From Andreprevotia sp. IGB-42 (GTDB lineage: Bacteria > Pseudomonadota > Gammaproteobacteria > Burkholderiales > Chitinibacteraceae), in NCBI RefSeq assembly GCF_009848685.1, contig NZ_WXTX01000002.1, positions 62,001-126,000 on the forward strand: a DNA stretch of 64,000 nucleotides, read 5' to 3'. The first letter of the stretch is position 1, and every line of letters begins with the position of its first letter. The position numbers and the translations under genes are program-made. Positions 1 through 64,000 of the stretch are shown here, one piece after another. The notes below the pieces were generated by a model, which saw only the letters and a program-made list of their open reading frames with translations, did no database searches and was not told the origin of the DNA.

Positions 1-799
1 ACGACACCAGCTGCGGATGTTCGGCCAGCAATGCATCGCGCACGGTCTCCGGCACGATGGGGTTCTTGAAAAAGCTGCCGGCATTGCCGATCTGCGCCGG
101 ATCGGGCAGCTTGCGCTGGCGTACCGCGATCACCGCCCGCGCCACGCCCTGCGGCGTGCGCGGCAGGCCCAGGCTGGCGAGTTCGCCATCGATATCGCCG
201 TAGCTGGTGACCAGCGTGGGCCGCCTGGGCAGGCGGAATACCACTTCGGCAATCAGCCAGCGGCCTGCCTCTGCCCGCTTGAAGACGCTGTCGCGGTAGG
301 CAAAACCACAATCGGCATTGGAAAAAACCCGCTTGCGGCCGTCATCCAGTGAATAGGCCGTCAGCTCGAACAAATGATCTTTCACTTCGACGCCGTACGC
401 GCCGATGTTCTGGATCGGCGCAGCACCGACGGTACCGGGGATCAGCGACAGGTTTTCCAGCCCGCCCCAGCCCTGCTGCAGCGTCCACTGCACGAACTGG
501 TGCCAGTTCTCGCCCCCGCCTGCTGCCACGTAGACCGCGTGTTCGTCCTCGCCGATCAGGCGGCGGCCGGGGATTTCCACCCTGAGCGTCAGCCCGTCCA
601 CCACCTCGGGCAATACCAGATTGCTGCCACCGCCCAGCACATGCCATGGCTGGGTGCGCAGCGATGCATCGGCCAGCAGCGCCTGCAGGTCATCAACGCT
701 GGTAATGCGGGTGAATTGCGCGGCATGTGCAGTCAGGCCCAGCGTGTTGAGCATGGTCAGTGCGACATCGGTATGGATGGCAGTATGGATGGCGGGCAT
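1..799 (-). CDS. murB: UDP-N-acetylmuramate dehydrogenase MurB, 3' end cut by window edge
   Basis: Flavoenzyme that reduces UDP-GlcNAc-enolpyruvate to UDP-MurNAc in cytoplasmic peptidoglycan precursor synthesis. Translating the minus strand from the ATG at 799 gives an open frame of 266 codons to the edge, about three quarters of the usual 340 residues. Family motifs seen in order: HVLGGGSNLVLPE (FAD binding), IPGTVGAAPIQNIGAYG (the type I MurB signature), AYRDSVFK, and NAGSFFKNP near the edge, which holds the catalytic serine region. The C-terminal part lies outside the window. The frame starts about 70 bp from the terminator of the chitinase gene behind it and is transcribed in the same direction, so it needs its own promoter. 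Identity is secure; the exact start is less so because no strong ribosome binding site is visible. Confidence 0.93.
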   Translation of the reverse strand, partial: MPAIHTAIHTDVALTMLNTLGLTAHAAQFTRITSVDDLQALLADASLRTQPWHVLGGGSNLVLPEVVDGLTLRVEIPGRRLIGEDEHAVYVAAGGGENWHQFVQWTLQQGWGGLENLSLIPGTVGAAPIQNIGAYGVEVKDHLFELTAYSLDDGRKRVFSNADCGFAYRDSVFKRAEAGRWLIAEVVFRLPRRPTLVTSYGDIDGELASLGLPRTPQGVARAVIAVRQRKLPDPAQIGNAGSFFKNPIVPETVRDALLAEHPQLVS

Positions 800-866
800 G
801 GCAGGGCCGGTGATGGCAGGTGCGGAATTATCTCCCGTGCTGCCCCGGACACAAAGGCGCCGGCAT

Positions 867-896
867 AAAAAAACCGGAACGGTTGCCCGTTCCGGC
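867..896 (-). terminator. Intrinsic terminator of Chi-1
   Basis: Nine-base-pair stem CCGGAACGG/CCGTTCCGG (874-882 and 887-895) with a TTGC loop. On the minus strand it is followed by a run of seven T (873-867). It lies 69 bases past the Chi-1 stop codon and separates Chi-1 from murB. Confidence 0.9.
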
Positions 897-964
897 TCAA
901 ATCAGGCCGCGGCGTCGTCTGGCACCCGGTGAGGGCCGGCGACGCTCGGATGGATGGCCCTAAA

Positions 965-3520
965 TCACTTGATGTTGCTGATCAATGCCTGGCACTCGGC
1001 CGCAGTGACGTTCTCGCCGCACGTGGCGATCTGGTCTTGCGGCTTGCCATCGGCGGTGTCGGTCAGCAGCTTGTTGCCCAGCACGTGGTTGACCGCGTTG
1101 AGGTTGTAGCCGTTGTCCTGCTCCACTTGCCAGAAGAACACGCCGCCCAGTTGCTTGTCTTTTGCGTACTGGGTTTTCAGCGCTGCGGTACGCGGTGTTT
1201 CCGTGGTGATGAACGACCAGCCAGCCGGGCCGATCGGGTTTACCAGGTAATCCGCATTGCTGAGCTTGTCGGTGTACAGGTGATAGCCATTGCGCGGTTT
1301 CAGGTCACGATCCAGATAGTTCTGGTACAGATCGTAGCCTTCGACCACACCCGCTTCCCACGAGCCCACGCCGGCAATGCCGGTGATGAAGGCGGTACCG
1401 GTCCAGCCGGCATCGCCAAACGTGGTATCACCCTTCAGGCCATTGGTGTACTCCTTGATGTCGCCCGGCAGGATGGCTTTGGCGCGGTGGTAGTTGGCCA
1501 CGCCGATCATCATCTTGTTGAACGGCACACCGTACTGGCTGTTCAGGTACTCGATGGTCCAGCTTGCCGATACGCCGGTGGATGAGCCATTGGCGTTGGG
1601 GTTGGTGTACAGCGGCGTGTGATGGCTGATGTTACGCTCCCATGCCCCGGTCAGGTCATAGGTCATCACGTACAGGCGATCGAGATACTTGTTGATTTCA
1701 CGCCAGTCCAGCTTGTCGAGCGGGCCCTTGGTGGCCGGTATGGCCGACGACAGGCGATACTTCTTGCCGGTCTTGACCGTCAGCCAGTCCATGCCTGCAC
1801 GCAGATCCTTCAACAGCTGCAGATAGTTCTGCGGATCATCCGGGCGGGCCATGCCGTCGACTGCACCATCGGTGGCCGGGTATTCCCAGTCGATGTCGAT
1901 GCCGTCGAAGTCGTAGCGCTGCAGGAAGCTGACGATGGAATCAACGAAAGCCTTGCGGCGCGTTGCATCGGATGCCATCCACGGGAAGCCTTCGGACAAT
2001 GTCCAGCCACCGACCGACAGATCCAGATGCAGGTTCGGGTTGGCCTTGCGATGGTTGTACAGCACGCCGAATACGCCGGCGACATCATCCTTGCCGATGT
2101 CGTACATGCTTTCCGCACCGCTGATCTTGGCCGTTTGCCCGCCGTTGAGATTGCGCAGGAACGCAGCTTCGAAGTCGGCCATGGCCATTGCACCATCCGG
2201 CAGCTTGGATTGCTTGCAGGTACGCAGTACCGCAGCCGGCGCGGTGGTCGGGAAGCCCGGGGCCTGGGTGTTCTTGGCGGCCGGGTAGCAGATACCCGCA
2301 AACCCATATACCAGACGGTCCAGGTTCTTCACCGGCAGCTTGCTGAAGTCGAACTGGCGGCCATAGATCGCCCAGTCGCCCAGATAAGCCACGCGTTCCT
2401 GGCCGGCGGCCGGCTCGTACACGTTGTGCTGCAACGGCAGGCTGCCTGGCGGCAACTTGGCGACGCGGCCACCGGTATCCGAATCGAAGCCGGGGTGGTT
2501 GCCGCCCGGGTCGGTAGCCGGGTTGATGCCGCCGCGGGTACCGGTCAGCGTGGATGCGGTATTGGAAATACGCGTGGTGGAAAGCTTGCCCGCAGCCAGC
2601 ACTTTGCCGGAATTGGGGTTGCCGGCCACCGGCTGCGGCGTACCGTAGTTGATGTTGTTCGGCACGGTAACCGGGCACAGCTCGGTATCGGGCACGCCGA
2701 CCAGCTTCCACTGGTTGGTGTATACGGTGCTGTCCGGCGGAATCGCGTAGGTATCAACCAGCGCCTGGTAGGCCTTGCCGCTGTAGCCGGCAATGGCGCC
2801 CTTGGCGTAGATCTTGGTAGCCAGGTAATCCGGCGCGCAGAAGTGTGCGCTCGGCAGCGGGGTCGGGGTGGGCCCGGGTGGACCGCTAGGCACCGGTGTC
2901 GGCGTGCCGCATGGGCCGCCAGGCAACCACAGCGCCGGTACATTGGCCGGATCCCAGCCCACTTGTGCGGTGTGTGCTGCACGTGCGGTATACGACAGGC
3001 CGTTGTAGCTCACGTTCAGGCCCACGGTCACTGCCAGTCCAGGCGCCCAGGCCACGCAGCCGGTCACCGGGGTCGGTGTGACGACAGGTGGTGTCGGCGT
3101 GACCGGTGGCGTACTCGGGGTAGGCGTGACCGGACGTGGCGTTGCCGTCACGATGGGGGTGGGAGTGACCGGGCGCGGGGTGGTGGTGACGATCGGCGTA
3201 GGCGTGACCGGGCGTGGCGTAGCGGTCACGATCGGGGTGGGGGTAGGCGTTACTGGGCGCGGGGTTGCCGTCACTGCCGGGGTCGGTGTGGTGGAGGGCG
3301 TTGCACCCAGGTCCTGCCAAAGCGTGGGCGTAGCGGCGGGGTTCCAGCCGGCACCCGCGTAGGCAGTATGGGTAACCAGTGCCTTGTAGTCGTGGCCGTT
3401 GTAGCTGACGACGGTACCGGAACTATAGGTACTGCCTTCTTGCCAGGCAGGTGCGGCATACACAGCCGCAGCCGCCAGGAGCGAGAGCAGAAGCCCCGCC
3501 CAGCGTTTTTTTCGAATCAT
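965..3520 (-). CDS. Secreted GH18 chitinase Chi-1 with three chitin-binding modules
   Basis: Endo- or exo-acting hydrolase of beta-1,4-linked GlcNAc polymers, exported by Sec. Residues 1-22 form a signal peptide (MIRKKRW then a hydrophobic core ending VYA). Residues 24-70 are a CBM5/12 module. A long TPTP linker with TATPRPV units follows, then a second CBM-like module (GCVAWAPG to PALWLPGG) and a third (HFCAPDYL to NQWKLVG). The GH18 barrel spans about 375-825 with SVGGW and the catalytic motif DGIDIDWEYP, Glu546 being the acid/base. MTYDLTGAW and a late tryptophan (FFWQVEQDNG) resemble ChiA/ChiB-type barrels. The tail has two cysteines (CGENVTAAEC). Start: the ATG at 3520 is preferred over 3529, because AAGGA lies 9 bases before 3520 but only one base before 3529. 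The protein is 851 residues, the longest of the six. Confidence 0.93.
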   Translation of the reverse strand: MIRKKRWAGLLLSLLAAAAVYAAPAWQEGSTYSSGTVVSYNGHDYKALVTHTAYAGAGWNPAATPTLWQDLGATPSTTPTPAVTATPRPVTPTPTPIVTATPRPVTPTPIVTTTPRPVTPTPIVTATPRPVTPTPSTPPVTPTPPVVTPTPVTGCVAWAPGLAVTVGLNVSYNGLSYTARAAHTAQVGWDPANVPALWLPGGPCGTPTPVPSGPPGPTPTPLPSAHFCAPDYLATKIYAKGAIAGYSGKAYQALVDTYAIPPDSTVYTNQWKLVGVPDTELCPVTVPNNINYGTPQPVAGNPNSGKVLAAGKLSTTRISNTASTLTGTRGGINPATDPGGNHPGFDSDTGGRVAKLPPGSLPLQHNVYEPAAGQERVAYLGDWAIYGRQFDFSKLPVKNLDRLVYGFAGICYPAAKNTQAPGFPTTAPAAVLRTCKQSKLPDGAMAMADFEAAFLRNLNGGQTAKISGAESMYDIGKDDVAGVFGVLYNHRKANPNLHLDLSVGGWTLSEGFPWMASDATRRKAFVDSIVSFLQRYDFDGIDIDWEYPATDGAVDGMARPDDPQNYLQLLKDLRAGMDWLTVKTGKKYRLSSAIPATKGPLDKLDWREINKYLDRLYVMTYDLTGAWERNISHHTPLYTNPNANGSSTGVSASWTIEYLNSQYGVPFNKMMIGVANYHRAKAILPGDIKEYTNGLKGDTTFGDAGWTGTAFITGIAGVGSWEAGVVEGYDLYQNYLDRDLKPRNGYHLYTDKLSNADYLVNPIGPAGWSFITTETPRTAALKTQYAKDKQLGGVFFWQVEQDNGYNLNAVNHVLGNKLLTDTADGKPQDQIATCGENVTAAECQALISNIK
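3062..3294 (-). repeat. Thr/Pro linker repeat in Chi-1
   Basis: Low-complexity coding repeat with units encoding VTPTPIVTATPRP and close variants, repeated about five times. The DNA is imperfectly periodic, with GTGACCGGxCGxGG-type blocks on the plus strand. It is a flexible inter-domain linker. Comparable but shorter TP linkers lie at about 5045-5205 and 5385-5555 (Chi-2), 7060-7235 and 7420-7515 (Chi-3), 8795-8890 and 9065-9225 (Chi-4), and 10590-10650 and 11215-11335 (Chi-5). Confidence 0.85.
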
Positions 3521-3656
3521 CTCTTCCATTCCTTCTTCTTATGAACCCAGATGAACGCTGCCGTATGCTCGACAGCGCGCTTGCTCGCCAACGGCCGGTC
3601 GGGTGCCGATCGCTGAATCCGCCTCCAGCCGGAAAACACCATGGGCAAACTGGGCC

Positions 3657-3684
3657 ATCGTAGATAAATGCAGAATGGTGTCAA
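3657..3684 (-). promoter_or_regulatory. Candidate sigma-70 promoter of Chi-1
   Basis: On the minus strand a perfect -35 box TTGACA (3684-3679) is followed by a 16-base spacer and TACGAT (3662-3657), four of six matches to the -10 consensus. Predicted transcription start is near 3650, giving a leader of about 130 nt before the ATG at 3520. Found by eye only. Confidence 0.5.
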
Positions 3685-3686
3685 TG

Positions 3687-3722
3687 TGTTTCAAATGAAC
3701 ACAATCCTTTGATTTTCAAAGG
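3687..3722. promoter_or_regulatory. Two adjacent palindromes abutting the Chi-1 -35 box
   Basis: GTGTTtcaaatgAACAC (3687-3703; 5-bp arms, 7-base centre) and CCTTTGAtttTCAAAGG (3706-3722; perfect 7-bp arms, 3-base centre) sit two bases apart, immediately upstream of the candidate -35 box. The position fits an activator or repressor operator pair. The cognate regulator is unknown. Confidence 0.45.
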
Positions 3723-4020
3723 TTTTAATTTAAAAATATTAACGAATATTGATATTTGGTAAGCTGGAAAATCAAACTACATACCCATCTGCCGGGCAGG
3801 GGCTTGCGATTACGCCTGCAAGCGCCGTCATGCGCCCGCTTTGCCGCTTTATGGCAATAAACGCCGCTTTTAATTACGAATATCTTACGATCAAAAATCA
3901 GGTGTTCCCCTACCGTGCAGGCAATCCAGCTGCCAGCCGGCCATGCCGCGGTGTTGCATTTGCCCAACGCCCACGCCCTCCCTGAGCGGCATGCAGCGCG
4001 CGGCGAACGGACAGTCCATG

Positions 4021-4047
4021 AAAAAGGCCACCCCGCAAGGTGGCCTT
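4021..4047 (-). terminator. Intrinsic terminator of Chi-2
   Basis: Nine-bp stem AAGGCCACC/GGTGGCCTT (4024-4032, 4039-4047). On the minus strand it is followed by TTTTT. It lies 20 bases beyond the Chi-2 stop, so Chi-2 and Chi-1 are probably transcribed separately. Confidence 0.9.
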
Positions 4048-4067
4048 GAAGAACCGCGTTGATCCGC

Positions 4068-5786
4068 TTAGTTCGGGTATTGATTCAGATAAGCCTTGTG
4101 GCCCTTGGCGAACGAGTAGTTGCTGCTCTTGTCCCAGTTCACCGACCAGGTCATCACACCGCGGAAGTCCGGGTAGGCGGCGCTTGGCTTGTAGCCGGCG
4201 CAGTTGCTGCCCTTCATCAGGCAATCGAGCGCTTGCTGTACGCCAGCGTTGGACAGATAGCCACCCGACGGTGCTGCACCGCTGGTTGCCGGCAGGCCCA
4301 GGCTGAGCTGATCCGGGCGCAGTGCCGGGAACGGCTTGCTCGGATCGCGGTTCACGTTGAAGCCCTTGAGCATCATGTCGGTCAACGCGACAGCGAAATC
4401 AACCGTGCCCTGGTTGTAGTTCTTCTCGTCCGTCGCGGTGATGCCGCCGGTGTTGTAGAGCTGAACGTGCAGGATGGTCAGTTCATTGCGCAGGCCGTAG
4501 ATGATCGGCAGGTAAGCGCCCCAGATGCCGCCATTCACGCCATAGCCACCCTGTACATACGCCACTTCCGGCGCCATCGTGATCATGAAGTTGGCACCGA
4601 AGCGTGCTTTCAGCGCCTTGGTGGCTGCGATCAGGTTGACGATCTGCGGGGTGGTCGGGTTGCGGTAGTCTTCACCGGCGGCCATCGACAGGTTGTTTTC
4701 GATATCGATGTCGATACCGTCAAAGCCATACTTGGCAATGATGTCGCCCATGGTCTTGATGAAGATGTCACGTGCGGCAGTATTGCCCAGCACGATCACG
4801 CCATTGGCGCCGCCCAGCGAGATCTGCACTTTCTTGCCGGCAGCCTGCTTGGCCTTGATGTCGGCAATGAAGTCGGCTTCGTTGAATGCCTTGTCGAGCA
4901 CGAATGCAGCGGTACCGGCAGGTGCGAACGGATCGCCTTCGGCGAACGACACGTTGATGATGTCGTATTCGGCCGGTACGTCCTTCAGGCGCATCGTGCC
5001 GGTGCCGTTGTCGAAGTTGTGCCAGTAGCCTTCAACCACATGTTTGGGCAGGCCGGTGACCGGAACGCTGGTCACAGGCACCGTGGTCGGTGTCGGCGTA
5101 ACGCCCGGCAGCGGCGTCGGGGTGACAGCCGGTACCGGCGTTGCGGTCGGCTTCGGTGTGGCGGTAACGATCGGGGTTGGCGTGGCCGGGCCCGGGGTCG
5201 GTGTCGGGCCACAAACACCCAGGTCGTTCCACGGCTTGCCGTCGCCGGTGTTGGCGGACGGGGTATCGCCGCTGGTCCACCATTTGGCGGAATAGGTACG
5301 GCCGTTGTAGCTCACTTGCGCACCGCCGTTATAGGCAGTCGTGCTGGACCAAGCGGCAGCGGTACAACCGCCGGCCGGTGTGGTCGGTGTCACGGTCGGC
5401 ACCGGGGTGCTGGTGGGCTTGGGTGTGGCGGTCGGCGCGGTGGTCGGCTTCGGTGTGGCTGTCGGGCCGGATGTCGGCACGGCGGTCGGAGCCTTGGTCG
5501 GCACAGGGGTGGCAGTCGGCGCGCTGGTCGGCGTTGTGCCGGTATCCACGCCCAGATCTTGCCACAGTGTCGGGGTAGAGGCCGGGTTCCAGCCTGCGCC
5601 AGCATAGGCGGTATGGGTAACCAGTGCCTTGTAATCATGGCCGTTGTACAACACCACGGTACCTGCACTGTAGGTCGAACCTTCGGCCCAAGTCGGGTAG
5701 GCTGCGTTTGCGGCAATCGAACCTGCGAGCAAAACGGCAGCAAGCATACCCGTCATACGCGCGGAGGCGCGTTTACGATTTTGCAT
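4068..5786 (-). CDS. Secreted GH18 chitinase Chi-2 with two chitin-binding modules
   Basis: Exported chitinase of 572 residues. Signal peptide about 1-28 (MQNRKRASAR, hydrophobic core, SIAANA). CBM5/12 module about 30-77 (YPTWAEG to PTLWQDLG). TP linker. Second CBM about 140-195 (CTAAAWSS, YNGGAQVSYNG, AKWWTSGD). Second TP linker, then a compact GH18 barrel about 249-572 starting KHVVEGYW. The substrate strand SLGGANG and catalytic motif DGIDIDIE are present, with Glu363 as proton donor. It lacks the DWE form and shows no alpha/beta insertion, so it resembles ChiC/ChiD-type chitinases (subfamily B), usually non-processive. Start: ATG 5786 with GGAGG six bases upstream; ATG 5792 touches the Shine-Dalgarno sequence and is unlikely. 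Terminators on both sides imply its own transcript. Confidence 0.93.
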   Translation of the reverse strand: MQNRKRASARMTGMLAAVLLAGSIAANAAYPTWAEGSTYSAGTVVLYNGHDYKALVTHTAYAGAGWNPASTPTLWQDLGVDTGTTPTSAPTATPVPTKAPTAVPTSGPTATPKPTTAPTATPKPTSTPVPTVTPTTPAGGCTAAAWSSTTAYNGGAQVSYNGRTYSAKWWTSGDTPSANTGDGKPWNDLGVCGPTPTPGPATPTPIVTATPKPTATPVPAVTPTPLPGVTPTPTTVPVTSVPVTGLPKHVVEGYWHNFDNGTGTMRLKDVPAEYDIINVSFAEGDPFAPAGTAAFVLDKAFNEADFIADIKAKQAAGKKVQISLGGANGVIVLGNTAARDIFIKTMGDIIAKYGFDGIDIDIENNLSMAAGEDYRNPTTPQIVNLIAATKALKARFGANFMITMAPEVAYVQGGYGVNGGIWGAYLPIIYGLRNELTILHVQLYNTGGITATDEKNYNQGTVDFAVALTDMMLKGFNVNRDPSKPFPALRPDQLSLGLPATSGAAPSGGYLSNAGVQQALDCLMKGSNCAGYKPSAAYPDFRGVMTWSVNWDKSSNYSFAKGHKAYLNQYPN

Positions 5787-6048
5787 GATCATCCTCCATC
5801 AGGATTTGTCAGCCGGCGCCGTTGCCACGACCCCCGCCCATTTAGGCCCGGGATCGGCGTCCCGGTGCGCATTGCCGCGTGCCACAACACCTGCTCTGGC
5901 ACGGACAACGCTGTAATCTTAAAGCTTTCATGTAGTAAATCCAGCCCTGCTACGAAAAAGTTCATACGGCTGTGATGTATTTGTCACTTCGTAAAGTTAA
6001 GCAAACATCCAGCAAAAACAACGTAGGCATGCGGTAAGCAATCGCATG

Positions 6049-6076
6049 AAAAAACCGGGGCATAAGCCCCGGTTTT
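6049..6076 (-). terminator. Intrinsic terminator downstream of Chi-3
   Basis: Eleven-bp stem AAAACCGGGGC/GCCCCGGTTTT with an ATAA loop (6051-6061, 6066-6076) and T-rich flanks on both strands. It lies 28 bases after the Chi-3 stop and would close the probable Chi-5/Chi-4/Chi-3 transcript. Confidence 0.9.
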
Positions 6077-6103
6077 CTTTACTGCCTGCAAGCGGAAAAG
6101 CAG

Positions 6104-7756
6104 TTACGGCAGCGTCTTCAGCGCGGCAGCAGCCGGCTTGGAGAAGTTGTAACCGTCGTGCTTGTCCCAGTTGATCGACCAGGTCATCACGCCGCGGTAA
6201 TCCGGGTACGCCTTGGACGGCTTGATCGAGCCGCAACCCTGCAGCTTGGTCAGGCAGTTGAGCGAATCGGCCACCACTTGCGCGGTCACAAAGCCACGAC
6301 CCGCAGACTGGTTGCCGGACGGCACACCGAATGCCACCTGGTCAGGACGCAGACCCTTGAACTCCCAACCCGTACCGTAGTTGACCTTGAAACCTTCGAT
6401 CAACATCAGGCTGCCACCGACCAGGGCATCAACGGTACCTTCGTTCACCATGGCACCATTGGTGTAAGTGAAGCCGCCGTTGTTGTAGTACTGCACGTGC
6501 AGCACGCTCAGATCATCACGCAGGCCGTCGATGATCGGCAGATAGGCACCCCAGATGCTGCCATAGGAGATATAGCCACCCTGTACATACGGATGCTCGG
6601 GCGCCATCGACAGGTAGAAGCTCGGGCCGATCTTGGCTTTAAGCTGCTTCACGCCGGTGATCAGGTTGTTGATGATCGGTGCGCCGCTGGAAACGCCACT
6701 GCCACTTTCCAGATCAAGGTCGATACCGTCGAAGCCATACTTGGTCAGGATGCCGTACAGGCTATTGACGAAGTTGGTCACGTCGGACGCGGTGTTCAGC
6801 GTGATCGAACCATCCTGACCACCCAGCGACAACACGACCTTCTTGCCCTTGGCACGCTTGGCGGCAACATCGGCGATGAACTGCGCTTCGCTACCGGCAT
6901 GGCTGTCGAGGTTGAAGGCGACATTACCGTTGCCGGCATTGTCTGCAAACGCGATCACGATCACGTCCCAATCATCGGAAACCTGCGCGACCGGGAAGGT
7001 ATCGCCAGCCGGATTGGTGAAGTTGTGCCAGTAGCCTACCAGCGCGTGCTTGGGCAGCGTGCCCGGCACAACGGTCGGCGGCACCGAAGTCGGAGTCGGC
7101 GTGATGACCGGCTTGGTCGTCGGTGTCGGCGTATTGGTGACAACCGGAGTCGGCGTGACCGGCTTGGTAGTCGGCGTCGGTGTATTGGTGATGATCGGTG
7201 TCGGTGTTACCGGGCGGGTAGTCGGGGTCGGGGAAACCGAGCCGCCATTGCAAACGCCCACGTCATTCCAAGGTTTGCCGTCACCGGTGCTGGAAGACGG
7301 CACGTCACCACTGGTCCACCATTTGGCAGAATAGGTGTGGCCGTTGTAGCTGACCTGTGCGCCGCCATTATAGGCAGTGCTGCTGGACCATGCCGGCGCG
7401 GTGCAACCACCGGCTGGCGGCGTGGTCGGCGTAGCACTAGGCTGCGGGACAATGGTGACCGCTGCGGTGGGCGTTACCGGAGTCGATGTCGGTGTCGGGA
7501 CGGCGGTCACCGGCGTGCCGGCAACCACTTGCCACAAGGTCGGGGTGGAGGCAGGATTCCAGCCAGCGCCCACGTAGGCGGTATGGCTGACCAGTGCCTT
7601 GTAGTCAACATTGTTGTAAGTCACGACAGTGCCGGCCGTATAGGTGGCACCTTCTGCCCACTGCGGTGCAGCGTGGGCGGCCATGATGCCGCCTGCCATC
7701 ACTGCGGCAGCAATAACGCGCGTCAGAAGCGACGGGCGATGCTTACGATCTTGCAT
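6104..7756 (-). CDS. Secreted GH18 chitinase Chi-3 with two chitin-binding modules
   Basis: Exported chitinase of 550 residues. Signal peptide 1-29 (MQDRKHRPSLL, core, MAAHA). CBM5/12 about 30-78 (APQWAEGATYTAGTVV). Short TP linker. Second CBM about 117-174 with YNGGAQVSYNG and AKWWTSGD. A linker with repeated TPTPTTKPVTPTP units, then a subfamily-B-like GH18 barrel about 235-550 beginning KHALVGYW. It has SLGGQDG and the catalytic motif DGIDLDLE (Glu350). Most similar in layout to Chi-2; both barrels share PYVQGGY and GAYLPII, so they look like paralogues from a duplication. Start at ATG 7756 with GGAGGAG eight bases upstream. Probably last gene of a Chi-5/Chi-4/Chi-3 unit, with a 141-bp gap to Chi-4 and no T-run terminator in between. 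Confidence 0.93.
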   Translation of the reverse strand: MQDRKHRPSLLTRVIAAAVMAGGIMAAHAAPQWAEGATYTAGTVVTYNNVDYKALVSHTAYVGAGWNPASTPTLWQVVAGTPVTAVPTPTSTPVTPTAAVTIVPQPSATPTTPPAGGCTAPAWSSSTAYNGGAQVSYNGHTYSAKWWTSGDVPSSSTGDGKPWNDVGVCNGGSVSPTPTTRPVTPTPIITNTPTPTTKPVTPTPVVTNTPTPTTKPVITPTPTSVPPTVVPGTLPKHALVGYWHNFTNPAGDTFPVAQVSDDWDVIVIAFADNAGNGNVAFNLDSHAGSEAQFIADVAAKRAKGKKVVLSLGGQDGSITLNTASDVTNFVNSLYGILTKYGFDGIDLDLESGSGVSSGAPIINNLITGVKQLKAKIGPSFYLSMAPEHPYVQGGYISYGSIWGAYLPIIDGLRDDLSVLHVQYYNNGGFTYTNGAMVNEGTVDALVGGSLMLIEGFKVNYGTGWEFKGLRPDQVAFGVPSGNQSAGRGFVTAQVVADSLNCLTKLQGCGSIKPSKAYPDYRGVMTWSINWDKHDGYNFSKPAAAALKTLP

Positions 7757-7785
7757 TTTGGGTACTCCTCCATCATTGGTGATAA

Positions 7786-7806
7786 GCCGCCGCCAATGGC
7801 GGCGGC
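7786..7806 (-). promoter_or_regulatory. Intercistronic GC hairpin between Chi-4 and Chi-3
   Basis: Perfect 9-bp inverted repeat GCCGCCGCC-AAT-GGCGGCGGC with a three-base loop. No T run follows it on either strand, so it does not look like a terminator. It sits 30 bases before the Chi-3 start codon in the presumed polycistronic leader and could stabilise RNA ends or set the relative expression of the two genes. Confidence 0.5.
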
Positions 7807-7897
7807 CATGTCATGCAGGGCTGGATTCCCGCATGGAATGGGCGGGGTGGTGTTCCACCCTCACCCTCACTGCATGCTGCAGATCATGCGGGTGCGA

Positions 7898-9463
7898 TCA
7901 GAATGCACCAAAAATCTTGCTGAAATCCCATTGCTGTTGACTGATGCCACTGCACTGCCAGTTTGCCGCAGTACTGCCCGGGCAGTTGCCGTTGTCACGC
8001 CCCAGCGACCAGAAAGCCAGACGTGCCATGCCCTTCTGCTTGGCAAAATCGCGGACGATCTTTGCATCATTCAGCGTGAACACTTCGGTCGGATTGTCGT
8101 TCTGGCCAATCATGGCCGTTGCAGACAGCATCGCCCAGTACTGTGCATCGGTCTTGCCTGGCCACAGTGCCTTGATCTGGCTGAATACATTCTGCAATGC
8201 CAGCACCGAACGGTCACCCATCTGGTTGCCCGATACACCATCGTAGTAGTCCATGATCATCGGGTTGATGACATTGACCTCGACACCGGCGTTCTTGGCC
8301 GACTGCAGCACGTAGAGGTTCTCCGCGTCGAACCCCGGGCTAGGATGCACGCCCAGCGTGAACGAAATGTACACAGTCTTGCCCTTGGCCTTGAAGCGAT
8401 CCTGCAGGATCTTCAATGCGGCATTGCGGCGATCGACGATGGTGGCATCCAGGTTATTCTGGCTGTCGCCATGCTCCGGGTCCAGATCGAGATGATCGGC
8501 GCCAAAACGCTCCAGCACGTTTTCATAGATGGTGGCGATGGATGCGGCATCGGTACAGCTGCGCGCGATATCGCTGGCATTCCAGCCGCCAGACGAAATG
8601 ATCACGTTGCCGCCCAGAGCACGTAGCGATGCGGCCTGGCTGATCAGATTGGATTCACTACCCGGCCAGCCGCCGTTGCAGCCACCTGCCGAGTTGAAGA
8701 ACGCCAGCGAGACGAAGCGCCCACCGGTGCTCTGTGCCCAGCCCGGCAGATCCACATTGCCGCTCACATCGATATACGGCGCGAAACGGTAGCCGGTAAC
8801 CGGCGCTGTCGTGGGAGTGGGGGTCGGCGTGATGGACGGGTTGGTGGTCGGCGTGATCACCGGGGTCACGATCGGCGTCGGGGACGGGCCGGAACCATCG
8901 CAAGGGCCGGCATCGGTCCACGGCTTGCCATCGCCGGTATTGGACGACGGCGTGTCACCACTGGTCCACCATTTGGCGGTGTATTTGCGGCCGTTGTAGC
9001 TCACCTGCGCGCCGCCGTTATAGGCGGTGGTGCTACTCCACACGGCAATGGTGCAGGTGCCGGTAACCGGGGTCGGGCTGGCGGTGATGACAGGCGTCGG
9101 CGTCGTGGTCGGTGTGGGTGTGACCGGTTTGGGCGTGACGGTGACTGTCGGGGTCGGGGTAACCGGTTTGGGTGTCGCGGTGACCGTCGGGGTCGGGGTA
9201 GGCGGCTGCGGCGTCGGTGTTGCACCGGTGCTCACGCCCAGATCCTGCCACAGCGTGGGGGTGGAGGCCGGGTTCCAGTTGGTACCCGCGTAAGCGGTAT
9301 GGGTAACGATGGCTTTGTAATCGTGGCCGTTGTAGCTGACAACGACGCCAACCGTGTAGGTGCTGCCTTCCTGCCATGCGGGCGCGGCGTGCGCGGCCAT
9401 CACGGCGCCGGCCATGGCAATGGCGAGCAGCCAGCCACTCAGGCGATTCCTGCGTACTTGCAT
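7898..9463 (-). CDS. Secreted GH18 chitinase-like Chi-4 with divergent catalytic domain
   Basis: Exported protein of 521 residues. Signal peptide 1-26 (MQVRRNRLSGW, core, MAAHA). CBM5/12 about 27-75. TP linker with VTPTPTVTVTPKP units. Second CBM about 136-191 (CTIAVWSS, YNGGAQVSYNG, AKWWTSGD). The catalytic part begins about residue 230 with RFAPYIDVSG and has SSGGWNASDIA and DHLDLDPEHGD; Glu330 fits the DxxDxDxE glutamate. The sequence is clearly unlike Chi-1, -2, -3, -5 and -6 and recalls the archaeal PF-ChiA-like GH18 group (assignment from motifs only). Start at ATG 9463 with AAGGAG six bases upstream, rather than a longer frame from 9493. Likely co-transcribed with Chi-5 (114-bp gap). 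Confidence 0.87.
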   Translation of the reverse strand: MQVRRNRLSGWLLAIAMAGAVMAAHAAPAWQEGSTYTVGVVVSYNGHDYKAIVTHTAYAGTNWNPASTPTLWQDLGVSTGATPTPQPPTPTPTVTATPKPVTPTPTVTVTPKPVTPTPTTTPTPVITASPTPVTGTCTIAVWSSTTAYNGGAQVSYNGRKYTAKWWTSGDTPSSNTGDGKPWTDAGPCDGSGPSPTPIVTPVITPTTNPSITPTPTPTTAPVTGYRFAPYIDVSGNVDLPGWAQSTGGRFVSLAFFNSAGGCNGGWPGSESNLISQAASLRALGGNVIISSGGWNASDIARSCTDAASIATIYENVLERFGADHLDLDPEHGDSQNNLDATIVDRRNAALKILQDRFKAKGKTVYISFTLGVHPSPGFDAENLYVLQSAKNAGVEVNVINPMIMDYYDGVSGNQMGDRSVLALQNVFSQIKALWPGKTDAQYWAMLSATAMIGQNDNPTEVFTLNDAKIVRDFAKQKGMARLAFWSLGRDNGNCPGSTAANWQCSGISQQQWDFSKIFGAF

Positions 9464-9577
9464 GTTTGACTCCTTTGCGGCGGCCCGCACCACGGTCGAT
9501 GCAGGGCCGCCTGGACAGGGCGGTTTTCAAGGCTGGATGCGGCAGACCCTGGAGGGCCTGCGGCACTGCGCTACGGC

Positions 9578-11566
9578 TTATTGGCCGAAGTAAGCGCGAT
9601 AGCTCTTGGAAAACTCGAAGTTGTTGTACTTGTCCCAGTTGATCGACCAAGTCATCAGACCGCCCAGACCCGGATAGGTTTTGGCTGGCTTGTAGGTACC
9701 ACAATTGCTGCCCTTCATCAGGCAATCGAGCGCCTTGGTCATTTCAGCCGGGCCGACAAACCCGCCGCCGGCATTCACGTTGGCCGGGATACCGATCACC
9801 ACCTGATCCGGGCGCAGTGCCGGGAACTGGAAGCTGCTGCCGGAGATCTTGAAACCGGACAGTGTCATATCGGTCATCGCCACGTGGAAATCGGCATTGC
9901 CCATCGAGTGGTAGGTGTTGTCGAGACCAGTAACCGGGCCCGAGTTGTAGTCCTGCACCTGCAACCAGTTCAGATCGTTGCGCAGCGCGTAGATCACCGG
10001 CAGGTAGGCACCGGCACGTGTATCGCAACCGGCGCAGTTGCCGCCGTAGAACTGGTAGCCCAACTGTACGAAGAACGTTTCGGGTGCCATGGTCAGCATG
10101 AAGTTGGCGCCGTACTTGGCCTTCAGCGTCTTCAGTGCGGAGATCAGGTTGACGATCACGGGCGATGTGGGGTTGGCCACATCGTTGTCTCCGGCATTGA
10201 GCTGCAGCGAATGACCTTCGAAGTCCACGTCCAGACCGTTCAAGCCGTACTTGTCGACAATCGCCGAAACCGAGCTGACGAATGCGTCACGTGCTGCGGC
10301 GCTTTCCAGACGAACCTGGCCGTTGGCGCCACCGATGGAGATCAGCACCTTCTTGCCCTTGGCCTGCTTGGCCTTGATGGCGGCGATGAAATCGGCTTCG
10401 GATTCAACGTTCGGGCACTCGGTCGACGGGCAGAGCTTGAATGCAACCTGGCCGCTGGTCGACGAAGTCGGCTCGGCGAACGACAGATTGATCACATCCC
10501 AGTCATCCGAGATATCCGCCATGCGGATATAGCCGGAGCCATTGGCAAAGCTGGCATGCAGATACCCCACCAGCAGCTTGCGACCCGGGTTCGGCGTCGG
10601 CGTGACCGGTGTCGGCGTCACGGTGACGATCGGTGTCGGCGTCACGATGGAGCCGGTGACCTGCACGGTTTTCGCTGCGCCATTGCCGCACTTGGCGAAA
10701 TTGGCGTTGCATACCTTGACGAAGTAAGTATGCGTGCCCTTGCTGACGTTGGTCAGCTTGCCGGATGTACTGTAGTAGGCCTTGTTGTTGACGAAATCGT
10801 CACCAATCGTATAAGGACCGGTACCGCTCAGTACCACGAGCGAACCTTCCATGACAAACCAGTTGACCGGTGCGCCGAGTTCAGCGGAATCAATGGTCCA
10901 GGTCACGCTGACAGACGATGCCGGGCCTTCGGTGAAGGTGGAGGTGATATTGGCCGGCACGCCAGCGGGCGGCTGGAACGGAACCGAAGACGGTGTAGGC
11001 GAGATGGTCGGAGTCGGGGTGCTGGTCGGTGTCGGGGTGACCGAAACGCCGCAAGGGCCGGTATCCGTCCACGGTTTGCCATCGCCGGTATTGGCAGAAG
11101 GGATATCGCCGCTGGTCCACCATTTGGCGGAATACTTGCGGCCGTTGTAGCTGACCTGCGCGCCACCGTTATAGGCGGTGGTGGTGCTCCAAGCAGCAAC
11201 ACTACAGCTGCCCACTACCGGCGTCGGTGTGCTGGTGACAACCGGCGTTGGCGTATTGGTAACGGCAGGCGTCGGCGTAGCCGGCTTGCTGGTCGGTGTC
11301 GGCGTGGCGGTCGGGCCAGGCGTCGGCGTGGTGCCGCTGGTTACACCCAGGTCTTGCCACAGCGTCGGTGTGGAAGCGGGATTCCAGCCTGCGCCGGTAT
11401 AAGCGGTGTGGCTGACCAGTGCCTTGTAATCGTGGCCGTTGTAACTGACCACTACACCGGCGGAATAGGTATTGCCTTCCTGCCAGGCAGGGGCGGCGAA
11501 TGCGGCAACGACGCTACCGGCCATGAACATAGCCGTCAGCAGCCGCGTGATGCGCGAGCTTTTCAT
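9578..11566 (-). CDS. Secreted GH18 chitinase Chi-5 with ChiA-type Ig-like domain
   Basis: Exported protein of 662 residues. Signal peptide 1-24 (MKSSRITRLL to VAAFA). CBM5/12 about 25-71. Linker. Second CBM about 120-176. Residues about 202-304 form a beta-rich domain (VSVTWTIDSAELG, YFVKVCNANFAKCG) resembling the N-terminal Ig/FnIII-like domain of Serratia ChiA. The barrel runs about 325-662 with SIGGANG and the motif NGLDVDFEG: catalytic Glu450 is present, but the first Asp of DxxDxDxE is Asn443. The barrel otherwise resembles Chi-2 and Chi-3. Start at ATG 11566, with GGAGAGAG four bases upstream and a proper signal peptide; the frame is open to 11809 but the extension has no signal sequence. 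First gene of the presumed Chi-5/Chi-4/Chi-3 unit. Confidence 0.92.
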   Translation of the reverse strand: MKSSRITRLLTAMFMAGSVVAAFAAPAWQEGNTYSAGVVVSYNGHDYKALVSHTAYTGAGWNPASTPTLWQDLGVTSGTTPTPGPTATPTPTSKPATPTPAVTNTPTPVVTSTPTPVVGSCSVAAWSTTTAYNGGAQVSYNGRKYSAKWWTSGDIPSANTGDGKPWTDTGPCGVSVTPTPTSTPTPTISPTPSSVPFQPPAGVPANITSTFTEGPASSVSVTWTIDSAELGAPVNWFVMEGSLVVLSGTGPYTIGDDFVNNKAYYSTSGKLTNVSKGTHTYFVKVCNANFAKCGNGAAKTVQVTGSIVTPTPIVTVTPTPVTPTPNPGRKLLVGYLHASFANGSGYIRMADISDDWDVINLSFAEPTSSTSGQVAFKLCPSTECPNVESEADFIAAIKAKQAKGKKVLISIGGANGQVRLESAAARDAFVSSVSAIVDKYGLNGLDVDFEGHSLQLNAGDNDVANPTSPVIVNLISALKTLKAKYGANFMLTMAPETFFVQLGYQFYGGNCAGCDTRAGAYLPVIYALRNDLNWLQVQDYNSGPVTGLDNTYHSMGNADFHVAMTDMTLSGFKISGSSFQFPALRPDQVVIGIPANVNAGGGFVGPAEMTKALDCLMKGSNCGTYKPAKTYPGLGGLMTWSINWDKYNNFEFSKSYRAYFGQ

Positions 11567-12321
11567 TGAACTCTCTCCAATCCTTATAATTTGAATGGCC
11601 AGTCTGAAACCGGCCGATATACAGCGGTACAGCAAACGGCGCGCAGGCGGAAACGCACGCATATCCGGGCAGAAAAACAGCCCGGTCAAGCGCATACCAC
11701 CGGCAATGCCGGTACGACCGTATTCAAAAGTCTTCTTTGTTGGTATGAAAGGGGCGGTTTGCTTAGCCGCACGATGGGCAGGCTTTGCGCCTGTCCAGCC
11801 TTTCGTCAACGCATGGGGTCACCAGTGCGTCCGCAGCGCGAAGCCTTTGTAGCGTCGCTTTCAATGCCTATTCTGGCCTGCAGGTTGATATTGCGACTGG
11901 ATCACGCCAAATGTCAAAAATATTTCCCATTGATTTAATTGAGAAAATTCTAATTTATTGGTTTAATGATCGATTATGACAAAACCACTTGCGATAGCAG
12001 GGCCAGTCATTTAAAACCAGCACATAGACGCTTGAATTTGCAGGGCGTGCTGCAGCTTCCGATCCGGGCGATCAGTCAGCGCAACAATCGTCCAGTCGAA
12101 ATCAGGACAAAAAAATAGCCGGGCGCAAGCCCGGCCATCAAGATGATGAAGAAGGAGAACCAACGACATAAGGCTGGGTAGTCCACACCCCGCCGAGCCA
12201 GTCAGCTCTTGTCGAAATACCACGACAGCAAACTAGTGCTTTCGCGCGACACCCCGACAATACAGGCTTGTGGTGTCGGCTTGAATGTCAGAATATGACG
12301 TCAACTTGTTCGAATCGCTCA
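11567..12321. other. Intergenic region between Chi-5 and the AraC regulator
   Basis: About 750 bases. It holds the Chi-5 leader, an AT-rich block at 11905-11980, and an orphan minus-strand terminator (separate entry). On the minus strand TTGACA lies at 11917-11912, with CAATAT about 18 bases further. That -10 is a poor match, so promoter status is weak and the leader would be over 300 nt. TGACGTCA, a perfect 8-bp palindrome, lies at 12296-12303 just before the preferred araC-type start. No supported gene was found. Confidence 0.6.
12109..12135 (-). terminator. Orphan minus-strand intrinsic terminator
   Basis: Stem GCCGGGC/GCCCGGC with a GCAA loop (12118-12124, 12129-12135), followed on the minus strand by TATTTTTTT. 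No recognised minus-strand gene lies between it and the AraC gene on the other strand. Upstream short frames end in TGA: one ends SWYFDKS (about 12213) and another ends VVGSPSSSS (about 12140). It may be the remnant of a lost gene or end a small RNA. Confidence 0.75.
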
Positions 12322-13197
12322 ATGACCACTCCATTTCACGAATACTTCGAAGTCTCGCCAACTACCGTCCAGCAAAGCGTTGGTGCACGGGTGTTTTACA
12401 AGCCCTATTTGCGTGCACTCAATGACTATGACGTGATGCTCACTGGCATTACCGATGCGCACGACAGTTTTCATGTCGAGCGCACCGGCGCGCCGTTTCA
12501 TGTGGTGCTGTTCGCGCTGGATGGCAGCGGCGAGATCACCGACGGAGAAGCACACCAGCCATTGCCGGCCGGCCACGTTGCCATTCTGCCCGCAGGTCGC
12601 CGTGGTGGCTTCCAGCTCACCGGCTCCAGCTGGCGGCTGGTGTGGTTCCTGCTGAACGACAGCCCGCGCTGGAGTGCCCTGCAGATCGAGGCGCCACAGG
12701 TACGTCCGGCGCGCAGCCCCGCCAGCCTGTACCCGGCAGTGGCCACGCTGTGCGAAGAGGCATGGCTATCGGAATTCGATCAATCACTGGCCACCCCTGC
12801 ACTCACGCTGGTGATGCAACTACTGCAGCGCGAACTCAATACCGAACCGCAAACCAGTGATGTAGCTTTGCGGCTGCAACGCCTGTTTGGTCCGGTGTTG
12901 CTGTACCCCGCCCGCCCTTGGCGTGTAGATGCATTGGCTGCCGAATTTGGCGTCAGCGTTGCGCATTTCCAGCGCCTGTGCGTGCGCTACCTTGGTGCAT
13001 CGCCACAGCAGATGCTGCTGTCACACCGGATGAACCGGGCCATGGAAATGCTGCAGGCCGGCATGGGCAGTGTGGGGGAAGTAGCCACCGCCACCGGCTA
13101 CGAGGAAATCGCCAGCTTCTCCCGCCGCTTCACGCAGCATTTCGGCATGGCGCCCAGCATCGTGCTGCGCCGGCGCGGCCAGCTCAATCCGCCATAA
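12322..13197 (+). CDS. AraC/XylS-family transcriptional regulator
   Basis: DNA-binding regulator of about 291 residues. The N-terminal half (residues about 15-140, PFHVVLFALDGSGEI, PAGHVAILPAGRRGGF) is a cupin-like ligand-sensing domain. The C-terminal about 100 residues hold the two helix-turn-helix motifs: RVDALAAEFGVSVAHFQRL and VGEVATATGYEEIASFSRRF, followed by FGMAPS. It is embedded on the opposite strand in the chitinase island between Chi-5 and Chi-6, so control of chitinase genes is the natural guess, unproven. Start uncertain: ATG 12322 gives the usual family length; ATG 12295 and TTG 12268 are in frame, and none has a clear ribosome binding site. The palindrome TGACGTCA at 12296-12303 would be upstream if 12322 is right. 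Confidence 0.88.
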   Translation: MTTPFHEYFEVSPTTVQQSVGARVFYKPYLRALNDYDVMLTGITDAHDSFHVERTGAPFHVVLFALDGSGEITDGEAHQPLPAGHVAILPAGRRGGFQLTGSSWRLVWFLLNDSPRWSALQIEAPQVRPARSPASLYPAVATLCEEAWLSEFDQSLATPALTLVMQLLQRELNTEPQTSDVALRLQRLFGPVLLYPARPWRVDALAAEFGVSVAHFQRLCVRYLGASPQQMLLSHRMNRAMEMLQAGMGSVGEVATATGYEEIASFSRRFTQHFGMAPSIVLRRRGQLNPP

Positions 13198-13638
13198 ACG
13201 GCTGGCGCGGCTGCAGCTCACTCCACCGCAGTGCGATGCCGGCCATTCCAGCACACCGTGCGCAAGCGATGGTCTCGATTACCCGGTCATGTTACTCCCC
13301 CACCCTGGCGGAAACCCTGACCGTGCTCTGCGCCCCAAGCTAACGCTAACACTGTGAGCTTGCGCAACACGGCGATCAATCGCCAGCAGGTCGTTGAGCC
13401 GCAGCAGAGCAACGACACAGATCTGTGTTCACGACATACTCCGGCAAGCAACAGACCCGGGATGAGCCACCGGCAGCACCAGGCGGATGCCAAAGCCGCC
13501 ATGGCCCGCGCACGCCCCAGACAGGGCGGCACGACCCAAGCAGCCGTTAGTCATCATCGCAACCGCTGGCAGCAGTCTGCCCCACTCCGGCCCGGCCACA
13601 ATGACTGAAGAGATGCCAGGCATTTCCTGCAGCCAAAG
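13198..13638. other. Intergenic region without supported gene
   Basis: About 440 bases after the AraC-type gene and before the Chi-6 terminator. Short frames exist on both strands, but they lack ribosome binding sites and show the Arg/Ala/Gln/His-rich composition of random high-GC frames. No terminator for the AraC gene was recognised. Confidence 0.6.
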
Positions 13639-13667
13639 AAAAAGCCCTCCCGTTTCCGGGAGGGCTT
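13639..13667 (-). terminator. Intrinsic terminator of Chi-6
   Basis: Eleven-bp stem AAGCCCTCCCG/CGGGAGGGCTT with a TTTC loop (13642-13652, 13657-13667), followed on the minus strand by TTTTTCTTT. It lies 38 bases past the Chi-6 stop. Confidence 0.92.
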
Positions 13668-13704
13668 CAATCAACTACTGTTTATTGCTTTGTCTTGCTA
13701 CCGA

Positions 13705-15714
13705 TTACTGGCGAACTGCACTCATCGCGTTCATCAGGGTACCGGTCGAATCATCGCCATCGAGCGACCAGCTGAACAGACCTGCCAGACCATTTGTCTT
13801 CACGTATGCAGACTTGGTGGCGATGTTGTCAGTGGTGTCGTAGGACCAGAAGGTCGAGCCGTCAAACTTCCACGATTGCTTGGTGGTTGCATTGGTATAC
13901 ACGGTACCCGCTGCGTTCTTCAGCACCTTGTAGTCCTCGATGCCAGCTTCGTAGGTACCGGTCGCTGCCTTCGCTGCCTTCTGGTACAGACCGTTGTTGG
14001 CATTCGTCACGCCAGTCCAGCCACGACCGTAGAACGGGATACCGACGACAATCTTGGAGGCCGGTGCACCACCTGCGACGAGGTTCTTGATCGCACGGTC
14101 GATGTTGTACTCGGCACCCAGACCTGGCAGACCAGTCTTGGGATCGATATGGTTCGGGCTGTTCGGATCCGGATACAGATGCGAATGGAAGTCCGTCGGG
14201 CCTGTTGCTTCCCAACCGCCGTGGAAGTCATAGGACATCAGGTTGATCCAGTCCAGCGACTTGCTGTACTCGCCCGGTTCGGACATGTCGATCTTGTCCT
14301 TGCCAGCGCCGATCGCGACAGTCAGCGCGTACTTCTTGCCGGTGGTTGCAGTCACAGCGTCCAGTTGCTTGCGGAATTCTGCGAGCAGCAGGGTGTTGTT
14401 CTGCTTGTCAGCCGGCGAAACGGTGTTGTAGCCGAAGCCTTGAACGCCCGGGAATTCCCAGTCGATATCGATACCGTCAAATACGCCAGCCGCTGCACCG
14501 GTGCCGCCTGCGCCGTCATAAACCGGCAGGTTGCCCTTGATGTAGGTGTTGATGCACGACGAAACCAGCTGCTTGCGCAGTGCGTCGGTTTGCGAAGCTG
14601 CGGAGAACCACTTGGACCACGACCAGCCGCCCAGCGAGATGAACACCTTCAGGTTCGGGTTCAGTGCCTTCAGGCGCTTGATCTGACCGAAGTTGCCGCG
14701 CAGTGCGTCGTCCCACTTGTCGGCTACGCCGTTCACCGAACCGGCTGCATCGAAGGACTTGCTGTAGTCGGCAAACGGATCGCCACCATCGCCGTTACCG
14801 GATTCGGTACGGTACTGGATGTCACATTCGTAGCCACCGTTCTTCTGGTAGACGTTACCGAACGCGTAGTTCAGGAAGGTCATCTTGGCAGCGGAACCGC
14901 TGGTCTGGATGTTCTTCACTTGATAGCCGCGACCGTAGATGCCCCACTGTGCGAAGTAGGAACCCACTTGACGACCGGTAACCGGCGGGATGGTCGGGCC
15001 AGTTGTCGGTACGACTGTCGGAGCGATTGTCGGTGCCACGGTCGGAGCGACGGTAGGTGCAACAGTCGGAGCCACGGTCGGCTTGACGGTCGGTGCTACT
15101 GTCGGGCCGGTTGTCGGTGCAACGGTAGGTGCAACTGTCGGAGCCACGGTCGGCTTGACGGTCGGTGCCACTGTCGGCGCAACGGTCGGTACGGTTGTGG
15201 AGCCACCGCATACGCCCAGATCGGTCCAGGGCTTGCCATCACCGGTGCTGGAGGACGGCACGTCGCCGCTGGTCCACCACTTGGCCTGGTAGTTGCGGCC
15301 GTTATAGGTAACTTGTGCGCCGCCGTTGTAGGCAGTGCCTGCAGCCCATACTTGATAGCAGCCAGCGGACGGAGCCGGTGTTGCTGTCGGAGCGGCAGTC
15401 GGTGCTACTGTCGGAGCGGTAGTCGGCTTGGCAGTCGGTGCAACTGTCGGAGCGACAGTCGGAACCGGAGTAGCAGGAGTACCAGTGCTGGCACCCAGAT
15501 CGCCCCACAGTGTCGGGGTGGTGGACGGAGTCCAACCGGCGCCGACATAAGCGGTGTGGGTAACCAGTGCCTTGTAGTCATGACCACTGTAGCTGACGAT
15601 GGTGCCAGCCGAGTAGGTATTGCCTTCTTGCCATGCCGGATATGCGGCAACAGCTTGAACTGCGATCAGCGCAGCGGGTACAGCAGCAAGCGCAAAACGA
15701 TTGAAGTGCGACAT
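13705..15714 (-). CDS. Secreted GH18 chitinase Chi-6, subfamily A type
   Basis: Exported chitinase of 669 residues. Signal peptide 1-24 (MSHFNRFAL to VQAVAA). CBM5/12 about 25-73. A linker of APTVAPT-type units instead of the TPTP units used by Chi-1 to Chi-5. Second CBM about 116-171. A second, longer APTV linker about 173-242, then a GH18 barrel 243-669. It has SLGGWSWSKWF, catalytic DGIDIDWEFPG (Glu420), LMSYDFHGGWE, GIPFYGRGW and a terminal LFSWSLDGDD. These, with the segment between the last barrel strands (GLYQKAAKAATGTYE onward), match subfamily A enzymes with the alpha+beta insertion that deepens the cleft, often processive. Start at ATG 15714 with GGAG eight bases upstream, giving a proper signal peptide. 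Own terminator and leader, so probably monocistronic. Confidence 0.94.
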   Translation of the reverse strand: MSHFNRFALAAVPAALIAVQAVAAYPAWQEGNTYSAGTIVSYSGHDYKALVTHTAYVGAGWTPSTTPTLWGDLGASTGTPATPVPTVAPTVAPTAKPTTAPTVAPTAAPTATPAPSAGCYQVWAAGTAYNGGAQVTYNGRNYQAKWWTSGDVPSSSTGDGKPWTDLGVCGGSTTVPTVAPTVAPTVKPTVAPTVAPTVAPTTGPTVAPTVKPTVAPTVAPTVAPTVAPTIAPTVVPTTGPTIPPVTGRQVGSYFAQWGIYGRGYQVKNIQTSGSAAKMTFLNYAFGNVYQKNGGYECDIQYRTESGNGDGGDPFADYSKSFDAAGSVNGVADKWDDALRGNFGQIKRLKALNPNLKVFISLGGWSWSKWFSAASQTDALRKQLVSSCINTYIKGNLPVYDGAGGTGAAAGVFDGIDIDWEFPGVQGFGYNTVSPADKQNNTLLLAEFRKQLDAVTATTGKKYALTVAIGAGKDKIDMSEPGEYSKSLDWINLMSYDFHGGWEATGPTDFHSHLYPDPNSPNHIDPKTGLPGLGAEYNIDRAIKNLVAGGAPASKIVVGIPFYGRGWTGVTNANNGLYQKAAKAATGTYEAGIEDYKVLKNAAGTVYTNATTKQSWKFDGSTFWSYDTTDNIATKSAYVKTNGLAGLFSWSLDGDDSTGTLMNAMSAVRQ
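15052..15195 (-). repeat. 72-bp tandem duplication in the Chi-6 linker
   Basis: A 72-bp unit beginning GGTAGGTGCAAC (plus strand) at 15052 is repeated at 15124 with only a few substitutions in its first three quarters. Each unit encodes 24 residues, i.e. six VAPT/VKPT four-residue steps, so the array has nested 12-bp and 72-bp periods. Flanking DNA (14985-15051) has the same 12-bp period. It keeps the frame when units are gained or lost. Confidence 0.85.
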
Positions 15715-16366
15715 AGAGCGTTCTCCATCCTTCTTTGTATTGGCGTTATTCACGCGCATCCACTGGTATTCACCCTAAAACCACGCTGTCATCTTTGTGA
15801 AAGCTTATGGGTTTTTTCGGGCCACCGGGCTATCTCCGAACCACAATTGGTCCGTGATGGTGTTCATTACTGCTGAGTGCGATTCCGATGTCAAGCCATA
15901 TGATCGCTGCCGTTCGTCGGCCAACTGACGCTGCAGGTATCGCCAAGACTACCAACTACAAGTCGGCCCAAAACTGGCTTGGTGCACCACAACATTGGCG
16001 CACGATTCACGCCGCAAATCCCTTAAAACAATGGATTGCACCATGTTGCTACGCAACATTAACCGATGCTGTTGTACGTTCCTGTTACAGATTTTTGTAG
16101 TTTTTTTGTGAAAACTACACAAATATTTTTGAGAAATTTGCCGGGACTGCGGTATTTCTCACAAGTGCTCCGGCAGATGCGCCGCACATCCTTACGCCTT
16201 GCATACAAGCATAAAACACCCGAGTAAAAATCTGTAACATGCCCGGTTGCTGACAGCGATCCGTGTTACGCAAAAGAAACTGACAATTTCCCCGATCAGG
16301 TGGTATCAGTGGAAATCTGTATGCGGGCGAAATTTTGACGGCGGGTGGCAATACACTTGCATGCTT
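15715..16366. other. Intergenic region upstream of Chi-6
   Basis: About 650 bases. A minus-strand TTGACA lies at 15894-15889, with AGTAAT 17 bases on as a weak -10. The nonamer AATGAACAC (minus strand about 15867-15859) also occurs upstream of Chi-1. At 16090-16140 the DNA becomes AT-rich and holds the inverted repeat entered separately. GAGAAAT/ATTTCTC arms lie at 16131-16137 and 16154-16160. No gene is supported. Confidence 0.55.
16097..16118. promoter_or_regulatory. Perfect 8-bp inverted repeat in AT-rich tract
   Basis: GTAGTTTT-tttgtg-AAAACTAC, perfect 8-bp arms and a six-base centre. No gene ends nearby that it could terminate. It may be a protein-binding site or the remnant of a terminator. 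Confidence 0.35.
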
Positions 16367-16840
16367 TCAGGGGCGATTACCCAGGTTCCAGCGTGCGCAG
16401 TACCATTTGGTCTGATCATTGGATAGCCCGATCAATACGCTGCCGAACTTGGACAGATAGCGCGGGTATGGGCCGGCCAGCGGTACGAATGCGTAGCCCA
16501 GTCGCTGTTCGATGTTCTTGCGTACCGTTTCGACCGGGCTGGGGATCAGCGCGCCGACCATCAGCGCGGTGGTATCGCGGGTGTTGACGAACACTTCGAC
16601 AGCCGGGTTGCCGGCCAGCTCCGCATTCTGCGAATCGAACCAGTCCGCGCCACCCCAGGTACGCAGCGGCTCACCCAGATAGGTATGGAAGTAGTCACGC
16701 CAGTAATCAGGAGACCATTCCGACCTGCACGATAGCGCCGCCTCGACCTGATCGCTGAAATGGCTGGGGATTTTCGCTGCATACGCAGCGGGCAGGAAAA
16801 ACGCCGCCAGGAAGACGGAGCAACAGCAAATCCGTTTCAT
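16367..16840 (-). CDS. Small secreted protein of unknown function
   Basis: 157 residues from ATG 16840, with a signal peptide MKRICCC then hydrophobic FLAAFFLPAAYA ending at residue 21. The mature part has two cysteines (SCRSEW, WYCARWN) that could form a disulfide, and aromatic-rich WSPDYWRDYFHTYLG. No family was recognised. The alternative start at 16873 would put eleven polar residues before the signal sequence and is less likely. AGAGGA lies ten bases before 16840. The gene lies between the chitinase island and ppc, in the same direction as both, about 55 bases past the ppc stop. It could be periplasmic or secreted; a role in chitin use is only suggested by position. Confidence 0.7.
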   Translation of the reverse strand: MKRICCCSVFLAAFFLPAAYAAKIPSHFSDQVEAALSCRSEWSPDYWRDYFHTYLGEPLRTWGGADWFDSQNAELAGNPAVEVFVNTRDTTALMVGALIPSPVETVRKNIEQRLGYAFVPLAGPYPRYLSKFGSVLIGLSNDQTKWYCARWNLGNRP

Positions 16841-16896
16841 GGCGGCGTTATCCTCTGGTGCCCGATGCTGCACCCGCTGACTTATATAGAGATAGA

Positions 16897-19656
16897 TCAG
16901 CCCGAGTTGCGCAGGCCGGCGGCAATCCCGTTGATGGTGAGGTGGACGGCGTGCGCCACTTCCTCGCTCTCGTCACCGGCACGCATGCGCTTGAGCAATT
17001 CAACCTGCAGATGGTTGAGCGGATCAAGGTAAGGCAGGCGGTTATCCAGACTGCGGGCCAGCGTCGGGTTATCGCCCAGCAGCGCCGGGTGATTGGTGAT
17101 GGCCAGCACCGCATCCACAGCGCGCTGCCATTCTGCCTTGATACGGCCGAAAATGCGCTTGGCCAGATCCTGATCCTGCACCAGTTCGGTATAGCGTGCG
17201 GCAATCGCGATGTCCGACTTGGCCAGCACCATTTCCATGTTGGAGATGGTGACCTGGAAGAACGGCCAGCTCTGGTACAGCTGGCGCAGCGTAGCGAGGC
17301 CTTCATCGCCGGATTCGGCCAGGTATTCGCTGATTGCAGTGCCAAAACCATACCAGCCCGGCAACATCAAGCGGCACTGCGACCAGGAGAACACCCACGG
17401 GATGGCGCGCAGGTCGGCAATGCTGTTGGTGGCCTTGCGCGCAGCAGGACGAGAACCGATGTTCAGGTTGGGAATCTCGCCGATCGGCGTGGCTTCACGG
17501 AAATAGGTGACGAAATCCGGCGTGGCGTACACCAGATCACGGTAGGCCTGGTAAGCACGCAGCGACAGGCGCTCCAGCAGCGCGTGATGCGCGGCATCGT
17601 CGATCGCTACGGCGGCCTTGCCCGGCAAGCTCGCTTCCAGCGTGGCAGCCAGCAGGATTTCCAGATTGCGGCGGCCCACTTCGCGGTCGGCAAACTTGGC
17701 GGCAATCACTTCGCCCTGCTCGGTCACGCGGATCTGGCCGTTGACCGAACCGGCCGGTTGCGCCAGCACCGCATCGTATGCGGGGCCGCCACCGCGGCCA
17801 ACGGTACCGCCGCGGCCGTGGAACAGGCGCATGGTGATGCCGGTTTCATCAAACACCTTCACCAGATCCTGCTCGGCCTTGTACAGCTCCCAGTTGGACG
17901 TGAGGTAACCGCCGTCCTTGTTGGAATCCGAGTAGCCCAGCATCACTTCCTGCACATTGGCACGGCCGTTGACGATCTGGCGCCATTGCGGAATGGCGAA
18001 CAGCTCGGACATGATCTTGCTGGCGCCGCGCAAGTCGGGAATGGTTTCGAACAGCGGAATCACGTTGATCTTGGCCACCACCACCGGCGACAGCTGGATC
18101 AGGCCCACTTCGTTCATCAACACCGCCACTTCGAGGATGTCGGACACCGATTCGCAGTTGGAGATGATGTAGTTGGGCAGTACATCTTCGCCGTAGCGCG
18201 ATTGCATCGCTTCGGCGGCGCGGTAGATGTCGATTTCCTTCTGCGTGAGTTCGGAATACTCGACATACGGACAGATCAGCGGACGCGGGCTGGCCAGTTC
18301 GCGCAGCAGCACGGTGCGGCGGCTGGCTTCGTTCAGCGCCAGGTAGTCTTCCAGGCCGGATTTCTCGAACAGCTCGGCGATCACCTTGTCGTGGATGCCG
18401 GAGTTCTGGCGCATGTCGATCGGCGCCAGGTAGAAACCGAATACGCTCACTGCACGCTGCAGACGGCGCAGACGGCCGCCGGCCAGCTTGGTGGCCCCGT
18501 GCGCTTTCAGCGAATTGGCCACGATGGCCAGATCGACCGCCAGTTCCTGGGCGCTGGTGTATGGCTCGGCGCGCGCCACGTCATGCAATGCATGATGGAA
18601 GGTACCGATCTGCGTAGCCGTGGCGAAAATGCGCGCACGGATTTGCGATACTGCCATGCGGTACGGCTCTTCACCCTTGCGGGCGCGGCTTTCGGCGGCG
18701 GAATCAGCCAGTTGCTGCAATGCTTGGTCCACCTGCACGATGCGTGCAGACATGGACAGCTCGTTCTCGAGCTTCTGGCATTGCTGGTAGTAATAGTCGA
18801 GCGCCACGCCGGATTGGCGCGACACCGCGTAACGCAGCACTTCGCCGGTCACGAACGGGTTGCCGTCGCGATCACCGCCGATCCAGCTGCCCACATGGAT
18901 GAAGTTGCTCAGCTGCACGTCCTGGCCGGCTAGCTCGGTCAGCTTGTCTTCCAGGTCCACGTACAGGCGCGGCAGCTCGTGCAGGAAGGTATTGCGGAAA
19001 TACGCGGAGCCGTTTTCGATCTCGTCCTGCACCGTCAGCTTGAAGGTACGGATTTCACGCGTTTGCCAAAGTGTCAGCAGCACGCGCTCCAGCGCTTCCT
19101 GGTTAGCTTTTTGCTCATCCGGCGTCATCGGCAGGCGATCACGCTCGGTCAGCAGCTCGGCCACCGCGCGGTGGCAATCGAGGATGGTCTTGCGCTTCAC
19201 CTCGGTGGGGTGCGCGGTCAGCACCGGCGCGATCAGGGTATTGGCCAGCAGGTTGAGGATTTCGGACGGCTTGACTTCACGTTCGGACAGGCGGGCGATC
19301 ACATCGCTGATGCTGCCGCGCTGCGGATCGGAGCCATTGATCTTGTGCGTGCGGCGGCGGCGGTTGTGATGCAGGTCTTCCGCGATATTGGAAAGGTGCG
19401 AGAAATAGCTGAATGCGCGCACCAGTGCCACGGCATTGGGCAGATCCAGTGACGATAGCGATTTCGCCAACTGCGCACCGGCAGCAGGGTCGGTACCCTC
19501 GACATAGCTGATGGCCAGATCACGGATGGCATTGATCTGATCGGCCGTGCTGGCGCCGGTTTGTTCGCGAATGGTGTCAGCGAGCACACGGGCGAGGAGG
19601 TCGAGATCACGCGCAAGCGGCAGATCTTTGTCGGCAATCGTTTCGAGTTGGGACAT
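16897..19656 (-). CDS. ppc: Phosphoenolpyruvate carboxylase
   Basis: Cytoplasmic anaplerotic enzyme that adds bicarbonate to PEP to form oxaloacetate. 919 residues, near the 880-930 usual for bacteria. Family signatures: LTAHPTEVKRKT (catalytic His), GSWIGGDRDGNPFVT, FHGRGGTVGRGGGPAYDA, YSDSNKDGGYLTSN and the terminal INGIAAGLRNSG, the conserved C-terminal tail that closes on the active site. Start ATG 19656 (MSQLETIADKDLPL) fits the family; the frame is open to 19737 but the extra 27 residues look like untranslated leader. The ribosome binding site is weak (CTAAGA). It is divergent from the PhzF-like gene, with about 150 bases between them. Confidence 0.97.
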   Translation of the reverse strand: MSQLETIADKDLPLARDLDLLARVLADTIREQTGASTADQINAIRDLAISYVEGTDPAAGAQLAKSLSSLDLPNAVALVRAFSYFSHLSNIAEDLHHNRRRRTHKINGSDPQRGSISDVIARLSEREVKPSEILNLLANTLIAPVLTAHPTEVKRKTILDCHRAVAELLTERDRLPMTPDEQKANQEALERVLLTLWQTREIRTFKLTVQDEIENGSAYFRNTFLHELPRLYVDLEDKLTELAGQDVQLSNFIHVGSWIGGDRDGNPFVTGEVLRYAVSRQSGVALDYYYQQCQKLENELSMSARIVQVDQALQQLADSAAESRARKGEEPYRMAVSQIRARIFATATQIGTFHHALHDVARAEPYTSAQELAVDLAIVANSLKAHGATKLAGGRLRRLQRAVSVFGFYLAPIDMRQNSGIHDKVIAELFEKSGLEDYLALNEASRRTVLLRELASPRPLICPYVEYSELTQKEIDIYRAAEAMQSRYGEDVLPNYIISNCESVSDILEVAVLMNEVGLIQLSPVVVAKINVIPLFETIPDLRGASKIMSELFAIPQWRQIVNGRANVQEVMLGYSDSNKDGGYLTSNWELYKAEQDLVKVFDETGITMRLFHGRGGTVGRGGGPAYDAVLAQPAGSVNGQIRVTEQGEVIAAKFADREVGRRNLEILLAATLEASLPGKAAVAIDDAAHHALLERLSLRAYQAYRDLVYATPDFVTYFREATPIGEIPNLNIGSRPAARKATNSIADLRAIPWVFSWSQCRLMLPGWYGFGTAISEYLAESGDEGLATLRQLYQSWPFFQVTISNMEMVLAKSDIAIAARYTELVQDQDLAKRIFGRIKAEWQRAVDAVLAITNHPALLGDNPTLARSLDNRLPYLDPLNHLQVELLKRMRAGDESEEVAHAVHLTINGIAAGLRNSG

Positions 19657-19807
19657 GGCGGCAGCTAATCTTAGGAACGTAAGTAGGCACGCCGCGCAAA
19701 TCACCCGCTGTCGCAAGACGGGGTTTCCACGACGCAAATCGGCGCTATTCTAGCAAATAGTCGCCCCCGACGGGGCGCTTCCTGACAGGTAATACTGAGG
19801 AATCACC

Positions 19808-20638
19808 ATGGCGCGCTACCGCTTTCACCTGATGAACGGCTTTGCTGAACGATTGCTGGCCGGAGCGGCCATTGCGGTCGTGGAAACCGGCAACCTTGAT
19901 GACAGCGCAGCCTTGCAGGCACTGGCCTATCAGCTGGGTGCGCCAGAGACTGCATTCGTCGACCCTGCCAGCGGTCGGGCCAGGGTGTATGCGCCACAAT
20001 ACCCGTTACCCAGTTCGGGCCACGCCGCACTGGCAATTGCCGCCGCGCTGGGCGAGCGACTGCTGAAACCGGTCGATTTCGGCTTGGGGCCGGTACAGAC
20101 CCGCCAGCAGGGCGCGCTATGGCATTTCCAGGCCGAAGCGCCCAAAAGCCGCGCCATCGCCCTGGCCGCCGATGCACTGACCAGCGCGCTGGGCCTTGAT
20201 TTTGGCGACCTCACCGGACAGAACCTGTTTGTGGATACCGGCATGGAACAATTGCTGGTGCCTGCGCGCTCACAGCAGGCGGTGCTCAAAGCCAAACCCA
20301 AGGCGGCCTCACTGGCGCTGCTGGCCAGCAACGGGCCCCATATTGCCCAGTTGGTACTGTGGCATCAGGAAGGCGACGTGACCACCATGCGCAGCTTTGC
20401 GTCCGACCAGCTCAATGTGTTCGAGGATTTCGGTGCCGGCAATGCTGCCGCCAACGTGGCGGGTTGGAAACTGGCCACCGGTAGCGTGGCGCCGTTTGCG
20501 TTCAAGATCGAACAGGGCCACACCATACAACGTATCGTCAGCAGGCTATCGGTGTTGTATGTGGCGACCGATGCCAGCCGGCGGATCTCGGTGGGCGGGC
20601 GCATTTGGAAGGTGGGCGAAGGCGAGCTGGACGTCTGA
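19808..20638 (+). CDS. PhzF-family isomerase/epimerase-like protein
   Basis: 276 residues with the two-domain diaminopimelate-epimerase-like fold of PhzF proteins. The catalytic acid region reads APETAFV (Glu at about residue 47), matching the SETxF motif of PhzF and YddE. The second-domain loop reads FGAGNAAANVAGW, matching the GSGAANVA loop. No phenazine genes lie nearby, so the substrate is unknown; most such proteins are annotated PhzF family only. GAGGAATCACC precedes the ATG. Single-gene unit divergent from ppc and convergent with the receiver-TPR gene. The 234 bases after it hold nothing recognised. Confidence 0.85.
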   Translation: MARYRFHLMNGFAERLLAGAAIAVVETGNLDDSAALQALAYQLGAPETAFVDPASGRARVYAPQYPLPSSGHAALAIAAALGERLLKPVDFGLGPVQTRQQGALWHFQAEAPKSRAIALAADALTSALGLDFGDLTGQNLFVDTGMEQLLVPARSQQAVLKAKPKAASLALLASNGPHIAQLVLWHQEGDVTTMRSFASDQLNVFEDFGAGNAAANVAGWKLATGSVAPFAFKIEQGHTIQRIVSRLSVLYVATDASRRISVGGRIWKVGEGELDV

Positions 20639-20872
20639 GCGCCTGTGCTGTACTCATCGGCCTGCAGCCGCGAATAACCGCCATCAAGCCCCGGCCCGGC
20701 CGGCTGCTTAGCGGCTTTGGAAAGTGACGCAGCGGCTCTCCCTGTTGTGAACCAACGCCCCCCACCGTCACCGCCGCGAGGGAGCCCCGCTACGCTCGTC
20801 ACTTGCACGAACAGGGTCTGGACCAACCGGCGCCCGGGAAAACAGGCAGCGCCCCCTGTCCGATCCGGCACT

Positions 20873-22552
20873 TCACGCCTTGCTGTCCACCGATGGCGCC
20901 GGCGGCGCGGCATCATTCTGCAGCAACGCGGCATCCACACCATAGCGGCGTTGCGTGCGGCGGAATGCATCCTGCAATTGCCGCGCCTTGCCATTGGATG
21001 GATCGAGCCGGCGCGCGCGCTCCAGATATTGCTGGGCGGTTTCCATATAGCGCACATCCCAGCCGGCCTTGTTCACGCACACCAACAGCGCATTGGCGGC
21101 GTTGAGCAGCACCTGCAGATTGCCGGGCAAGGTTTCCAGCGCGCTGATGAAGCGCTCGGCCGCACCGGCATAATCACCGGCATTGGCCGCGCGCACGGCT
21201 TCGTTATTGACTTCGACGATATCCTGATTGGCCGACTGGATCAGCGGTGCCGCCAGCTCCGGCCGGCCGATACCGTGATAGAGCGCCTCGACCGCGCCAG
21301 CGACCTCTGCATCGTCATTGCGCACGCGCAATGCGTGCTTCACATAGCGTTCGCCGCTCTCCACGTCGCGCCGCGCGTAGCAGCTGTGCGCCAGTTCCAG
21401 CAATACCCCGGCCGGCACGTCGGCCATCGCATCCAGCCGCTCGCGTGCTGCGGTGAGCGAGCGTTCGGCCTTGTCACGCTCTTTCAGCGCGGCAAACGCC
21501 TCGCCCTCGATCAGGTCGGACACCACCAGCGCCACCTCATCGTGGCGGAAATCACGCTTGACCTGCGCTGCGGTGCGCTGCGCGCCCAGCACGTCTGCAT
21601 TGGCAAGTTGCGCGCGCGCCAGTTCCGAGTACACGGCCGGATCACGCGTGATGGCAGTACGCGCCAGCTCTACCGCCTGCGCCAGCGCACCTTCGGCCAC
21701 CGCGCGTTCACCATTGCGCAAGGCCAGCCGCCCGAGCGCGCGTTGACGCTGTGCCACCAGCGGCGAGCGCTGCACCGCATCAGCCAGCACCGCTTGAGCG
21801 CCCTGCGCATCACCCAGCGCCTGCAAGGTGCGCGCCAGACCGTCGTAGGCTTCGATCACCAGGTCATGCTCGGTGCGCACGCGCTCGTACAGCAACTGCG
21901 CTTCATCGTACTGGCGCAGTGCAAACTGCGAGCGCGCCAGCCCCAGCATTGCCCACGGTGCATCGCGGCTGGCCAGCACTTCGCGGTAGAAATCGCGCGC
22001 CTGTACGTGCTCACCCAGCAGCGTCAGCAAGCGTCCCTTGGCTCTGGCCAGCGTATCGGGCTGCGGCTGCACCGCATCACACGCGGCAATCGCCGCCAGG
22101 TAATCACCGGTACGCGTAGCCTCATCGATGGGGCGCAACTGCGCCTTGCGCGCCAGCGCAATCATCAGCCGCTGTACGAAATCGGCACTGGAAAACGGCT
22201 TGAGCAGGTAGCCATCCGGCGCCAGCTCGGCCGCGCTCATCACCTGCGACGAGCGCCGCTCGCCGGTCACCACCATGAACACACACGAGGGCTTGAGCAA
22301 CTGATGGCGATGGCAGGCCTCGAACAGGTGCACACCGTCGAGCCCGCCGCCCAGATCGAACTCGGACAGTACGATGTCATAGGGTGTCTGCCCCAGCCGC
22401 GCCATGGCATCGGCCAGGCGGCTCACGTAGTCGATCTGCGTCACGCCGCAATCGTTCAACCCGGCGCCGATCGCCTGGCGCATGCCACTGTTGGGATCGA
22501 TCACCAGCGCCTGCTGGCCGGTCAGATTGGGAGCCCCCTGGATATTTGCCAT
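20873..22552 (-). CDS. Receiver-like domain fused to TPR repeats, phospho-acceptor Asp replaced by Glu
   Basis: 559 residues. Residues about 12-130 form a CheY-like receiver: strand 1 ALVIDP (Asp19), switch Thr96 in VVTGERR, and Lys118 in LLKPF. At the phospho-acceptor position the strand reads IVLSEFDLGGG, so Glu64 stands where related TPR response regulators have Asp (consensus DYNLG). Residues about 140-540 are helical tetratricopeptide-like repeats (for example QYDEAQLLYERVR, AVLADAVQRSPLVA, AAERFISALETLPGN). There is no DNA-binding or enzymatic domain, so it probably acts through protein-protein contacts. Glu can mimic a phosphorylated Asp, which suggests a locked or differently controlled state. 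It lies 10 bases downstream of uvrD's predicted operon position in the opposite sense of order: uvrD ends at 22563 further along and this gene starts at 22552, so uvrD is upstream of it on the same strand and co-transcription is likely. Confidence 0.85.
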   Translation of the reverse strand: MANIQGAPNLTGQQALVIDPNSGMRQAIGAGLNDCGVTQIDYVSRLADAMARLGQTPYDIVLSEFDLGGGLDGVHLFEACHRHQLLKPSCVFMVVTGERRSSQVMSAAELAPDGYLLKPFSSADFVQRLMIALARKAQLRPIDEATRTGDYLAAIAACDAVQPQPDTLARAKGRLLTLLGEHVQARDFYREVLASRDAPWAMLGLARSQFALRQYDEAQLLYERVRTEHDLVIEAYDGLARTLQALGDAQGAQAVLADAVQRSPLVAQRQRALGRLALRNGERAVAEGALAQAVELARTAITRDPAVYSELARAQLANADVLGAQRTAAQVKRDFRHDEVALVVSDLIEGEAFAALKERDKAERSLTAARERLDAMADVPAGVLLELAHSCYARRDVESGERYVKHALRVRNDDAEVAGAVEALYHGIGRPELAAPLIQSANQDIVEVNNEAVRAANAGDYAGAAERFISALETLPGNLQVLLNAANALLVCVNKAGWDVRYMETAQQYLERARRLDPSNGKARQLQDAFRRTQRRYGVDAALLQNDAAPPAPSVDSKA

Positions 22553-22562
22553 CGTCGCGTCC

Positions 22563-24683
22563 TCAGCCCGTTACCGCTTCCAGTTTGGCATAGGCCACCG
22601 CCAGCCACTTGGGGCCAGCATCACGGAAGTTCACTTGCACATTGCCGGTGGCGCCACCTTCGTGGTCGATCACCACGCCGATGCCGAACTTTGGGTGCTT
22701 CACCGTCATGCCCACAGCCAGCCCATGTTCGGGTGTTTTGTTTTTGGCAGTGCTGGGGGCGGCAAAGCTTTGCGGTGCATAGCCGCGGTTGAGGAAGTGC
22801 AACAGCTCTTGCGGCACTTCGTCCAGAAAACGGCTGGCAATCGAATAGCGCGTCTGCCCGTGCAGCATGCGGCTTTGCGCCAGGCTCAGGTACAGGCGCC
22901 GGCGCGCGCGGGTAATTGCCACGTACATCAGCCGGCGCTCTTCCTCCAGCCCCTTGGGGTCTGCCGCGCTGTTCTCGTGCGGAAACAGCCCCTCCTCGAT
23001 ACCGGTGAGGAAGACGCTGTGGAATTCCAGCCCCTTGGCAGCATGGATGGTCATCAGCTGCACCGCGTCCTGCCCGATACCGGCCGCGTGCTCACCGCCT
23101 TCCAGGCTGGCATTGGCGAGGAATGCAATCAGGTCATTTTCGTCTTCGGTCACGAAACTGGCTGCAGCGTTGACAAGTTCATCCAGGTTGGCAAGGCGCT
23201 CTTCGCCTTCCTTGTCGTTACGGTAATGCTCGGCCAAGCCCGATTGTTCCAGCACCACGCTCACCAGTTCTGGCAGCGGCAAGCCTTCCACCTGCTGGCG
23301 CATGCTGTCGATCAACTGAACAAAGCGCCCCACCGCCGCCGCGCTGCGGCCAGCCCCGGTCGAGCATGCGGCCAGCCACAGGCTGGTGCCGGTCATACGC
23401 GCGGTCTCCTGGATGGTTTCGATGCTGCGGTTGCCGATACCGCGCGTGGGGAAGTTGATGATGCGCAGCAGCGCGTTATCGTCATCGTAATTGGCAATCA
23501 GCCGCAGATAGGCCAGTGCATGCTTGATTTCCTGGCGCTCGTAGAAGCGCAGGCCGCCATACACGCGATACGGCACATTGGCCTGTACCAGCGCGTGTTC
23601 CAGCACGCGCGATTGCGCATTCGAGCGATAGAGGATGGCAATTTCCGCCAGCGCTTGCCCATCGCGGCGCAACTGGCCAATTTCCTCGACAATGAATTCG
23701 GCCTCGCCAAAATCACTCATTGCCTCGAATACACGGATCGGCTCGCCGGCAACATCGTCGGTCCACAGCTTCTTGCCCAGCCGTTCCCGATTATTAGCAA
23801 TGACTGAATTGGCAGCATCAAGAATGGTGCCGTGTGAGCGATAATTCTGCTCCAGCTTGATCACGTGCTTCACCTGGAAATCACGCTGGAAATCGTACAT
23901 ATTGCCCACATTGGCGCCGCGGAATGCGTAAATCGATTGGTCATCATCACCGACCGCAAACATGGCATTGCTGTCGCCCACCAATAGCTTCAGCCATGCA
24001 TATTGCAGCCGGTTGGTATCCTGGAATTCATCCACCAGCACATGGCGAAAGCGGCTGCGATAATGTTCACGCAATGCGGCATTGCGCTCCAGCAGTTCGT
24101 AACACGCCAGTAATAACTCGGCAAAGTCCACCACGCCTTCACGCCGGCACTGGGTTTCATATTCCAGATAGATACCGGCCAGCGTGCGCGAATAGTCGTC
24201 CCAGCTTTGCACGCCAGCAGCGCGCGTGCCGTTTTCCTTCTGGCCATTGATGAAGTGCTGCGTGGGCTTGGGTGGGAAGCGCTCGTCGTCGATATTGAGC
24301 GTTTTCATCGCGCGCTTGATTGCCGCCAGTTGATCGGCTGAATCAAGGATGGCAAACGTGGCAGGCAGGCCTGCATCGCGGTGATGCAACCGCAGCATGC
24401 GGTTACACAGGCCATGGAAGGTACCCATCCACAGGCCGCGCGGATTGAGTGGCAGCATGGCGGTCAGCCGCGCCAGCATTTCCTTGGCGGCCTTGTTGGT
24501 GAAGGTGACCGCCAGGATGCCCGCCGGGCTCACCTGGCCAGTAGTAAGCAGCCACGCAATGCGCGTGGTCAGCACACGGGTCTTGCCACTGCCGGCCCCG
24601 GCCAGAATCAGCGCATGCTCGGCCGGCAGCTCGACTGCAGCAGCCTGCTCGGGGTTGAGGAATTCGGTCAGCGGATGCGGCAT
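22563..24683 (-). CDS. uvrD: UvrD/PcrA-type superfamily 1 DNA helicase
   Basis: 3'-5' ATP-dependent helicase of nucleotide excision and mismatch repair, 706 residues (E. coli UvrD 720). SF1 motifs seen: Walker A GAGSGKTRVL, motif Ia FTNKAAKEM, GTFHGL, motif II VDEFQDTN, motif III GDDDQSIYAFRGA, motif IV EQNYRS, motif V TIHAAKGLEF and motif VI YVAITRAR. The C-terminal GMTVKHPKFGIGVV is the Tudor-like element typical of UvrD/PcrA. Start ATG 24683 (MPHPLTEFLNPEQ) fits the family. The frame is open to 24890, but that stretch runs through the terminator of the H-NS-like gene, so it is not coding. Next gene on the same strand: the receiver-TPR gene after 10 bases. Confidence 0.95.
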   Translation of the reverse strand: MPHPLTEFLNPEQAAAVELPAEHALILAGAGSGKTRVLTTRIAWLLTTGQVSPAGILAVTFTNKAAKEMLARLTAMLPLNPRGLWMGTFHGLCNRMLRLHHRDAGLPATFAILDSADQLAAIKRAMKTLNIDDERFPPKPTQHFINGQKENGTRAAGVQSWDDYSRTLAGIYLEYETQCRREGVVDFAELLLACYELLERNAALREHYRSRFRHVLVDEFQDTNRLQYAWLKLLVGDSNAMFAVGDDDQSIYAFRGANVGNMYDFQRDFQVKHVIKLEQNYRSHGTILDAANSVIANNRERLGKKLWTDDVAGEPIRVFEAMSDFGEAEFIVEEIGQLRRDGQALAEIAILYRSNAQSRVLEHALVQANVPYRVYGGLRFYERQEIKHALAYLRLIANYDDDNALLRIINFPTRGIGNRSIETIQETARMTGTSLWLAACSTGAGRSAAAVGRFVQLIDSMRQQVEGLPLPELVSVVLEQSGLAEHYRNDKEGEERLANLDELVNAAASFVTEDENDLIAFLANASLEGGEHAAGIGQDAVQLMTIHAAKGLEFHSVFLTGIEEGLFPHENSAADPKGLEEERRLMYVAITRARRRLYLSLAQSRMLHGQTRYSIASRFLDEVPQELLHFLNRGYAPQSFAAPSTAKNKTPEHGLAVGMTVKHPKFGIGVVIDHEGGATGNVQVNFRDAGPKWLAVAYAKLEAVTG

Positions 24684-24860
24684 GGGGGCCTGGGCCTTGA
24701 TTTCATTGGAATTGATGCGGATTGCGGCAGGTGCAAGGCAGTCTGCGCTGTAATTGTACAAACACCCGGGCACGGCCGGCGAGCAATGCGCGCGATGCTG
24801 GGCCGCGCGCGGCAACGCACGATGCATTGCCGTTTGCTGCAAGCCGGTACAGGCCAAAAG

Positions 24861-24887
24861 AAAAAGGGCAGCACAAGCTGCCCTTTT
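24861..24887 (-). terminator. Intrinsic terminator of the H-NS-like gene
   Basis: Eleven-bp stem AAAAGGGCAGC/GCTGCCCTTTT with an ACAA loop. The minus-strand side ends in TTTTTCTTTT. It lies 33 bases past the H-NS-like stop and upstream of the uvrD start, isolating the two. Confidence 0.9.
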
Positions 24888-24919
24888 CAATCATCGGCGT
24901 ATGAACCGATCAGCGTCAA

Positions 24920-25246
24920 TCAGATGCGCAGGTCGTCGATCGCCTTGCCGGCATTGATCCAGTCCAGCGCCCATTGCGGCTTGCGGCCACGGCCAGACCA
25001 AGTCTGGTTGGCATCAGCCGGGTTGCGGAATTGCGCTTTGCCGGCACTGGCGGCTTTCTTGCCGCCCAGCTTCTTGCCCGATTCAAGGCCGAGCACTTCA
25101 TTCAGCGAAAAACCCCTCGCGGTGGCCAGATTCTGCAGCTCTACCAGCAGGTTCTGCTTGTCGGTCACCTTGCGGCTGGCGATTTCGCGTTCAGTATCTT
25201 TTTGCAGTTGGAACAGCTGCGGAAGCGTGTAGCCGGACAAATCCAT
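24920..25246 (-). CDS. H-NS-family nucleoid protein
   Basis: 108 residues. The N-terminal part (MDLSGYTLPQLFQLQKDTE and KQNLLVELQNLA) is a helical oligomerisation region; the C-terminal part holds the H-NS DNA-binding core NQTWSGRGRKPQW followed by ALDWINAGK. Betaproteobacterial relatives carry the same short form (often called BpH3 or HvrA-like). It binds AT-rich DNA and silences or organises it. The AT-rich tracts upstream of the chitinases would be natural targets, an inference only. Monocistronic: terminator downstream, own upstream region of about 90 bases. Confidence 0.93.
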   Translation of the reverse strand: MDLSGYTLPQLFQLQKDTEREIASRKVTDKQNLLVELQNLATARGFSLNEVLGLESGKKLGGKKAASAGKAQFRNPADANQTWSGRGRKPQWALDWINAGKAIDDLRI

Positions 25247-25336
25247 TCTCAGATCTCCTGATCAGTCAGAGGCGGTCATATTTACGTTACTGATTATGCA
25301 GCCGGGTAATTGGTATTTCAAGCCCGATCTGGCCAA

Positions 25337-26683
25337 TCAATTCACCGTAACGTCTTTTCTGAGCCAGCCATTGATTGCCGACAAATCATCCGCGCTCAAA
25401 GTGCCCACCGCAGAAGCCAATTGCAAACGGCTATACAGATACTCGTAACGGGCAAAAATCAGGTTGTAGCGCGTCAGGAAATAGCTTTGCTGCGCATTCA
25501 ACACGTCCACAGTCGTCCGTACGCCGACTTCGCGCCCCAGCTTGGTCGATTCCAGCGTACTCAAGCTCGACTTCAGCGCCTGCTGCAATGCATTCACCTG
25601 TGCTGCTCCGCTTTGCACACCGAGAAATGCCTGGCGCGTTTGCTGTACCACGCTGCGGCGCGTGGCCTCGACGGTATCGCGCTGTGCATCGTCCTTGGCA
25701 ATGGCTTCACGCAATTGCGAGCTGCGATTGCCGCCGGTAAATACCGGGATCGACAGTTGCAGGCCGATGGTGCCGCTATTGGTGCGATCGGTGCCGCCCG
25801 AGGTCGAGATACCGCTATCCCGCCACTGGCTACCATAGCTGGCGACCAGATCAAGCGCCGGGGTGCTGGCCAGCCGGTATTTATCGATTTCACGCTTGGC
25901 AATCTCCTGATTGAGCTGCTGCGACAGGAAATTGATATTGCTTTGCTCGGCGCGTTGCAGCCACTCGCTCAGCACATTGGGTTGTGGCGGCTGGGTCGCC
26001 TGATCAGGGTTGGCGGGCAGCAATCCCACCGCGCTGAGCGAAGTCAGCTCGGTAAACGCGGCGCGGCGCACCTCCAGCTCGTTGGCGAACTGGATTTCAT
26101 TGGCGACGATGGAATCGTACTGTGCCTGTGCTTCGTTGGTATCGGTAATGGTGGCGGTGCCCACCTCGAACATTTTCTTTGCCTGCTCGAGTTGCAATGC
26201 CACCGCCTCCTTTTGCGTGGCGGACAACTCGACCTTGGCTTCGGAGGTCAGCACATCGAAATAGGCACGCGCCACACGCAGGATCAGGTCCTGCTCTGCC
26301 GCGGTGTATTGCAGCTCGGCCAGATCGGTTTGCCGGGCCAGTTGATCCTTGCTGGCAAACAGGTCGGCACGATACACCGGCTGGGTGGCGGCAATGCTGC
26401 CGCCATATTGCGTGCCGCTTTTATCGGATGCCGCATTGAAGACAGAGGCATTGCCGGGCTCGTATTCGCTCTTCACGCCGGCATAGCTGCCATCGACGGT
26501 CACCTTGGGCAGCAACAGCGCACGCCCCTGCACCACTTTTTCGCGGCCTGCCAGCAACGTATTGCGGGCAGAAGCGATGGTGGCATCGTACTTCTGCGCG
26601 GCCTGCCACGACTGCATCAGGTCAGCAGCCAGAACGCCCGGCGCGATCAATGCAAGACTGAGGGCAAGAATGGTTTTCTTCAT
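25337..26683 (-). CDS. TolC-family outer membrane efflux channel
   Basis: 448 residues, outer membrane channel of a tripartite pump. Signal peptide about 1-19 (MKKTILALSLALIAPGVLA). Two similar halves typical of TolC: coiled helices with NTLLAGREKV and EQDLILRVARAYFDVLTSE, and the second-half equivalents QTRQAFLGVQSG and REVGVRTTVDVLNAQQSY, the strongest family signature. Length is slightly under E. coli TolC (493), and no lipobox is present, so it is TolC-type rather than NodT/OprM-type. Start ATG 26683 with GGGAAAGA upstream; 20 bases after the RND gene stop, last gene of the tetR-adaptor-RND-channel operon. No clear terminator was seen after it. Confidence 0.94.
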   Translation of the reverse strand: MKKTILALSLALIAPGVLAADLMQSWQAAQKYDATIASARNTLLAGREKVVQGRALLLPKVTVDGSYAGVKSEYEPGNASVFNAASDKSGTQYGGSIAATQPVYRADLFASKDQLARQTDLAELQYTAAEQDLILRVARAYFDVLTSEAKVELSATQKEAVALQLEQAKKMFEVGTATITDTNEAQAQYDSIVANEIQFANELEVRRAAFTELTSLSAVGLLPANPDQATQPPQPNVLSEWLQRAEQSNINFLSQQLNQEIAKREIDKYRLASTPALDLVASYGSQWRDSGISTSGGTDRTNSGTIGLQLSIPVFTGGNRSSQLREAIAKDDAQRDTVEATRRSVVQQTRQAFLGVQSGAAQVNALQQALKSSLSTLESTKLGREVGVRTTVDVLNAQQSYFLTRYNLIFARYEYLYSRLQLASAVGTLSADDLSAINGWLRKDVTVN

Positions 26684-26703
26684 TTCTGTCTTTCCCAAAA
26701 CAA

Positions 26704-29700
26704 TTAATTCGTAGCCGGCTGTTGGGCCGGCCGGGGAATGCGGAACCAGGCCGCGTACAGCGCAGGCAGGAACAACAGGGTCAGCACCGTGGCCACCAGC
26801 AGGCCGCCCATGATGGCCATGGCCATCGGGCCCCACAGGGTATCCTGCGTAAGCGGAACCATTGCCAGCACCGCGGCAACCGCCGTGAGCATGATGGGGC
26901 GGAAGCGGCGCACGGCCGATTCGATGATGGCATCCCAGGCAGCCATGCCCTCACCGATATGCTGTTCGATCTGATCCATCAGAATCACCGAATTGCGCAT
27001 GATCATACCCGACAGCGCAATGACGCCGAGCGTGGCAACAAAACCGAACGGTGCGCGGAACAGCAACAACGCCATCGTCACGCCGATCATTCCCAGCGGC
27101 GCGGTCAGCAGCACCATGATCATCCGCTGGATACTTTGCAATTGCAGCATCAATAGTGTCATGACCACGATCAGCATCAGCGGCATCACCGCAGCGATGG
27201 AATCCTCGCTCTTTTTCGAGGCTTCCAGCGTGCCGCCGATTTCGATGTGATAGCCATGCGGCAATTTTGCTTCCACTTCCTGCACCTTGGGCCACAAGGC
27301 CATAGCAACGTCCGGCGGCTGCGCATCGTTGACGTCCGCCCGCACAGACAGTGTCGGCACACGGTTGTGGCGCCAGATCACGCTCTCTTCCGTTTGCAGC
27401 TCCACCTTGGCCAGTTGCCCCAGCGGCACCGTACGCCCGTTGCCCAGTTGCACCGGCAGGCTTTCCACCGAAGCCAGCGATTTGCGATCTTCCGGCGCCA
27501 GCCGGCTCACCACGTCGATCAGCTGATTGTCTTCACGGTATTGCGTTGCAGTTACGCCGGATATCGCCATTTGCAGCGTTTGTGCCAGTTGCTGTGAGGT
27601 CAGCCCGGCCTGGCGCAAGCGGTCCTGGTCAACGCGCAGGCGCAGCACCTTCACTTTCTCGCCCCAGTCGAAATTGACGGTGCGTGCATGCGGGTTGGCA
27701 CGCATGATGGCCGCCACCTGCTCACCGGCGCTGCGCAATACTGCCGGGTCATCGCCGGAGATACGGAACTGCAGCGGGTAACCCACCGGCGGGCCGTTTT
27801 CCAGCCGGGTAACACGGCCGCGTACCTGGGCGAAATCATTCTCGAACAGCGTGGTGATGCGTTTGTACACGTCTTCGCGCACGTGTTCATCGCGCGTCAT
27901 CACCGTCAGCTGTGCGTAGTTGATATTGGGCATCTGCTCGTCCAGCGGCAGGTAGTAACGCGGCGAGCCGCTGCCCACATAGCTGGTAATGCTGACGATG
28001 TTCTTGTCGCCGGCCAGTGCGGTCTCCAGCTTCTTCACTTCGCGTTCGGTGGCCTCGAACGACGCGGTATACGGCAGCCACAGATCGACCATCAGCTCGG
28101 GACGGCTGGATGCCGGGAAGAATTGCTTGGGCACGAACAATGCAAACAGCACCAGCGACAACACGAAGGCGCCCACAGTAATCGCAATGGTGGTCTTGCG
28201 CATGGTGATGCACCAGGTCACCAGCGCGCGGAACATCCGGTAGAAACGCCCGGCATGCACTACATGGTGTTCATCCTTGGCACGCTCTGGCAGCAGCTGG
28301 TACCCCAAGTAGGGCGTGAACACCACCGCGACGATCCATGACAGCACCAGCGCAATACCCACCACCGCAAAAATCGAGAACGTGTATTCACCCGCATCCG
28401 ATTTGGCCAAGCCTACCGGCAGGAAGCCGGCGACGGTGATCAGCGTGCCGGTCAGCATCGGGAACGCGGTGGATGAATACGCAAAGGTGGCCGCGCGGAA
28501 GCGATCCCAGCCTTCCTCGAGCTTGAGGGCCATCATTTCCACCGCGATGATCGCATCATCCACCAGCAGGCCCAGCGCGATTACCAGCGCGCCGAACGAG
28601 ATGCGCTGCAGCTCGATGTTGAAGTACCACATGCCCAGGAAAGTCAGTGCCAGCACCAGCGGGATCGATAGCGCCACCACGATGCCGGTACGCCAGCCCA
28701 GGCTGAGGAAGCTCACCGCCAGCACGATGGCCACCGCTTCCAGCAAGGACTCCATGAAGATTTTCACCGCGCCGTGCACGATGGCCGGCTGATCGGAGAT
28801 CGCATGCACTTCGATGCCGACCGGCAGGCTGGCTTTCACGCCTTTCATGCTGGCATCGATCTGCTCGCCCATGCGCAGCACGTCGCCGCCCTTGCGCATG
28901 GAGATGCCCAGCGCGATCGCCTCCTTGCCCTGGTAGCGCACCCTGGTTTGCGGCGGATCGATGGTGGCGCGGTACACCCTGGCCACGTCACCCAGCCGGA
29001 AGGTCTTGCCGGCGATGGTGATGGGCGCGCTCTTGAGCATGTCCACCGCGTCGAAGCCGCCGGAGACGCGCAGGAACACGCGCTCGTCCGGGCCGTCTAT
29101 GCTGCCGGCCGGCGTGACGGTATTGGTTGCGGACAGCATCTGGTTGATCTGGAACGGGCTGACCGCCAGGCTGGCAAGCTTGGCCGCCGCGTACTCGACG
29201 TAGATTTTCTGGTCCTGCGCGCCGATCAGCTTGACCTTGTTCACGTCCGGGTTGCGCAGCAGTTCGGTCTTGGCGTGCTCGACGTACTCCTTCAGCTCCG
29301 GATAGCTGAAACCATCCGCAGTGAACGCGTACAGATTGCCGAAGGTATCGCCGAACTCGTCATTGAAAAACGGCCCCACCGTGCCCGCCGGCAAGGTGCC
29401 GGCAATATCGCCGATGCGCTTGCGGATCTGGTACCAGTTGTTCTCTACGTTCTTGCCCGGCACAGCTTCGCGCAGTTGCACGATGATCAGTGCCTCGCCC
29501 GCGCGCGAGTAGCTTTTCATGACGTCGACGTCAGCCAGGCCCTGCATCGCCTCTTCCAGCCGGTCGGTCAGCTGCTTTTCCACCTCGCCAGCCGATGCGC
29601 CAGGCCAGAACGCACGGACCACCATGGCCTTGAACGTGAACTCCGGGTCTTCCTTCTGCCCGAGCTTGGTGTACGCCAGCACGCCAGCCAGCGACAGGAT

Positions 29701-29805
29701 AACGATCAGGTAAAGCACCAAAGAGCGGTGGGTGAGTGCCCATGCGGACAGGTTGAAGCGGCTGACGTGCGCTTCGATATGGGTATCCTGGTTTTCCGGA
29801 TGCAT
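26704..29805 (-). CDS. RND-family multidrug efflux permease
   Basis: Inner membrane proton-driven exporter of 1033 residues, full family length. Twelve membrane segments in two halves: the first near residue 30 (LVLYLIVILSLAGVLAY), a block at about 340-480, one near 540, and a block at about 860-1010. Transmembrane segment 4 carries the proton-relay Asp pair in LGLLVDDAIIAVE. Periplasmic porter loops follow segments 1 and 7. The GLLVDDAI and SGMIMRNSVIL motifs fit the HAE1/AcrB-like superfamily, but it is not close enough to name the substrate. ATG 29805 is three bases past the adaptor stop, so translation is coupled. It works with the adaptor and TolC-like channel beside it. Confidence 0.95.
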   Translation of the reverse strand: MHPENQDTHIEAHVSRFNLSAWALTHRSLVLYLIVILSLAGVLAYTKLGQKEDPEFTFKAMVVRAFWPGASAGEVEKQLTDRLEEAMQGLADVDVMKSYSRAGEALIIVQLREAVPGKNVENNWYQIRKRIGDIAGTLPAGTVGPFFNDEFGDTFGNLYAFTADGFSYPELKEYVEHAKTELLRNPDVNKVKLIGAQDQKIYVEYAAAKLASLAVSPFQINQMLSATNTVTPAGSIDGPDERVFLRVSGGFDAVDMLKSAPITIAGKTFRLGDVARVYRATIDPPQTRVRYQGKEAIALGISMRKGGDVLRMGEQIDASMKGVKASLPVGIEVHAISDQPAIVHGAVKIFMESLLEAVAIVLAVSFLSLGWRTGIVVALSIPLVLALTFLGMWYFNIELQRISFGALVIALGLLVDDAIIAVEMMALKLEEGWDRFRAATFAYSSTAFPMLTGTLITVAGFLPVGLAKSDAGEYTFSIFAVVGIALVLSWIVAVVFTPYLGYQLLPERAKDEHHVVHAGRFYRMFRALVTWCITMRKTTIAITVGAFVLSLVLFALFVPKQFFPASSRPELMVDLWLPYTASFEATEREVKKLETALAGDKNIVSITSYVGSGSPRYYLPLDEQMPNINYAQLTVMTRDEHVREDVYKRITTLFENDFAQVRGRVTRLENGPPVGYPLQFRISGDDPAVLRSAGEQVAAIMRANPHARTVNFDWGEKVKVLRLRVDQDRLRQAGLTSQQLAQTLQMAISGVTATQYREDNQLIDVVSRLAPEDRKSLASVESLPVQLGNGRTVPLGQLAKVELQTEESVIWRHNRVPTLSVRADVNDAQPPDVAMALWPKVQEVEAKLPHGYHIEIGGTLEASKKSEDSIAAVMPLMLIVVMTLLMLQLQSIQRMIMVLLTAPLGMIGVTMALLLFRAPFGFVATLGVIALSGMIMRNSVILMDQIEQHIGEGMAAWDAIIESAVRRFRPIMLTAVAAVLAMVPLTQDTLWGPMAMAIMGGLLVATVLTLLFLPALYAAWFRIPRPAQQPATN

Positions 29806-29808
29806 CGC

Positions 29809-30933
29809 TCATGCTCCCGGCTGGCTGGCGGTCTGGCCGGCAGCGGCATTACTGATCAGCTTGACGGTCTGGCCTTCGCGCAGCATGTGCACGCCAGCGG
29901 TCACCACCACGGTGCCCGGCGTCACGCCTTCCACCACGATGCCGTTCTCGGTCACGCCCTTCACCTTGACCGGAATGCTGCGGACCTTGTGGCTGGCCGC
30001 ATCGTAGCGCCACAGCTTTTTCTGGCCGTTCACGTCCAGCAGCGCCGTCAGTGGCAGCTTGAAATCCTGTGTATGTGTCTGATCGCCGGTGGGCACCAGC
30101 ACGGTGGCGGACATGCCCAGCTGCACACCATCATCTGCATCATTCAGCGTCACCCGTGCAGCAAAGGTACGGCTGGATGCATCGGCGGACGGGGATAGCT
30201 CGCGCACGCTGCCGTGATAGGTCTTGCCGCTGACTGCCCAGAGTTTCACCTGCAGCGCCTGCCCCACCTTGAGCGCATCGCGCAGGTTTTCCGGCACCGC
30301 CACTTCGATTTCGCGCGCGCCATCGCGTGCCAGCGTCAGCACCGGCTGCCCTGCGGCAACCACCTGGCCCGGCTCTGCAGCCACCTGAGTGACCACGCCA
30401 GCGGCATCTGCGCTCAGCGTGGCATAAGCGGCCTGGTTGCCAGCCAGCCTGGCCTGCGCTTCCGCCTGCTTGAGCGTATCCTGCGCGGCGTTGAGCGCGG
30501 TCAGCGTGCGGTCCACTTCGGCGCGGCTGACAAAGTTTTTGGCCAATAGGTCATTGGCGCGCTGGTTGTCGATTCTGGCCTGCGCCAGCTGGGTGCGCGC
30601 GGCAGACAATGCTGCCGATGCCGCCGCTGCAGACAGGCTGGCATCGGCCGGGTCCAGCCGGGCCAGCGCCTGGCCGGCCACCACGCGGCTGCCGGCATCG
30701 ACCTTGCGCTCCACCAGCTTGCCAGCCAGCCGGAACGATAGCGGCGATTCGACGCGCGCACGCACCACCCCCGTCAGCTCGGCCTGGCCGGCCACCGCCT
30801 GCGGCCTCACCACCACGGTACGCACCGGCCTGATCTCGTCAACGGGCGCAGCAGGTTTCTGGCAAGCAGACAACACGCTGACAAAGCCCAGCGTACCCAA
30901 CACGGCCCACGGCCGGATGCAACGATCATTCAT
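29809..30933 (-). CDS. RND efflux periplasmic adaptor lipoprotein (HlyD/AcrA family)
   Basis: 374 residues. The lipoprotein signal peptide ends in lipobox SVLSAC (lipidated Cys near residue 25). Then the membrane fusion protein order: barrel strand, lipoyl half-motif (KVDAGSRVVAGQALARLDP), alpha-hairpin (about 100-160, ARTQLAQARIDNQRANDLLA), second lipoyl half (VAAEPGQVVAAGQPVLTLA), beta-barrel and membrane-proximal domain. It bridges the pump and the outer channel. Start ATG 30933 with AGGAAG six bases upstream; the frame is open to 31104 but overlaps tetR. It sits 59 bases past tetR and directly before the RND gene. Confidence 0.94.
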   Translation of the reverse strand: MNDRCIRPWAVLGTLGFVSVLSACQKPAAPVDEIRPVRTVVVRPQAVAGQAELTGVVRARVESPLSFRLAGKLVERKVDAGSRVVAGQALARLDPADASLSAAAASAALSAARTQLAQARIDNQRANDLLAKNFVSRAEVDRTLTALNAAQDTLKQAEAQARLAGNQAAYATLSADAAGVVTQVAAEPGQVVAAGQPVLTLARDGAREIEVAVPENLRDALKVGQALQVKLWAVSGKTYHGSVRELSPSADASSRTFAARVTLNDADDGVQLGMSATVLVPTGDQTHTQDFKLPLTALLDVNGQKKLWRYDAASHKVRSIPVKVKGVTENGIVVEGVTPGTVVVTAGVHMLREGQTVKLISNAAAGQTASQPGA

Positions 30934-30992
30934 GGTGAACTTCCTGGCAGAGACTAAAAATCGGGGAACAGGCGCGCGCCTGCTGGCAGCCG

Positions 30993-31643
30993 TTATTCCG
31001 GCGCGGTACAGGCCACTTCGCCGGGGCGGGCCAACAGGCCGCCCAGCGCAACGTCGATGAATGAGTCCAGATAGGCTTGCGGATCGGCCGCCAGGTTGCC
31101 GCACGGCACATTGCCGCTGCGCGACAGCATGGCCATGACGATGGGCGCGGCCAGCACGTCGATGGTTTGCTCGACGTTGACCGGGCGGAATTCACCGCTG
31201 GCAATGCCCATCTCGAGCACGCGCCGGAACAGCGACTGGCCCGGATGGATGAATTCGCGCTCGTATACGTCAAGCACTTCGGGGAAATTGCCGCCTTCGG
31301 CAATCATCAGCTTGGGTAGCGCCGACAGCGAGGTTTCGCCCATGGTCTTCCACCACAGTTGCACCAGCTCGCGCAGCAGGCCTGCGGCATTGCCTTGGAA
31401 ATTGGCGAGCTGTGCGCTGGCCTCTTCGATTTCCGGCAGCAGCAACTCGCGGATCACCGCCTTGAAGATCTCTTCCTTGTTGGCGAAGTACAGATAGGGC
31501 GTGCCGCGGGTAACGCCCGCCTCGCGCGCGATGTCTTCGATGCGCGTGGCGGCGTAGCCCTTCTGCACGAACAGCGCCAGCGCCGCCTCGAGGATTTCCT
31601 GCGGGCGGGCTTCCTTGCGTCGCGACCAGCGTTTGCACAGCAT
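30993..31643 (-). CDS. TetR/AcrR-family repressor of the efflux operon
   Basis: 216 residues. N-terminal helix-turn-helix about 15-60: ILEAALALFVQKGYAATR, then DIAREAGVTRG and PYLYFANKEEIF, the standard TetR pattern. The C-terminal about 150 residues are the ligand-binding and dimer domain. First gene of tetR-adaptor-RND-TolC on one strand, so it probably represses its own operon and is released by pump substrates. The near-perfect palindrome at 31711-31732, 68 bases before the start codon, is the expected operator. AAGG precedes the ATG. Confidence 0.93.
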   Translation of the reverse strand: MLCKRWSRRKEARPQEILEAALALFVQKGYAATRIEDIAREAGVTRGTPYLYFANKEEIFKAVIRELLLPEIEEASAQLANFQGNAAGLLRELVQLWWKTMGETSLSALPKLMIAEGGNFPEVLDVYEREFIHPGQSLFRRVLEMGIASGEFRPVNVEQTIDVLAAPIVMAMLSRSGNVPCGNLAADPQAYLDSFIDVALGGLLARPGEVACTAPE

Positions 31644-31710
31644 GATTTCTGCCTTTGCCTGCCGTGATCACCTGGAGAAAACAGCGCCCCATGTCTTTCA
31701 GACGGCAACT

Positions 31711-32774
<1,064 letters not shown>

Positions 32775-32792
32775 GCGCTCATCCTCACGCTC

Positions 32793-32823
32793 AGGAAAGC
32801 CGCCTTCGGGCGGCTTTCCTTTT
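32793..32823 (+). terminator. Intrinsic terminator of argB
   Basis: Twelve-bp stem AGGAAAGCCGCC/GGCGGCTTTCCT with a TTCG tetraloop, followed by TTT. It lies 18 bases past the argB stop. Confidence 0.92.
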
Positions 32824-32929
32824 GCGGTGCCCCGCTCTGCACCGCCGGGTATCACATCGTGCCGTAAGCTGGCTTGACAAGCTGCGCCAGTGAGCCAAAG
32901 TTCAGGTATGCGTCCGGATTGAAGCCATC

Positions 32930-33736
32930 ATGATCGAACTGAAATACCTGAATGTATGCCTGGTGGAACCCTCCGTCGTGCAAGCGCATTTCATCAAGCA
33001 GGAACTGGCAGAGCTGGGTGTCACCCGCGTGGACATCGTGAACAGCGGCGCAGCAGCGATCAGCCGCCTGGAAGCAGGCCCACCACTGGATGTATTGCTG
33101 TCAGCACTGTATCTGCCGGACATGACCGGCACCGAGCTGGTCTACCAGCTGCGTACCAGCGGCGTACATACCGAATTGCCATTTATCCTGGTTTCATCGG
33201 AAACCAAACCCCATGTGCTTGATCCAATACGTCAGGCAGGATCGATTGCGATTCTGCCCAAGCCATTCACGCGCGCACAGCTACAGGTGGCGCTGGGTAA
33301 CACGCTGTCCTATCTGAACGCCGACGTAGACCGCGACGAGTTCGAAAGCCTGCATGTGGAAGATCTGAAAGTGCTGGTGGTTGACGACAGCAGCACCGCA
33401 CGCCGGCATATCCGCAGCATCCTGGAGAAACTGGGATTCGAGCGGTTTACCGAGGCCATCAACGGACGCGAAGCCATTGCTGCATTGGGAGAAAGCCTGT
33501 TCGACCTGGTGGTGACCGATTACAACATGCCGGAAATCGATGGCCGTGAACTCACCAGTTATATCCGCCAGCGCAGCGCGCAGAGTACCGTGCCGGTGCT
33601 GATGGTGTCGTCGGAGAAAAACGAGGAACGGCTGGCCGCCGTGCAGGAAGCCGGCGTTTCGGCGGTGTGCGACAAGCCTTTCGATACCGCACATGTAAAA
33701 AGCCTGCTGGCGCAGATGCTCAAGCACGAAGGATGA
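32930..33736 (+). CDS. Tandem double-receiver response regulator, first receiver degenerate
   Basis: 268 residues, two CheY-like receivers and nothing else. Receiver 1 (about 5-125): strand 1 NVCLVEPS has Glu-Pro instead of the acidic pair, and the phospho-acceptor position reads VLLSALYLPD, so Ala59 replaces Asp; Lys111 is kept in LPKPF. Receiver 2 (about 146-265) is canonical: VLVVDDSS (Asp152/153), Asp197 in VVTDYNMPE, Ser227 in LMVSSEK, Lys249 in CDKPF. A lone output-less regulator like this often acts through a partner, for example chemotaxis or a histidine kinase. No kinase is adjacent; a CBS-domain gene follows. GAAG lies upstream of the ATG. Confidence 0.87.
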   Translation: MIELKYLNVCLVEPSVVQAHFIKQELAELGVTRVDIVNSGAAAISRLEAGPPLDVLLSALYLPDMTGTELVYQLRTSGVHTELPFILVSSETKPHVLDPIRQAGSIAILPKPFTRAQLQVALGNTLSYLNADVDRDEFESLHVEDLKVLVVDDSSTARRHIRSILEKLGFERFTEAINGREAIAALGESLFDLVVTDYNMPEIDGRELTSYIRQRSAQSTVPVLMVSSEKNEERLAAVQEAGVSAVCDKPFDTAHVKSLLAQMLKHEG

Positions 33737-33820
33737 ATTCAGGCAGCAGCAAGCCTTGCAAGACGACGAACGGCAGCTACATTGGTAGTATCCGCCCCAC
33801 CTGATGATCCGGAGACGATC

Positions 33821-34276
33821 ATGAAAAACGTACGCCAACTCCTTGCCAGCAAGGAATTACACAGCACCATGTCGGTGCCGCCGCAAGCGACCGTTTACCA
33901 GGCCCTGCAAATCCTTGCCGAGAAGAACATCGGCGCATTGCTGGTGATGGAAGGCGAGCAACTGGTCGGCATCTTTTCGGAGCGCGATTACGCCCGCAAG
34001 GTGATCCTGATGGGCAAGACCTCGGCCGGTACGCCGGTTTCCGAGATCATGACCCGCAAGCTGATCTGCGTCTCGCCAGGCGTCACCGTCGATGAGTGCC
34101 TGGGCCTGATGACCGAAAAGCGCATCCGCCACCTGCCGGTACTGGACGGCGAGAAGGTGGTGGGCATCCTGTCCATCGGTGACCTGGTGCGCGAGAAAAT
34201 CGCCGACCAGCAATTCACCATCGACCAGCTCGAACACTATATCCACCAGACCCCGGCCGTCGCGCAGCCGCATTAA
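33821..34276 (+). CDS. CBS-domain pair protein
   Basis: 151 residues made of two CBS domains: about 8-68 (STMSVPPQATVYQALQIL, FSERDYARKVIL) and 75-132 (EIMTRKLICVSPGVTVDECL, IRHLPVLDGEKVVGILS). Each CBS pair usually binds adenosine nucleotides. The protein lacks any catalytic domain and belongs to the common stand-alone group with GIFSERDY and HLPVLD. The terminal QLEHYIHQT is helical. ATG 33821 with GGAG nine bases upstream. A hairpin downstream (34308-34328) probably ends its transcript. Confidence 0.9.
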   Translation: MKNVRQLLASKELHSTMSVPPQATVYQALQILAEKNIGALLVMEGEQLVGIFSERDYARKVILMGKTSAGTPVSEIMTRKLICVSPGVTVDECLGLMTEKRIRHLPVLDGEKVVGILSIGDLVREKIADQQFTIDQLEHYIHQTPAVAQPH

Positions 34277-34307
34277 CGGCGATAATGCCCCTGGCCTACC
34301 ACTACAC

Positions 34308-34328
34308 AAGCCGGCGCCCAGCCGGCTT
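34308..34328 (+). terminator. Probable terminator after the CBS-domain gene
   Basis: Stem AAGCCGGC/GCCGGCTT with a GCCCA loop (34308-34315, 34321-34328), followed by TCTC rather than a clean T run. Weak by tail. It makes a start of the next gene before it less likely. Confidence 0.5.
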
Positions 34329-34332
34329 TCTC

Positions 34333-34995
34333 ATGCGCAAACCTGCCCGCTCCACCCGCCAGCCCGTATGGCTGTTTGATCTCGACAACACGCTGCACGA
34401 TGCCAGCCGGCACGCGTTTCCCACCATCGATGGCGCCATGACACAGTTCATCGCGGAGGCGCTGGCCATCCAAGCCGATGCAGCATCGCATTTGCGCGTG
34501 CATTACTGGCAGCGTTACGGCGCCACCATACTGGGGCTGCTGCGGCACCACCCGCATATCGATCCCCGCCATTTCCTCGCGCATAGCCACCCGCTGACCG
34601 AGCTGCTGCAGGCGGTTTACCCGATGAAAGGGCTGAAGCGCACGCTGCAGCAGCTACCGGGCCGCAAGATCCTGTTCACAAATGGTCCACAGCTTTATGC
34701 ACAGGCGATGCTGAACGCGCTGGGCGTAGCGGCGCATTTTGACGGGATCTTCTCGGTTGACCGTGCCCGCGGTTACGTTCCCAAACCGCAGATGCGCACC
34801 TACCGGCAGTTGCTGCGGCATTTCCGGCTACAGGCCAGCGATTGCATCCTGGTGGAAGACAGCCGGGACAATCTGCAACCGGCCAGACGCCTGGGCATGC
34901 GGACCATCTGGATCAAGCGCGGCGTGCGCGGCAGTGCGTGGGCCGATCACACCATCCGGCAACTGGCCGATTTGCGCACACGGCGCTGTTCATGA
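34333..34995 (+). CDS. HAD-family pyrimidine 5'-nucleotidase-like phosphatase
   Basis: 220 residues from ATG 34333 (MRKPARSTRQ). HAD motifs in order: motif I WLFDLDNTL (nucleophile Asp), motif II LFTNGP, motif III Lys in YVPKPQMRTY, and motif IV VEDSRDNL. The DNTLH form, the lack of a large cap and the length match the SDT1/YjjG-like pyrimidine 5'-nucleotidase group. An ATG at 34285 is in frame but lies before the terminator-like hairpin; neither start has a good ribosome binding site. The substrate may be UMP, CMP or another phosphoester. Convergent with kup. Confidence 0.85.
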   Translation: MRKPARSTRQPVWLFDLDNTLHDASRHAFPTIDGAMTQFIAEALAIQADAASHLRVHYWQRYGATILGLLRHHPHIDPRHFLAHSHPLTELLQAVYPMKGLKRTLQQLPGRKILFTNGPQLYAQAMLNALGVAAHFDGIFSVDRARGYVPKPQMRTYRQLLRHFRLQASDCILVEDSRDNLQPARRLGMRTIWIKRGVRGSAWADHTIRQLADLRTRRCS

Positions 34996-35021
34996 AAAAA
35001 GGCGCGGCAATGCCGCGCCTT
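34995..35021 (-). terminator. Intrinsic terminator of kup (shared with the HAD gene)
   Basis: Ten-bp stem AAGGCGCGGC/GCCGCGCCTT with an AAT loop, followed on the minus strand by TTTTTT. It starts right at the HAD gene stop codon and lies 65 bases past the kup stop. Confidence 0.9.
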
Positions 35022-35085
35022 GAGCTGAAACTGTCCGGGAAGCGATCGGGGAGCAGACCCGCCCTCTCGCAGACCCGGCCTGCGA

Positions 35086-36981
35086 TCAGATTTCGACCTG
35101 CGTGCCCATTTCCACCACGCGGTTGGGTGGAATCTTGAAGTATTGCGTGGCGCGTACCGAGTTGCGCGCCATGATGCTGAACAGCCAGCCGCGCCAGCGG
35201 CTGATGGCTGGATGCTTGCCCTGCACGATGGTCTCGCGCGACAGGAAATATGAGGTTTCCATCGGTTCGAAATGCAACTCCGGCTGCAGCTCTTCCACCT
35301 GTGCAAGAATTTCCGGCACCTGTGGCTCTTCCTTGAAGCCGTAGGTGGCAATGATCTGGTGGAAGGTTTGCCCCAAACGGCGGATCACGACCCTTTCGCG
35401 ACGCGGCACGAACGGGATATCTGCAGTGGTCACGGTCAGGAATACCACCTGCTCGTGCAGCACCTTGTTGTGCTTGAGGTTGTGCAGCAATGCGTGCGGC
35501 ACCGAATCGGTACTGCCGGTCATGAAGATGGCCACACCCTCTACGCGCTGCGGCGGCGATGCTTCCAGGCTTTCGATGAAGCCGGCCAGGGGCAGCTCGC
35601 CCTCGTGCAGCTTGTCGCCCAGCAGCGAGCGGCCGCGATGCCAGGTCATCATCACGGTGAACGACGCCAGGCCTACCACCAGCGGCAGCCAGCCGCCATC
35701 AGGCACCTTCAGCACGTTGGCGGAAAAGAGCAGCAGATCGATCAGGAACAATACCGACAGCACGAACCACAGCACCACGCGGCGAGCCTTGCTCAGCGTG
35801 CGGCCCAGCACCATGAAGGCCAGCAAGGTCGTCATCACCATGGTGCAGGTCACCGCAAAGCCGTATGCAGCGGCCAGTTTGGTGGAGGAACCCGCCACCA
35901 GCACCAGCACGATCACCGAAACCAGCAATGCCCAGTTCACCTGCGGCAGGTAGATCTGGCCGATTTCCGTCTCGGACGTGTGTTCGATATTCATGCGCGG
36001 GCAGAAGCCCAGCTGGATGGCCTGCTTGGTCACCGAGAACGCACCGGAAATCACCGCCTGTGACGCAATCACCGTAGCCACCGTGGCCAGCACCACCAGC
36101 GGCACCAGGCCCCAATCGGGCGCCATCAGGAAGAACGGGTTCTTGATTGCCGATGGGTCACGCAACAACAGCGCGCCCTGGCCAAAGTAGTTGAGCACTA
36201 ACGACGGCAGCACAAAGATGAACCACGCACGGCGGATGGCCGGTCGGCCGAAATGGCCCATATCGGCATAAAGCGCCTCGGCACCGGTGAGCGCCAGCAC
36301 CACCGCGCCCAGCAGCACGAACGCCTGCACCGAATGGTATTCGGCAAAGCGCAACGCATGCACCGGGTTCATTGCCGCCAGTACGCCGGGGTTCTTGATG
36401 ATCTGCATCAGGCCCAGTGCGCCCAGCACGAAGAACCATAGCAGCATCACCGGGCCGAACAATTTGCCCACCGTGGCAGTGCCGCGCGACTGGATCATGA
36501 ATAGCGCCACCAGCACGCCGATCGTGATGTAGATGATGTACGGATCCAGCGTATGCGAAACGATACCGATCCCTTCCAGTGCGGACAGCACCGAAATGGC
36601 CGGTGTGATCATGCTGTCCCCGTAGAACAGCGCGGCCCCGAAAATGCCCGCCGCGGCAATCAGCAGCGCCTTGCGCGAGCCGGGCTTGGCCTTCTGCAGC
36701 GCCAGCGCCATCAGCGACAGCACACCCCCTTCGCCACGGTTATCCGCACGCAGGATGATGATCACGTACTTGAGCGACACCACCAGGATCAGTCCCCAGA
36801 AAATCAGCGACAGCATGCCGAAGACGTTTTCCTGGATGATTTCCAGCGGATAGTGCCCGTTCAGGCATTCTTTCAGCGTGTAGAGCGGGCTGGTACCGAT
36901 ATCACCGTAAACCACGCCAAGTGCTGCAAGCGACATCGCGGCAAGACTGGATTCGCGGCCGGTGGGGGAGGGATGGCTCAT
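35086..36981 (-). CDS. kup: Low-affinity potassium uptake transporter Kup
   Basis: Inner membrane K+/H+ symporter of 631 residues, family length. First segment motif GVVYGDIGTSPLYTLKE is the Kup signature; GALFYGDSMITPAISVLSA and GAEALYADMGHFG follow. About twelve hydrophobic segments fill residues 20-430; the last about 180 residues are the cytoplasmic domain (EGVAIFMTGS, SVPHALLHNLKHNKVLH). Start ATG 36981 (MSHPSPTG); a TTG at 36987 is in frame. It lies 30 bases after ampD on the same strand. A TATAAT box overlaps the ampD stop region (see promoter entry), so kup may have its own promoter. Confidence 0.96.
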   Translation of the reverse strand: MSHPSPTGRESSLAAMSLAALGVVYGDIGTSPLYTLKECLNGHYPLEIIQENVFGMLSLIFWGLILVVSLKYVIIILRADNRGEGGVLSLMALALQKAKPGSRKALLIAAAGIFGAALFYGDSMITPAISVLSALEGIGIVSHTLDPYIIYITIGVLVALFMIQSRGTATVGKLFGPVMLLWFFVLGALGLMQIIKNPGVLAAMNPVHALRFAEYHSVQAFVLLGAVVLALTGAEALYADMGHFGRPAIRRAWFIFVLPSLVLNYFGQGALLLRDPSAIKNPFFLMAPDWGLVPLVVLATVATVIASQAVISGAFSVTKQAIQLGFCPRMNIEHTSETEIGQIYLPQVNWALLVSVIVLVLVAGSSTKLAAAYGFAVTCTMVMTTLLAFMVLGRTLSKARRVVLWFVLSVLFLIDLLLFSANVLKVPDGGWLPLVVGLASFTVMMTWHRGRSLLGDKLHEGELPLAGFIESLEASPPQRVEGVAIFMTGSTDSVPHALLHNLKHNKVLHEQVVFLTVTTADIPFVPRRERVVIRRLGQTFHQIIATYGFKEEPQVPEILAQVEELQPELHFEPMETSYFLSRETIVQGKHPAISRWRGWLFSIMARNSVRATQYFKIPPNRVVEMGTQVEI

Positions 36982-37010
36982 GGGCAACCAGGCTGTATGT
37001 AAGTCGCGCG

Positions 37011-37016
37011 ATTATA
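37011..37016 (-). promoter_or_regulatory. Candidate -10 box of kup
   Basis: Minus-strand TATAAT, a perfect -10 consensus, overlaps the end of ampD and would give a leader of about 25 nt for kup. The -35 position (TCAGGA) is poor. Confidence 0.35.
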
Positions 37017-37602
37017 GCCCCGGGCTTGAGGGCTCCTGATAACTTTTGGGGCATCGTTGCGGCAAAGCAGCATAAATCTGCCGCCAGTCGAAATAAGGCC
37101 CGGGATCGGTCTTGCGTTCCGGCGCAATGTCATTGTGGCCAACGATGCTGCCAATTGGGTGCACCGCAGCAATCGCCTGCAGCAACGGTAGCAGGCTGGC
37201 ATACTGCGCGGGTGAAAACGGCTGCAGATCGGTGCCTTCCAGTTCGATGCCGATGGAAAAATCATTGCAGCGCGCCCGCCCTTGCCAGCGCGATGTGCCT
37301 GCATGCGCAGCACGCTGCAGACAGGAAACGAACTGGATCACCTCGCCATCGCGACGGATGAAGAAATGCGCGGCCACACGCAGCTTCACCAGATCGCCAT
37401 AGCCGGGCGCCGCATCAGCGGCCAGCGTATTGGTAAACAGCCGCTCGACATGATCCGAGCCAAACTCGCCCGGCGGCAGGCTGATATTGTGGATCACCAC
37501 CAGATCGACCGGCATGCCGGCTGGCCGCTCATCACGATTGGGGCTGGGCACATGGCGTGCGCCGTTGCACCAGCCATCAGCATCGATGGCGAAAGTGTTC
37601 AC
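37012..37602 (-). CDS. ampD: 1,6-anhydro-N-acetylmuramyl-L-alanine amidase AmpD
   Basis: Cytoplasmic zinc amidase that releases peptide from anhydro-muropeptides in cell wall recycling. 196 residues. Zinc ligands: His in VVIHNISLPPG, His in RAAHAGTSRW and Asp in KTDPGPYFDW; also IGIELEGTD and VGHNDIAPERK. Start is GTG at 37602, overlapping the pilR stop by GTGA with GGATGAAGGA just upstream, so translation is coupled to pilR. The gene order pilS-pilR-ampD is common in betaproteobacteria. Confidence 0.94.
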   Translation of the reverse strand: MNTFAIDADGWCNGARHVPSPNRDERPAGMPVDLVVIHNISLPPGEFGSDHVERLFTNTLAADAAPGYGDLVKLRVAAHFFIRRDGEVIQFVSCLQRAAHAGTSRWQGRARCNDFSIGIELEGTDLQPFSPAQYASLLPLLQAIAAVHPIGSIVGHNDIAPERKTDPGPYFDWRQIYAALPQRCPKSYQEPSSPGL

Positions 37603-38954
37603 TCCTTCATCCCCAGCCGTTCCATGCGATAGCGCATCGAGCGGAAGGTAACCCCCAGCAACTTGGCCGCTTGTGTGCGGTTGCCGCCGGTTTTTTCCAA
37701 TGCCTCCAGAATGGCCTGTTTCTCCACCCGGTCCAGGTAGTCCTGCAGCGTACCCACCCCATCGGCAGCGCTGCCCAGCGGCTCGCTGCCAGCCGGATTG
37801 AGCTGCAAGTCATCCTGGCAGATGGTTGCGCCGTCCGATAGCGCCAGCGCGCGCTCGAGCATGTTTTCCAGCTCGCGCACATTGCCGGGGAAATCGTAAT
37901 GCAGCAGCGCGGTCAGCGCACCGGCATCAAACTCGGGCTCGTCCATGCCGTTCTGGTGCGCCAGGCGCGCCAGCACATGGCGGGCAATCAATTCGATATC
38001 GCTGCCCAGCTCGCGCAGCGGCGGCATTTTCAGTTCGATCACGTTGATGCGGTAATACAAGTCCTGGCGGAACCTGGCCGCCTCCACGCATTTGGCCAGG
38101 TTCTGGTGCGTGGCCGAAATCAGCCGTACATCCACCGCTTCCTCGATGGTACTGCCCACCTTGCGGACCTTGCGCTCCTGAATGGCGCGCAGCAGCTTCA
38201 CTTGCATCGCCAGCGGCAGGTCGGCAACTTCATCCAGAAACAGCGTGCCACCGCTGGCAGCCTGGAAAAAACCGTCGCGGTCTTCGTTGGCGCCGGTGAA
38301 TGCGCCTTTCTTGTAGCCGAAGAACTCGCTCTCCATCAGATTTTCCGGAATCGCACCGCAGTTCACCGCAACGAAATCCTTCTCGACCCGGCTGGATTTG
38401 GCGTGGATGGCACGCGCTGCGCGCTCCTTGCCGCTACCCGATTCGCCGGTGATGTATACCGGTGCCTGGCTGCGTGCCAGCTTGTCGATCAGATCGAGTA
38501 CCTGATGAATGGGCGCCGATTCACCCAGCAGCATGCGCGCGCCCTGCGCGCCCTCCTGCACGGCAGGCGCATCATCGATGCGCAATGCGGATTTGACCAG
38601 CGTACGCAGCTGATCGAGCGACACCGGCTTGGCCAGGTAATCGAACGCGCCGGCCTTGAGCGCGGCAACGGCATTCTCGGTGCTGCCATACGCGGTGATC
38701 ACCGCAGCAGGCACATCCATTTTGCGGGCCTGGATATGGCGGATCAGCTCCAGCCCCTCGCCATCGGTCATGCGCATATCGGTCAGGCACAGATCGTAGC
38801 GATGGGCATCGAGCAGCGCCCGGCCCTCGCTCACGCTATGGGCCTTGTCGACTTCCAGCCCCATTTTCAGCAGGGTGAGCTCAAGCAGCTCCGCAAGATC
38901 GCGTTCGTCATCAACGACAAGAATGCGCTTTGCGCCCCTAGACTTTTTGGCCAT
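37599..38954 (-). CDS. pilR: PilR-type sigma-54-dependent response regulator
   Basis: 451 residues in three parts. Receiver 10-125 with Asp15/16 and phospho-acceptor Asp59 (CLTDMRM). AAA+ ATPase about 143-375: Walker A GESGSGKE (170-177), sigma-54 contact GAFTGAN (217-223), Walker B LFLDEV (238-243), then the arginine finger region RFRQDLYYR. Fis-type helix-turn-helix at the end (GGNRTQAAKLLGV). Its partner kinase pilS overlaps its start by 17 bp, and the layout is that of PilS/PilR, which activates pilin transcription through RpoN in other bacteria. No pil genes lie in this window, so the regulon here is not shown. It overlaps ampD by 4 bp. Confidence 0.9.
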   Translation of the reverse strand: MAKKSRGAKRILVVDDERDLAELLELTLLKMGLEVDKAHSVSEGRALLDAHRYDLCLTDMRMTDGEGLELIRHIQARKMDVPAAVITAYGSTENAVAALKAGAFDYLAKPVSLDQLRTLVKSALRIDDAPAVQEGAQGARMLLGESAPIHQVLDLIDKLARSQAPVYITGESGSGKERAARAIHAKSSRVEKDFVAVNCGAIPENLMESEFFGYKKGAFTGANEDRDGFFQAASGGTLFLDEVADLPLAMQVKLLRAIQERKVRKVGSTIEEAVDVRLISATHQNLAKCVEAARFRQDLYYRINVIELKMPPLRELGSDIELIARHVLARLAHQNGMDEPEFDAGALTALLHYDFPGNVRELENMLERALALSDGATICQDDLQLNPAGSEPLGSAADGVGTLQDYLDRVEKQAILEALEKTGGNRTQAAKLLGVTFRSMRYRMERLGMKE

Positions 38955-40518
38955 CGTATCTCCCGAACACTATCCTGAAGCAGGCGCCGCCTTCGTCCGG
39001 CGGCAGATATTCAAGCAAGGCCGCATTGGCGGCGCAGATTTCCCGGGCAATATACAAGCCCAGCCCGGTGCCTTTCGATTCGGTGGTGAAGAAAGGCTCG
39101 AACAATTGCGATTGTGCATCCGCCGGTACCGGCGGGCCATCGTTCACCACATCCAGCCGCCAGCGGCCGTCGCGCGTGCTTACCCGCATGGACAGGCTGC
39201 CCGGCTCCTTGCTGCAATAGCGCCAGCCATTGCGCAGCAAGTTCCACAATACCTGGTGCAGATGCCCCGGATCGAAGCGGATTACCGCTTCATCCGGGCA
39301 AACCATTGCCACCGGGATGCTGATGTCCTCCGCCTGGCGTACCTCTTCCAGGAAAGACGGCAACCAACTGGCGATGCGGATTTCACTCATCTGCACCCGG
39401 TCACGGCGGTTCAGCTCCAGCACGTCACGCACCATGCGCTCCAGCCGTGCGGCATTCTCGTTGATGATTTGCGTCAACCTGGCCTGCAACGGATCCGCGC
39501 TGCTCTCTTCGCGCAGCAACTGTGCGGCATGGCTGATCGCCCCCAGCGGATTGCGGATTTCATGCGCCAGGTTGGCCGTCAGCCGCCCGAGCGCCGCAAG
39601 CTTGAGCTGCTGCGCTTCGCGGCGCAGCCTGTCCATGTCTTCCAGATAAACCAGCACTTCCTGATCGGAAGAAGCAGCCAGACGCACAAAGCGTGGCCGC
39701 AGGGTCTTGCGCGAAGCCGCTTGCAGCAGCGGCGACAGCTGTTGCGGATCTTCCCGCCAGGCCGACAAGGCCTCGGCCAGGCCACTCAGCACGCTGGGCA
39801 AAGATGCATTGGGTCCCGGCTGTACGCCGGTCAGCCGTACCGCCTGATCATTGATCTGCCGGATCACCCCGTTGCGATCGACCACCAGCACACCATCGGA
39901 TACGTCCTGCAGGATGCGCTCGTTGAGTTGGGCCAGGTTGGCAAGATCGATGCCGCGCTGTTCGGCCAGCCGTTCGCTTTCTGCCGCATAGCGCGCCAGC
40001 CGGTGCGCCAGCCATGCCACGGCGAAGCATGCCGCGCACAGCAACGCAGGCACCAGGAATTCATCACTGGATGCACGCCCCACCAGAAACTGCCACATCT
40101 GTTCGCCCAGCACCGCGATGCTGGCAACAGCCGCATGGAACAGCGTCATGCGCCCGCGCGAAATCAGTCCCGCGGCCGCCAGATAAGGCAGCAGCAGAAT
40201 ACCCAGCCCGCTCTTGATGCCGCCCATCAGATGCATGATGCCGACAATGAACACCACGTCGGCCAGCACCTGGATGCCCAACTGGACATGGAATGCCGGC
40301 AAGCGGCGCGCAATGCCCACCGCAAACACCAGCGCAATGCAGATGTATGCGCCCAGCAGTTGCAGGAAGAATGGCCACTCCTCAGCTGAAATTGCCGGCT
40401 TTCTGGAGAGCCAGCTCACGCTGCCGAGCAAGGCGATCAGACAGAGAAAACGGAAAACGTTGAGGAGCGCCAGCGAGCGCCAGTGCAATTCGGAAGGAGA
40501 AGAATGAAGCCGGGGCAT
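38938..40518 (-). CDS. pilS: PilS-type membrane histidine kinase
   Basis: 526 residues. Six hydrophobic segments in residues about 20-190 (FRFLCLIALLGSVSWL, LGAYICIALVFAVG, VLADVVFIVGIMHLM and others). PAS-like region about 205-290. Dimer and phospho-acceptor domain with LAHEIRNPLG (His319). HATPase about 410-520: N box NLLRNGWRYC, and G boxes VNDGPPVPAD and STGLGLYI-like GTGLGLYIARE. The polytopic N-terminus without a periplasmic sensor is typical of PilS. Start ATG 40518 with GGAG six bases upstream, rather than an extended frame to 40605 that overlaps rppH. A GC hairpin lies in front of the ribosome binding site. Confidence 0.9.
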   Translation of the reverse strand: MPRLHSSPSELHWRSLALLNVFRFLCLIALLGSVSWLSRKPAISAEEWPFFLQLLGAYICIALVFAVGIARRLPAFHVQLGIQVLADVVFIVGIMHLMGGIKSGLGILLLPYLAAAGLISRGRMTLFHAAVASIAVLGEQMWQFLVGRASSDEFLVPALLCAACFAVAWLAHRLARYAAESERLAEQRGIDLANLAQLNERILQDVSDGVLVVDRNGVIRQINDQAVRLTGVQPGPNASLPSVLSGLAEALSAWREDPQQLSPLLQAASRKTLRPRFVRLAASSDQEVLVYLEDMDRLRREAQQLKLAALGRLTANLAHEIRNPLGAISHAAQLLREESSADPLQARLTQIINENAARLERMVRDVLELNRRDRVQMSEIRIASWLPSFLEEVRQAEDISIPVAMVCPDEAVIRFDPGHLHQVLWNLLRNGWRYCSKEPGSLSMRVSTRDGRWRLDVVNDGPPVPADAQSQLFEPFFTTESKGTGLGLYIAREICAANAALLEYLPPDEGGACFRIVFGRYDGQKV

Positions 40519-40537
40519 GCGGGACTCCAGCCGGGAA

Positions 40538-40560
40538 CCCGGCCCCGTTGCGGGGCCGGG
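40538..40560 (-). promoter_or_regulatory. GC-rich hairpin between rppH and pilS
   Basis: Perfect 10-bp inverted repeat CCCGGCCCCG/CGGGGCCGGG with a TTG centre. No T run follows on the minus strand. It ends about ten bases before the pilS ribosome binding site and follows the rppH stop by seven bases; possible partial terminator or RNA-stability element. Confidence 0.5.
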
Positions 40561-40567
40561 AACATGT

Positions 40568-41071
40568 TTATTGTTGTTGCTGGATATGGCGGCGTGGCGA
40601 GCCATCGATAAAACGCGACAACTCGGTCAACGCGGCTTCGTAGACACCGCGCTTGAACTCGATCACCGCCTCCAGCGGTGCCCAGTATTCGTTCCAGCGC
40701 CAGGCATCGAACTCGGGATGACTGGTACGGCGCAGACAGACGTCCGAATCGTGTCCAGTCAAACGGAGCAGAAACCAGATCTGCTTCTGGCCTTTATAGG
40801 TGCCGCGCCATTCGCGGCGAACCCAGTGAGTCGGCACATCGTACTTCAACCAATCGCGGGTGCGGCCTATGATCTGCACCTGGCGGGGCTCCAGCCCCAC
40901 TTCTTCCATCAGCTCACGGAACATGGCCTGTTCCGGGGATTCGCCCTGCTTGATGCCACCCTGCGGAAACTGCCAGGAATGCTCACGCACGCGCTTGCCC
41001 CAGAACACCTGGTTCTGACGGTTGACGATGATGATGCCGACGTTCGGGCGATAGCCGTCACGGTCGAGCAT
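40568..41071 (-). CDS. rppH: RNA pyrophosphohydrolase (Nudix)
   Basis: Removes pyrophosphate from 5'-triphosphate RNA ends, starting RNase E decay. 167 residues. [15 protein letters not shown] at the start and the Nudix box [22 protein letters not shown] identify it (GxnREXXEEXG-type residues Glu at the box end). WQFPQGG precedes the box; [11 protein letters not shown] and [13 protein letters not shown] follow, as in E. coli RppH. Start ATG 41071 with AAGG seven bases upstream. Same strand as pilS, with about 50 bases between stop and pilS start. Confidence 0.95.
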
Positions 41072-41299
41072 GGTAATACCTTGTAAATCTTGGGTTAGAC
41101 CAATTCTCTCATCTTGCACCCCGGTTAGGAAGGGGCACGGAGGGCAAACATCGGTGCTGCCCGCCTATCTGGCGCGCACATGCTTGCTGGTGGTGATAAC
41201 CCGGAGCGGGAAAGCGATTTTTTCAGCCAGGCTGATCATCGACGGCACGCATCATCGCTGCATTCCGGAGGGATTCGATCACGTCAGCCTTCAGGCAGG

Positions 41300-42088
41300 C
41301 TACACGAACAGCTTTCTGTCGTTATGCGGATTCATCCGCGCCAGATCAGTGACGAACTCGGTGAATTCCAGCCCGTATTGCGCTTCCAGCTTTTGCGCAC
41401 GTGCGGTGAGCGCCTCCCATTTCGGGTCGCCCAACGGGCGTTTGAAGCCGAAGGCAATCACATTGCCTTTTTGCCTTGCCGGCAAACACAGGAAACAACC
41501 ATCGAACACATCGGAAAGGCGATCACAGTATTGCTGGAAGCGCTTGTCCGATCCCCACAGGTTGACTGCCAGCACACCATCGCCGCTCAGCTTGTCGCGG
41601 CAGGCCATGAAGAAGTCCGGCGTGGCCAGCGGCGGGGCGATGCCGGTAGCGCTATAGGCATCCATCACGATCAGGTCGGCGCTGCCGTCGGCCATACTGC
41701 ACACGTGGGCAGCACCGTCGCCGGTGATCACGTCCAGCCTGGCGTCATCATCGGGCAGGAAGAACATGCTGCGTGCCACGTTCACTACCTGCTGGTGCAG
41801 TTCCACGCAGGTGATGTGCGTTTGCGGCAGATTGCCGTATGCCCACTTGGCGATAGAACCGCCCCCCAGGCCGATCAGCAGCATCTCGCGCGGCGGCTCG
41901 ATGAACAACAGGCAACCGAACACGCAACGGCTGTACGCCAGCACCAGCTCCGCCGGGTTGTTCACGCGCATGGCGCTTTGCGTATCGTCGTTGCCGAAGT
42001 GCAGCTTGCGGATGCCGAACTCCTCGGAGATATCGATCACCAGTTCATCATCGGGCCGGCTGGAAAAGCGCTTGGAGCGGAACAGCAT
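41300..42088 (-). CDS. SpeE-like methyltransferase-fold protein, polyamine motifs altered
   Basis: 262 residues with a spermidine-synthase-like Rossmann domain: LLIGLGGGSIAKW (AdoMet-type loop), CVELHQQVVNVAR, DVITGDGAAHV and LIVMDAYSATG. In aminopropyltransferases the first loop is GGGDG and the last is DSTDP; here both acidic substrate residues are missing (GGGS, DAYS). So it probably is not a spermidine synthase. It starts at ATG 42088, whose A is the last base of the ttcA stop (TGATG), so the two are translationally coupled. This ttcA-coupled position is a clue that its role may relate to tRNA or to a small-molecule methylation. Substrate unknown. Confidence 0.75.
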   Translation of the reverse strand: MLFRSKRFSSRPDDELVIDISEEFGIRKLHFGNDDTQSAMRVNNPAELVLAYSRCVFGCLLFIEPPREMLLIGLGGGSIAKWAYGNLPQTHITCVELHQQVVNVARSMFFLPDDDARLDVITGDGAAHVCSMADGSADLIVMDAYSATGIAPPLATPDFFMACRDKLSGDGVLAVNLWGSDKRFQQYCDRLSDVFDGCFLCLPARQKGNVIAFGFKRPLGDPKWEALTARAQKLEAQYGLEFTEFVTDLARMNPHNDRKLFV

Positions 42089-43032
42089 CAGTCCGCCCCG
42101 CAACCGGCAACATCGGCTGGCTTCGATGCCAGGATGGAAATGCGTGCCGGATCCTTGAAGGTTTCACGGTCGAACGCCTTGTCGCCGTCTTCACGCGCCA
42201 CGCCATCCGCCTTCGCACCGGCAAAGTCATGCAGCTTGGTATCGGCCAGATGCGATGGCACCACGTTCTGCAGGCTGCGGAACATGGTTTCGATACGGCC
42301 GGGAAAGCGCTTGTCCCAGTCGGCAATCATGTCGCCGATCACAGCACGCTGCAGATTGGGCTGCGAGCCGCACAGATTGCACGGAATGATCGGGAAACCC
42401 TTCAGCGCGGAATACTTGATGATGTCCTTCTCACGGCAGTACGCCAGCGGGCGGATCACCACATGCTTGCCGTCGTCCGATACCAGCTTGGGCGGCATGG
42501 CCTTGAGCTTGCCGCCGTAGAACATGTTGAGGAACAGCGTTTCCAGAATGTCTTCGCGGTGGTGGCCCAATGCGACCTTGGTAGCGCCCAGTTCGTCGGC
42601 CACGCGGTACAGGATGCCGCGGCGCAGGCGCGAGCACAGGCTACAGGTGGTCTTGCCCTCAGGCACCAGCTTCTTGACGATGCTGTAGGTGTCTTCCTCG
42701 ATGATGCGGTATTCCACCCCCAGCGCGGCCAGGTACTCGGGCAGCACATGCTCGGGAAAGCCCGGCTGCTTCTGGTCCAGATTGACCGCGACGATACTGA
42801 AGTTGATCGGCGCCGAGCGCTGCAGGCTGAGCAGGATGTCGAGCATGGTGTAGCTATCCTTGCCGCCGGACAGGCACACCATCACGCGGTCACCCTCTTC
42901 GATCATGTTGAAATCGTTGATGGCATCGCCCACCGCATGGCGCAGCCATTTGTTGAGCTTGTTGAGTTTCTGCTTTGCAGCCGCATCACGCTCTGCATCG
43001 TTCAGCGCGGCGGTTTCCGTATTGGCGTTCAT
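42088..43032 (-). CDS. ttcA: tRNA 2-thiocytidine synthesis protein TtcA
   Basis: Iron-sulfur enzyme that makes 2-thiocytidine at position 32 of some tRNAs. 314 residues. PP-loop [13 protein letters not shown] (ATP), cluster cysteines in [10 protein letters not shown] and CNLCGSQPN, plus [21 protein letters not shown]. The protein matches E. coli TtcA in length. Start ATG 43032 (MNANTET) with AGGG five bases upstream; a start at 43053 is possible but has no ribosome binding site. One base overlap with the SpeE-like gene. Confidence 0.95.
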
Positions 43033-43152
43033 GGTGGCCCTGGGGTATCCCAATAGCGTCGGGGCGCGATGCGCCCCGAGATAGAGTCTTGAATTGGTAA
43101 GGATTTTACCGCAAAAGCACGCGCTTACCTATGGCAGCAGCCATGAGGCATG

Positions 43153-43833
43153 CTATGCGGACCACGCCAGCAATGCAGCACCATGCTCGCCCAGCCAGTC
43201 CCGCTGTTTTTTCCAGTCCGGGCAAACGGCGGCCACGACGGCCCAGAACCGCGGCGAGTGGTTCAGCTCTGCCAGATGTGCCAGCTCGTGGATGATCACG
43301 TAATCGATCACTTCGGGCGGCGCCTGCATCAGCCGCCAGCTCAGGCGCACATCACCGGCGGCGGTGCAGCTACCCCAGCGGGTTCTGGCACTGGTGAGCA
43401 ATACCCGGCGTGCCACCAGATTCATCCGCTGCTGCCAGAGCGCGACGCGCTGCAGGAAGTAAGGCCGCGCGGCGCGCTGGCAAAAACGCGCAAATGCGGC
43501 CGGCAGCTGATCCGGCGGTGCGGCCAGCGCCAGCGTGGCATCATCCAGCCGCGCACGGCCGGCATTGGCAATCAGCATGCGGGGGCTGCCCAGCCACAGC
43601 ACCTGCCCACCGCCGGCAAGCTGCGGCGCAGCTGCACGCGGGGTATCGAGGTGGCGCAGGATCCAGTCGGCTTTCAGGCGGATCACCCGTTCGGCCTCGG
43701 CCACCGGCGCACGTGCCGGCAATGTGACGGTCAACCCGTCACCGCCGATTTTCAGGCCGATAGAGCGCCGGCGTGCGCTGCGCTTGAGCGTGTAATCGAG
43801 TGTGCGGCTGCCCAGCTCAAGCCGTTGCCGCAT
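43153..43833 (-). CDS. YgjP-type zinc metallopeptidase-like protein (DUF45)
   Basis: 226 residues. The zinc motif HELAHLAELNHSPRFW (HExxH plus a downstream His) and RWGSCTAAGDVRLSWRL are the hallmarks of the YgjP/DUF45 family. The N-terminal part (YTLKRSARRRSIGLKI) is beta-rich. Proteolytic activity has not been shown for most members. It starts at ATG 43833 (GTG 43836 also in frame), overlapping the end of plsC by about 17 bases. Last gene of a glyQ-lipoprotein-glyS-gmhB-plsC chain on the same strand. No terminator was recognised in the 120 bases after it. Confidence 0.88.
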   Translation of the reverse strand: MRQRLELGSRTLDYTLKRSARRRSIGLKIGGDGLTVTLPARAPVAEAERVIRLKADWILRHLDTPRAAAPQLAGGGQVLWLGSPRMLIANAGRARLDDATLALAAPPDQLPAAFARFCQRAARPYFLQRVALWQQRMNLVARRVLLTSARTRWGSCTAAGDVRLSWRLMQAPPEVIDYVIIHELAHLAELNHSPRFWAVVAAVCPDWKKQRDWLGEHGAALLAWSA

Positions 43834-44560
43834 CACGGGGAAACCTGGGGCCGCGCTCGGGAAAGGCGGCCAGTTGGCCTTCGATCCAGCCTTCCACTTC
43901 GGTCATGATGGCATTGGCGGTGCGATCGGCAGTAGGGATCACCGGGCCGACCTTCACCGTGATGGTGCCCGGCCACTTCAAAAACGAGTTACGTGGCCAG
44001 AACTCGCCCGAGTTCAATGCCACCGGCAGGATGGGCACATGCAGCTCGCTGGCAAGGCGCGCACCGCCCTGTTTGTAATGGCCACGCTGCCCCGGCGGCA
44101 CGCGCGTGCCTTCCGGAAAGATCAGGATGCAGAAACCCAGCCCCAAGCGGTTGCGGCCCTGTTCCATCAACAGGCGCTGTGCTTCCGAGCGATTGCCGCG
44201 GTCGATGGCAATCGGCGACAGCGTGCGCAAGCCCCAACCGAAGAACGGCACTTTAAGCAGCTCACGCTTCAGCACGAACACCATGGGCGGCAGCATCTCC
44301 TGCAGCGCCATGGTTTCCCATGCGGACTGATGCTTGCTCATGATCATCACCGGCTGTTTGGGCACGTTTTCCAGCCCTTCCACCCGGTATTTCACGCCGC
44401 AGGTCACGCGCAGCCAGAAAATCATCATGCGTGACCACTTGCTGACGAAGCGGTAACGCGCCACCGGCGGCAGCGGCAACATCAGCAGGCAAAGAATGGC
44501 ATAAGGCGGGGTGACCACCAGCATACCCAGCCAGTACAGCGCAGAACGGAACCAGATCAT
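43817..44560 (-). CDS. plsC: 1-acyl-sn-glycerol-3-phosphate acyltransferase
   Basis: Membrane enzyme that acylates lysophosphatidic acid to phosphatidic acid. 247 residues. N-terminal hydrophobic segments (WLGMLVVTPPYAILCLLMLPLP). Acyltransferase motif I SKHQSAWET has the H-x4-E form instead of H-x4-D. Motif II PFFGWGLR, motif III FPEGTRVPPGQ and motif IV VPILPVALNSG. HxxxxE is common in betaproteobacterial PlsC, so it is probably active. It starts 5 bases past gmhB and overlaps the DUF45 gene at its end. A longer upstream frame in the same register crosses gmhB and is not used. Confidence 0.92.
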   Translation of the reverse strand: MIWFRSALYWLGMLVVTPPYAILCLLMLPLPPVARYRFVSKWSRMMIFWLRVTCGVKYRVEGLENVPKQPVMIMSKHQSAWETMALQEMLPPMVFVLKRELLKVPFFGWGLRTLSPIAIDRGNRSEAQRLLMEQGRNRLGLGFCILIFPEGTRVPPGQRGHYKQGGARLASELHVPILPVALNSGEFWPRNSFLKWPGTITVKVGPVIPTADRTANAIMTEVEGWIEGQLAAFPERGPRFPRDAATA

Positions 44561-44565
44561 GTGTA

Positions 44566-45111
44566 TCAGTGCGCCTGTCGTTTCAGCAAAAAATCGGTAA
44601 ATTGGGCCAGATCGTCGAATACCGCGGTGGCATCGGGCAAACCGCCCTTGGCAGCGGTGGCCGTGCCCTTGCCGGTCAGCACCAGTGCCGGGCGCCCGCC
44701 TGCGGCAACGATAGCCTGCAAGTCGCGCAGGCTGTCGCCCACCATCCAGGTTTCCGCCAGATCGGCATGAAAGCGCCGCGCGATATCGTGCAGCATGCCC
44801 GGCAAAGGCTTGCGGCAATCGCAGCCGCCATCCGGCGTGTGCGGACAGAAGAACACCGCATCGATATGGCCACCAAAGTTCTGCGCCGCGCGGTGCATCT
44901 TGGCATTGATGCGGTTGAAGGTATCCACGTTGAACAGGCCACGGCCGATCCCGCTCTGGTTGGTGGCCACCACCACCATCCAGCCGGCACGCGTCAGCTC
45001 GCCGATCGCTTCCAGGCTGCCGGGCACGGCAATCCATTCTTCCGGCGATTTGACGAAATCATCGCGGTCTTCATTGATGACGCCATCACGATCAAGAATC
45101 AGCAGTTTCAT
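44566..45111 (-). CDS. gmhB: D-glycero-beta-D-manno-heptose 1,7-bisphosphate 7-phosphatase
   Basis: HAD phosphatase of LPS heptose synthesis. 181 residues. Motif I ILDRDGVIN, motif II VVATNQSGIGRG, zinc-binding cysteines in FFCPHTPDGGCDCRKP, Lys and motif IV MVGDSLRDLQAI. This cysteine knot distinguishes GmhB from other HAD proteins. Start ATG 45111 (MKLLILDRD); an alternative five codons upstream adds MPHNT. It lies 82 bases after glyS and 5 bases before plsC. Confidence 0.94.
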   Translation of the reverse strand: MKLLILDRDGVINEDRDDFVKSPEEWIAVPGSLEAIGELTRAGWMVVVATNQSGIGRGLFNVDTFNRINAKMHRAAQNFGGHIDAVFFCPHTPDGGCDCRKPLPGMLHDIARRFHADLAETWMVGDSLRDLQAIVAAGGRPALVLTGKGTATAAKGGLPDATAVFDDLAQFTDFLLKRQAH

Positions 45112-45193
45112 GGTGTTATGCGGCATCAGTGATCGGATACCCGCAATGGCGGCAAGGTTTGCAGCTCAGCCGCCATGCAAAATAATCCGTGGG

Positions 45194-47254
45194 TCATTCG
45201 GCCAGCAGCGACAGTTCTGCCACACGGTTCATCAGATCGGCCAGCGCGGACAGCAATGCCAGCCGGTTGCCACGTACTGCGGCATCGTCCGCCATCACCA
45301 TCACGCCGTCAAAGAATGCATCGACCGGTGCCTTGAAGGCGGCCAGCTGCTTCAATGCGCCCGTGTAGTCATGCGCGGCCAGCGCGGCCTCAACCGGGCC
45401 CTGCAACGCACGCAGCGTATCGAACAATGCTTTTTCCGGTGCCTCGGCAAACAGGCCGGCATTGATCGCCGGCACATCGCCTTCCACCTTCTTCAGGATG
45501 TTGCGGATACGCTTGTTGGCTGCGGCCAGCGCAGTTGCTTCCGGCAGCGCCTTGAATTCGGCCACGGCTTTCAGGCGCACCCGTACTTCGTCGAAGCGCG
45601 GCGGGTTCAGCGCCAGCACCGCATCGATATCCGCCGCCGGGTATTCCGCCGCCAGGTAGTTCTTCAGGCGGTCGAGCATGAAACCATATACGCCATCGAC
45701 GGTGCCTTCCGCCACCACGCCAGCCGGGAATGCGGCTGCAGCCGCCACCAGCAGTGCGTGCAGGTCGAGCGGCAAGTCCAGCAACTGGCGCACCACACCC
45801 AGCGCGGCGCGGCGCAGTGCAAACGGGTCTTTATCGCCAGTCGGGATCAGGCCGATGCCCCAGATGCCGACGATGGATTCAAGCTTGTCCGCCAGCGATA
45901 CCGCTTGCGCCACCGCGCCTTGCGGCAGCGTGTCGCCAGCGAAGCGCGGGTGGTAATGGCCTTCGATCGCAGCGGCAATCACATCGCCCTCGCCATCAAG
46001 GCGTGCGTAATACATGCCCATGATGCCTTGCAGCTCGGGGAATTCACCCACCATGTCGGACACCAGGTCTGCCTTGGCAAGGTAAGCTGCGCGCGCGCAC
46101 ACCGCCTTGTCCGCGCCCAGCGCCGGGCCGATCTCGCCGGCGATTTTCTGCAGGCGCTCGACGCGTTCGAGCTGGCTGCCGATCTTGTTGTGGTACACCA
46201 CGCTGCGCAGCGACGGCACGCGTGATTCGAGCTTTTTCTTCTGGTCCTGCTCGAAGAAGAATTTGGCATCCGACAGCCGCGCGCGCAGCACACGCTCGTT
46301 GCCACCGACGATGGCGGACGAATCGGCGGCCTCGATATTCGATACCAGCAGGAAGCGGTTCATCAGCTTGCCGTTGCCATCCAGCAGCGGGAAGTACTTC
46401 TGGTTCTGCTGCATGGTCAGGATCAGGCATTCCTGCGGCACCTTGAGGAAATCGGCCTCGAAGCCGGCCTCCAGCACCACCGGCCACTCCACCAGCGCGG
46501 TCACTTCATCAAACAGCGCATCGTCGGCGGCAATGGTGGCGCCCAGGCGCGCAGCGGCAGCGTGCAGCTTGTCGCCGATCAGCGCGCGGCGTGCGTCGAA
46601 GCTCGCCACCACCTTGCCTTCTTCGTAGAGCTTCTTCGCGTATTCATCGGCATGGGCCAACTCGACCGCACCGGCAGACAGGAAGCGGTGGCCCTGCGTG
46701 GTACGGCCGGATGCCAGATGCAGCACCCTGGCGGCAATCACATCGCTGCCGTGCAGCACGGTCAGGCCGTGGATCGGACGGATGAACTGACCATCGCGGT
46801 CACCCCAACGCATCATCTTGGGGGCAGGCAGCTTTTTCAGCGCCACTTCGATCAGGCCGGACAGCAGTGCGGATAGCGGCTCGCCTGCTTTCACGCTGCG
46901 GAAAATGAACACATCCTGCTTGCCGTCCGAGCCTTGCTCGAGCGCATCCACACTCACGCCGCACGAGCGGGCAAAGCCCGCCAGCGCCGGCGTGGGCACG
47001 CCATCCTTGAAGCCGGCGGCCACGGCCGGGCCTTTTTTCTCGATTTTCTGTTCAGGTTGCAGCGCGGCAACCTGCGGAATGCTCACCGCCAGCCGGCGCG
47101 GGCTGGCAAAGGCGTGGTATTCAACCCCGGCATCCACGAAACCCAGCTTTGCCAGTTCGTCGAACAGAGACTTGGCAAACGCTGCGCCCAGTTTCGGCAG
47201 CGCCTTGGGCGGCAGTTCTTCGGTAAACAGTTCAATCAACAGCGTTTGCGTCAT
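45194..47254 (-). CDS. glyS: Glycine-tRNA ligase beta subunit
   Basis: Beta chain of the alpha2-beta2 glycyl-tRNA synthetase, 686 residues, normal length. N-terminus LLIELFTEELPPKALPKL is the family signature; FRSVKAGEPLSALL, MRWGDRDGQFIRPIHGL, FEADFLKVPQECLI, MQQNQKYFPL and the C-terminal anticodon-binding-like region with VMVMADDAAVRGNRLALL complete it. The alpha subunit glyQ is upstream on the same strand, separated by a lipoprotein gene. AAGAAAAG precedes ATG 47254. Confidence 0.97.
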   Translation of the reverse strand: MTQTLLIELFTEELPPKALPKLGAAFAKSLFDELAKLGFVDAGVEYHAFASPRRLAVSIPQVAALQPEQKIEKKGPAVAAGFKDGVPTPALAGFARSCGVSVDALEQGSDGKQDVFIFRSVKAGEPLSALLSGLIEVALKKLPAPKMMRWGDRDGQFIRPIHGLTVLHGSDVIAARVLHLASGRTTQGHRFLSAGAVELAHADEYAKKLYEEGKVVASFDARRALIGDKLHAAAARLGATIAADDALFDEVTALVEWPVVLEAGFEADFLKVPQECLILTMQQNQKYFPLLDGNGKLMNRFLLVSNIEAADSSAIVGGNERVLRARLSDAKFFFEQDQKKKLESRVPSLRSVVYHNKIGSQLERVERLQKIAGEIGPALGADKAVCARAAYLAKADLVSDMVGEFPELQGIMGMYYARLDGEGDVIAAAIEGHYHPRFAGDTLPQGAVAQAVSLADKLESIVGIWGIGLIPTGDKDPFALRRAALGVVRQLLDLPLDLHALLVAAAAAFPAGVVAEGTVDGVYGFMLDRLKNYLAAEYPAADIDAVLALNPPRFDEVRVRLKAVAEFKALPEATALAAANKRIRNILKKVEGDVPAINAGLFAEAPEKALFDTLRALQGPVEAALAAHDYTGALKQLAAFKAPVDAFFDGVMVMADDAAVRGNRLALLSALADLMNRVAELSLLAE

Positions 47255-47376
47255 CTTTTCTTACTCTTCTTGATCTTCAGTATCGAGCACAGTTCAAAAG
47301 CGGGGCTGGCAAGGCGTGCGAGCGCAGACAGTACAACAAGTACGGCAAGCGGGCACAACGCAGCCAGGCACGGTTT

Positions 47377-47862
47377 TCAATCTGTGTCTGGCTTGGCGTC
47401 TTTGTCTGCCATGATCTTGCAAACCTGACGCACGAAATCGGCGCCATAACTATCGGCAGCCTGATCGGCAAATTCCCACTGGAAGCCGGGCACGTCATAG
47501 CGCGCCACCTCAACCCCATCCTCGTCACGCAGCTCGACGGCAATGCCGGCCATGCGCCCGCTCGGGCAATCGATGGCCTGGCGCGTGTACTTGTTGCGGT
47601 ACTTGCCCTTGGATTGCCCATCGATCTGGTCGGTCTTGAACTTCTGCCACATCCACACATAGGTGTAGCGCGCCGAGCCCTTGTCCTCTTCGGCTTCGTG
47701 GGTGACCGATGCACTGTCCACCCACATCTCGAAGTCCGGCATGGTGCCGTACTGGCGCCATTCGGCCTTCTTTTCCGGCACCGGCGCCGGGCCATCGAGC
47801 TTGTCGTCGTACTTGCCGCAAGCGGCAAGCAGCAGGCCCAGGGCGAGGAGCAGCGCGCGCAT
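47377..47862 (-). CDS. Small lipoprotein between glyQ and glyS
   Basis: 161 residues from ATG 47862 (MRALLLALGLLLAACG). The lipobox LLAAC places lipidated Cys near residue 15. The mature part is charged and aromatic (RYTYVWMWQKFKTDQID, CPSGRMAGIAVE, GFQWEFADQAAD), resembling the surface-adhesin-E-like beta lipoproteins found in betaproteobacteria. Function unknown. It begins 12 bases after glyQ and ends about 120 bases before glyS. GTG starts two and one codons upstream are also in frame. Confidence 0.8.
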   Translation of the reverse strand: MRALLLALGLLLAACGKYDDKLDGPAPVPEKKAEWRQYGTMPDFEMWVDSASVTHEAEEDKGSARYTYVWMWQKFKTDQIDGQSKGKYRNKYTRQAIDCPSGRMAGIAVELRDEDGVEVARYDVPGFQWEFADQAADSYGADFVRQVCKIMADKDAKPDTD

Positions 47863-47874
47863 CACCACGATGCC

Positions 47875-48771
47875 CTAGCCGGCTGCCTGCTGGCACATCG
47901 GGAAACCGAGTGCTTCGCGGCTGTCGTAATACGCTTGCGCCACCTGGCGTGCCAGCGTGCGGATACGGCCGATATACGCGGCACGCTCGGTCACCGAAAT
48001 GGCGCCGCGCGCATCGAGCAGGTTGAAAGTATGCGCAGCCTTCAGGATCATTTCATAACCCGGCAACGCCAGGCCGGCATCGAGCAGGCGCTTGGCTTCG
48101 GATTCGAAGTTGCCGAACAGATCCAGCAGCAATGGCGCGTTCGAGTGCTCGAAGTTGTACTTCGACTGCTCCACTTCGTTCTGGTGGTAGATATCACCGT
48201 AAGTGACCACCTGGCCATTCGGGTACTTGGTCCAGACCAGGTCGTAAACGTTTTCCACGCCCTGCAAATACATGGCCAGGCGCTCCACCCCGTAGGTGAT
48301 CTCGCCCAGTACCGGCTTGCAGTCGAGGCCGCCCACCTGCTGGAAATAAGTGAACTGCGTCACTTCCATGCCGTTCAGCCACACTTCCCAACCCAGACCC
48401 CAGGCGCCCAGCGTGGGATTTTCCCAGTCATCCTCGACAAAACGGATGTCATGCACGGTGGGATCAATGCCCAGCTTTTTCAGCGAGCCCAGGTACAGCT
48501 CGAGGATATTGTCCGGGTTCGGCTTCAATACCACCTGGAACTGATAATAGTGCTGCAGGCGGTTGGGGTTCTCGCCATAGCGGCCGTCCTTGGGGCGGCG
48601 GCTGGGCTGCACATAGGCGGCGTTCCATGGCTCCGGGCCGATAGCGCGCAGGAATGTGGCGGTATGGCTGGTGCCAGCGCCCATTTCCATATCATAGGGT
48701 TGCAGCAACGCACAGCCTTGTTCGGCCCAATAGCGTTGCAGTGTCAGCAGGATTTCCTGGAAGGTCAGCAT
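47875..48771 (-). CDS. glyQ: Glycine-tRNA ligase alpha subunit
   Basis: Alpha chain of glycyl-tRNA synthetase, 298 residues (E. coli 303). Recognisable stretches: [90 protein letters not shown] and [12 protein letters not shown]. Start ATG 48771 (MLTFQE). A longer in-frame reading to 49161 crosses into the divergent transglycosylase and is not real. First gene of the glyQ-lipoprotein-glyS-gmhB-plsC-DUF45 chain. Confidence 0.97.
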
Positions 48772-48969
48772 GATTACGTAACGTGCTCTGGCATCTTCTA
48801 AACCCGCTGATTCTACTTGCTTTGTGGGTTGGCGACCAATCCACCGCCCAGCCGGTGCATCGTCTTGTGCATGACAGCAAAAGCGCGAACCCCTATGCTT
48901 TGGGAACTTTGCTGCTGCTACGCCCTTCTTGCAGCAATGCGCCCCCGCTCGTTGCCCGTGAAGTCTGCC

Positions 48970-50865
48970 ATGAAATCCCTGCTTTCCATCCTGCTGATCA
49001 CCGTTGCCGCACAGGCCTCCGCCCAACTGGACCTGCTGTCGCTGCGCGATGCCGCGCGCAGCCGCGACATCAACCGCATTGCGCAACTGGCCGATGCTTC
49101 CCGTGGCGAGGTACTGGAAATGTACCCGCAGTACTACTGGTACTCGCTGCAGCTGCCGCAACTGAACGATAGCGATCTCAAACCGTTTTTCGACCGCTTC
49201 GAAGGCACGCCACTAGCCGATCGTCTGCGCGGCGAATGGCTGAAAGAGCTGGGCAAGCGCCAGGACTGGACGGCATTCGATGCGCACTACCTGCGCGCCG
49301 ATGCACCACCGATCGAACTGCAATGCTTTGCCGCGCAATCGGCACTGGCCAAAGCCGACCGCAATGCCACGCTGAAACTGCGCCCTTCGTGGTTCAGCGA
49401 TCAGGCGAGGCCGGAAGCATGCAACCCGGTTTACGATGCACTGTTCGAAGCAAAGCAGCTGACCAACGACGACGTGTGGGCGCGCATCCGCCTGGCGCTG
49501 GCCGCCAACAAGCCGGATTTTGCCCGCCAGTTGTCGGCGCGCGTGGGTTTCCCGGCCGCGCTGGCCAATCGCGCCATCACTGTTGCTGCCAATACCCCGG
49601 AAAAAGCGCTACCCAAACTGGCGGGCAATGACCGGGGTACACGTGAAGCGGCACTGTTCGCCATCCAGCGACTGGCGCGCAGCGATGCCGACAAGGCCGC
49701 GGGCTGGCTGGGCAAGCTGTCGCGCGACTGGCCGGAGGCCGATCAGCGCTATGGCTGGCAGGAGCTGGGGCAGATTGCCGTGCGCCAGCACTTGCCGCAG
49801 GCCAATGAATGGTTCGAGCGCGGCGGCATGAGCGATCTGGATGAAAGCGGCCGCTTCTGGGCGGTGCGCGCAGCGCTGCTGGCGCAAGACCCGAAAACCA
49901 CGCTGGCCCGCATCGATGCCATGCCGGCGGAAGACCTGAAGCTGACCGTGTGGCGCTACTGGCGCGCCATGGCACTCAAATCACTGAACCGCGTACCGGA
50001 AGCCACCGTACTGCTGAGCGAATTGGCTGGCGGCGAGGATTTCTACAGCCTGCTGGCCAAGGATGCATTGGGCAGCGTGGCCGAAGCGGTGACGCCGCCG
50101 ATTACCACCAGTGAAGAGCAGATGCGCGCGGTGCAGCAGCGTCCCGGTATCCAGCGGGCATTGGCACTGTACGACCAGGATTGGCGCACCGAGGGCATGC
50201 GCGAGTGGACATGGGCATTGCGCGGGCTGACCCCGCAAGAACAGGTGGCCGCCGCGCAGATCGCCGAGCGCAACAACTTGCTCGACCGCATGATCTTCAC
50301 CGCCGAGCGCACACCGGGCCGGGTGGACCCCCGGTTGAAATATCCCACCCCGTACCGCCCGCTGGTGCAGGCAGAAAGCCGCGAGAACGGCGTGGATGCC
50401 GCCTGGGTATACGGGCTGATCCGCCAGGAAAGCCGCTTCATGAGCACCGCACGCTCAGGGGTGGGCGCATCCGGGTTGATGCAGCTGATGCCGGCTACCG
50501 CCAAGTGGGTGGCGGGCAAGCTCGGCATGAAAGGCGTATCGCCGAGCGAGCTCAACAACATCGAAACCAATGTGCGTTTCGGCACCTTCTACCTGGGCTA
50601 TATCCAGGAGCGCCTGGAAGGGCACCCGGTGCTGGCCACCGCCGGCTACAACGCCGGGCCGGGCCGGGCGCGCAACTGGCAGGCCAGCCAGCCGATGGAT
50701 GCCGTGATCTATATTGAAACCATCCCTTTCGATGAAACGCGTGATTACGTGAAGAAAGTGATGGCCAATGCGCAGCACTATGGCTATCTGCTGGGCGAGC
50801 AAACCACGCTGGCACAGCGGCTTGCCACCATTCCCCCCAAGGGCGGTACCGTAGACGCCCCCTGA
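48970..50865 (+). CDS. Slt70-type soluble lytic murein transglycosylase
   Basis: 631 residues, periplasmic enzyme that cleaves peptidoglycan to 1,6-anhydro-muropeptides (the substrate class later handled by AmpD). Signal peptide 1-18 ([18 protein letters not shown]). Residues about 20-450 form the alpha-superhelical U domain ([29 protein letters not shown]-like repeats). Catalytic SLT domain about 450-610: [19 protein letters not shown] (catalytic Glu), [13 protein letters not shown] and [13 protein letters not shown]. Start ATG 48970; upstream in-frame ATGs would spoil the signal peptide. Divergent from glyQ, upstream of an epimerase-like gene by about 40 bases. Confidence 0.94.
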
Positions 50866-50904
50866 CAGCAACGGCGCCGGGCTTGCACCGGCAAAGGGCC
50901 AGTG

Positions 50905-51849
50905 ATGAAACGCATCGTGATCATCGGCGGCAGTGGCTTCATCGGCAGCCACATTGCCGCGCAGCTGGCAGCGCGGGGCCATAGCCTGGTCATTCCCACC
51001 CGCCAGCGCGAAGCGGTGCGCAGCCGCACGCTGACCTTGCCGCAGGTGGCGCTGGCCAGTGCCAGCATTCACGATCCGGCCGAACTGGGCCGGCTGCTCG
51101 CCGGCGCGGATGTCGTCATCAACCTGATGGGCATCCTGCAGGGCAAGGAAGCGGATTTCGAACGCGCGCACGTCACCCTCACCCGGCAGATCATCGCGGC
51201 GTGCCTGGCAGCCGGCGTACAGCGCTACCTGCACATGAGCGCGCTGGGCGCGGATGAAAACGGGCCATCGCGCTACCAGCGCAGCAAAGGCCGCGCCGAA
51301 ACACTGGTAAAGGCCAGCCCGCTGGCATGGACCATCTACCGCCCTTCCGTGGTATTCGGCCGTGGCGATCATTTCATCACGCTGTTTGCCGGCATTACCC
51401 GCCTGGCGCCGCTGTTGCCGCTGGCCGGCGCTCAGGCATTGTTCCAGCCGGTGTGGGTGGAAGACGTGGCGCGTGCGTTCGTGGCCGGGGTGCAGCGCAA
51501 GGACCTGGCCGGGCAAACGCTCAGCCTGGTGGGGCCGGATGTCTATACGCTGGGGGACATCGTGCACATAGCCGCACAGGCCGCCGGGCATCGCACCCGC
51601 ATCATCGCGCTGCCTGAATGGATGGCCAGGCTACAGGCAACGCTGATGGCGCTACTGCCCGATCCGCCCATCAGCCACGATAACCTCGACTCGATGAAAA
51701 CCCCCAATATCGACAATGCCGGCTTCCCGGCTATGCTGGGATGGAAGCCTGCAGCACTGGCAGCCATTGCGCCTAGCTATGTGGGGGCAGCTTCCCGCTA
51801 CAATGAATACCGCCGTCATGCCGGACGCACCGGGCGCGGCACCCCGTAA
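50905..51849 (+). CDS. NAD(P)-binding epimerase-like protein (NDUFA9-like)
   Basis: 314 residues, extended short-chain dehydrogenase/reductase fold: IVIIGGSGFIGSHIA (dinucleotide loop), INLMGILQGKEADFE, YLHMSALGADENGPSRYQRSKGRAE (Tyr-xxx-Lys spaced YQRSK) and PVWVEDVARAFV. The family matches complex I NDUFA9-like/ubiquinone-binding reductases of betaproteobacteria. Substrate unknown. Start ATG 50905 (GTG 50902 in frame) with AAAGGG upstream. It follows the transglycosylase by 39 bases and is likely co-transcribed. Confidence 0.87.
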   Translation: MKRIVIIGGSGFIGSHIAAQLAARGHSLVIPTRQREAVRSRTLTLPQVALASASIHDPAELGRLLAGADVVINLMGILQGKEADFERAHVTLTRQIIAACLAAGVQRYLHMSALGADENGPSRYQRSKGRAETLVKASPLAWTIYRPSVVFGRGDHFITLFAGITRLAPLLPLAGAQALFQPVWVEDVARAFVAGVQRKDLAGQTLSLVGPDVYTLGDIVHIAAQAAGHRTRIIALPEWMARLQATLMALLPDPPISHDNLDSMKTPNIDNAGFPAMLGWKPAALAAIAPSYVGAASRYNEYRRHAGRTGRGTP

Positions 51850-51882
51850 AGCAATCGTTCTTGCACCCTTGAGGAGTTAGTG

Positions 51883-52134
51883 ATGGCTGTACTCGTAATC
51901 CGCAAATTGCCGCCCGATACCCAACCGGAAGCCGTGGCAGCGCTGCTGCGCGAGCTGGGGTTTTCGCATCCGATCGGCGAGATCACCATCAGTGACGACA
52001 GCGGTTTCCCGATGGCACTGATCGAGCTGGATATCAGCGAAGCCGCCTGCCACGCGGTCGCCAAGCAGATGCATGGCCACTTCTGGAACGGCCACACACT
52101 GGAAACGTCCGAAACCCATATCTGGCGCGAGTAG
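51883..52134 (+). CDS. Small RRM-like RNA-binding protein (uncertain)
   Basis: 83 residues. Layout beta-alpha-beta-beta-alpha-beta: VLVIRKLPPDTQPEAVAALL, FPMALIELDISEAACHAVAKQM, HTLETSETHIW. It resembles an RNA recognition motif, with ALIELD at the RNP1 place, but lacks the aromatic residues normal there, so RNA binding is only a guess. GAGGAG lies seven bases before ATG 51883. It ends six bases before the D-lactate dehydrogenase gene and is probably in one transcript with it. Confidence 0.6.
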   Translation: MAVLVIRKLPPDTQPEAVAALLRELGFSHPIGEITISDDSGFPMALIELDISEAACHAVAKQMHGHFWNGHTLETSETHIWRE

Positions 52135-52139
52135 CGATC

Positions 52140-53129
52140 ATGCGTATCGCCATATTCGACAGCAAACCCTACGACCATCTCTCGCTGGAGCGTGCCAATG
52201 CCCGCCACGGCCATGAGCTGGTGTTTTTCGAAGACCGGCTCAACCGCCAGACCGTACCGCTGGCGGCCGGCTTCGATGTGGTATGCCCGTTCGTCAACGA
52301 CCGGGTCGATGCGGCAACCATCGCAGAACTGGCGCGCCTGGGCGTACGGCACGTGGCGCTGCGCTGCGCCGGCTTCAATGGCGTGGACATCGTGGCGGCC
52401 AAACAGCATGGCGTGGCCGTTACCCGCGTACCCGCGTATTCACCGGAAGCGGTGGCAGAACATGTCTTCGCACTGCTGCTGACGCTGGTGCGCAAGACGC
52501 ACCGCGCATACAACCGCGTGCGTGACGGCAATTTCTCGCTCGATGGCCTGGTGGGTTTCAACCTGCACGGCCGCACCTTCGGCGTGGTGGGTGCCGGCAA
52601 GATCGGCCTCGCCACACTGCGCGTGGCACGCGGCTTCGGCATGCGCCTGATCGCCAACGACCGCACACCGGATCTGGCGATGGGGGCAGCGCTCGGTTGC
52701 GAGTTCATGCCACTGGAGCAATTGCTGGCCGAATCGGACATCATCAGCCTGCACGCGCCGCTGTTCGATGAAACGCGCTACATGATCAACGCCGCTTCGA
52801 TCAATTCGATGAAACACGGCGCCGTCATCATCAATACCAGCCGCGGCGGGCTGATCAATTCCGCAGACCTGATCGACGCGCTCAAGGATGGCAAGCTGGG
52901 CGGCGTGGGGCTGGATGTATACGAATACGAAGAAGGCGTGTTTTTCGAGAACCTGTCCGGCACCGCCTTGCAGGACGACATGCTGGCGCGGCTGACCACC
53001 TTCCCCAACGTGGTGATCACCTCGCACCAGGGCTTCCTCACCGACGAGGCGCTGTCCAACATTGCCGAAACCGTGATGGGCAACGTGGCCGCGTTTGCAG
53101 CGGGCTTGCCGCTCGCCAACGCGGTCTGA
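52140..53129 (+). CDS. ldhA: D-lactate dehydrogenase (D-2-hydroxyacid family)
   Basis: NADH-dependent enzyme of 329 residues. Motifs: RCAGFNGVDI, YSPEAVAEHVFALLL, NAD loop GVVGAGKIGLATLR, catalytic Arg in NTSRGGLIN, Glu in DVYEYEEGVFFEN and His in TSHQGFLTDEAL. YEYEEGVFF is the mark of fermentative D-LDH as in E. coli LdhA. No strong ribosome binding site. The kinase gene that follows begins within a few tens of bases, but the operon relation is unclear. Confidence 0.93.
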   Translation: MRIAIFDSKPYDHLSLERANARHGHELVFFEDRLNRQTVPLAAGFDVVCPFVNDRVDAATIAELARLGVRHVALRCAGFNGVDIVAAKQHGVAVTRVPAYSPEAVAEHVFALLLTLVRKTHRAYNRVRDGNFSLDGLVGFNLHGRTFGVVGAGKIGLATLRVARGFGMRLIANDRTPDLAMGAALGCEFMPLEQLLAESDIISLHAPLFDETRYMINAASINSMKHGAVIINTSRGGLINSADLIDALKDGKLGGVGLDVYEYEEGVFFENLSGTALQDDMLARLTTFPNVVITSHQGFLTDEALSNIAETVMGNVAAFAAGLPLANAV

Positions 53130-53201
53130 CCGGGCAGGCACGTCATTCATCTTCCGCACAGCCTGAGCAGACTGCATCGCCGCGCCAGCTGGCTGGCCCT
53201 G

Positions 53202-55403
53202 TTGCCGGGCCTGCTGGCAGCGCTGTTTGCGCTCGCCTTTGCCGCCTACCTGCTGCTGACGCGCGAAGAAGTCGAGATCCAGCGCAGCAACCAGCTCGAG
53301 CAAGACCTGCTGTGGCAGAAACAGGCGATCGAGCAGCAATTGCGCACCGATGTGGATGCGTTGTCAGGCTTGGCCGCCACGCTGTATACCAGCATTGATT
53401 ACACGGTACCGCTATTTCAGGCCCGCGCGCTATCGCTCACGCAGAACAGCCCGGAAGTGGTCGGGCTGACGATACAGGATGCGCAGGGGCATATCATCTG
53501 GCGCGCGGCGCAGGCATGGCAAACGCTGCCCTTCAATGGCGAAGCGGGCTGGGGCGACCTGGTGCAGCAGGAGCGCACGCCGCTGCTGCAGTACGCGGTG
53601 ACCACGCCGGACCGGCAGCACTTCGTGGTGGCCACACTGGCGATGGACCGGCTGCTGCAGCAGCAGGTGCCCTGGTGGATTGCCCAGCGTTACCAGGTGG
53701 CGATGGTGGATGCGCAGCAGAATATCGTCACCGCCAAATCGCAGCGCCAGCTCGATCCATCCGGCGTATTCAAGAGCGTGGCGCTGGACATGCCGCCGCT
53801 GGGGCTATCGCTGCGCGCCGAGGTCTACCACGCATCCGACCGGCGCTCGTTTGCCGATTACCTCCCGTGGCTGCTGTTTGCGCTGTCGCTGGCCATCCTT
53901 GCCACCACGCGGCTGCTGCAGAACCACATGCGCCAGCATGCGGATGCGGTGATCCAGCTGCGCAGCGAAACCGCACTGCGCGAGGCAATGGAAAACTCGC
54001 TGGTGACCGGCATGCGTGCGATGGACATGACCGGCCGGGTGATTTACGTGAACCGGGCGTTTTGCGACATGGTGGGCTTCGATTCCGCCGAGCTGCTGGG
54101 CCACCAACCCACCATGCCGTACTGGCCACCGGAAGAAATGGCGCGCTGCCAGGCTGCCAGCGATGCCATCCTGGCCGGCCGGCTGGACCCGAACGGCTTT
54201 GCCGTGCGCTTCATGCGCAAGAACGGCGAGCGCTTCGACGTGCGCCTGTACGCATCCAAGCTGATCAATGGCGAGGGCCGGCAGATCGGCTGGATGGCAT
54301 CGCTGTACGACATCACCGAAATCCGCCGCGAGCGGCAGGCATTGCAAGCATCGCACGAGCGCTTCGTGACGGTGCTGAACGGGCTGGATGCCGCGGTGGC
54401 GGTATCGGATGCGCAAAGCGGCGAGTTGCTGATGAGCAATCACCAGTTCGACCGCGCATTCGGCCTGCCGGACTGGCGCGGCCGCTGCTGCGTGGTGCCC
54501 TTCGTGGTGCGCCGCGCCGAACCACCGGTGGATGCCGAATGGTTCGACAGTTACCGCGAACACTGGTACCAGGTGAAAAGCCGCCAGAGCGTGTGGGTGG
54601 ATGGCAGTGCGGTGTGGCTGGAAATCGCCACCGACATCACCGCGCTGAAAACCGCCGCCGCGCGCGAGCGCCGCCAGAACGAAACGTTGCAGCAAACCTC
54701 GCGGCTGATCTCGATGGGCGAAATGGCATCGAGCCTGGCGCACGAGCTCAACCAGCCACTGGGGGCGATTGCCAGCTATGCCAGCGGTTGCCGCAACCTG
54801 CTGGCCGCACCACAGCCCAACCTGGGCCAGCTCTCGCAGGCCATTGAAAAAATGGGCGAGCAAGCCAAGCGCGCCGGCCACATCATCCGCGGCATCCGCG
54901 AATTCGTGCAGCGCCGCGCGCCGCACCGCAAGCGCTGCGAAATCGATGCGCTGCTCGACACCGTGCTGGGCCTGCTGGGCCACGAGATCACCCGCCGTGG
55001 CGTGCAGGTGTCGTTCCGGGAAGACAACGCACTGCCCACGCTCTACGCTGACCCTGTGATGCTGGAACAGGTGATTTTCAACCTGATCAAGAATGCGCTG
55101 GAAGCGATGGAATCCACCCCGCCGGCGCAGCGCCTGCTGACCATAGACCTGGCACGCGACGGCAACCAGCTGCGCGCGACCATTGCGGATAAAGGGGCTG
55201 GCATTGCACCCGAGCAGCTGGAACAATTATTCAAACCGTTTTTCACCACCAAGGACGCCGGGATGGGCATGGGGCTGAACATCTGCCGCTCCATCATCGA
55301 GCATCATCAGGGCCGCTTGTGGGTGGAAGCCAATCCCGGCGGCGGTAGCCGCTTCATCTTTACCGTGCCGTTCAACGAGGAAACCGATGCCGTCGAACCC
55401 TAA
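53202..55403 (+). CDS. FixL/DctS-like membrane histidine kinase with two PAS domains
   Basis: 733 residues from the first usual start (TTG 53202). Membrane segment about 1-20, periplasmic sensor about 25-215, second membrane segment (LPWLLFALSLAILATTRLL), PAS 1 (about 265-375, MRAMDMTGRVIYVNRAFCD), PAS 2 (about 380-480), kinase phospho-acceptor domain with SSLAHELNQPLGAIASY (His), and HATPase with NLIKNALEAM, DKGAGIAPEQ and GMGMGLNICRSIIEHHQG. This is the FixL/DctS/TtrS layout. The frame is open upstream to 53130 and encodes a natural positively charged pre-membrane stretch (RLHRRASWLAL), but there is no ATG, GTG or TTG there, only CTG and ATT; see findings. It overlaps its regulator by 17 bases. 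Confidence 0.88.
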   Translation: MPGLLAALFALAFAAYLLLTREEVEIQRSNQLEQDLLWQKQAIEQQLRTDVDALSGLAATLYTSIDYTVPLFQARALSLTQNSPEVVGLTIQDAQGHIIWRAAQAWQTLPFNGEAGWGDLVQQERTPLLQYAVTTPDRQHFVVATLAMDRLLQQQVPWWIAQRYQVAMVDAQQNIVTAKSQRQLDPSGVFKSVALDMPPLGLSLRAEVYHASDRRSFADYLPWLLFALSLAILATTRLLQNHMRQHADAVIQLRSETALREAMENSLVTGMRAMDMTGRVIYVNRAFCDMVGFDSAELLGHQPTMPYWPPEEMARCQAASDAILAGRLDPNGFAVRFMRKNGERFDVRLYASKLINGEGRQIGWMASLYDITEIRRERQALQASHERFVTVLNGLDAAVAVSDAQSGELLMSNHQFDRAFGLPDWRGRCCVVPFVVRRAEPPVDAEWFDSYREHWYQVKSRQSVWVDGSAVWLEIATDITALKTAAARERRQNETLQQTSRLISMGEMASSLAHELNQPLGAIASYASGCRNLLAAPQPNLGQLSQAIEKMGEQAKRAGHIIRGIREFVQRRAPHRKRCEIDALLDTVLGLLGHEITRRGVQVSFREDNALPTLYADPVMLEQVIFNLIKNALEAMESTPPAQRLLTIDLARDGNQLRATIADKGAGIAPEQLEQLFKPFFTTKDAGMGMGLNICRSIIEHHQGRLWVEANPGGGSRFIFTVPFNEETDAVEP

Positions 55404-56004
55404 CCGAATTGCCATCGTCGATGATGACGATGCGCTGCGCGACGCGCTAGCCTGGCTGTTCTCCACCCGCGATCACGAAGCGCAAAGCTTTGCCAGCGCA
55501 GATGCTTTCCTCAAGGACTACAGCCCCGACCGCTTCGGTTGCATCCTGCTCGACGTGCGCATGCCCGGCATGAGCGGGCTGGAGCTGTTCCAGAAGCTGA
55601 AGGAGTACGCATACCTGCCACCGGTGATCTTCCTCACCGGCCACGGCGATGTGCCGATGGCGGTGGGCGCACTCAAGGATGGCGCCACCGATTTCGTCGA
55701 GAAACCGTTCAACGACAACGACATCGTCGACCTGGTGGAAAAAAGCCTGGCAGCCGACCTGGAACACCGCAATCAGTGGCAAGCGCGCAACGCGGTGGAA
55801 ATCCGCCTGGAATCACTCACCCCGCGCGAACGCGAGGTGATGGCGCTGATCCTCACCGGCCGTCTCAACAAGCAGATCGCCGATGACCTGTCGATTTCGA
55901 TGAAAACCGTCGAAGTGCATCGCGCGCGCATCCTGGAAAAAATGCACGTCAAGACCGCGATGGAGCTGGCGGCACTGCTGCGCGATGCCGGCGTGGAAAC
56001 CTGA
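55387..56004 (+). CDS. FixJ-family (LuxR-type) response regulator
   Basis: 205 residues. Receiver 5-125: IAIVDDDDALRD, phospho-acceptor Asp in ILLDVRMPGMSG, Thr in FLTGHGDVPMAV and Lys in VEKPF. C-terminal LuxR helix-turn-helix about 143-200: LTPREREVMALIL, NKQIADDLSISMKTVEVHR. Partner of the preceding kinase (17-bp overlap; GAGGAAACCG before the ATG). The input signal is unknown; the nearest relatives with this layout respond to C4-dicarboxylates or redox signals, so an ldhA link is possible but unproven. Confidence 0.94.
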   Translation: MPSNPNRIAIVDDDDALRDALAWLFSTRDHEAQSFASADAFLKDYSPDRFGCILLDVRMPGMSGLELFQKLKEYAYLPPVIFLTGHGDVPMAVGALKDGATDFVEKPFNDNDIVDLVEKSLAADLEHRNQWQARNAVEIRLESLTPREREVMALILTGRLNKQIADDLSISMKTVEVHRARILEKMHVKTAMELAALLRDAGVET

Positions 56005-56036
56005 TCCGGCAATACGGCTGCACCCGCGCTGAATAC

Positions 56037-56077
56037 GGCAGCTTCCTTGTGGAAGCTGCCGACCCGCTTTTTGCGGG
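56037..56077 (+). terminator. Probable terminator after the FixJ-like gene
   Basis: Ten-bp stem GGCAGCTTCC/GGAAGCTGCC with a TTGT loop (56037-56060), then eight bases and TTTTT; the T run is itself the loop of a second small hairpin CCCGC-TTTTT-GCGGG (56063-56077). An unusual double structure. Terminator function is likely but not certain. Confidence 0.6.
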
Positions 56078-56263
56078 ATGCCCCATCGCATGCGGCTGCG
56101 ACTGCCCCAGCCCGCCGTGCACGCCGGGCAAGCGCCTCAAGATAGCTACCGGGCAAAATGGCGTTTACACGCCGCAGCACGCGCCCTACCCTGTCGCCAC
56201 ACTGCACGCCCCGCTGCTGCCAGATCAATCGCCCTATCCATCCCGCCTTTTGCAGACCCCGCC

Positions 56264-57028
56264 ATGCTCATGCTGATCTCGCCAGCCAAAACGCTGGACT
56301 ATCAATCGCCGTTGCCCACGAAACACCACACCGAAGCCGCTTTCCTCGCCCGCTCGGAACAGCTGATCACGCAATTGCGGCAGTTAGCGCCGGCCGATCT
56401 GTCGCGCTTGATGGCCATTTCGGATGAACTGGCGGTGCTCAATGCCGGCCGCTACCACAGCTGGAGCCTGCCATTTACGCCTGCCAATGCCCGCGCGGCA
56501 GTGTTCGCGTTCAAGGGCGATGTGTACGAAGGGCTGGATGCATACTCGTTCGATGCCAGGGGGCGTGATTACCTGGAAAAACACCTGCGCATCCTGTCCG
56601 GCCTGTATGGCCTGCTCAAGCCGTTCGACCTGATCCAGCCGTACCGGCTGGAAATGGGCACGCGGTTGGCCAACCCGGAGGGCAAGGACCTGTATGCGTT
56701 CTGGGGGGATGCGATCACGCAGGCGGTCAACGCCCGCAGGAACGATGTGGTGATCAACCTCGCCAGCGAGGAGTACTTCAAATCGGTGAAGCCCCGGCTG
56801 CTGGAGGTACCGGTGATCACGCCGGTGTTCGAAGACTACAAGGGCGGCCGCTACAAGATCATCAGCTTCTACGCCAAGCGCGCACGCGGGCTGATGGTGC
56901 GCTATGCAGCGCTCAACAACGTGAGCGACGCCGCGGCGCTCAAGCACTTCGATTACGAGGGCTACCGCTTCGTACCCGAGGACAGCGATGCCAGCCGCTG
57001 GCTGTTCCGCCGCCGGCTGCAGGATTGA
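56264..57028 (+). CDS. yaaA: Peroxide stress protein YaaA (DUF328)
   Basis: 254 residues (E. coli YaaA 258), a DNA-binding protein that lowers free iron during peroxide stress. Signature start MLMLISPAKTLD, then FKGDVYEGLDA, ILSGLYGLLKPFDLIQPYRLEMG, INLASEEYFKSV and KIISFYAKRARGLM. Start ATG 56264; ATG 56270 would lose the first residues of the motif. The frame is open upstream to 56078 but shows no family sequence. Convergent with a LysR gene. Confidence 0.95.
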   Translation: MLMLISPAKTLDYQSPLPTKHHTEAAFLARSEQLITQLRQLAPADLSRLMAISDELAVLNAGRYHSWSLPFTPANARAAVFAFKGDVYEGLDAYSFDARGRDYLEKHLRILSGLYGLLKPFDLIQPYRLEMGTRLANPEGKDLYAFWGDAITQAVNARRNDVVINLASEEYFKSVKPRLLEVPVITPVFEDYKGGRYKIISFYAKRARGLMVRYAALNNVSDAAALKHFDYEGYRFVPEDSDASRWLFRRRLQD

Positions 57029-57073
57029 GCTGCGACTGGCCTCTCCCCACCGGCAAACGGCCCGGCAGCACGC

Positions 57074-58141
57074 TCAAACGCCGCGGTACCCCGGATAGAA
57101 ACTGCCCACGCGTGGATACTCTCGCGGCGCTTCGTACTTCGCCCCCGGTACTTCCGGTGGCAGCGGGCGCATCTGCTTGATGGCGGCCAGATCGGTCGGC
57201 GCATGCTGCTGTCGCGCCTGCCAGTTGCGGTATTGCTCCTGCAGCCCCTCGCACAGTGCGTTGCGCAGCCAGATATGTGCCGGATCATTATGCCGGCGCG
57301 CGTGCCAGAACAGTGACATCGTCAATGGCGGCACATCAAATGGCAGCGGCAGGATCACCAGGCCATCGCGTGCCTCACGCCGTAATACATGCTCCGGTGC
57401 CGTCAGGATCAGATCGCTGTCGGCGATCACCGGCAGTGCAGCGCTGATCTGCGCCAACTGCAGGCCTACCTGCCGCGCCGCGCCCAATGCCAGCAGGCGG
57501 TCATCCACTAGCCGGCGCAAATCATGCCCCAGCTGCAACTGCAGATGCGGCCAGCGGCAATAGTGTTCGACATTCATGCCTTCTCCGGTGCGCAGCAGCG
57601 GATGATCGGCACGCACCGCGCACATCAGCCGGTCGCGGTAAACCACACGCTGGTACACATCCGCCGGTGCGTTGCTGGCAAGGCCCAGCAGCAGATCGGC
57701 GCCGTCATCACCCAGGCGCTCGAACGGCTGCGCCTCCAGCCCCACCACATCCAGCCCCAACTGCGGTGCACGGCCGATCACGCCGGGCAGCACCTGTGGC
57801 AGGAACCCCGTCTGCGCAAACTCCACACAGGCCACGCGGAAGCGCCCGCGCGCGCGCGCCGGGTCGAAATCCGTGGGCACCACCAGTTGATCGATCTGCT
57901 GCAGGATGGTATTGAGCGGCGTACGCAGCGCTTCGGCACGCGGCGTGGGCGCCAGCTTGTTCGCAGCACGCACGAACAACGGATCGTCAAATGCCTCGCG
58001 CAGCCTTGCCAGCGAACGGCTCATTGCCGACTGCGTGACACCCAGCGTATCCGCCGCCCGCGTCACACTGCCATGCGTAAGCAAGGCATTCAGACACAAC
58101 AGCAGGTTGAGATCGAGGGGTACCTGACTGGTTTGCAGCAT
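57074..58141 (-). CDS. LysR-family transcriptional regulator
   Basis: 355 residues, somewhat long for the family (about 300) because of a C-terminal extension of about 50 residues rich in Pro, Tyr and Arg (PEVPGAKYEAPREYPRVG). N-terminal helix-turn-helix: LNLLLCLNALLTHGSVTRAADTLGVTQSAM, then SRSLARLREAFDDPLF. The effector domain follows from about residue 95. GGAGACGGCC before ATG 58141. Its target is unknown; the nearest divergent gene is the ABC ATPase after a 485-base gap. Confidence 0.93.
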   Translation of the reverse strand: MLQTSQVPLDLNLLLCLNALLTHGSVTRAADTLGVTQSAMSRSLARLREAFDDPLFVRAANKLAPTPRAEALRTPLNTILQQIDQLVVPTDFDPARARGRFRVACVEFAQTGFLPQVLPGVIGRAPQLGLDVVGLEAQPFERLGDDGADLLLGLASNAPADVYQRVVYRDRLMCAVRADHPLLRTGEGMNVEHYCRWPHLQLQLGHDLRRLVDDRLLALGAARQVGLQLAQISAALPVIADSDLILTAPEHVLRREARDGLVILPLPFDVPPLTMSLFWHARRHNDPAHIWLRNALCEGLQEQYRNWQARQQHAPTDLAAIKQMRPLPPEVPGAKYEAPREYPRVGSFYPGYRGV

Positions 58142-58626
58142 GGCCGTCTCCGAATCTTGTAGTCATTTTTCTGGCAATACATAAATCACATTATTACCAC
58201 AGTGTGAAGTACAACACATGCACTGCATGCATGCCAGCCATGCAGCAAACGCCTGCTGCAATCAATCGGGCAAATATCGCCTTCCGCGTGGACAACCGGC
58301 TGACCACAAAATACTGATTACAAACGCTTTATCCGCCCGCGCTGCACCCGTTTCGCCCCATGCATGCGGTGCATGGATGGCATTCGCCAGCGCATCTGGC
58401 CGCAGGCAATGCCGGCCGCTACATTGCGATGGCAGGTCTTACCGGGCTTTGCATTTCATCCTCACTCTCCATCCTTCATCCCCGCCCGTGCGGGGATTTT
58501 TTATGCGCCGCGCAATCGGCGAGCACACAGCCATGCAATGCACGCATGGACGACATGCGCATCGCTGCCTTTCCGTTGCGGCTGGCCCGCGCCTACATTG
58601 CAGCGATCACCCCCCAGGAGGCAACC
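58142..58626. other. Intergenic region with plus-strand terminator, candidate leader RNA
   Basis: 485 bases between the divergent LysR gene and the ABC ATPase gene. First part is AT-rich (58160-58210). Many ATGCA/TGCATG palindromic words (for example 58218-58245 and 58359-58375). An intrinsic terminator sits at 58479-58502. No open frame here has a ribosome binding site or family sequence. It could be a 5' leader with attenuation or a small RNA. Confidence 0.55.
58479..58502 (+). terminator. Intrinsic terminator 125 bases upstream of the ABC ATPase gene
   Basis: Stem TCCCCGC/GCGGGGA with a CCGT loop (58479-58485, 58490-58496), followed by TTTTTT. No plus-strand gene ends before it, so it ends either a short transcript or a leader of the ABC gene. 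Confidence 0.85.
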
Positions 58627-59718
<1,092 letters not shown>

Positions 59719-59728
59719 TCCGGCAGGG

Positions 59729-60163
59729 TCAGGCCGGCTTGCTGCTCTTGCGTGGCGGCGGCGTCTGCACGCCGCGCAACGGCTGGGTGCGGCGCTCACC
59801 CAGGCCGTGGCGGATGTTCAGCGCATGGTACTTGGCCAGCGCGATGCGCTCTTCCTTGGGAATGCGCTCGTCGTGGTAAGCCGCCTGGATCAGCTCTTTC
59901 TGCACGAAAGCCAACTGGCGGGCCAGCAGATCGCAATCTTCCATTTTCACGCCACGGTTCATTTCCGCAACGATCAGCAAGGCATCGCGCTTGACCCGGT
60001 ACAGCATGGATTTGCGCAATGGATGATGCCGGTCTTCGTCGGCACGCGGCGCAGGGCGCGGCATCAGTTCCGTTTGCGGAAACGCGGAGGGCTGGGGGGT
60101 GTCGCCATAGTGGCCGACCAGTTTGCTTCTGAGCCATTCGAGCATGCGTACCATTCCATCCAC
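59729..60163 (-). CDS. Hypothetical cytoplasmic protein
   Basis: 144 residues, no signal or membrane segment. N-terminal region MLEWLRSKLVGHYGD, a basic middle part (RADEDRHHPLRKSMLYRVKRD) and a helical C-terminal half (LLARQLAFVQKELIQAAYHD, ERIALAKYHALNIRHGLGE), ending in PPRKSSKPA. No family recognised. Starts in frame: 60163, 60154 and 60145; the last gives MLEWLR and is most natural, with GGA about nine bases before it. It is convergent with the ABC gene (10 bases between ends). Confidence 0.65.
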   Translation of the reverse strand: MDGMVRMLEWLRSKLVGHYGDTPQPSAFPQTELMPRPAPRADEDRHHPLRKSMLYRVKRDALLIVAEMNRGVKMEDCDLLARQLAFVQKELIQAAYHDERIPKEERIALAKYHALNIRHGLGERRTQPLRGVQTPPPRKSSKPA

Positions 60164-60452
60164 GTTACGCCAGGAAGACGGCGGAATGTAATTCTAACGT
60201 CATGCAATGTTGTTTGAAACGATTGTTGCGGCATCGCAGCAACGGCGCAACGCTCGGGTGTGATCTGGCTTACCTTGCCTGCGGCCTGAATGACTGCCTC
60301 CGCCATGATGTCCGCATTCGCCCCTGCTCCAAACCGATGCACTACCACCGATGCGCCATGCGGCCCCGACCAGCCTGCCGTCAATGCACGCAGGTCAAGG
60401 ATACGGCTCCCGGCCGGCTCGCGAAGGCGAAAAGCCGATCGCCTGCCATCAA

Positions 60453-61457
60453 TCAATGCAAAATCGCAACCTTGCCGAAGTGCTGCCCGCCGCTGCCGAG
60501 CGCCGCATAGGCAGCGGGTGTTTCATCAATACCGAACACCTGATCGATCACCGGCACGATGCAATGGGCTGCAATGGCGCGGGCTGCCTCAGCCAGATCG
60601 GCCACGGAGCCGGTATTGTTACCAACAATACGCAAAGCCTTGACGATGACCGGCAACAGATCAATGGATGCAGCGGTGCCGGTGACAAAACCGACCGTGA
60701 ATACCGTTCCTCCCATGGCAGCGGCGTTGATCGAACGCGCAAACGTAGCACCGCCCGCCGTTTCAACCACCAGATCGGCACCACGTCCTGCGGTGAGTTG
60801 CAACACCGTTTCATCCCAGGCGGGCGTGGCGCGGTAGTTGATCAGGTGATCGGCCCCCAGCTCACGGGCACGCTGCAGCTTGTCATCCGATGATGATGCA
60901 ATGATCACCGTGGCGCCGGCTGCCTTGGCAAACTGCAACGCAAAGATGCTGACGCCCCCGGTTCCCAGCAAGACCACGACGGACCCTAGGCGCAGTTGCG
61001 CCGAGCGCACCGCATTCCAGGCCGTGGTTGCGGCAATCGGCAATGCCGCCCCCTGGACAAAATCCAGGTGTGCGGGCAACGCCACCACACTGTTGGCGGG
61101 CACTGCGACATATTCCGCCAGCGAACCCGGCAGATTGACGCCACGCAAAGCAGCCACATTGTGCGGTGTGATGGCACCGCCTTGCCAGTTGGGCATGAAA
61201 TGCGGAATCACCCGCTCCCCCACCGCCAGCGCCGTAACCCCCTCACCCAGCGCCACAATTTCACCCGCGCCATCGGCAACCGGGATGATCGGAAAACCCG
61301 GCACCGGAAAATGTCCTGCCGCAACGGCTACATCGAGGAAATTCAGCGTGGCGGCACGCAGGCGCACCAGCACCTCGCCACGGCCGGCTTTCGGCTCGGG
61401 CAACTCGGTCTGGCGAAACGCACCGGGTTCAGGGGCAATGAGTTCGATGGCTTTCAT
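60453..61457 (-). CDS. Zinc-independent quinone reductase/alcohol dehydrogenase-like protein
   Basis: 334 residues of the medium-chain dehydrogenase/reductase family: GroES-like domain (AATLNFLDVAVAAGHFPVPG, PVADGAGEIVALGEGV) and a Rossmann domain (VVLLGTGGVSIFALQFAKAAGA, ELGADHLINYR). The Cys/His zinc ligands of alcohol dehydrogenases are lacking at the usual places (NFLDV instead of CHSD). So NADPH:quinone or enal reduction is the likely reaction. Start ATG 61457 with AGAGAGAACATC upstream. Divergent from a LysR gene, which probably controls it. Confidence 0.88.
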   Translation of the reverse strand: MKAIELIAPEPGAFRQTELPEPKAGRGEVLVRLRAATLNFLDVAVAAGHFPVPGFPIIPVADGAGEIVALGEGVTALAVGERVIPHFMPNWQGGAITPHNVAALRGVNLPGSLAEYVAVPANSVVALPAHLDFVQGAALPIAATTAWNAVRSAQLRLGSVVVLLGTGGVSIFALQFAKAAGATVIIASSSDDKLQRARELGADHLINYRATPAWDETVLQLTAGRGADLVVETAGGATFARSINAAAMGGTVFTVGFVTGTAASIDLLPVIVKALRIVGNNTGSVADLAEAARAIAAHCIVPVIDQVFGIDETPAAYAALGSGGQHFGKVAILH

Positions 61458-61624
61458 GATGTTCTCTCTGTGGTTGAAGTCTGTCGTGGATGCATGAGCA
61501 GATAACCCAGCTGCCGGCGGCATGGCCGGACCGTGCTGCTTGCAACGCTGGTCACCAGTTTCATTCAGAACAATTCAGCGATAAACTCCATCACGATTGA
61601 TACATTTGACACTTGGAATAAGCA

Positions 61625-62503
61625 ATGGACTTGCTCGACAGCATGCAGGTGTACGTGCTGGCCGTCGAAAAAGGCAGCTTGAGCGCGGCCGCCAGCGCAT
61701 GCGACATCTCGGCCACCATGGCAGGCAATCACCTGCGCATGCTGGAAAAACGCCTGGGCATGCGGCTGCTCAATCGCACCACCCGGCGCCAGAATCTCAC
61801 CGCGTTTGGCGAGGACTACTACATCCGCTGCAAGGAAATCCTCAGGCTGGTGGCCGAAACCGATGCCCAGGCACAAAACCTGCAGTTGGCGCCTGCGGGC
61901 AAATTGCGCATCACCGCCCCTGTCTCTTTCGGTACCGAGGCGCTGATGTCCGTACTGCCCGACTATCTTGGCCGCTACCCGGATGTCAGCGTTGATATCG
62001 CGCTGCACGACCGCGTGGTCGATCTGGTGGAAGAGGGATTCGAAGTGGCCATCCGCATCGGCCCGCTACCGGATTCCGCGCTGATTGCCAGGCCGCTGGC
62101 GCCGTACCGGCTGATGATCTGCGCCTCGCCTGCCTATCTGGCACGCCGGGGCACGCCAGACAAACCGGACGATCTGACCGGCCATGAGTGCCTGTCCTTC
62201 AGCCTTGCCACCTTGAACAGCTGGCAGCTGCTGGATGAAGATGGCGCATTCCGCGTTCCCATCTCGGGCCGCTTGCAGGTGAACAATGGGCAGGCACTGC
62301 GCATGGCGGCGCTGCATGGCTTGGGCATCGTGCTGCAGCCCGCCATCCTGCTGGAAGCCGATGTGCGCGCGGGGCGCCTGATCAAGCTGCTACCCGCATA
62401 TGCGCTGCCCAGCCGGCCCATGCATGTGGTTTATCTGCCGGATCGCTATCGTTCGCCCAAGCTGCGCAGCTTCGTGGATTTCCTGGTAGAGCGATTCGGC
62501 TGA
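61625..62503 (+). CDS. LysR-family regulator divergent from the quinone reductase
   Basis: 292 residues, standard length. N-terminal helix-turn-helix: VYVLAVEKGSLSAAASACDISATMAGNHLRMLEKRLGMRLL and NRTTRRQNLTAFGEDYY. The effector domain from about 90 (LRITAPVSFGTEALM, VAIRIGPLPDSALIARPLAPYR). Typical of the DsdC/AaeR-like group that controls a divergent oxidoreductase. GGAATAAGC before the ATG. About 165 bases separate the two start codons, and the region contains TTGATACATTTGACACTT, with TTGACA near the LysR start. Confidence 0.93.
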   Translation: MDLLDSMQVYVLAVEKGSLSAAASACDISATMAGNHLRMLEKRLGMRLLNRTTRRQNLTAFGEDYYIRCKEILRLVAETDAQAQNLQLAPAGKLRITAPVSFGTEALMSVLPDYLGRYPDVSVDIALHDRVVDLVEEGFEVAIRIGPLPDSALIARPLAPYRLMICASPAYLARRGTPDKPDDLTGHECLSFSLATLNSWQLLDEDGAFRVPISGRLQVNNGQALRMAALHGLGIVLQPAILLEADVRAGRLIKLLPAYALPSRPMHVVYLPDRYRSPKLRSFVDFLVERFG

Positions 62504-62591
62504 CTGGCTGGCAGCCGGCCACTTGATGATGGCACCATCTGCAAGCAAGCCCGCTGCGGCATCCGGCAGTCGCACGCCAGGCGGGGGAATG

Positions 62592-62620
62592 AAAAAACCG
62601 GGCAAGAGCCCGGTTTTTTT
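62592..62620. terminator. Bidirectional terminator between LysR gene and asd
   Basis: Stem CCGGGC/GCCCGG with an AAGA loop flanked by AAAAAA and TTTTTTT, so it works in both directions. It lies 14 bases before the asd stop codon and about 90 bases after the LysR stop. Confidence 0.93.
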
Positions 62621-62633
62621 CTGATGCTTGTGT

Positions 62634-63740
62634 TTACTTGTCGAGCAGGATGCGCAACATGCGGCGCAGCGGTTCTGCAGCACCCCACAACAGTTGGTCG
62701 CCAATCACGAATGCGGAGACGTATTCCGGGCCCATGTTCAGCTTGCGCACGCGGCCCACGCCGATTTCCAGGCCACCGGTGATCGATGCAGGAGTCAGTT
62801 CCTTCACCGAGATTTCACGGTCGTTCGGCACCCATTTCACCCACGGGTTGCCCGACTTGATGATGGCTTCGATCTCGGACAGCGGCAGGTCTTTCTTCAG
62901 CTTCAGCGTCAGTGCCAGGCTGTGGCAACGCATGGCGCCGATGCGCACGCACAGGCCGTCAACCGGGATGGTCTGTGCCGTGCCGAGGATCTTGTTCACT
63001 TCGGCCTGGCCCTTCCACTCTTCCTTGGACTGGCCGTTGTCGAGCTGCTTGTCGATCCACGGGATCAGGCCCCCAGCCAGCGGGGCACCGAAATACTCGG
63101 TCGGCACGTCGCTGCGGATGGTTTGCGCCACTTTGCGATCGATATCCAGAATGGCCGACGACGGCGTGGCCAGCTCATCGGCCACGGAACCGTACACCAC
63201 GCCCATGCCCTTGAGCAGTTCACGCATGTGGTTGGCGCCGCCACCCGATGCAGCCTGGTAGGTCATCGACGATACCCACTCGACGAGGCCCTGCTTGAAC
63301 AGGCCACCCACGCCCATCAGCAGGATGGAGTTGGTACAGTTGCCGCCGATGTAGTTCTTCACGCCGCGCGATAGCGCGCCCTGGATCACGTCGTCGTTCA
63401 CCGGGTCCAGGATGATGACCGCGTCGTCTTCCATGCGCAGCGTGGAAGCCGCGTCGATCCAGTAGCCTTCCCAGCCGGCTGCGCGCAGCTTGGGGAATAC
63501 GTCGGTGGTGTAGTCGCCGCCCTGGCAGGAAATGATGACGTCCATCGCCTTGAGTTCGTCAATCGACGTGGCGTCGCGCAGCGTGCCAGCCGATTTGCCG
63601 AAGTTCGGTGCAGCAGCACCGGCTTGCGACGTCGTGAAGAAAACCGGTTCGATCAGATCGAAGTCTTTTTCTTCCTGCATCCGTTGCATGAGGACCGAGC
63701 CCACCATGCCGCGCCAACCGACAAGACCCACGCGCTTCAT
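62634..63740 (-). CDS. asd: Aspartate-semialdehyde dehydrogenase
   Basis: Reduces beta-aspartyl phosphate in the lysine, threonine and methionine pathway and supplies diaminopimelate. 368 residues. N-terminal NADP loop [18 protein letters not shown], catalytic Cys in [27 protein letters not shown], the substrate Arg in [17 protein letters not shown], and the C-terminal [24 protein letters not shown]. These are Gram-negative type features. Start ATG 63740 with AGGA upstream; ATG 63743 directly before it is also possible. Divergent from dtd. Confidence 0.97.
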
Positions 63741-63895
63741 CATCAATTCCTTTGAATACAATAGAAAATCCCGAACCGGATATCTTAGTGAAAATCCTGA
63801 TTGCTGACCAGCGCCGGCCATCGCAGCGTGCCGGAAACCGCAGTTTGCATTAATCTGCCGGCTGTTTTCTTCCCGACAACACCGGAAACCCAGCC

Positions 63896-64000
63896 ATGCG
63901 AGTGCTGTTGCAACGTGTTACCCAGGCATCCGTACAGGTCAATGGTGCCATCGTTGGCGAAATCGGCGCCGGCCTGTTGCTGCTGTGCGGCGTGGAAGCG
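63896..64000 (+). CDS. dtd: D-aminoacyl-tRNA deacylase, 3' part beyond window edge
   Basis: Starts at ATG 63896 with a weak ribosome binding site (CGGAAA). The 35 residues that are visible read [15 protein letters not shown] and [15 protein letters not shown], the strongly conserved start of Dtd, which removes D-amino acids from tRNA. The rest of about 145 residues lies outside. Confidence 0.9.

Follow-up and report, generated by a model that had tools for sequence, protein, structure and literature searches.

Chitin-binding cassettes of an Andreprevotia ripae chitinase cluster probably evolve in concert, separately from their catalytic domains

The binding halves of six clustered GH18 chitinases in the soil bacterium Andreprevotia ripae appear to evolve in concert within the genome, whereas their catalytic domains behave as ordinary orthologues. 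We put the probability of this reading, in which cassettes are exchanged by ectopic recombination, at roughly 0.75. The front half of each gene, a first chitin-binding module (CBM1), a Pro/Thr linker and a second module (CBM2), would be part of a genome-wide cassette pool evolving in concert, while each catalytic domain would evolve gene by gene. Concerted evolution of the modules is in itself highly probable, and recombination is a likely main cause of it. The mechanism may be ectopic homologous recombination, in the form of gene conversion or of a crossover following duplication. It would act on the cassettes because only these are alike enough; between barrel classes, amino acid identity is down to about 40%, too low for it. 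The predicted outcome is a common chitin grip on enzymes with different cutting. Judged from sequence comparison, it looks new that binding fronts may evolve together within a species as the cutting parts keep separate histories.

The window, the whole 64,000-nucleotide stretch of DNA that was analyzed, comes almost certainly from A. ripae IGB-42 and holds six minus-strand GH18 genes within positions 965 to 15,714 (Table 1). The row is almost certainly the A. ripae cluster already in print (Lorentzen et al. 2021, PMC8802321), where the available sections describe five adjacent GH18 genes, a regulator and a sixth GH18 gene as IGB42_00610–00616. According to the same sections, five of the six chitinases are up-regulated on chitin, and Operon-Mapper does not class the cluster as an operon. 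The six genes had been read as a tandem; all six are there, but a plus-strand AraC-type gene breaks the row between Chi-5 and Chi-6. This gene, its start taken as the first ATG, has an 88.6% relative in A. lacus that also lies between Chi-6 and Chi-5. The accompanying statement that diverse GH18 genes normally occupy separate loci is contradicted by GH18 clusters of this bacterial family in the published excerpts available. A terminator-like hairpin lies past Chi-6 at 13668–13641; since terminator-like and promoter-like sites are no more numerous than in shuffled sequence (12 versus 12.9, and 2 versus 4.9), we claim no regulation from them. It is quite likely that the six enzymes form a set working together on chitin, their expression being published and their activity predicted.

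Table 1. Chitinase genes, regulator and accessory modules, with positions in the window
Feature	Position	Strand	Description	Basis
Chi-1	965..3529	-	GH18 + two CBM5/12; position fits IGB42_00610	ORF, Pfam
CBM1 of Chi-1	3314..3448	-		profile match
CBM2 of Chi-1	2927..3052	-	different type, follows orthology	
Chi-2	4068..5792	-	GH18 + two CBM5/12; compact 3n11-type barrel; fits IGB42_00611	ORF, Pfam, structures
CBM1 of Chi-2	5559..5693	-		profile match
CBM2 of Chi-2	5229..5354	-	WW type	
Chi-3	6104..7756	-	GH18 + two CBM5/12; compact barrel; fits IGB42_00612	ORF, Pfam
CBM1 of Chi-3	7529..7663	-		profile match
CBM2 of Chi-3	7268..7393	-	WW type	
Chi-4	7898..9463	-	GH18 + two CBM5/12; 2dsk/9buf-type barrel; fits IGB42_00613	ORF, Pfam, structures
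CBM1 of Chi-4	9245..9379	-		profile match
CBM2 of Chi-4	8918..9040	-	WW type	
Chi-5	9578..11566	-	GH18 + two CBM5/12; compact barrel, inserted extra module; fits IGB42_00614	
CBM1 of Chi-5	11354..11488	-		profile match
CBM2 of Chi-5	11069..11194	-	WW type	
Extra module of Chi-5	10607..11011	-	residues 186-320, ~135 aa	phmmer
AraC-type transcriptional regulator	about 12322..13197	+	between Chi-5 and Chi-6; fits IGB42_00615	Pfam HTH_18, HTH_AraC, AraC_binding
Chi-6	13705..15714	-	GH18 + two CBM5/12; 1kfw (chitinase B)-type barrel; fits IGB42_00616	
CBM1 of Chi-6	15505..15636	-		profile match
CBM2 of Chi-6	15226..15348	-	WW type	

Each protein has one Glyco_hydro_18 (PF00704) match above cut-off, marginally so in Chi-4 (29.9 bits against 29.6), and all six keep DxDxE. 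The position of the catalytic tyrosine (Tyr214 in Serratia ChiB in the available text of PMC8802321), assigned by motif only, holds Tyr in five proteins and Met in Chi-4. Searches with Chi-1, Chi-2, Chi-4 and Chi-6 distinguish at least four kinds of barrel by nearest solved structure: 5gzu and then 1edq (Chitinase A) for Chi-1, 3n11 for Chi-2 and 1kfw for Chi-6, with the Chi-4 matches given below. Barrel kinds do differ, as had been noted, but the supposed DWE-type pair of Chi-1 and Chi-6 is 34% identical and has different nearest structures. The compact barrels of Chi-3 and Chi-5 share 51% and 55% amino acid identity with that of Chi-2, and the three are clearly old duplicates. Among the cluster loci read, Chi-2 has an orthologue only in A. 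lacus. A weak third CBM-like stretch occurs in six of seven Chi-1 orthologues. The extra module of Chi-5 has phmmer relatives in four other proteins, no phmmer match in A. lacus Chi-5 and no significant solved structure (best E 0.33).

The trees (LG+G4) of barrels and cassettes, built from the same 18 Chi-2, Chi-3 and Chi-5 genes of eight genomes, disagree, which argues for module exchange. Barrels sort by gene, with the eight Chi-5 rows supported at 100/99, Chi-2 at 100/100 and Chi-3, together with a duplicate, at 100/100; a single group of Andreprevotia and Jeongeupia barrels is rejected (p 4e-69). Cassettes sort by lineage (100/100), a grouping named only after the alignment was seen. Constraining the cassettes of Chi-3 or of Chi-5 to form a group is rejected (p 5.6e-6 and 6.2e-6), and the gene label needs seven changes on this tree, against a shuffled mean of 7.6. 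A tree of 39 cassettes likewise rejects Chi-3, Chi-4 and Chi-5 as single clades (p 3e-9, 2e-7 and 2e-9), although the label is more clustered there than in shuffles (21 changes against a mean of 26.1), chiefly in Chi-6. Many forks lack resolution because the modules are only about 45 residues long. The cassette trees omit Chi-1, whose CBM2 is of another type. Seven of fourteen relative stretches, which hold few cluster genes, were left out of the trees and of the lineage-form comparison of CBM2. Counts also exclude an A. lacus gene with a single CBM, the cassette of A. lacus Chi-6, whose front lies beyond the contig end, and, for one Chi-6-type gene of another relative, a first module truncated where its stretch stops.

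Pairwise identities give a similar picture. In the genomes of relatives, the reading covered the cluster stretches and the 30 best loci per genome (out of 82, 57 and 58 matches). Between A. ripae and A. lacus, the CBM2 modules of Chi-2 to Chi-5 keep no orthologue signal: amino acid identity is 0.745 for orthologues, 0.763 for cross-genome non-orthologues and 0.841 for paralogues within a genome, and 20 of 24 pairings equal or exceed the true orthologue pairing. Barrel orthologues (Chi-2, Chi-3 and Chi-5) reach 0.871 versus 0.440. The corresponding CBM2 values between A. ripae and C. shinanonensis are 0.484, 0.500 and 0.808. C. shinanonensis and C. eburneus are still orthologous in CBM2 (0.947 versus 0.804). 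The CBM2 of Chi-1, by contrast, is of the other type and lacks a similar partner; it retains orthology (0.78 versus 0.38–0.40). The full set of 14 strict A. ripae–A. lacus orthologue pairs carries orthologue signal in both modules (P 0.0005 each); in comparison with C. shinanonensis it persists for CBM1 (P 0.001), and in comparison with A. chitinilytica it is weakly present for CBM2 (P 0.02). Paralogues within a genome are closer than orthologues for CBM2 in the cluster and between genera, less so for CBM1, and between A. ripae and A. lacus the pattern is only partial genome-wide. For the cassettes in the loci read, the nearest one lies in the same genome in 17 of 17 cases in C. shinanonensis, 18 of 19 in A. 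chitinilytica and 19 of 22 in A. lacus. Of the four genomes, that of A. ripae shows the weakest homogenisation, with the nearest cassette at home for 8 of 23, in A. lacus for 11 and in C. shinanonensis for four.

Concerted patterns might also arise if the modules of one species adapted to the same chitin without DNA exchange, an improbable explanation. Module synonymous excess is not clearly raised in A. ripae, as convergence would allow: it is 0.19 for CBM1 (0.15–0.24 between genomes) and 0.12 for CBM2 (0.09–0.16 between genomes), with 0.14 in the barrels, and A. lacus CBM1 is similar (0.17 versus 0.15–0.29). Against convergence, synonymous likeness within A. chitinilytica and C. shinanonensis (both modules) and within A. 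lacus (CBM2) exceeds that of their own barrels and every between-genome comparison involving them; in the A. chitinilytica loci read, the excess is 0.43 in both modules, 0.05 in the barrels and 0.13–0.29 between genomes. A loop-length difference is also common to many genes of one genome, and two relatives contain near-identical DNA tracts that end near module borders. C. eburneus Chi-4 matches its paralogue Chi-5 at 0.94–1.00 nucleotide identity per 12 codons in a stretch that begins just past the signal peptide and continues to about codon 120, whereas the same stretch matches its orthologue at 0.81–0.94; the order is reversed in the barrel. The other tract, of 810 bp at 95.3%, is common to two A. 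lacus genes that lie about 3.4 kb from each other and have barrels with 49% identity over 354 residues. A strict blastn scan (at least 90 nt at 92%) picked up a single gene pair from A. lacus and three from A. chitinilytica, the latter among three frames apparently cut at locus or contig ends, and none among 53 A. ripae frames or in C. shinanonensis; its negatives are weak because it missed the C. eburneus tract, probably since less similar flanking sequence lowers the aligned block to below 92%. Convergence may act on top of recombination.

The original prediction, that a single export-and-binding cassette was copied in place onto different barrels to build the cluster, is about equally improbable. 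It rightly held that modules and barrels have different histories, and a module swap between cluster neighbours in C. eburneus fits it, but the export part is not common to the genes: the signal peptides are not near-identical, at 41% amino acid identity (15 pairs). CBM5/12 modules do occur in all six, at 79% amino acid and 74% nucleotide identity for CBM1 (15 pairs) and 82% and 78% for CBM2 (10 pairs, Chi-1 left out for its other-type second module); the shared unit is the two modules with their linker. Two PF02839 (CBM_5_12) stretches per protein lie above cut-off (E 4e-24 to 2e-29), far beyond chance, yet the locus is not special in having them: the A. ripae genome has 94 such matches, 92 above cut-off, alongside 25 PF00704 matches. 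The same kind of cassette is present in 23 genes of the A. ripae genome, joined to GH18, GH19, GH16, GH46, PL14, esterase and other domains, with seven named catalytic families among the dispersed carriers, and of these 23 the cassettes nearest to that of Chi-6 are on other contigs, C51 and C34, which does not agree with a kit assembled in place. Recent copying finds no support either, as synonymous identity among the window copies is not far above codon-usage expectation (CBM1 0.500/0.448; CBM2 0.614/0.444; barrels 0.557/0.480); the A. ripae cassette copies are therefore old, and exchange in this species would be slow or old. Cassette-bearing orthologues of other genera carry the same barrel classes, so the joining of cassette and barrel predates these species.

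Plain whole-gene duplication, with barrels diverging fast and conserved binding modules slowly, is the least likely explanation: alike cassettes on different barrels, near-background synonymous sites, the old compact duplicates and the residual orthologue signal of the cassettes would all suit it, but it predicts agreeing trees, and the cassettes reject orthologue clades and sort by lineage, with cluster CBM2 lacking between the two Andreprevotia species the orthologue signal that the barrels keep.

Chi-4 raises a separate question of activity. Its motifs are DLDPE and NPMIMDYY, with Met where Tyr is usual, and over the whole barrel its best solved relatives are 9buf (2e-34) and 2dsk (1e-31), with the 2dsk variants 3a4w and 3a4x; the next structures match at 1e-4 or weaker and only partially. 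We take 2dsk to be the catalytic domain of a Pyrococcus furiosus chitinase; it falls in the same subfamily by sequence and has the same Met-Asp motif, but, unlike this archaeal domain, Chi-4 is bacterial and has two CBM5/12 modules in front. The fourth chitinase (IGB42_00613) is marked '+/-', possibly inactive, in the figures of PMC8802321, and the available sections report the protein as detected but unregulated. Together with the Met at the catalytic Tyr position, this could indicate a pseudo-enzyme that only binds chitin, which we consider unlikely, if somewhat less so than the rival accounts of the cassettes. Both 2dsk and 9buf have Met-Asp at the aligned place, endochitinase activity is indicated for a P. 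furiosus catalytic domain in the accessible part of PMC3575233, and Chi-4-type genes, the window's included, keep DxDxE in 13 of 13 and Met-Asp-Tyr in 12 of 13. These data suggest that the published mark deserves testing.

If concerted evolution of the cassettes is true, modular secreted enzymes can evolve at two levels, with binding shaped genome-wide and cutting gene by gene, which would explain how dozens of chitin enzymes of one bacterium stay together on a common surface. Trees built from full-length modular enzymes would then blend two histories, and module recombination would become measurable in nature in this family. The chances are about even that in these chitin degraders the secretome as a whole draws its chitin-binding fronts, on GH18, GH19, GH16, GH46, PL14, esterase and other domains, from one common pool of recombining modules, with binding specificity set per species for every enzyme together and catalytic specificity inherited per gene.

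The published A. ripae cluster has the gene order of the window and the same Met for Tyr in its fourth gene, but the available sections of PMC8802321 treat expression and domain counts, whereas module evolution is the subject here; in its main text as available, 'recombination' and 'duplication' are absent, and 'concerted' and 'evolution' appear once each, in reference titles. Orthologous clusters are found in related genomes, corresponding to Chitiniphilus shinanonensis chiB–H and Chitinolyticbacter meiyuanensis Cm3633–3639 in the available text of PMC7641034. The two genomes taken to represent these species have the Chi-1, Chi-3, Chi-4, Chi-5 and Chi-6 types, and the loci read hold neither a Chi-2 nor a relative of the AraC-type gene; their CBM2 is another lineage form than that of A. 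ripae. The C. shinanonensis cluster has a ChiF-type gene, which the genome taken as C. meiyuanensis lacks; the ChiF C-terminal domain has a poor predicted fold (pLDDT 39.5) and no significant match in profile and Pfam searches. The literature searched, with subscription papers largely outside its scope, yielded no report that CBMs of bacterial chitinases evolve in concert. Caldicellulosiruptor enzymes, from another phylum, are cellulases, often with two catalytic domains. Their glucan degradation locus, as described in the accessible part of PMC7142884, also encodes secreted enzymes with a repeated module, CBM3, on different catalytic domains, and this review notes a proposal that the locus expanded through duplication followed by recombination. 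Unlike that locus, the A. ripae module pool is genome-wide.

The window's chitinase row, predicted as six GH18 genes, is borne out by open reading frames and Pfam: Chi-1 to Chi-6 each encode two CBM_5_12 modules and one Glyco_hydro_18 domain, and all six retain DxDxE. Their chitin-binding cassettes (a first module, CBM1, a Pro/Thr linker and a second module, CBM2) appear to have evolved in concert, decoupled from the catalytic barrels, a reading to which we assign a probability of roughly 85%. At least three barrel kinds had been expected, and nearest solved structures distinguish at least four: 5gzu and Chitinase A 1edq for Chi-1, 3n11 for Chi-2, 9buf and 2dsk for Chi-4, and 1kfw for Chi-6. 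Structure comparison covered these four genes, with Chi-3 and Chi-5 placed by their identity to Chi-2 (51% and 55%); Chi-1 and Chi-6 are 34% identical.

Coordinates of the cluster and related features (L, stretches of genomes read; C, contigs of the A. ripae genome, G000)
Feature	Position	Strand	Remark
Chi-1 to Chi-6	window 965-15714	-	six GH18 genes
Extra Chi-5 module	window 10607-11011		about 135 aa
AraC-type gene	window about 12322-13197	+	between Chi-5 and Chi-6
Next large gene past cluster	window 16897-19737	-	presumably phosphoenolpyruvate carboxylase, by reading
Chi-4-type barrel outside cluster	G000:C51:85658-86647 (L175:2581-3651)		61% identical to Chi-4
Barrel-sharing Chi-3-type genes	L164 frames 7126-8835 and 11199-13643		genome taken as C. 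meiyuanensis
Gene at ChiF place, C. shinanonensis	L071:8985-9830	+
A. ripae counterpart of ChiF-place gene	C34:135813-136661 (L271, L054:4314-5162)

Within the window, CBM1 is 79% alike in amino acids and 74% in nucleotides, CBM2 82% and 78% (ten pairs, leaving out Chi-1, whose CBM2 is of another type), and the locally aligned parts of the barrels 40% in amino acids. Signal peptides are only 41% alike and therefore fall outside the shared cassette, in which the original prediction had included them. Fourfold-site identity, compared with the expectation from codon usage, is 0.500 vs 0.448 for CBM1, 0.614 vs 0.444 for CBM2 and 0.557 vs 0.480 for barrels; the cassette copies are therefore old.

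Trees of 18 Chi-2, Chi-3 and Chi-5 genes from eight genomes, including the orthologous clusters read in relatives, were built under LG+G4, a simple model, and the modules are short. The barrels of each gene form a group at full or almost full support, and a tree constrained to join those of Andreprevotia and Jeongeupia is rejected (p 4e-69), whereas cassettes of the same genes group by lineage, separating Andreprevotia and Jeongeupia from Chitiniphilus and Chitinolyticbacter (100/100). Forcing cassettes together is rejected for Chi-3 (5.6e-6) and Chi-5 (6.2e-6). Gene classes were named in advance; the lineage groups had been noticed in the alignment beforehand. A tree of 39 cassettes gives the same split, with gene labels still somewhat clustered (21 changes vs a shuffled mean of 26.1), mainly through Chi-6.

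Comparisons between species indicate when orthologue signal is lost. C. shinanonensis and C. eburneus, with barrels (Chi-3, Chi-5) 97% alike, retain CBM2 orthology (0.947 vs 0.804). A. ripae and A. lacus, with barrels (Chi-2, Chi-3, Chi-5) 87% alike, show none in cluster CBM2 (0.745 vs 0.763; 20 of 24 pairings are as good), and for A. ripae with C. shinanonensis the CBM2 scores are 0.484 in orthologues, 0.500 in non-orthologues and 0.808 within a genome. When all strict orthologue pairs of A. ripae are taken, signal persists in both modules for the 14 shared with A. lacus (P 0.0005 each). For the eight with C. shinanonensis, CBM1 retains it (P 0.001) and CBM2 has lost it (P 0.35); for the six with A. 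chitinilytica, P is 0.12 for CBM1 and 0.02 for CBM2. Erasure therefore needs time and hits CBM2 harder than CBM1; within A. ripae it looks further along in the cluster than elsewhere in the genome.

Signs of exchange are also found at the DNA level. Between codon 36, where the signal peptide has just ended, and about codon 120, where linker 1 ends, C. eburneus Chi-4 matches its paralogue Chi-5 at 0.94-1.00 per 12 codons and its orthologue at 0.81-0.94; from codon 216, in the barrel, the values are 0.36-0.67 for the paralogue and 0.86-1.00 for the orthologue. Two A. lacus genes about 3.4 kb apart share an 810-bp tract (95.3%) that begins at the start codon and spans signal peptide, both modules and linkers; over 354 aa of barrel the two are 49% identical. 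The genome taken as C. meiyuanensis shows the reverse: two genes of Chi-3 type with differing fronts have 1006 bp of barrel in common (98.4%), a case of copying on the barrel side. Tract ends lie close to module borders, as expected if recombination requires local likeness. Synonymous excess (fourfold identity minus codon-usage expectation) is 0.43 for both modules in A. chitinilytica (barrels 0.05, between genomes 0.13-0.29) and 0.31 in C. shinanonensis (0.20, 0.09-0.26). A. lacus has 0.27 for CBM2 (barrels 0.08, between genomes 0.16-0.21) and 0.17 for CBM1 (between genomes 0.15-0.29). A. ripae has 0.19 for CBM1 (between genomes 0.15-0.24) and 0.12 for CBM2 (0.09-0.16), with barrels at 0.14; DNA-level support is therefore weakest in the window's species, and it is from related species that DNA exchange is argued.

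The A. ripae assembly (4,706,501 bases, 52 contigs) has 94 PF02839 matches, 92 above cut-off, and 25 PF00704 matches, in 59 open frames in all. CBM1 followed by a WW-type CBM2 occurs in 23 genes, five of them within the window. Downstream of the cassette, Pfam places GH18 in nine of the other 18 (two under the family cut-off), GH19 in two, and GH16, GH46, PL14, a CE2/GDSL esterase and a metallophosphatase in one each; one more has a lamin-tail domain only, and the last no named domain besides a third CBM. The Chi-6 cassette is nearest to genes on contigs C51 and C34 (0.82-0.83 in nucleotides). A. lacus Chi-5 gave no match to the extra Chi-5 module, whose relatives lie within four other proteins: the product of a second A. 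ripae gene and single proteins from A. lacus, C. shinanonensis and the genome taken as C. meiyuanensis. A. chitinilytica (L168, L237-L266) has the strongest species-wide module uniformity seen: of the 29 frames for which a first non-WW module is listed, 22 have QTDY in place of HTAY, and a longer loop is common to 18 of its 20 WW-type modules, the remaining two including one that is cut.

A. lacus carries, in the corresponding place, a relative of the AraC-type gene (88.6%); one other genus has a 43% relative adjoining Chi-4, and the cluster loci read in Chitiniphilus and Chitinolyticbacter gave no hit. The gene at the ChiF place encodes a conserved C-terminal domain of 282 aa in which HETGH (HExxH) is followed 25 residues later by a conserved Glu, a zinc-peptidase-like pattern. 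This domain occurs in five of 41 genomes searched (four copies aligned, 84-92% alike to the first), with no Pfam match, no significant solved-structure match and an unreliable predicted fold. From its place, we infer that the C. shinanonensis gene is the published ChiF, described in print as lacking a catalytic domain.

The Chi-4 barrel matches 2dsk, which we take to be the catalytic domain of the Pyrococcus furiosus chitinase PF1233, over its whole length, Met-Asp over Met-Asp. Chi-4-type genes, including the window's, have DxDxE in 13 of 13 and Met-Asp-Tyr in 12 of 13. The Chi-4-type barrel outside the cluster has no CBM match and is absent from the PF00704 matches of its genome. Endochitinase activity is reported to be indicated for the PF1233 catalytic domain (PMC3575233). 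Judged from sequence, the published doubt about Chi-4 activity may well be unfounded.

According to Lorentzen et al. 2021 (PMC8802321), A. ripae has five chitinases side by side (IGB42_00610 to 00614), a regulator (00615) and a further chitinase (00616); Met replaces the catalytic Tyr in IGB42_00613, five of six cluster chitinases are up on chitin, and IGB42_00610-00616 is predicted to be 'not an operon'. Because gene order and the odd fourth gene agree, we hold with high confidence that this is the window's locus, so the cluster is already in print, together with its expression and the operon prediction. Our literature search, with most subscription papers beyond its reach, found no earlier report of concerted cassette evolution decoupled from barrels. 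Related clusters are described from Chitiniphilus shinanonensis and Chitinolyticbacter meiyuanensis (PMC7641034). Known though the window's cluster is, its module histories are notable.
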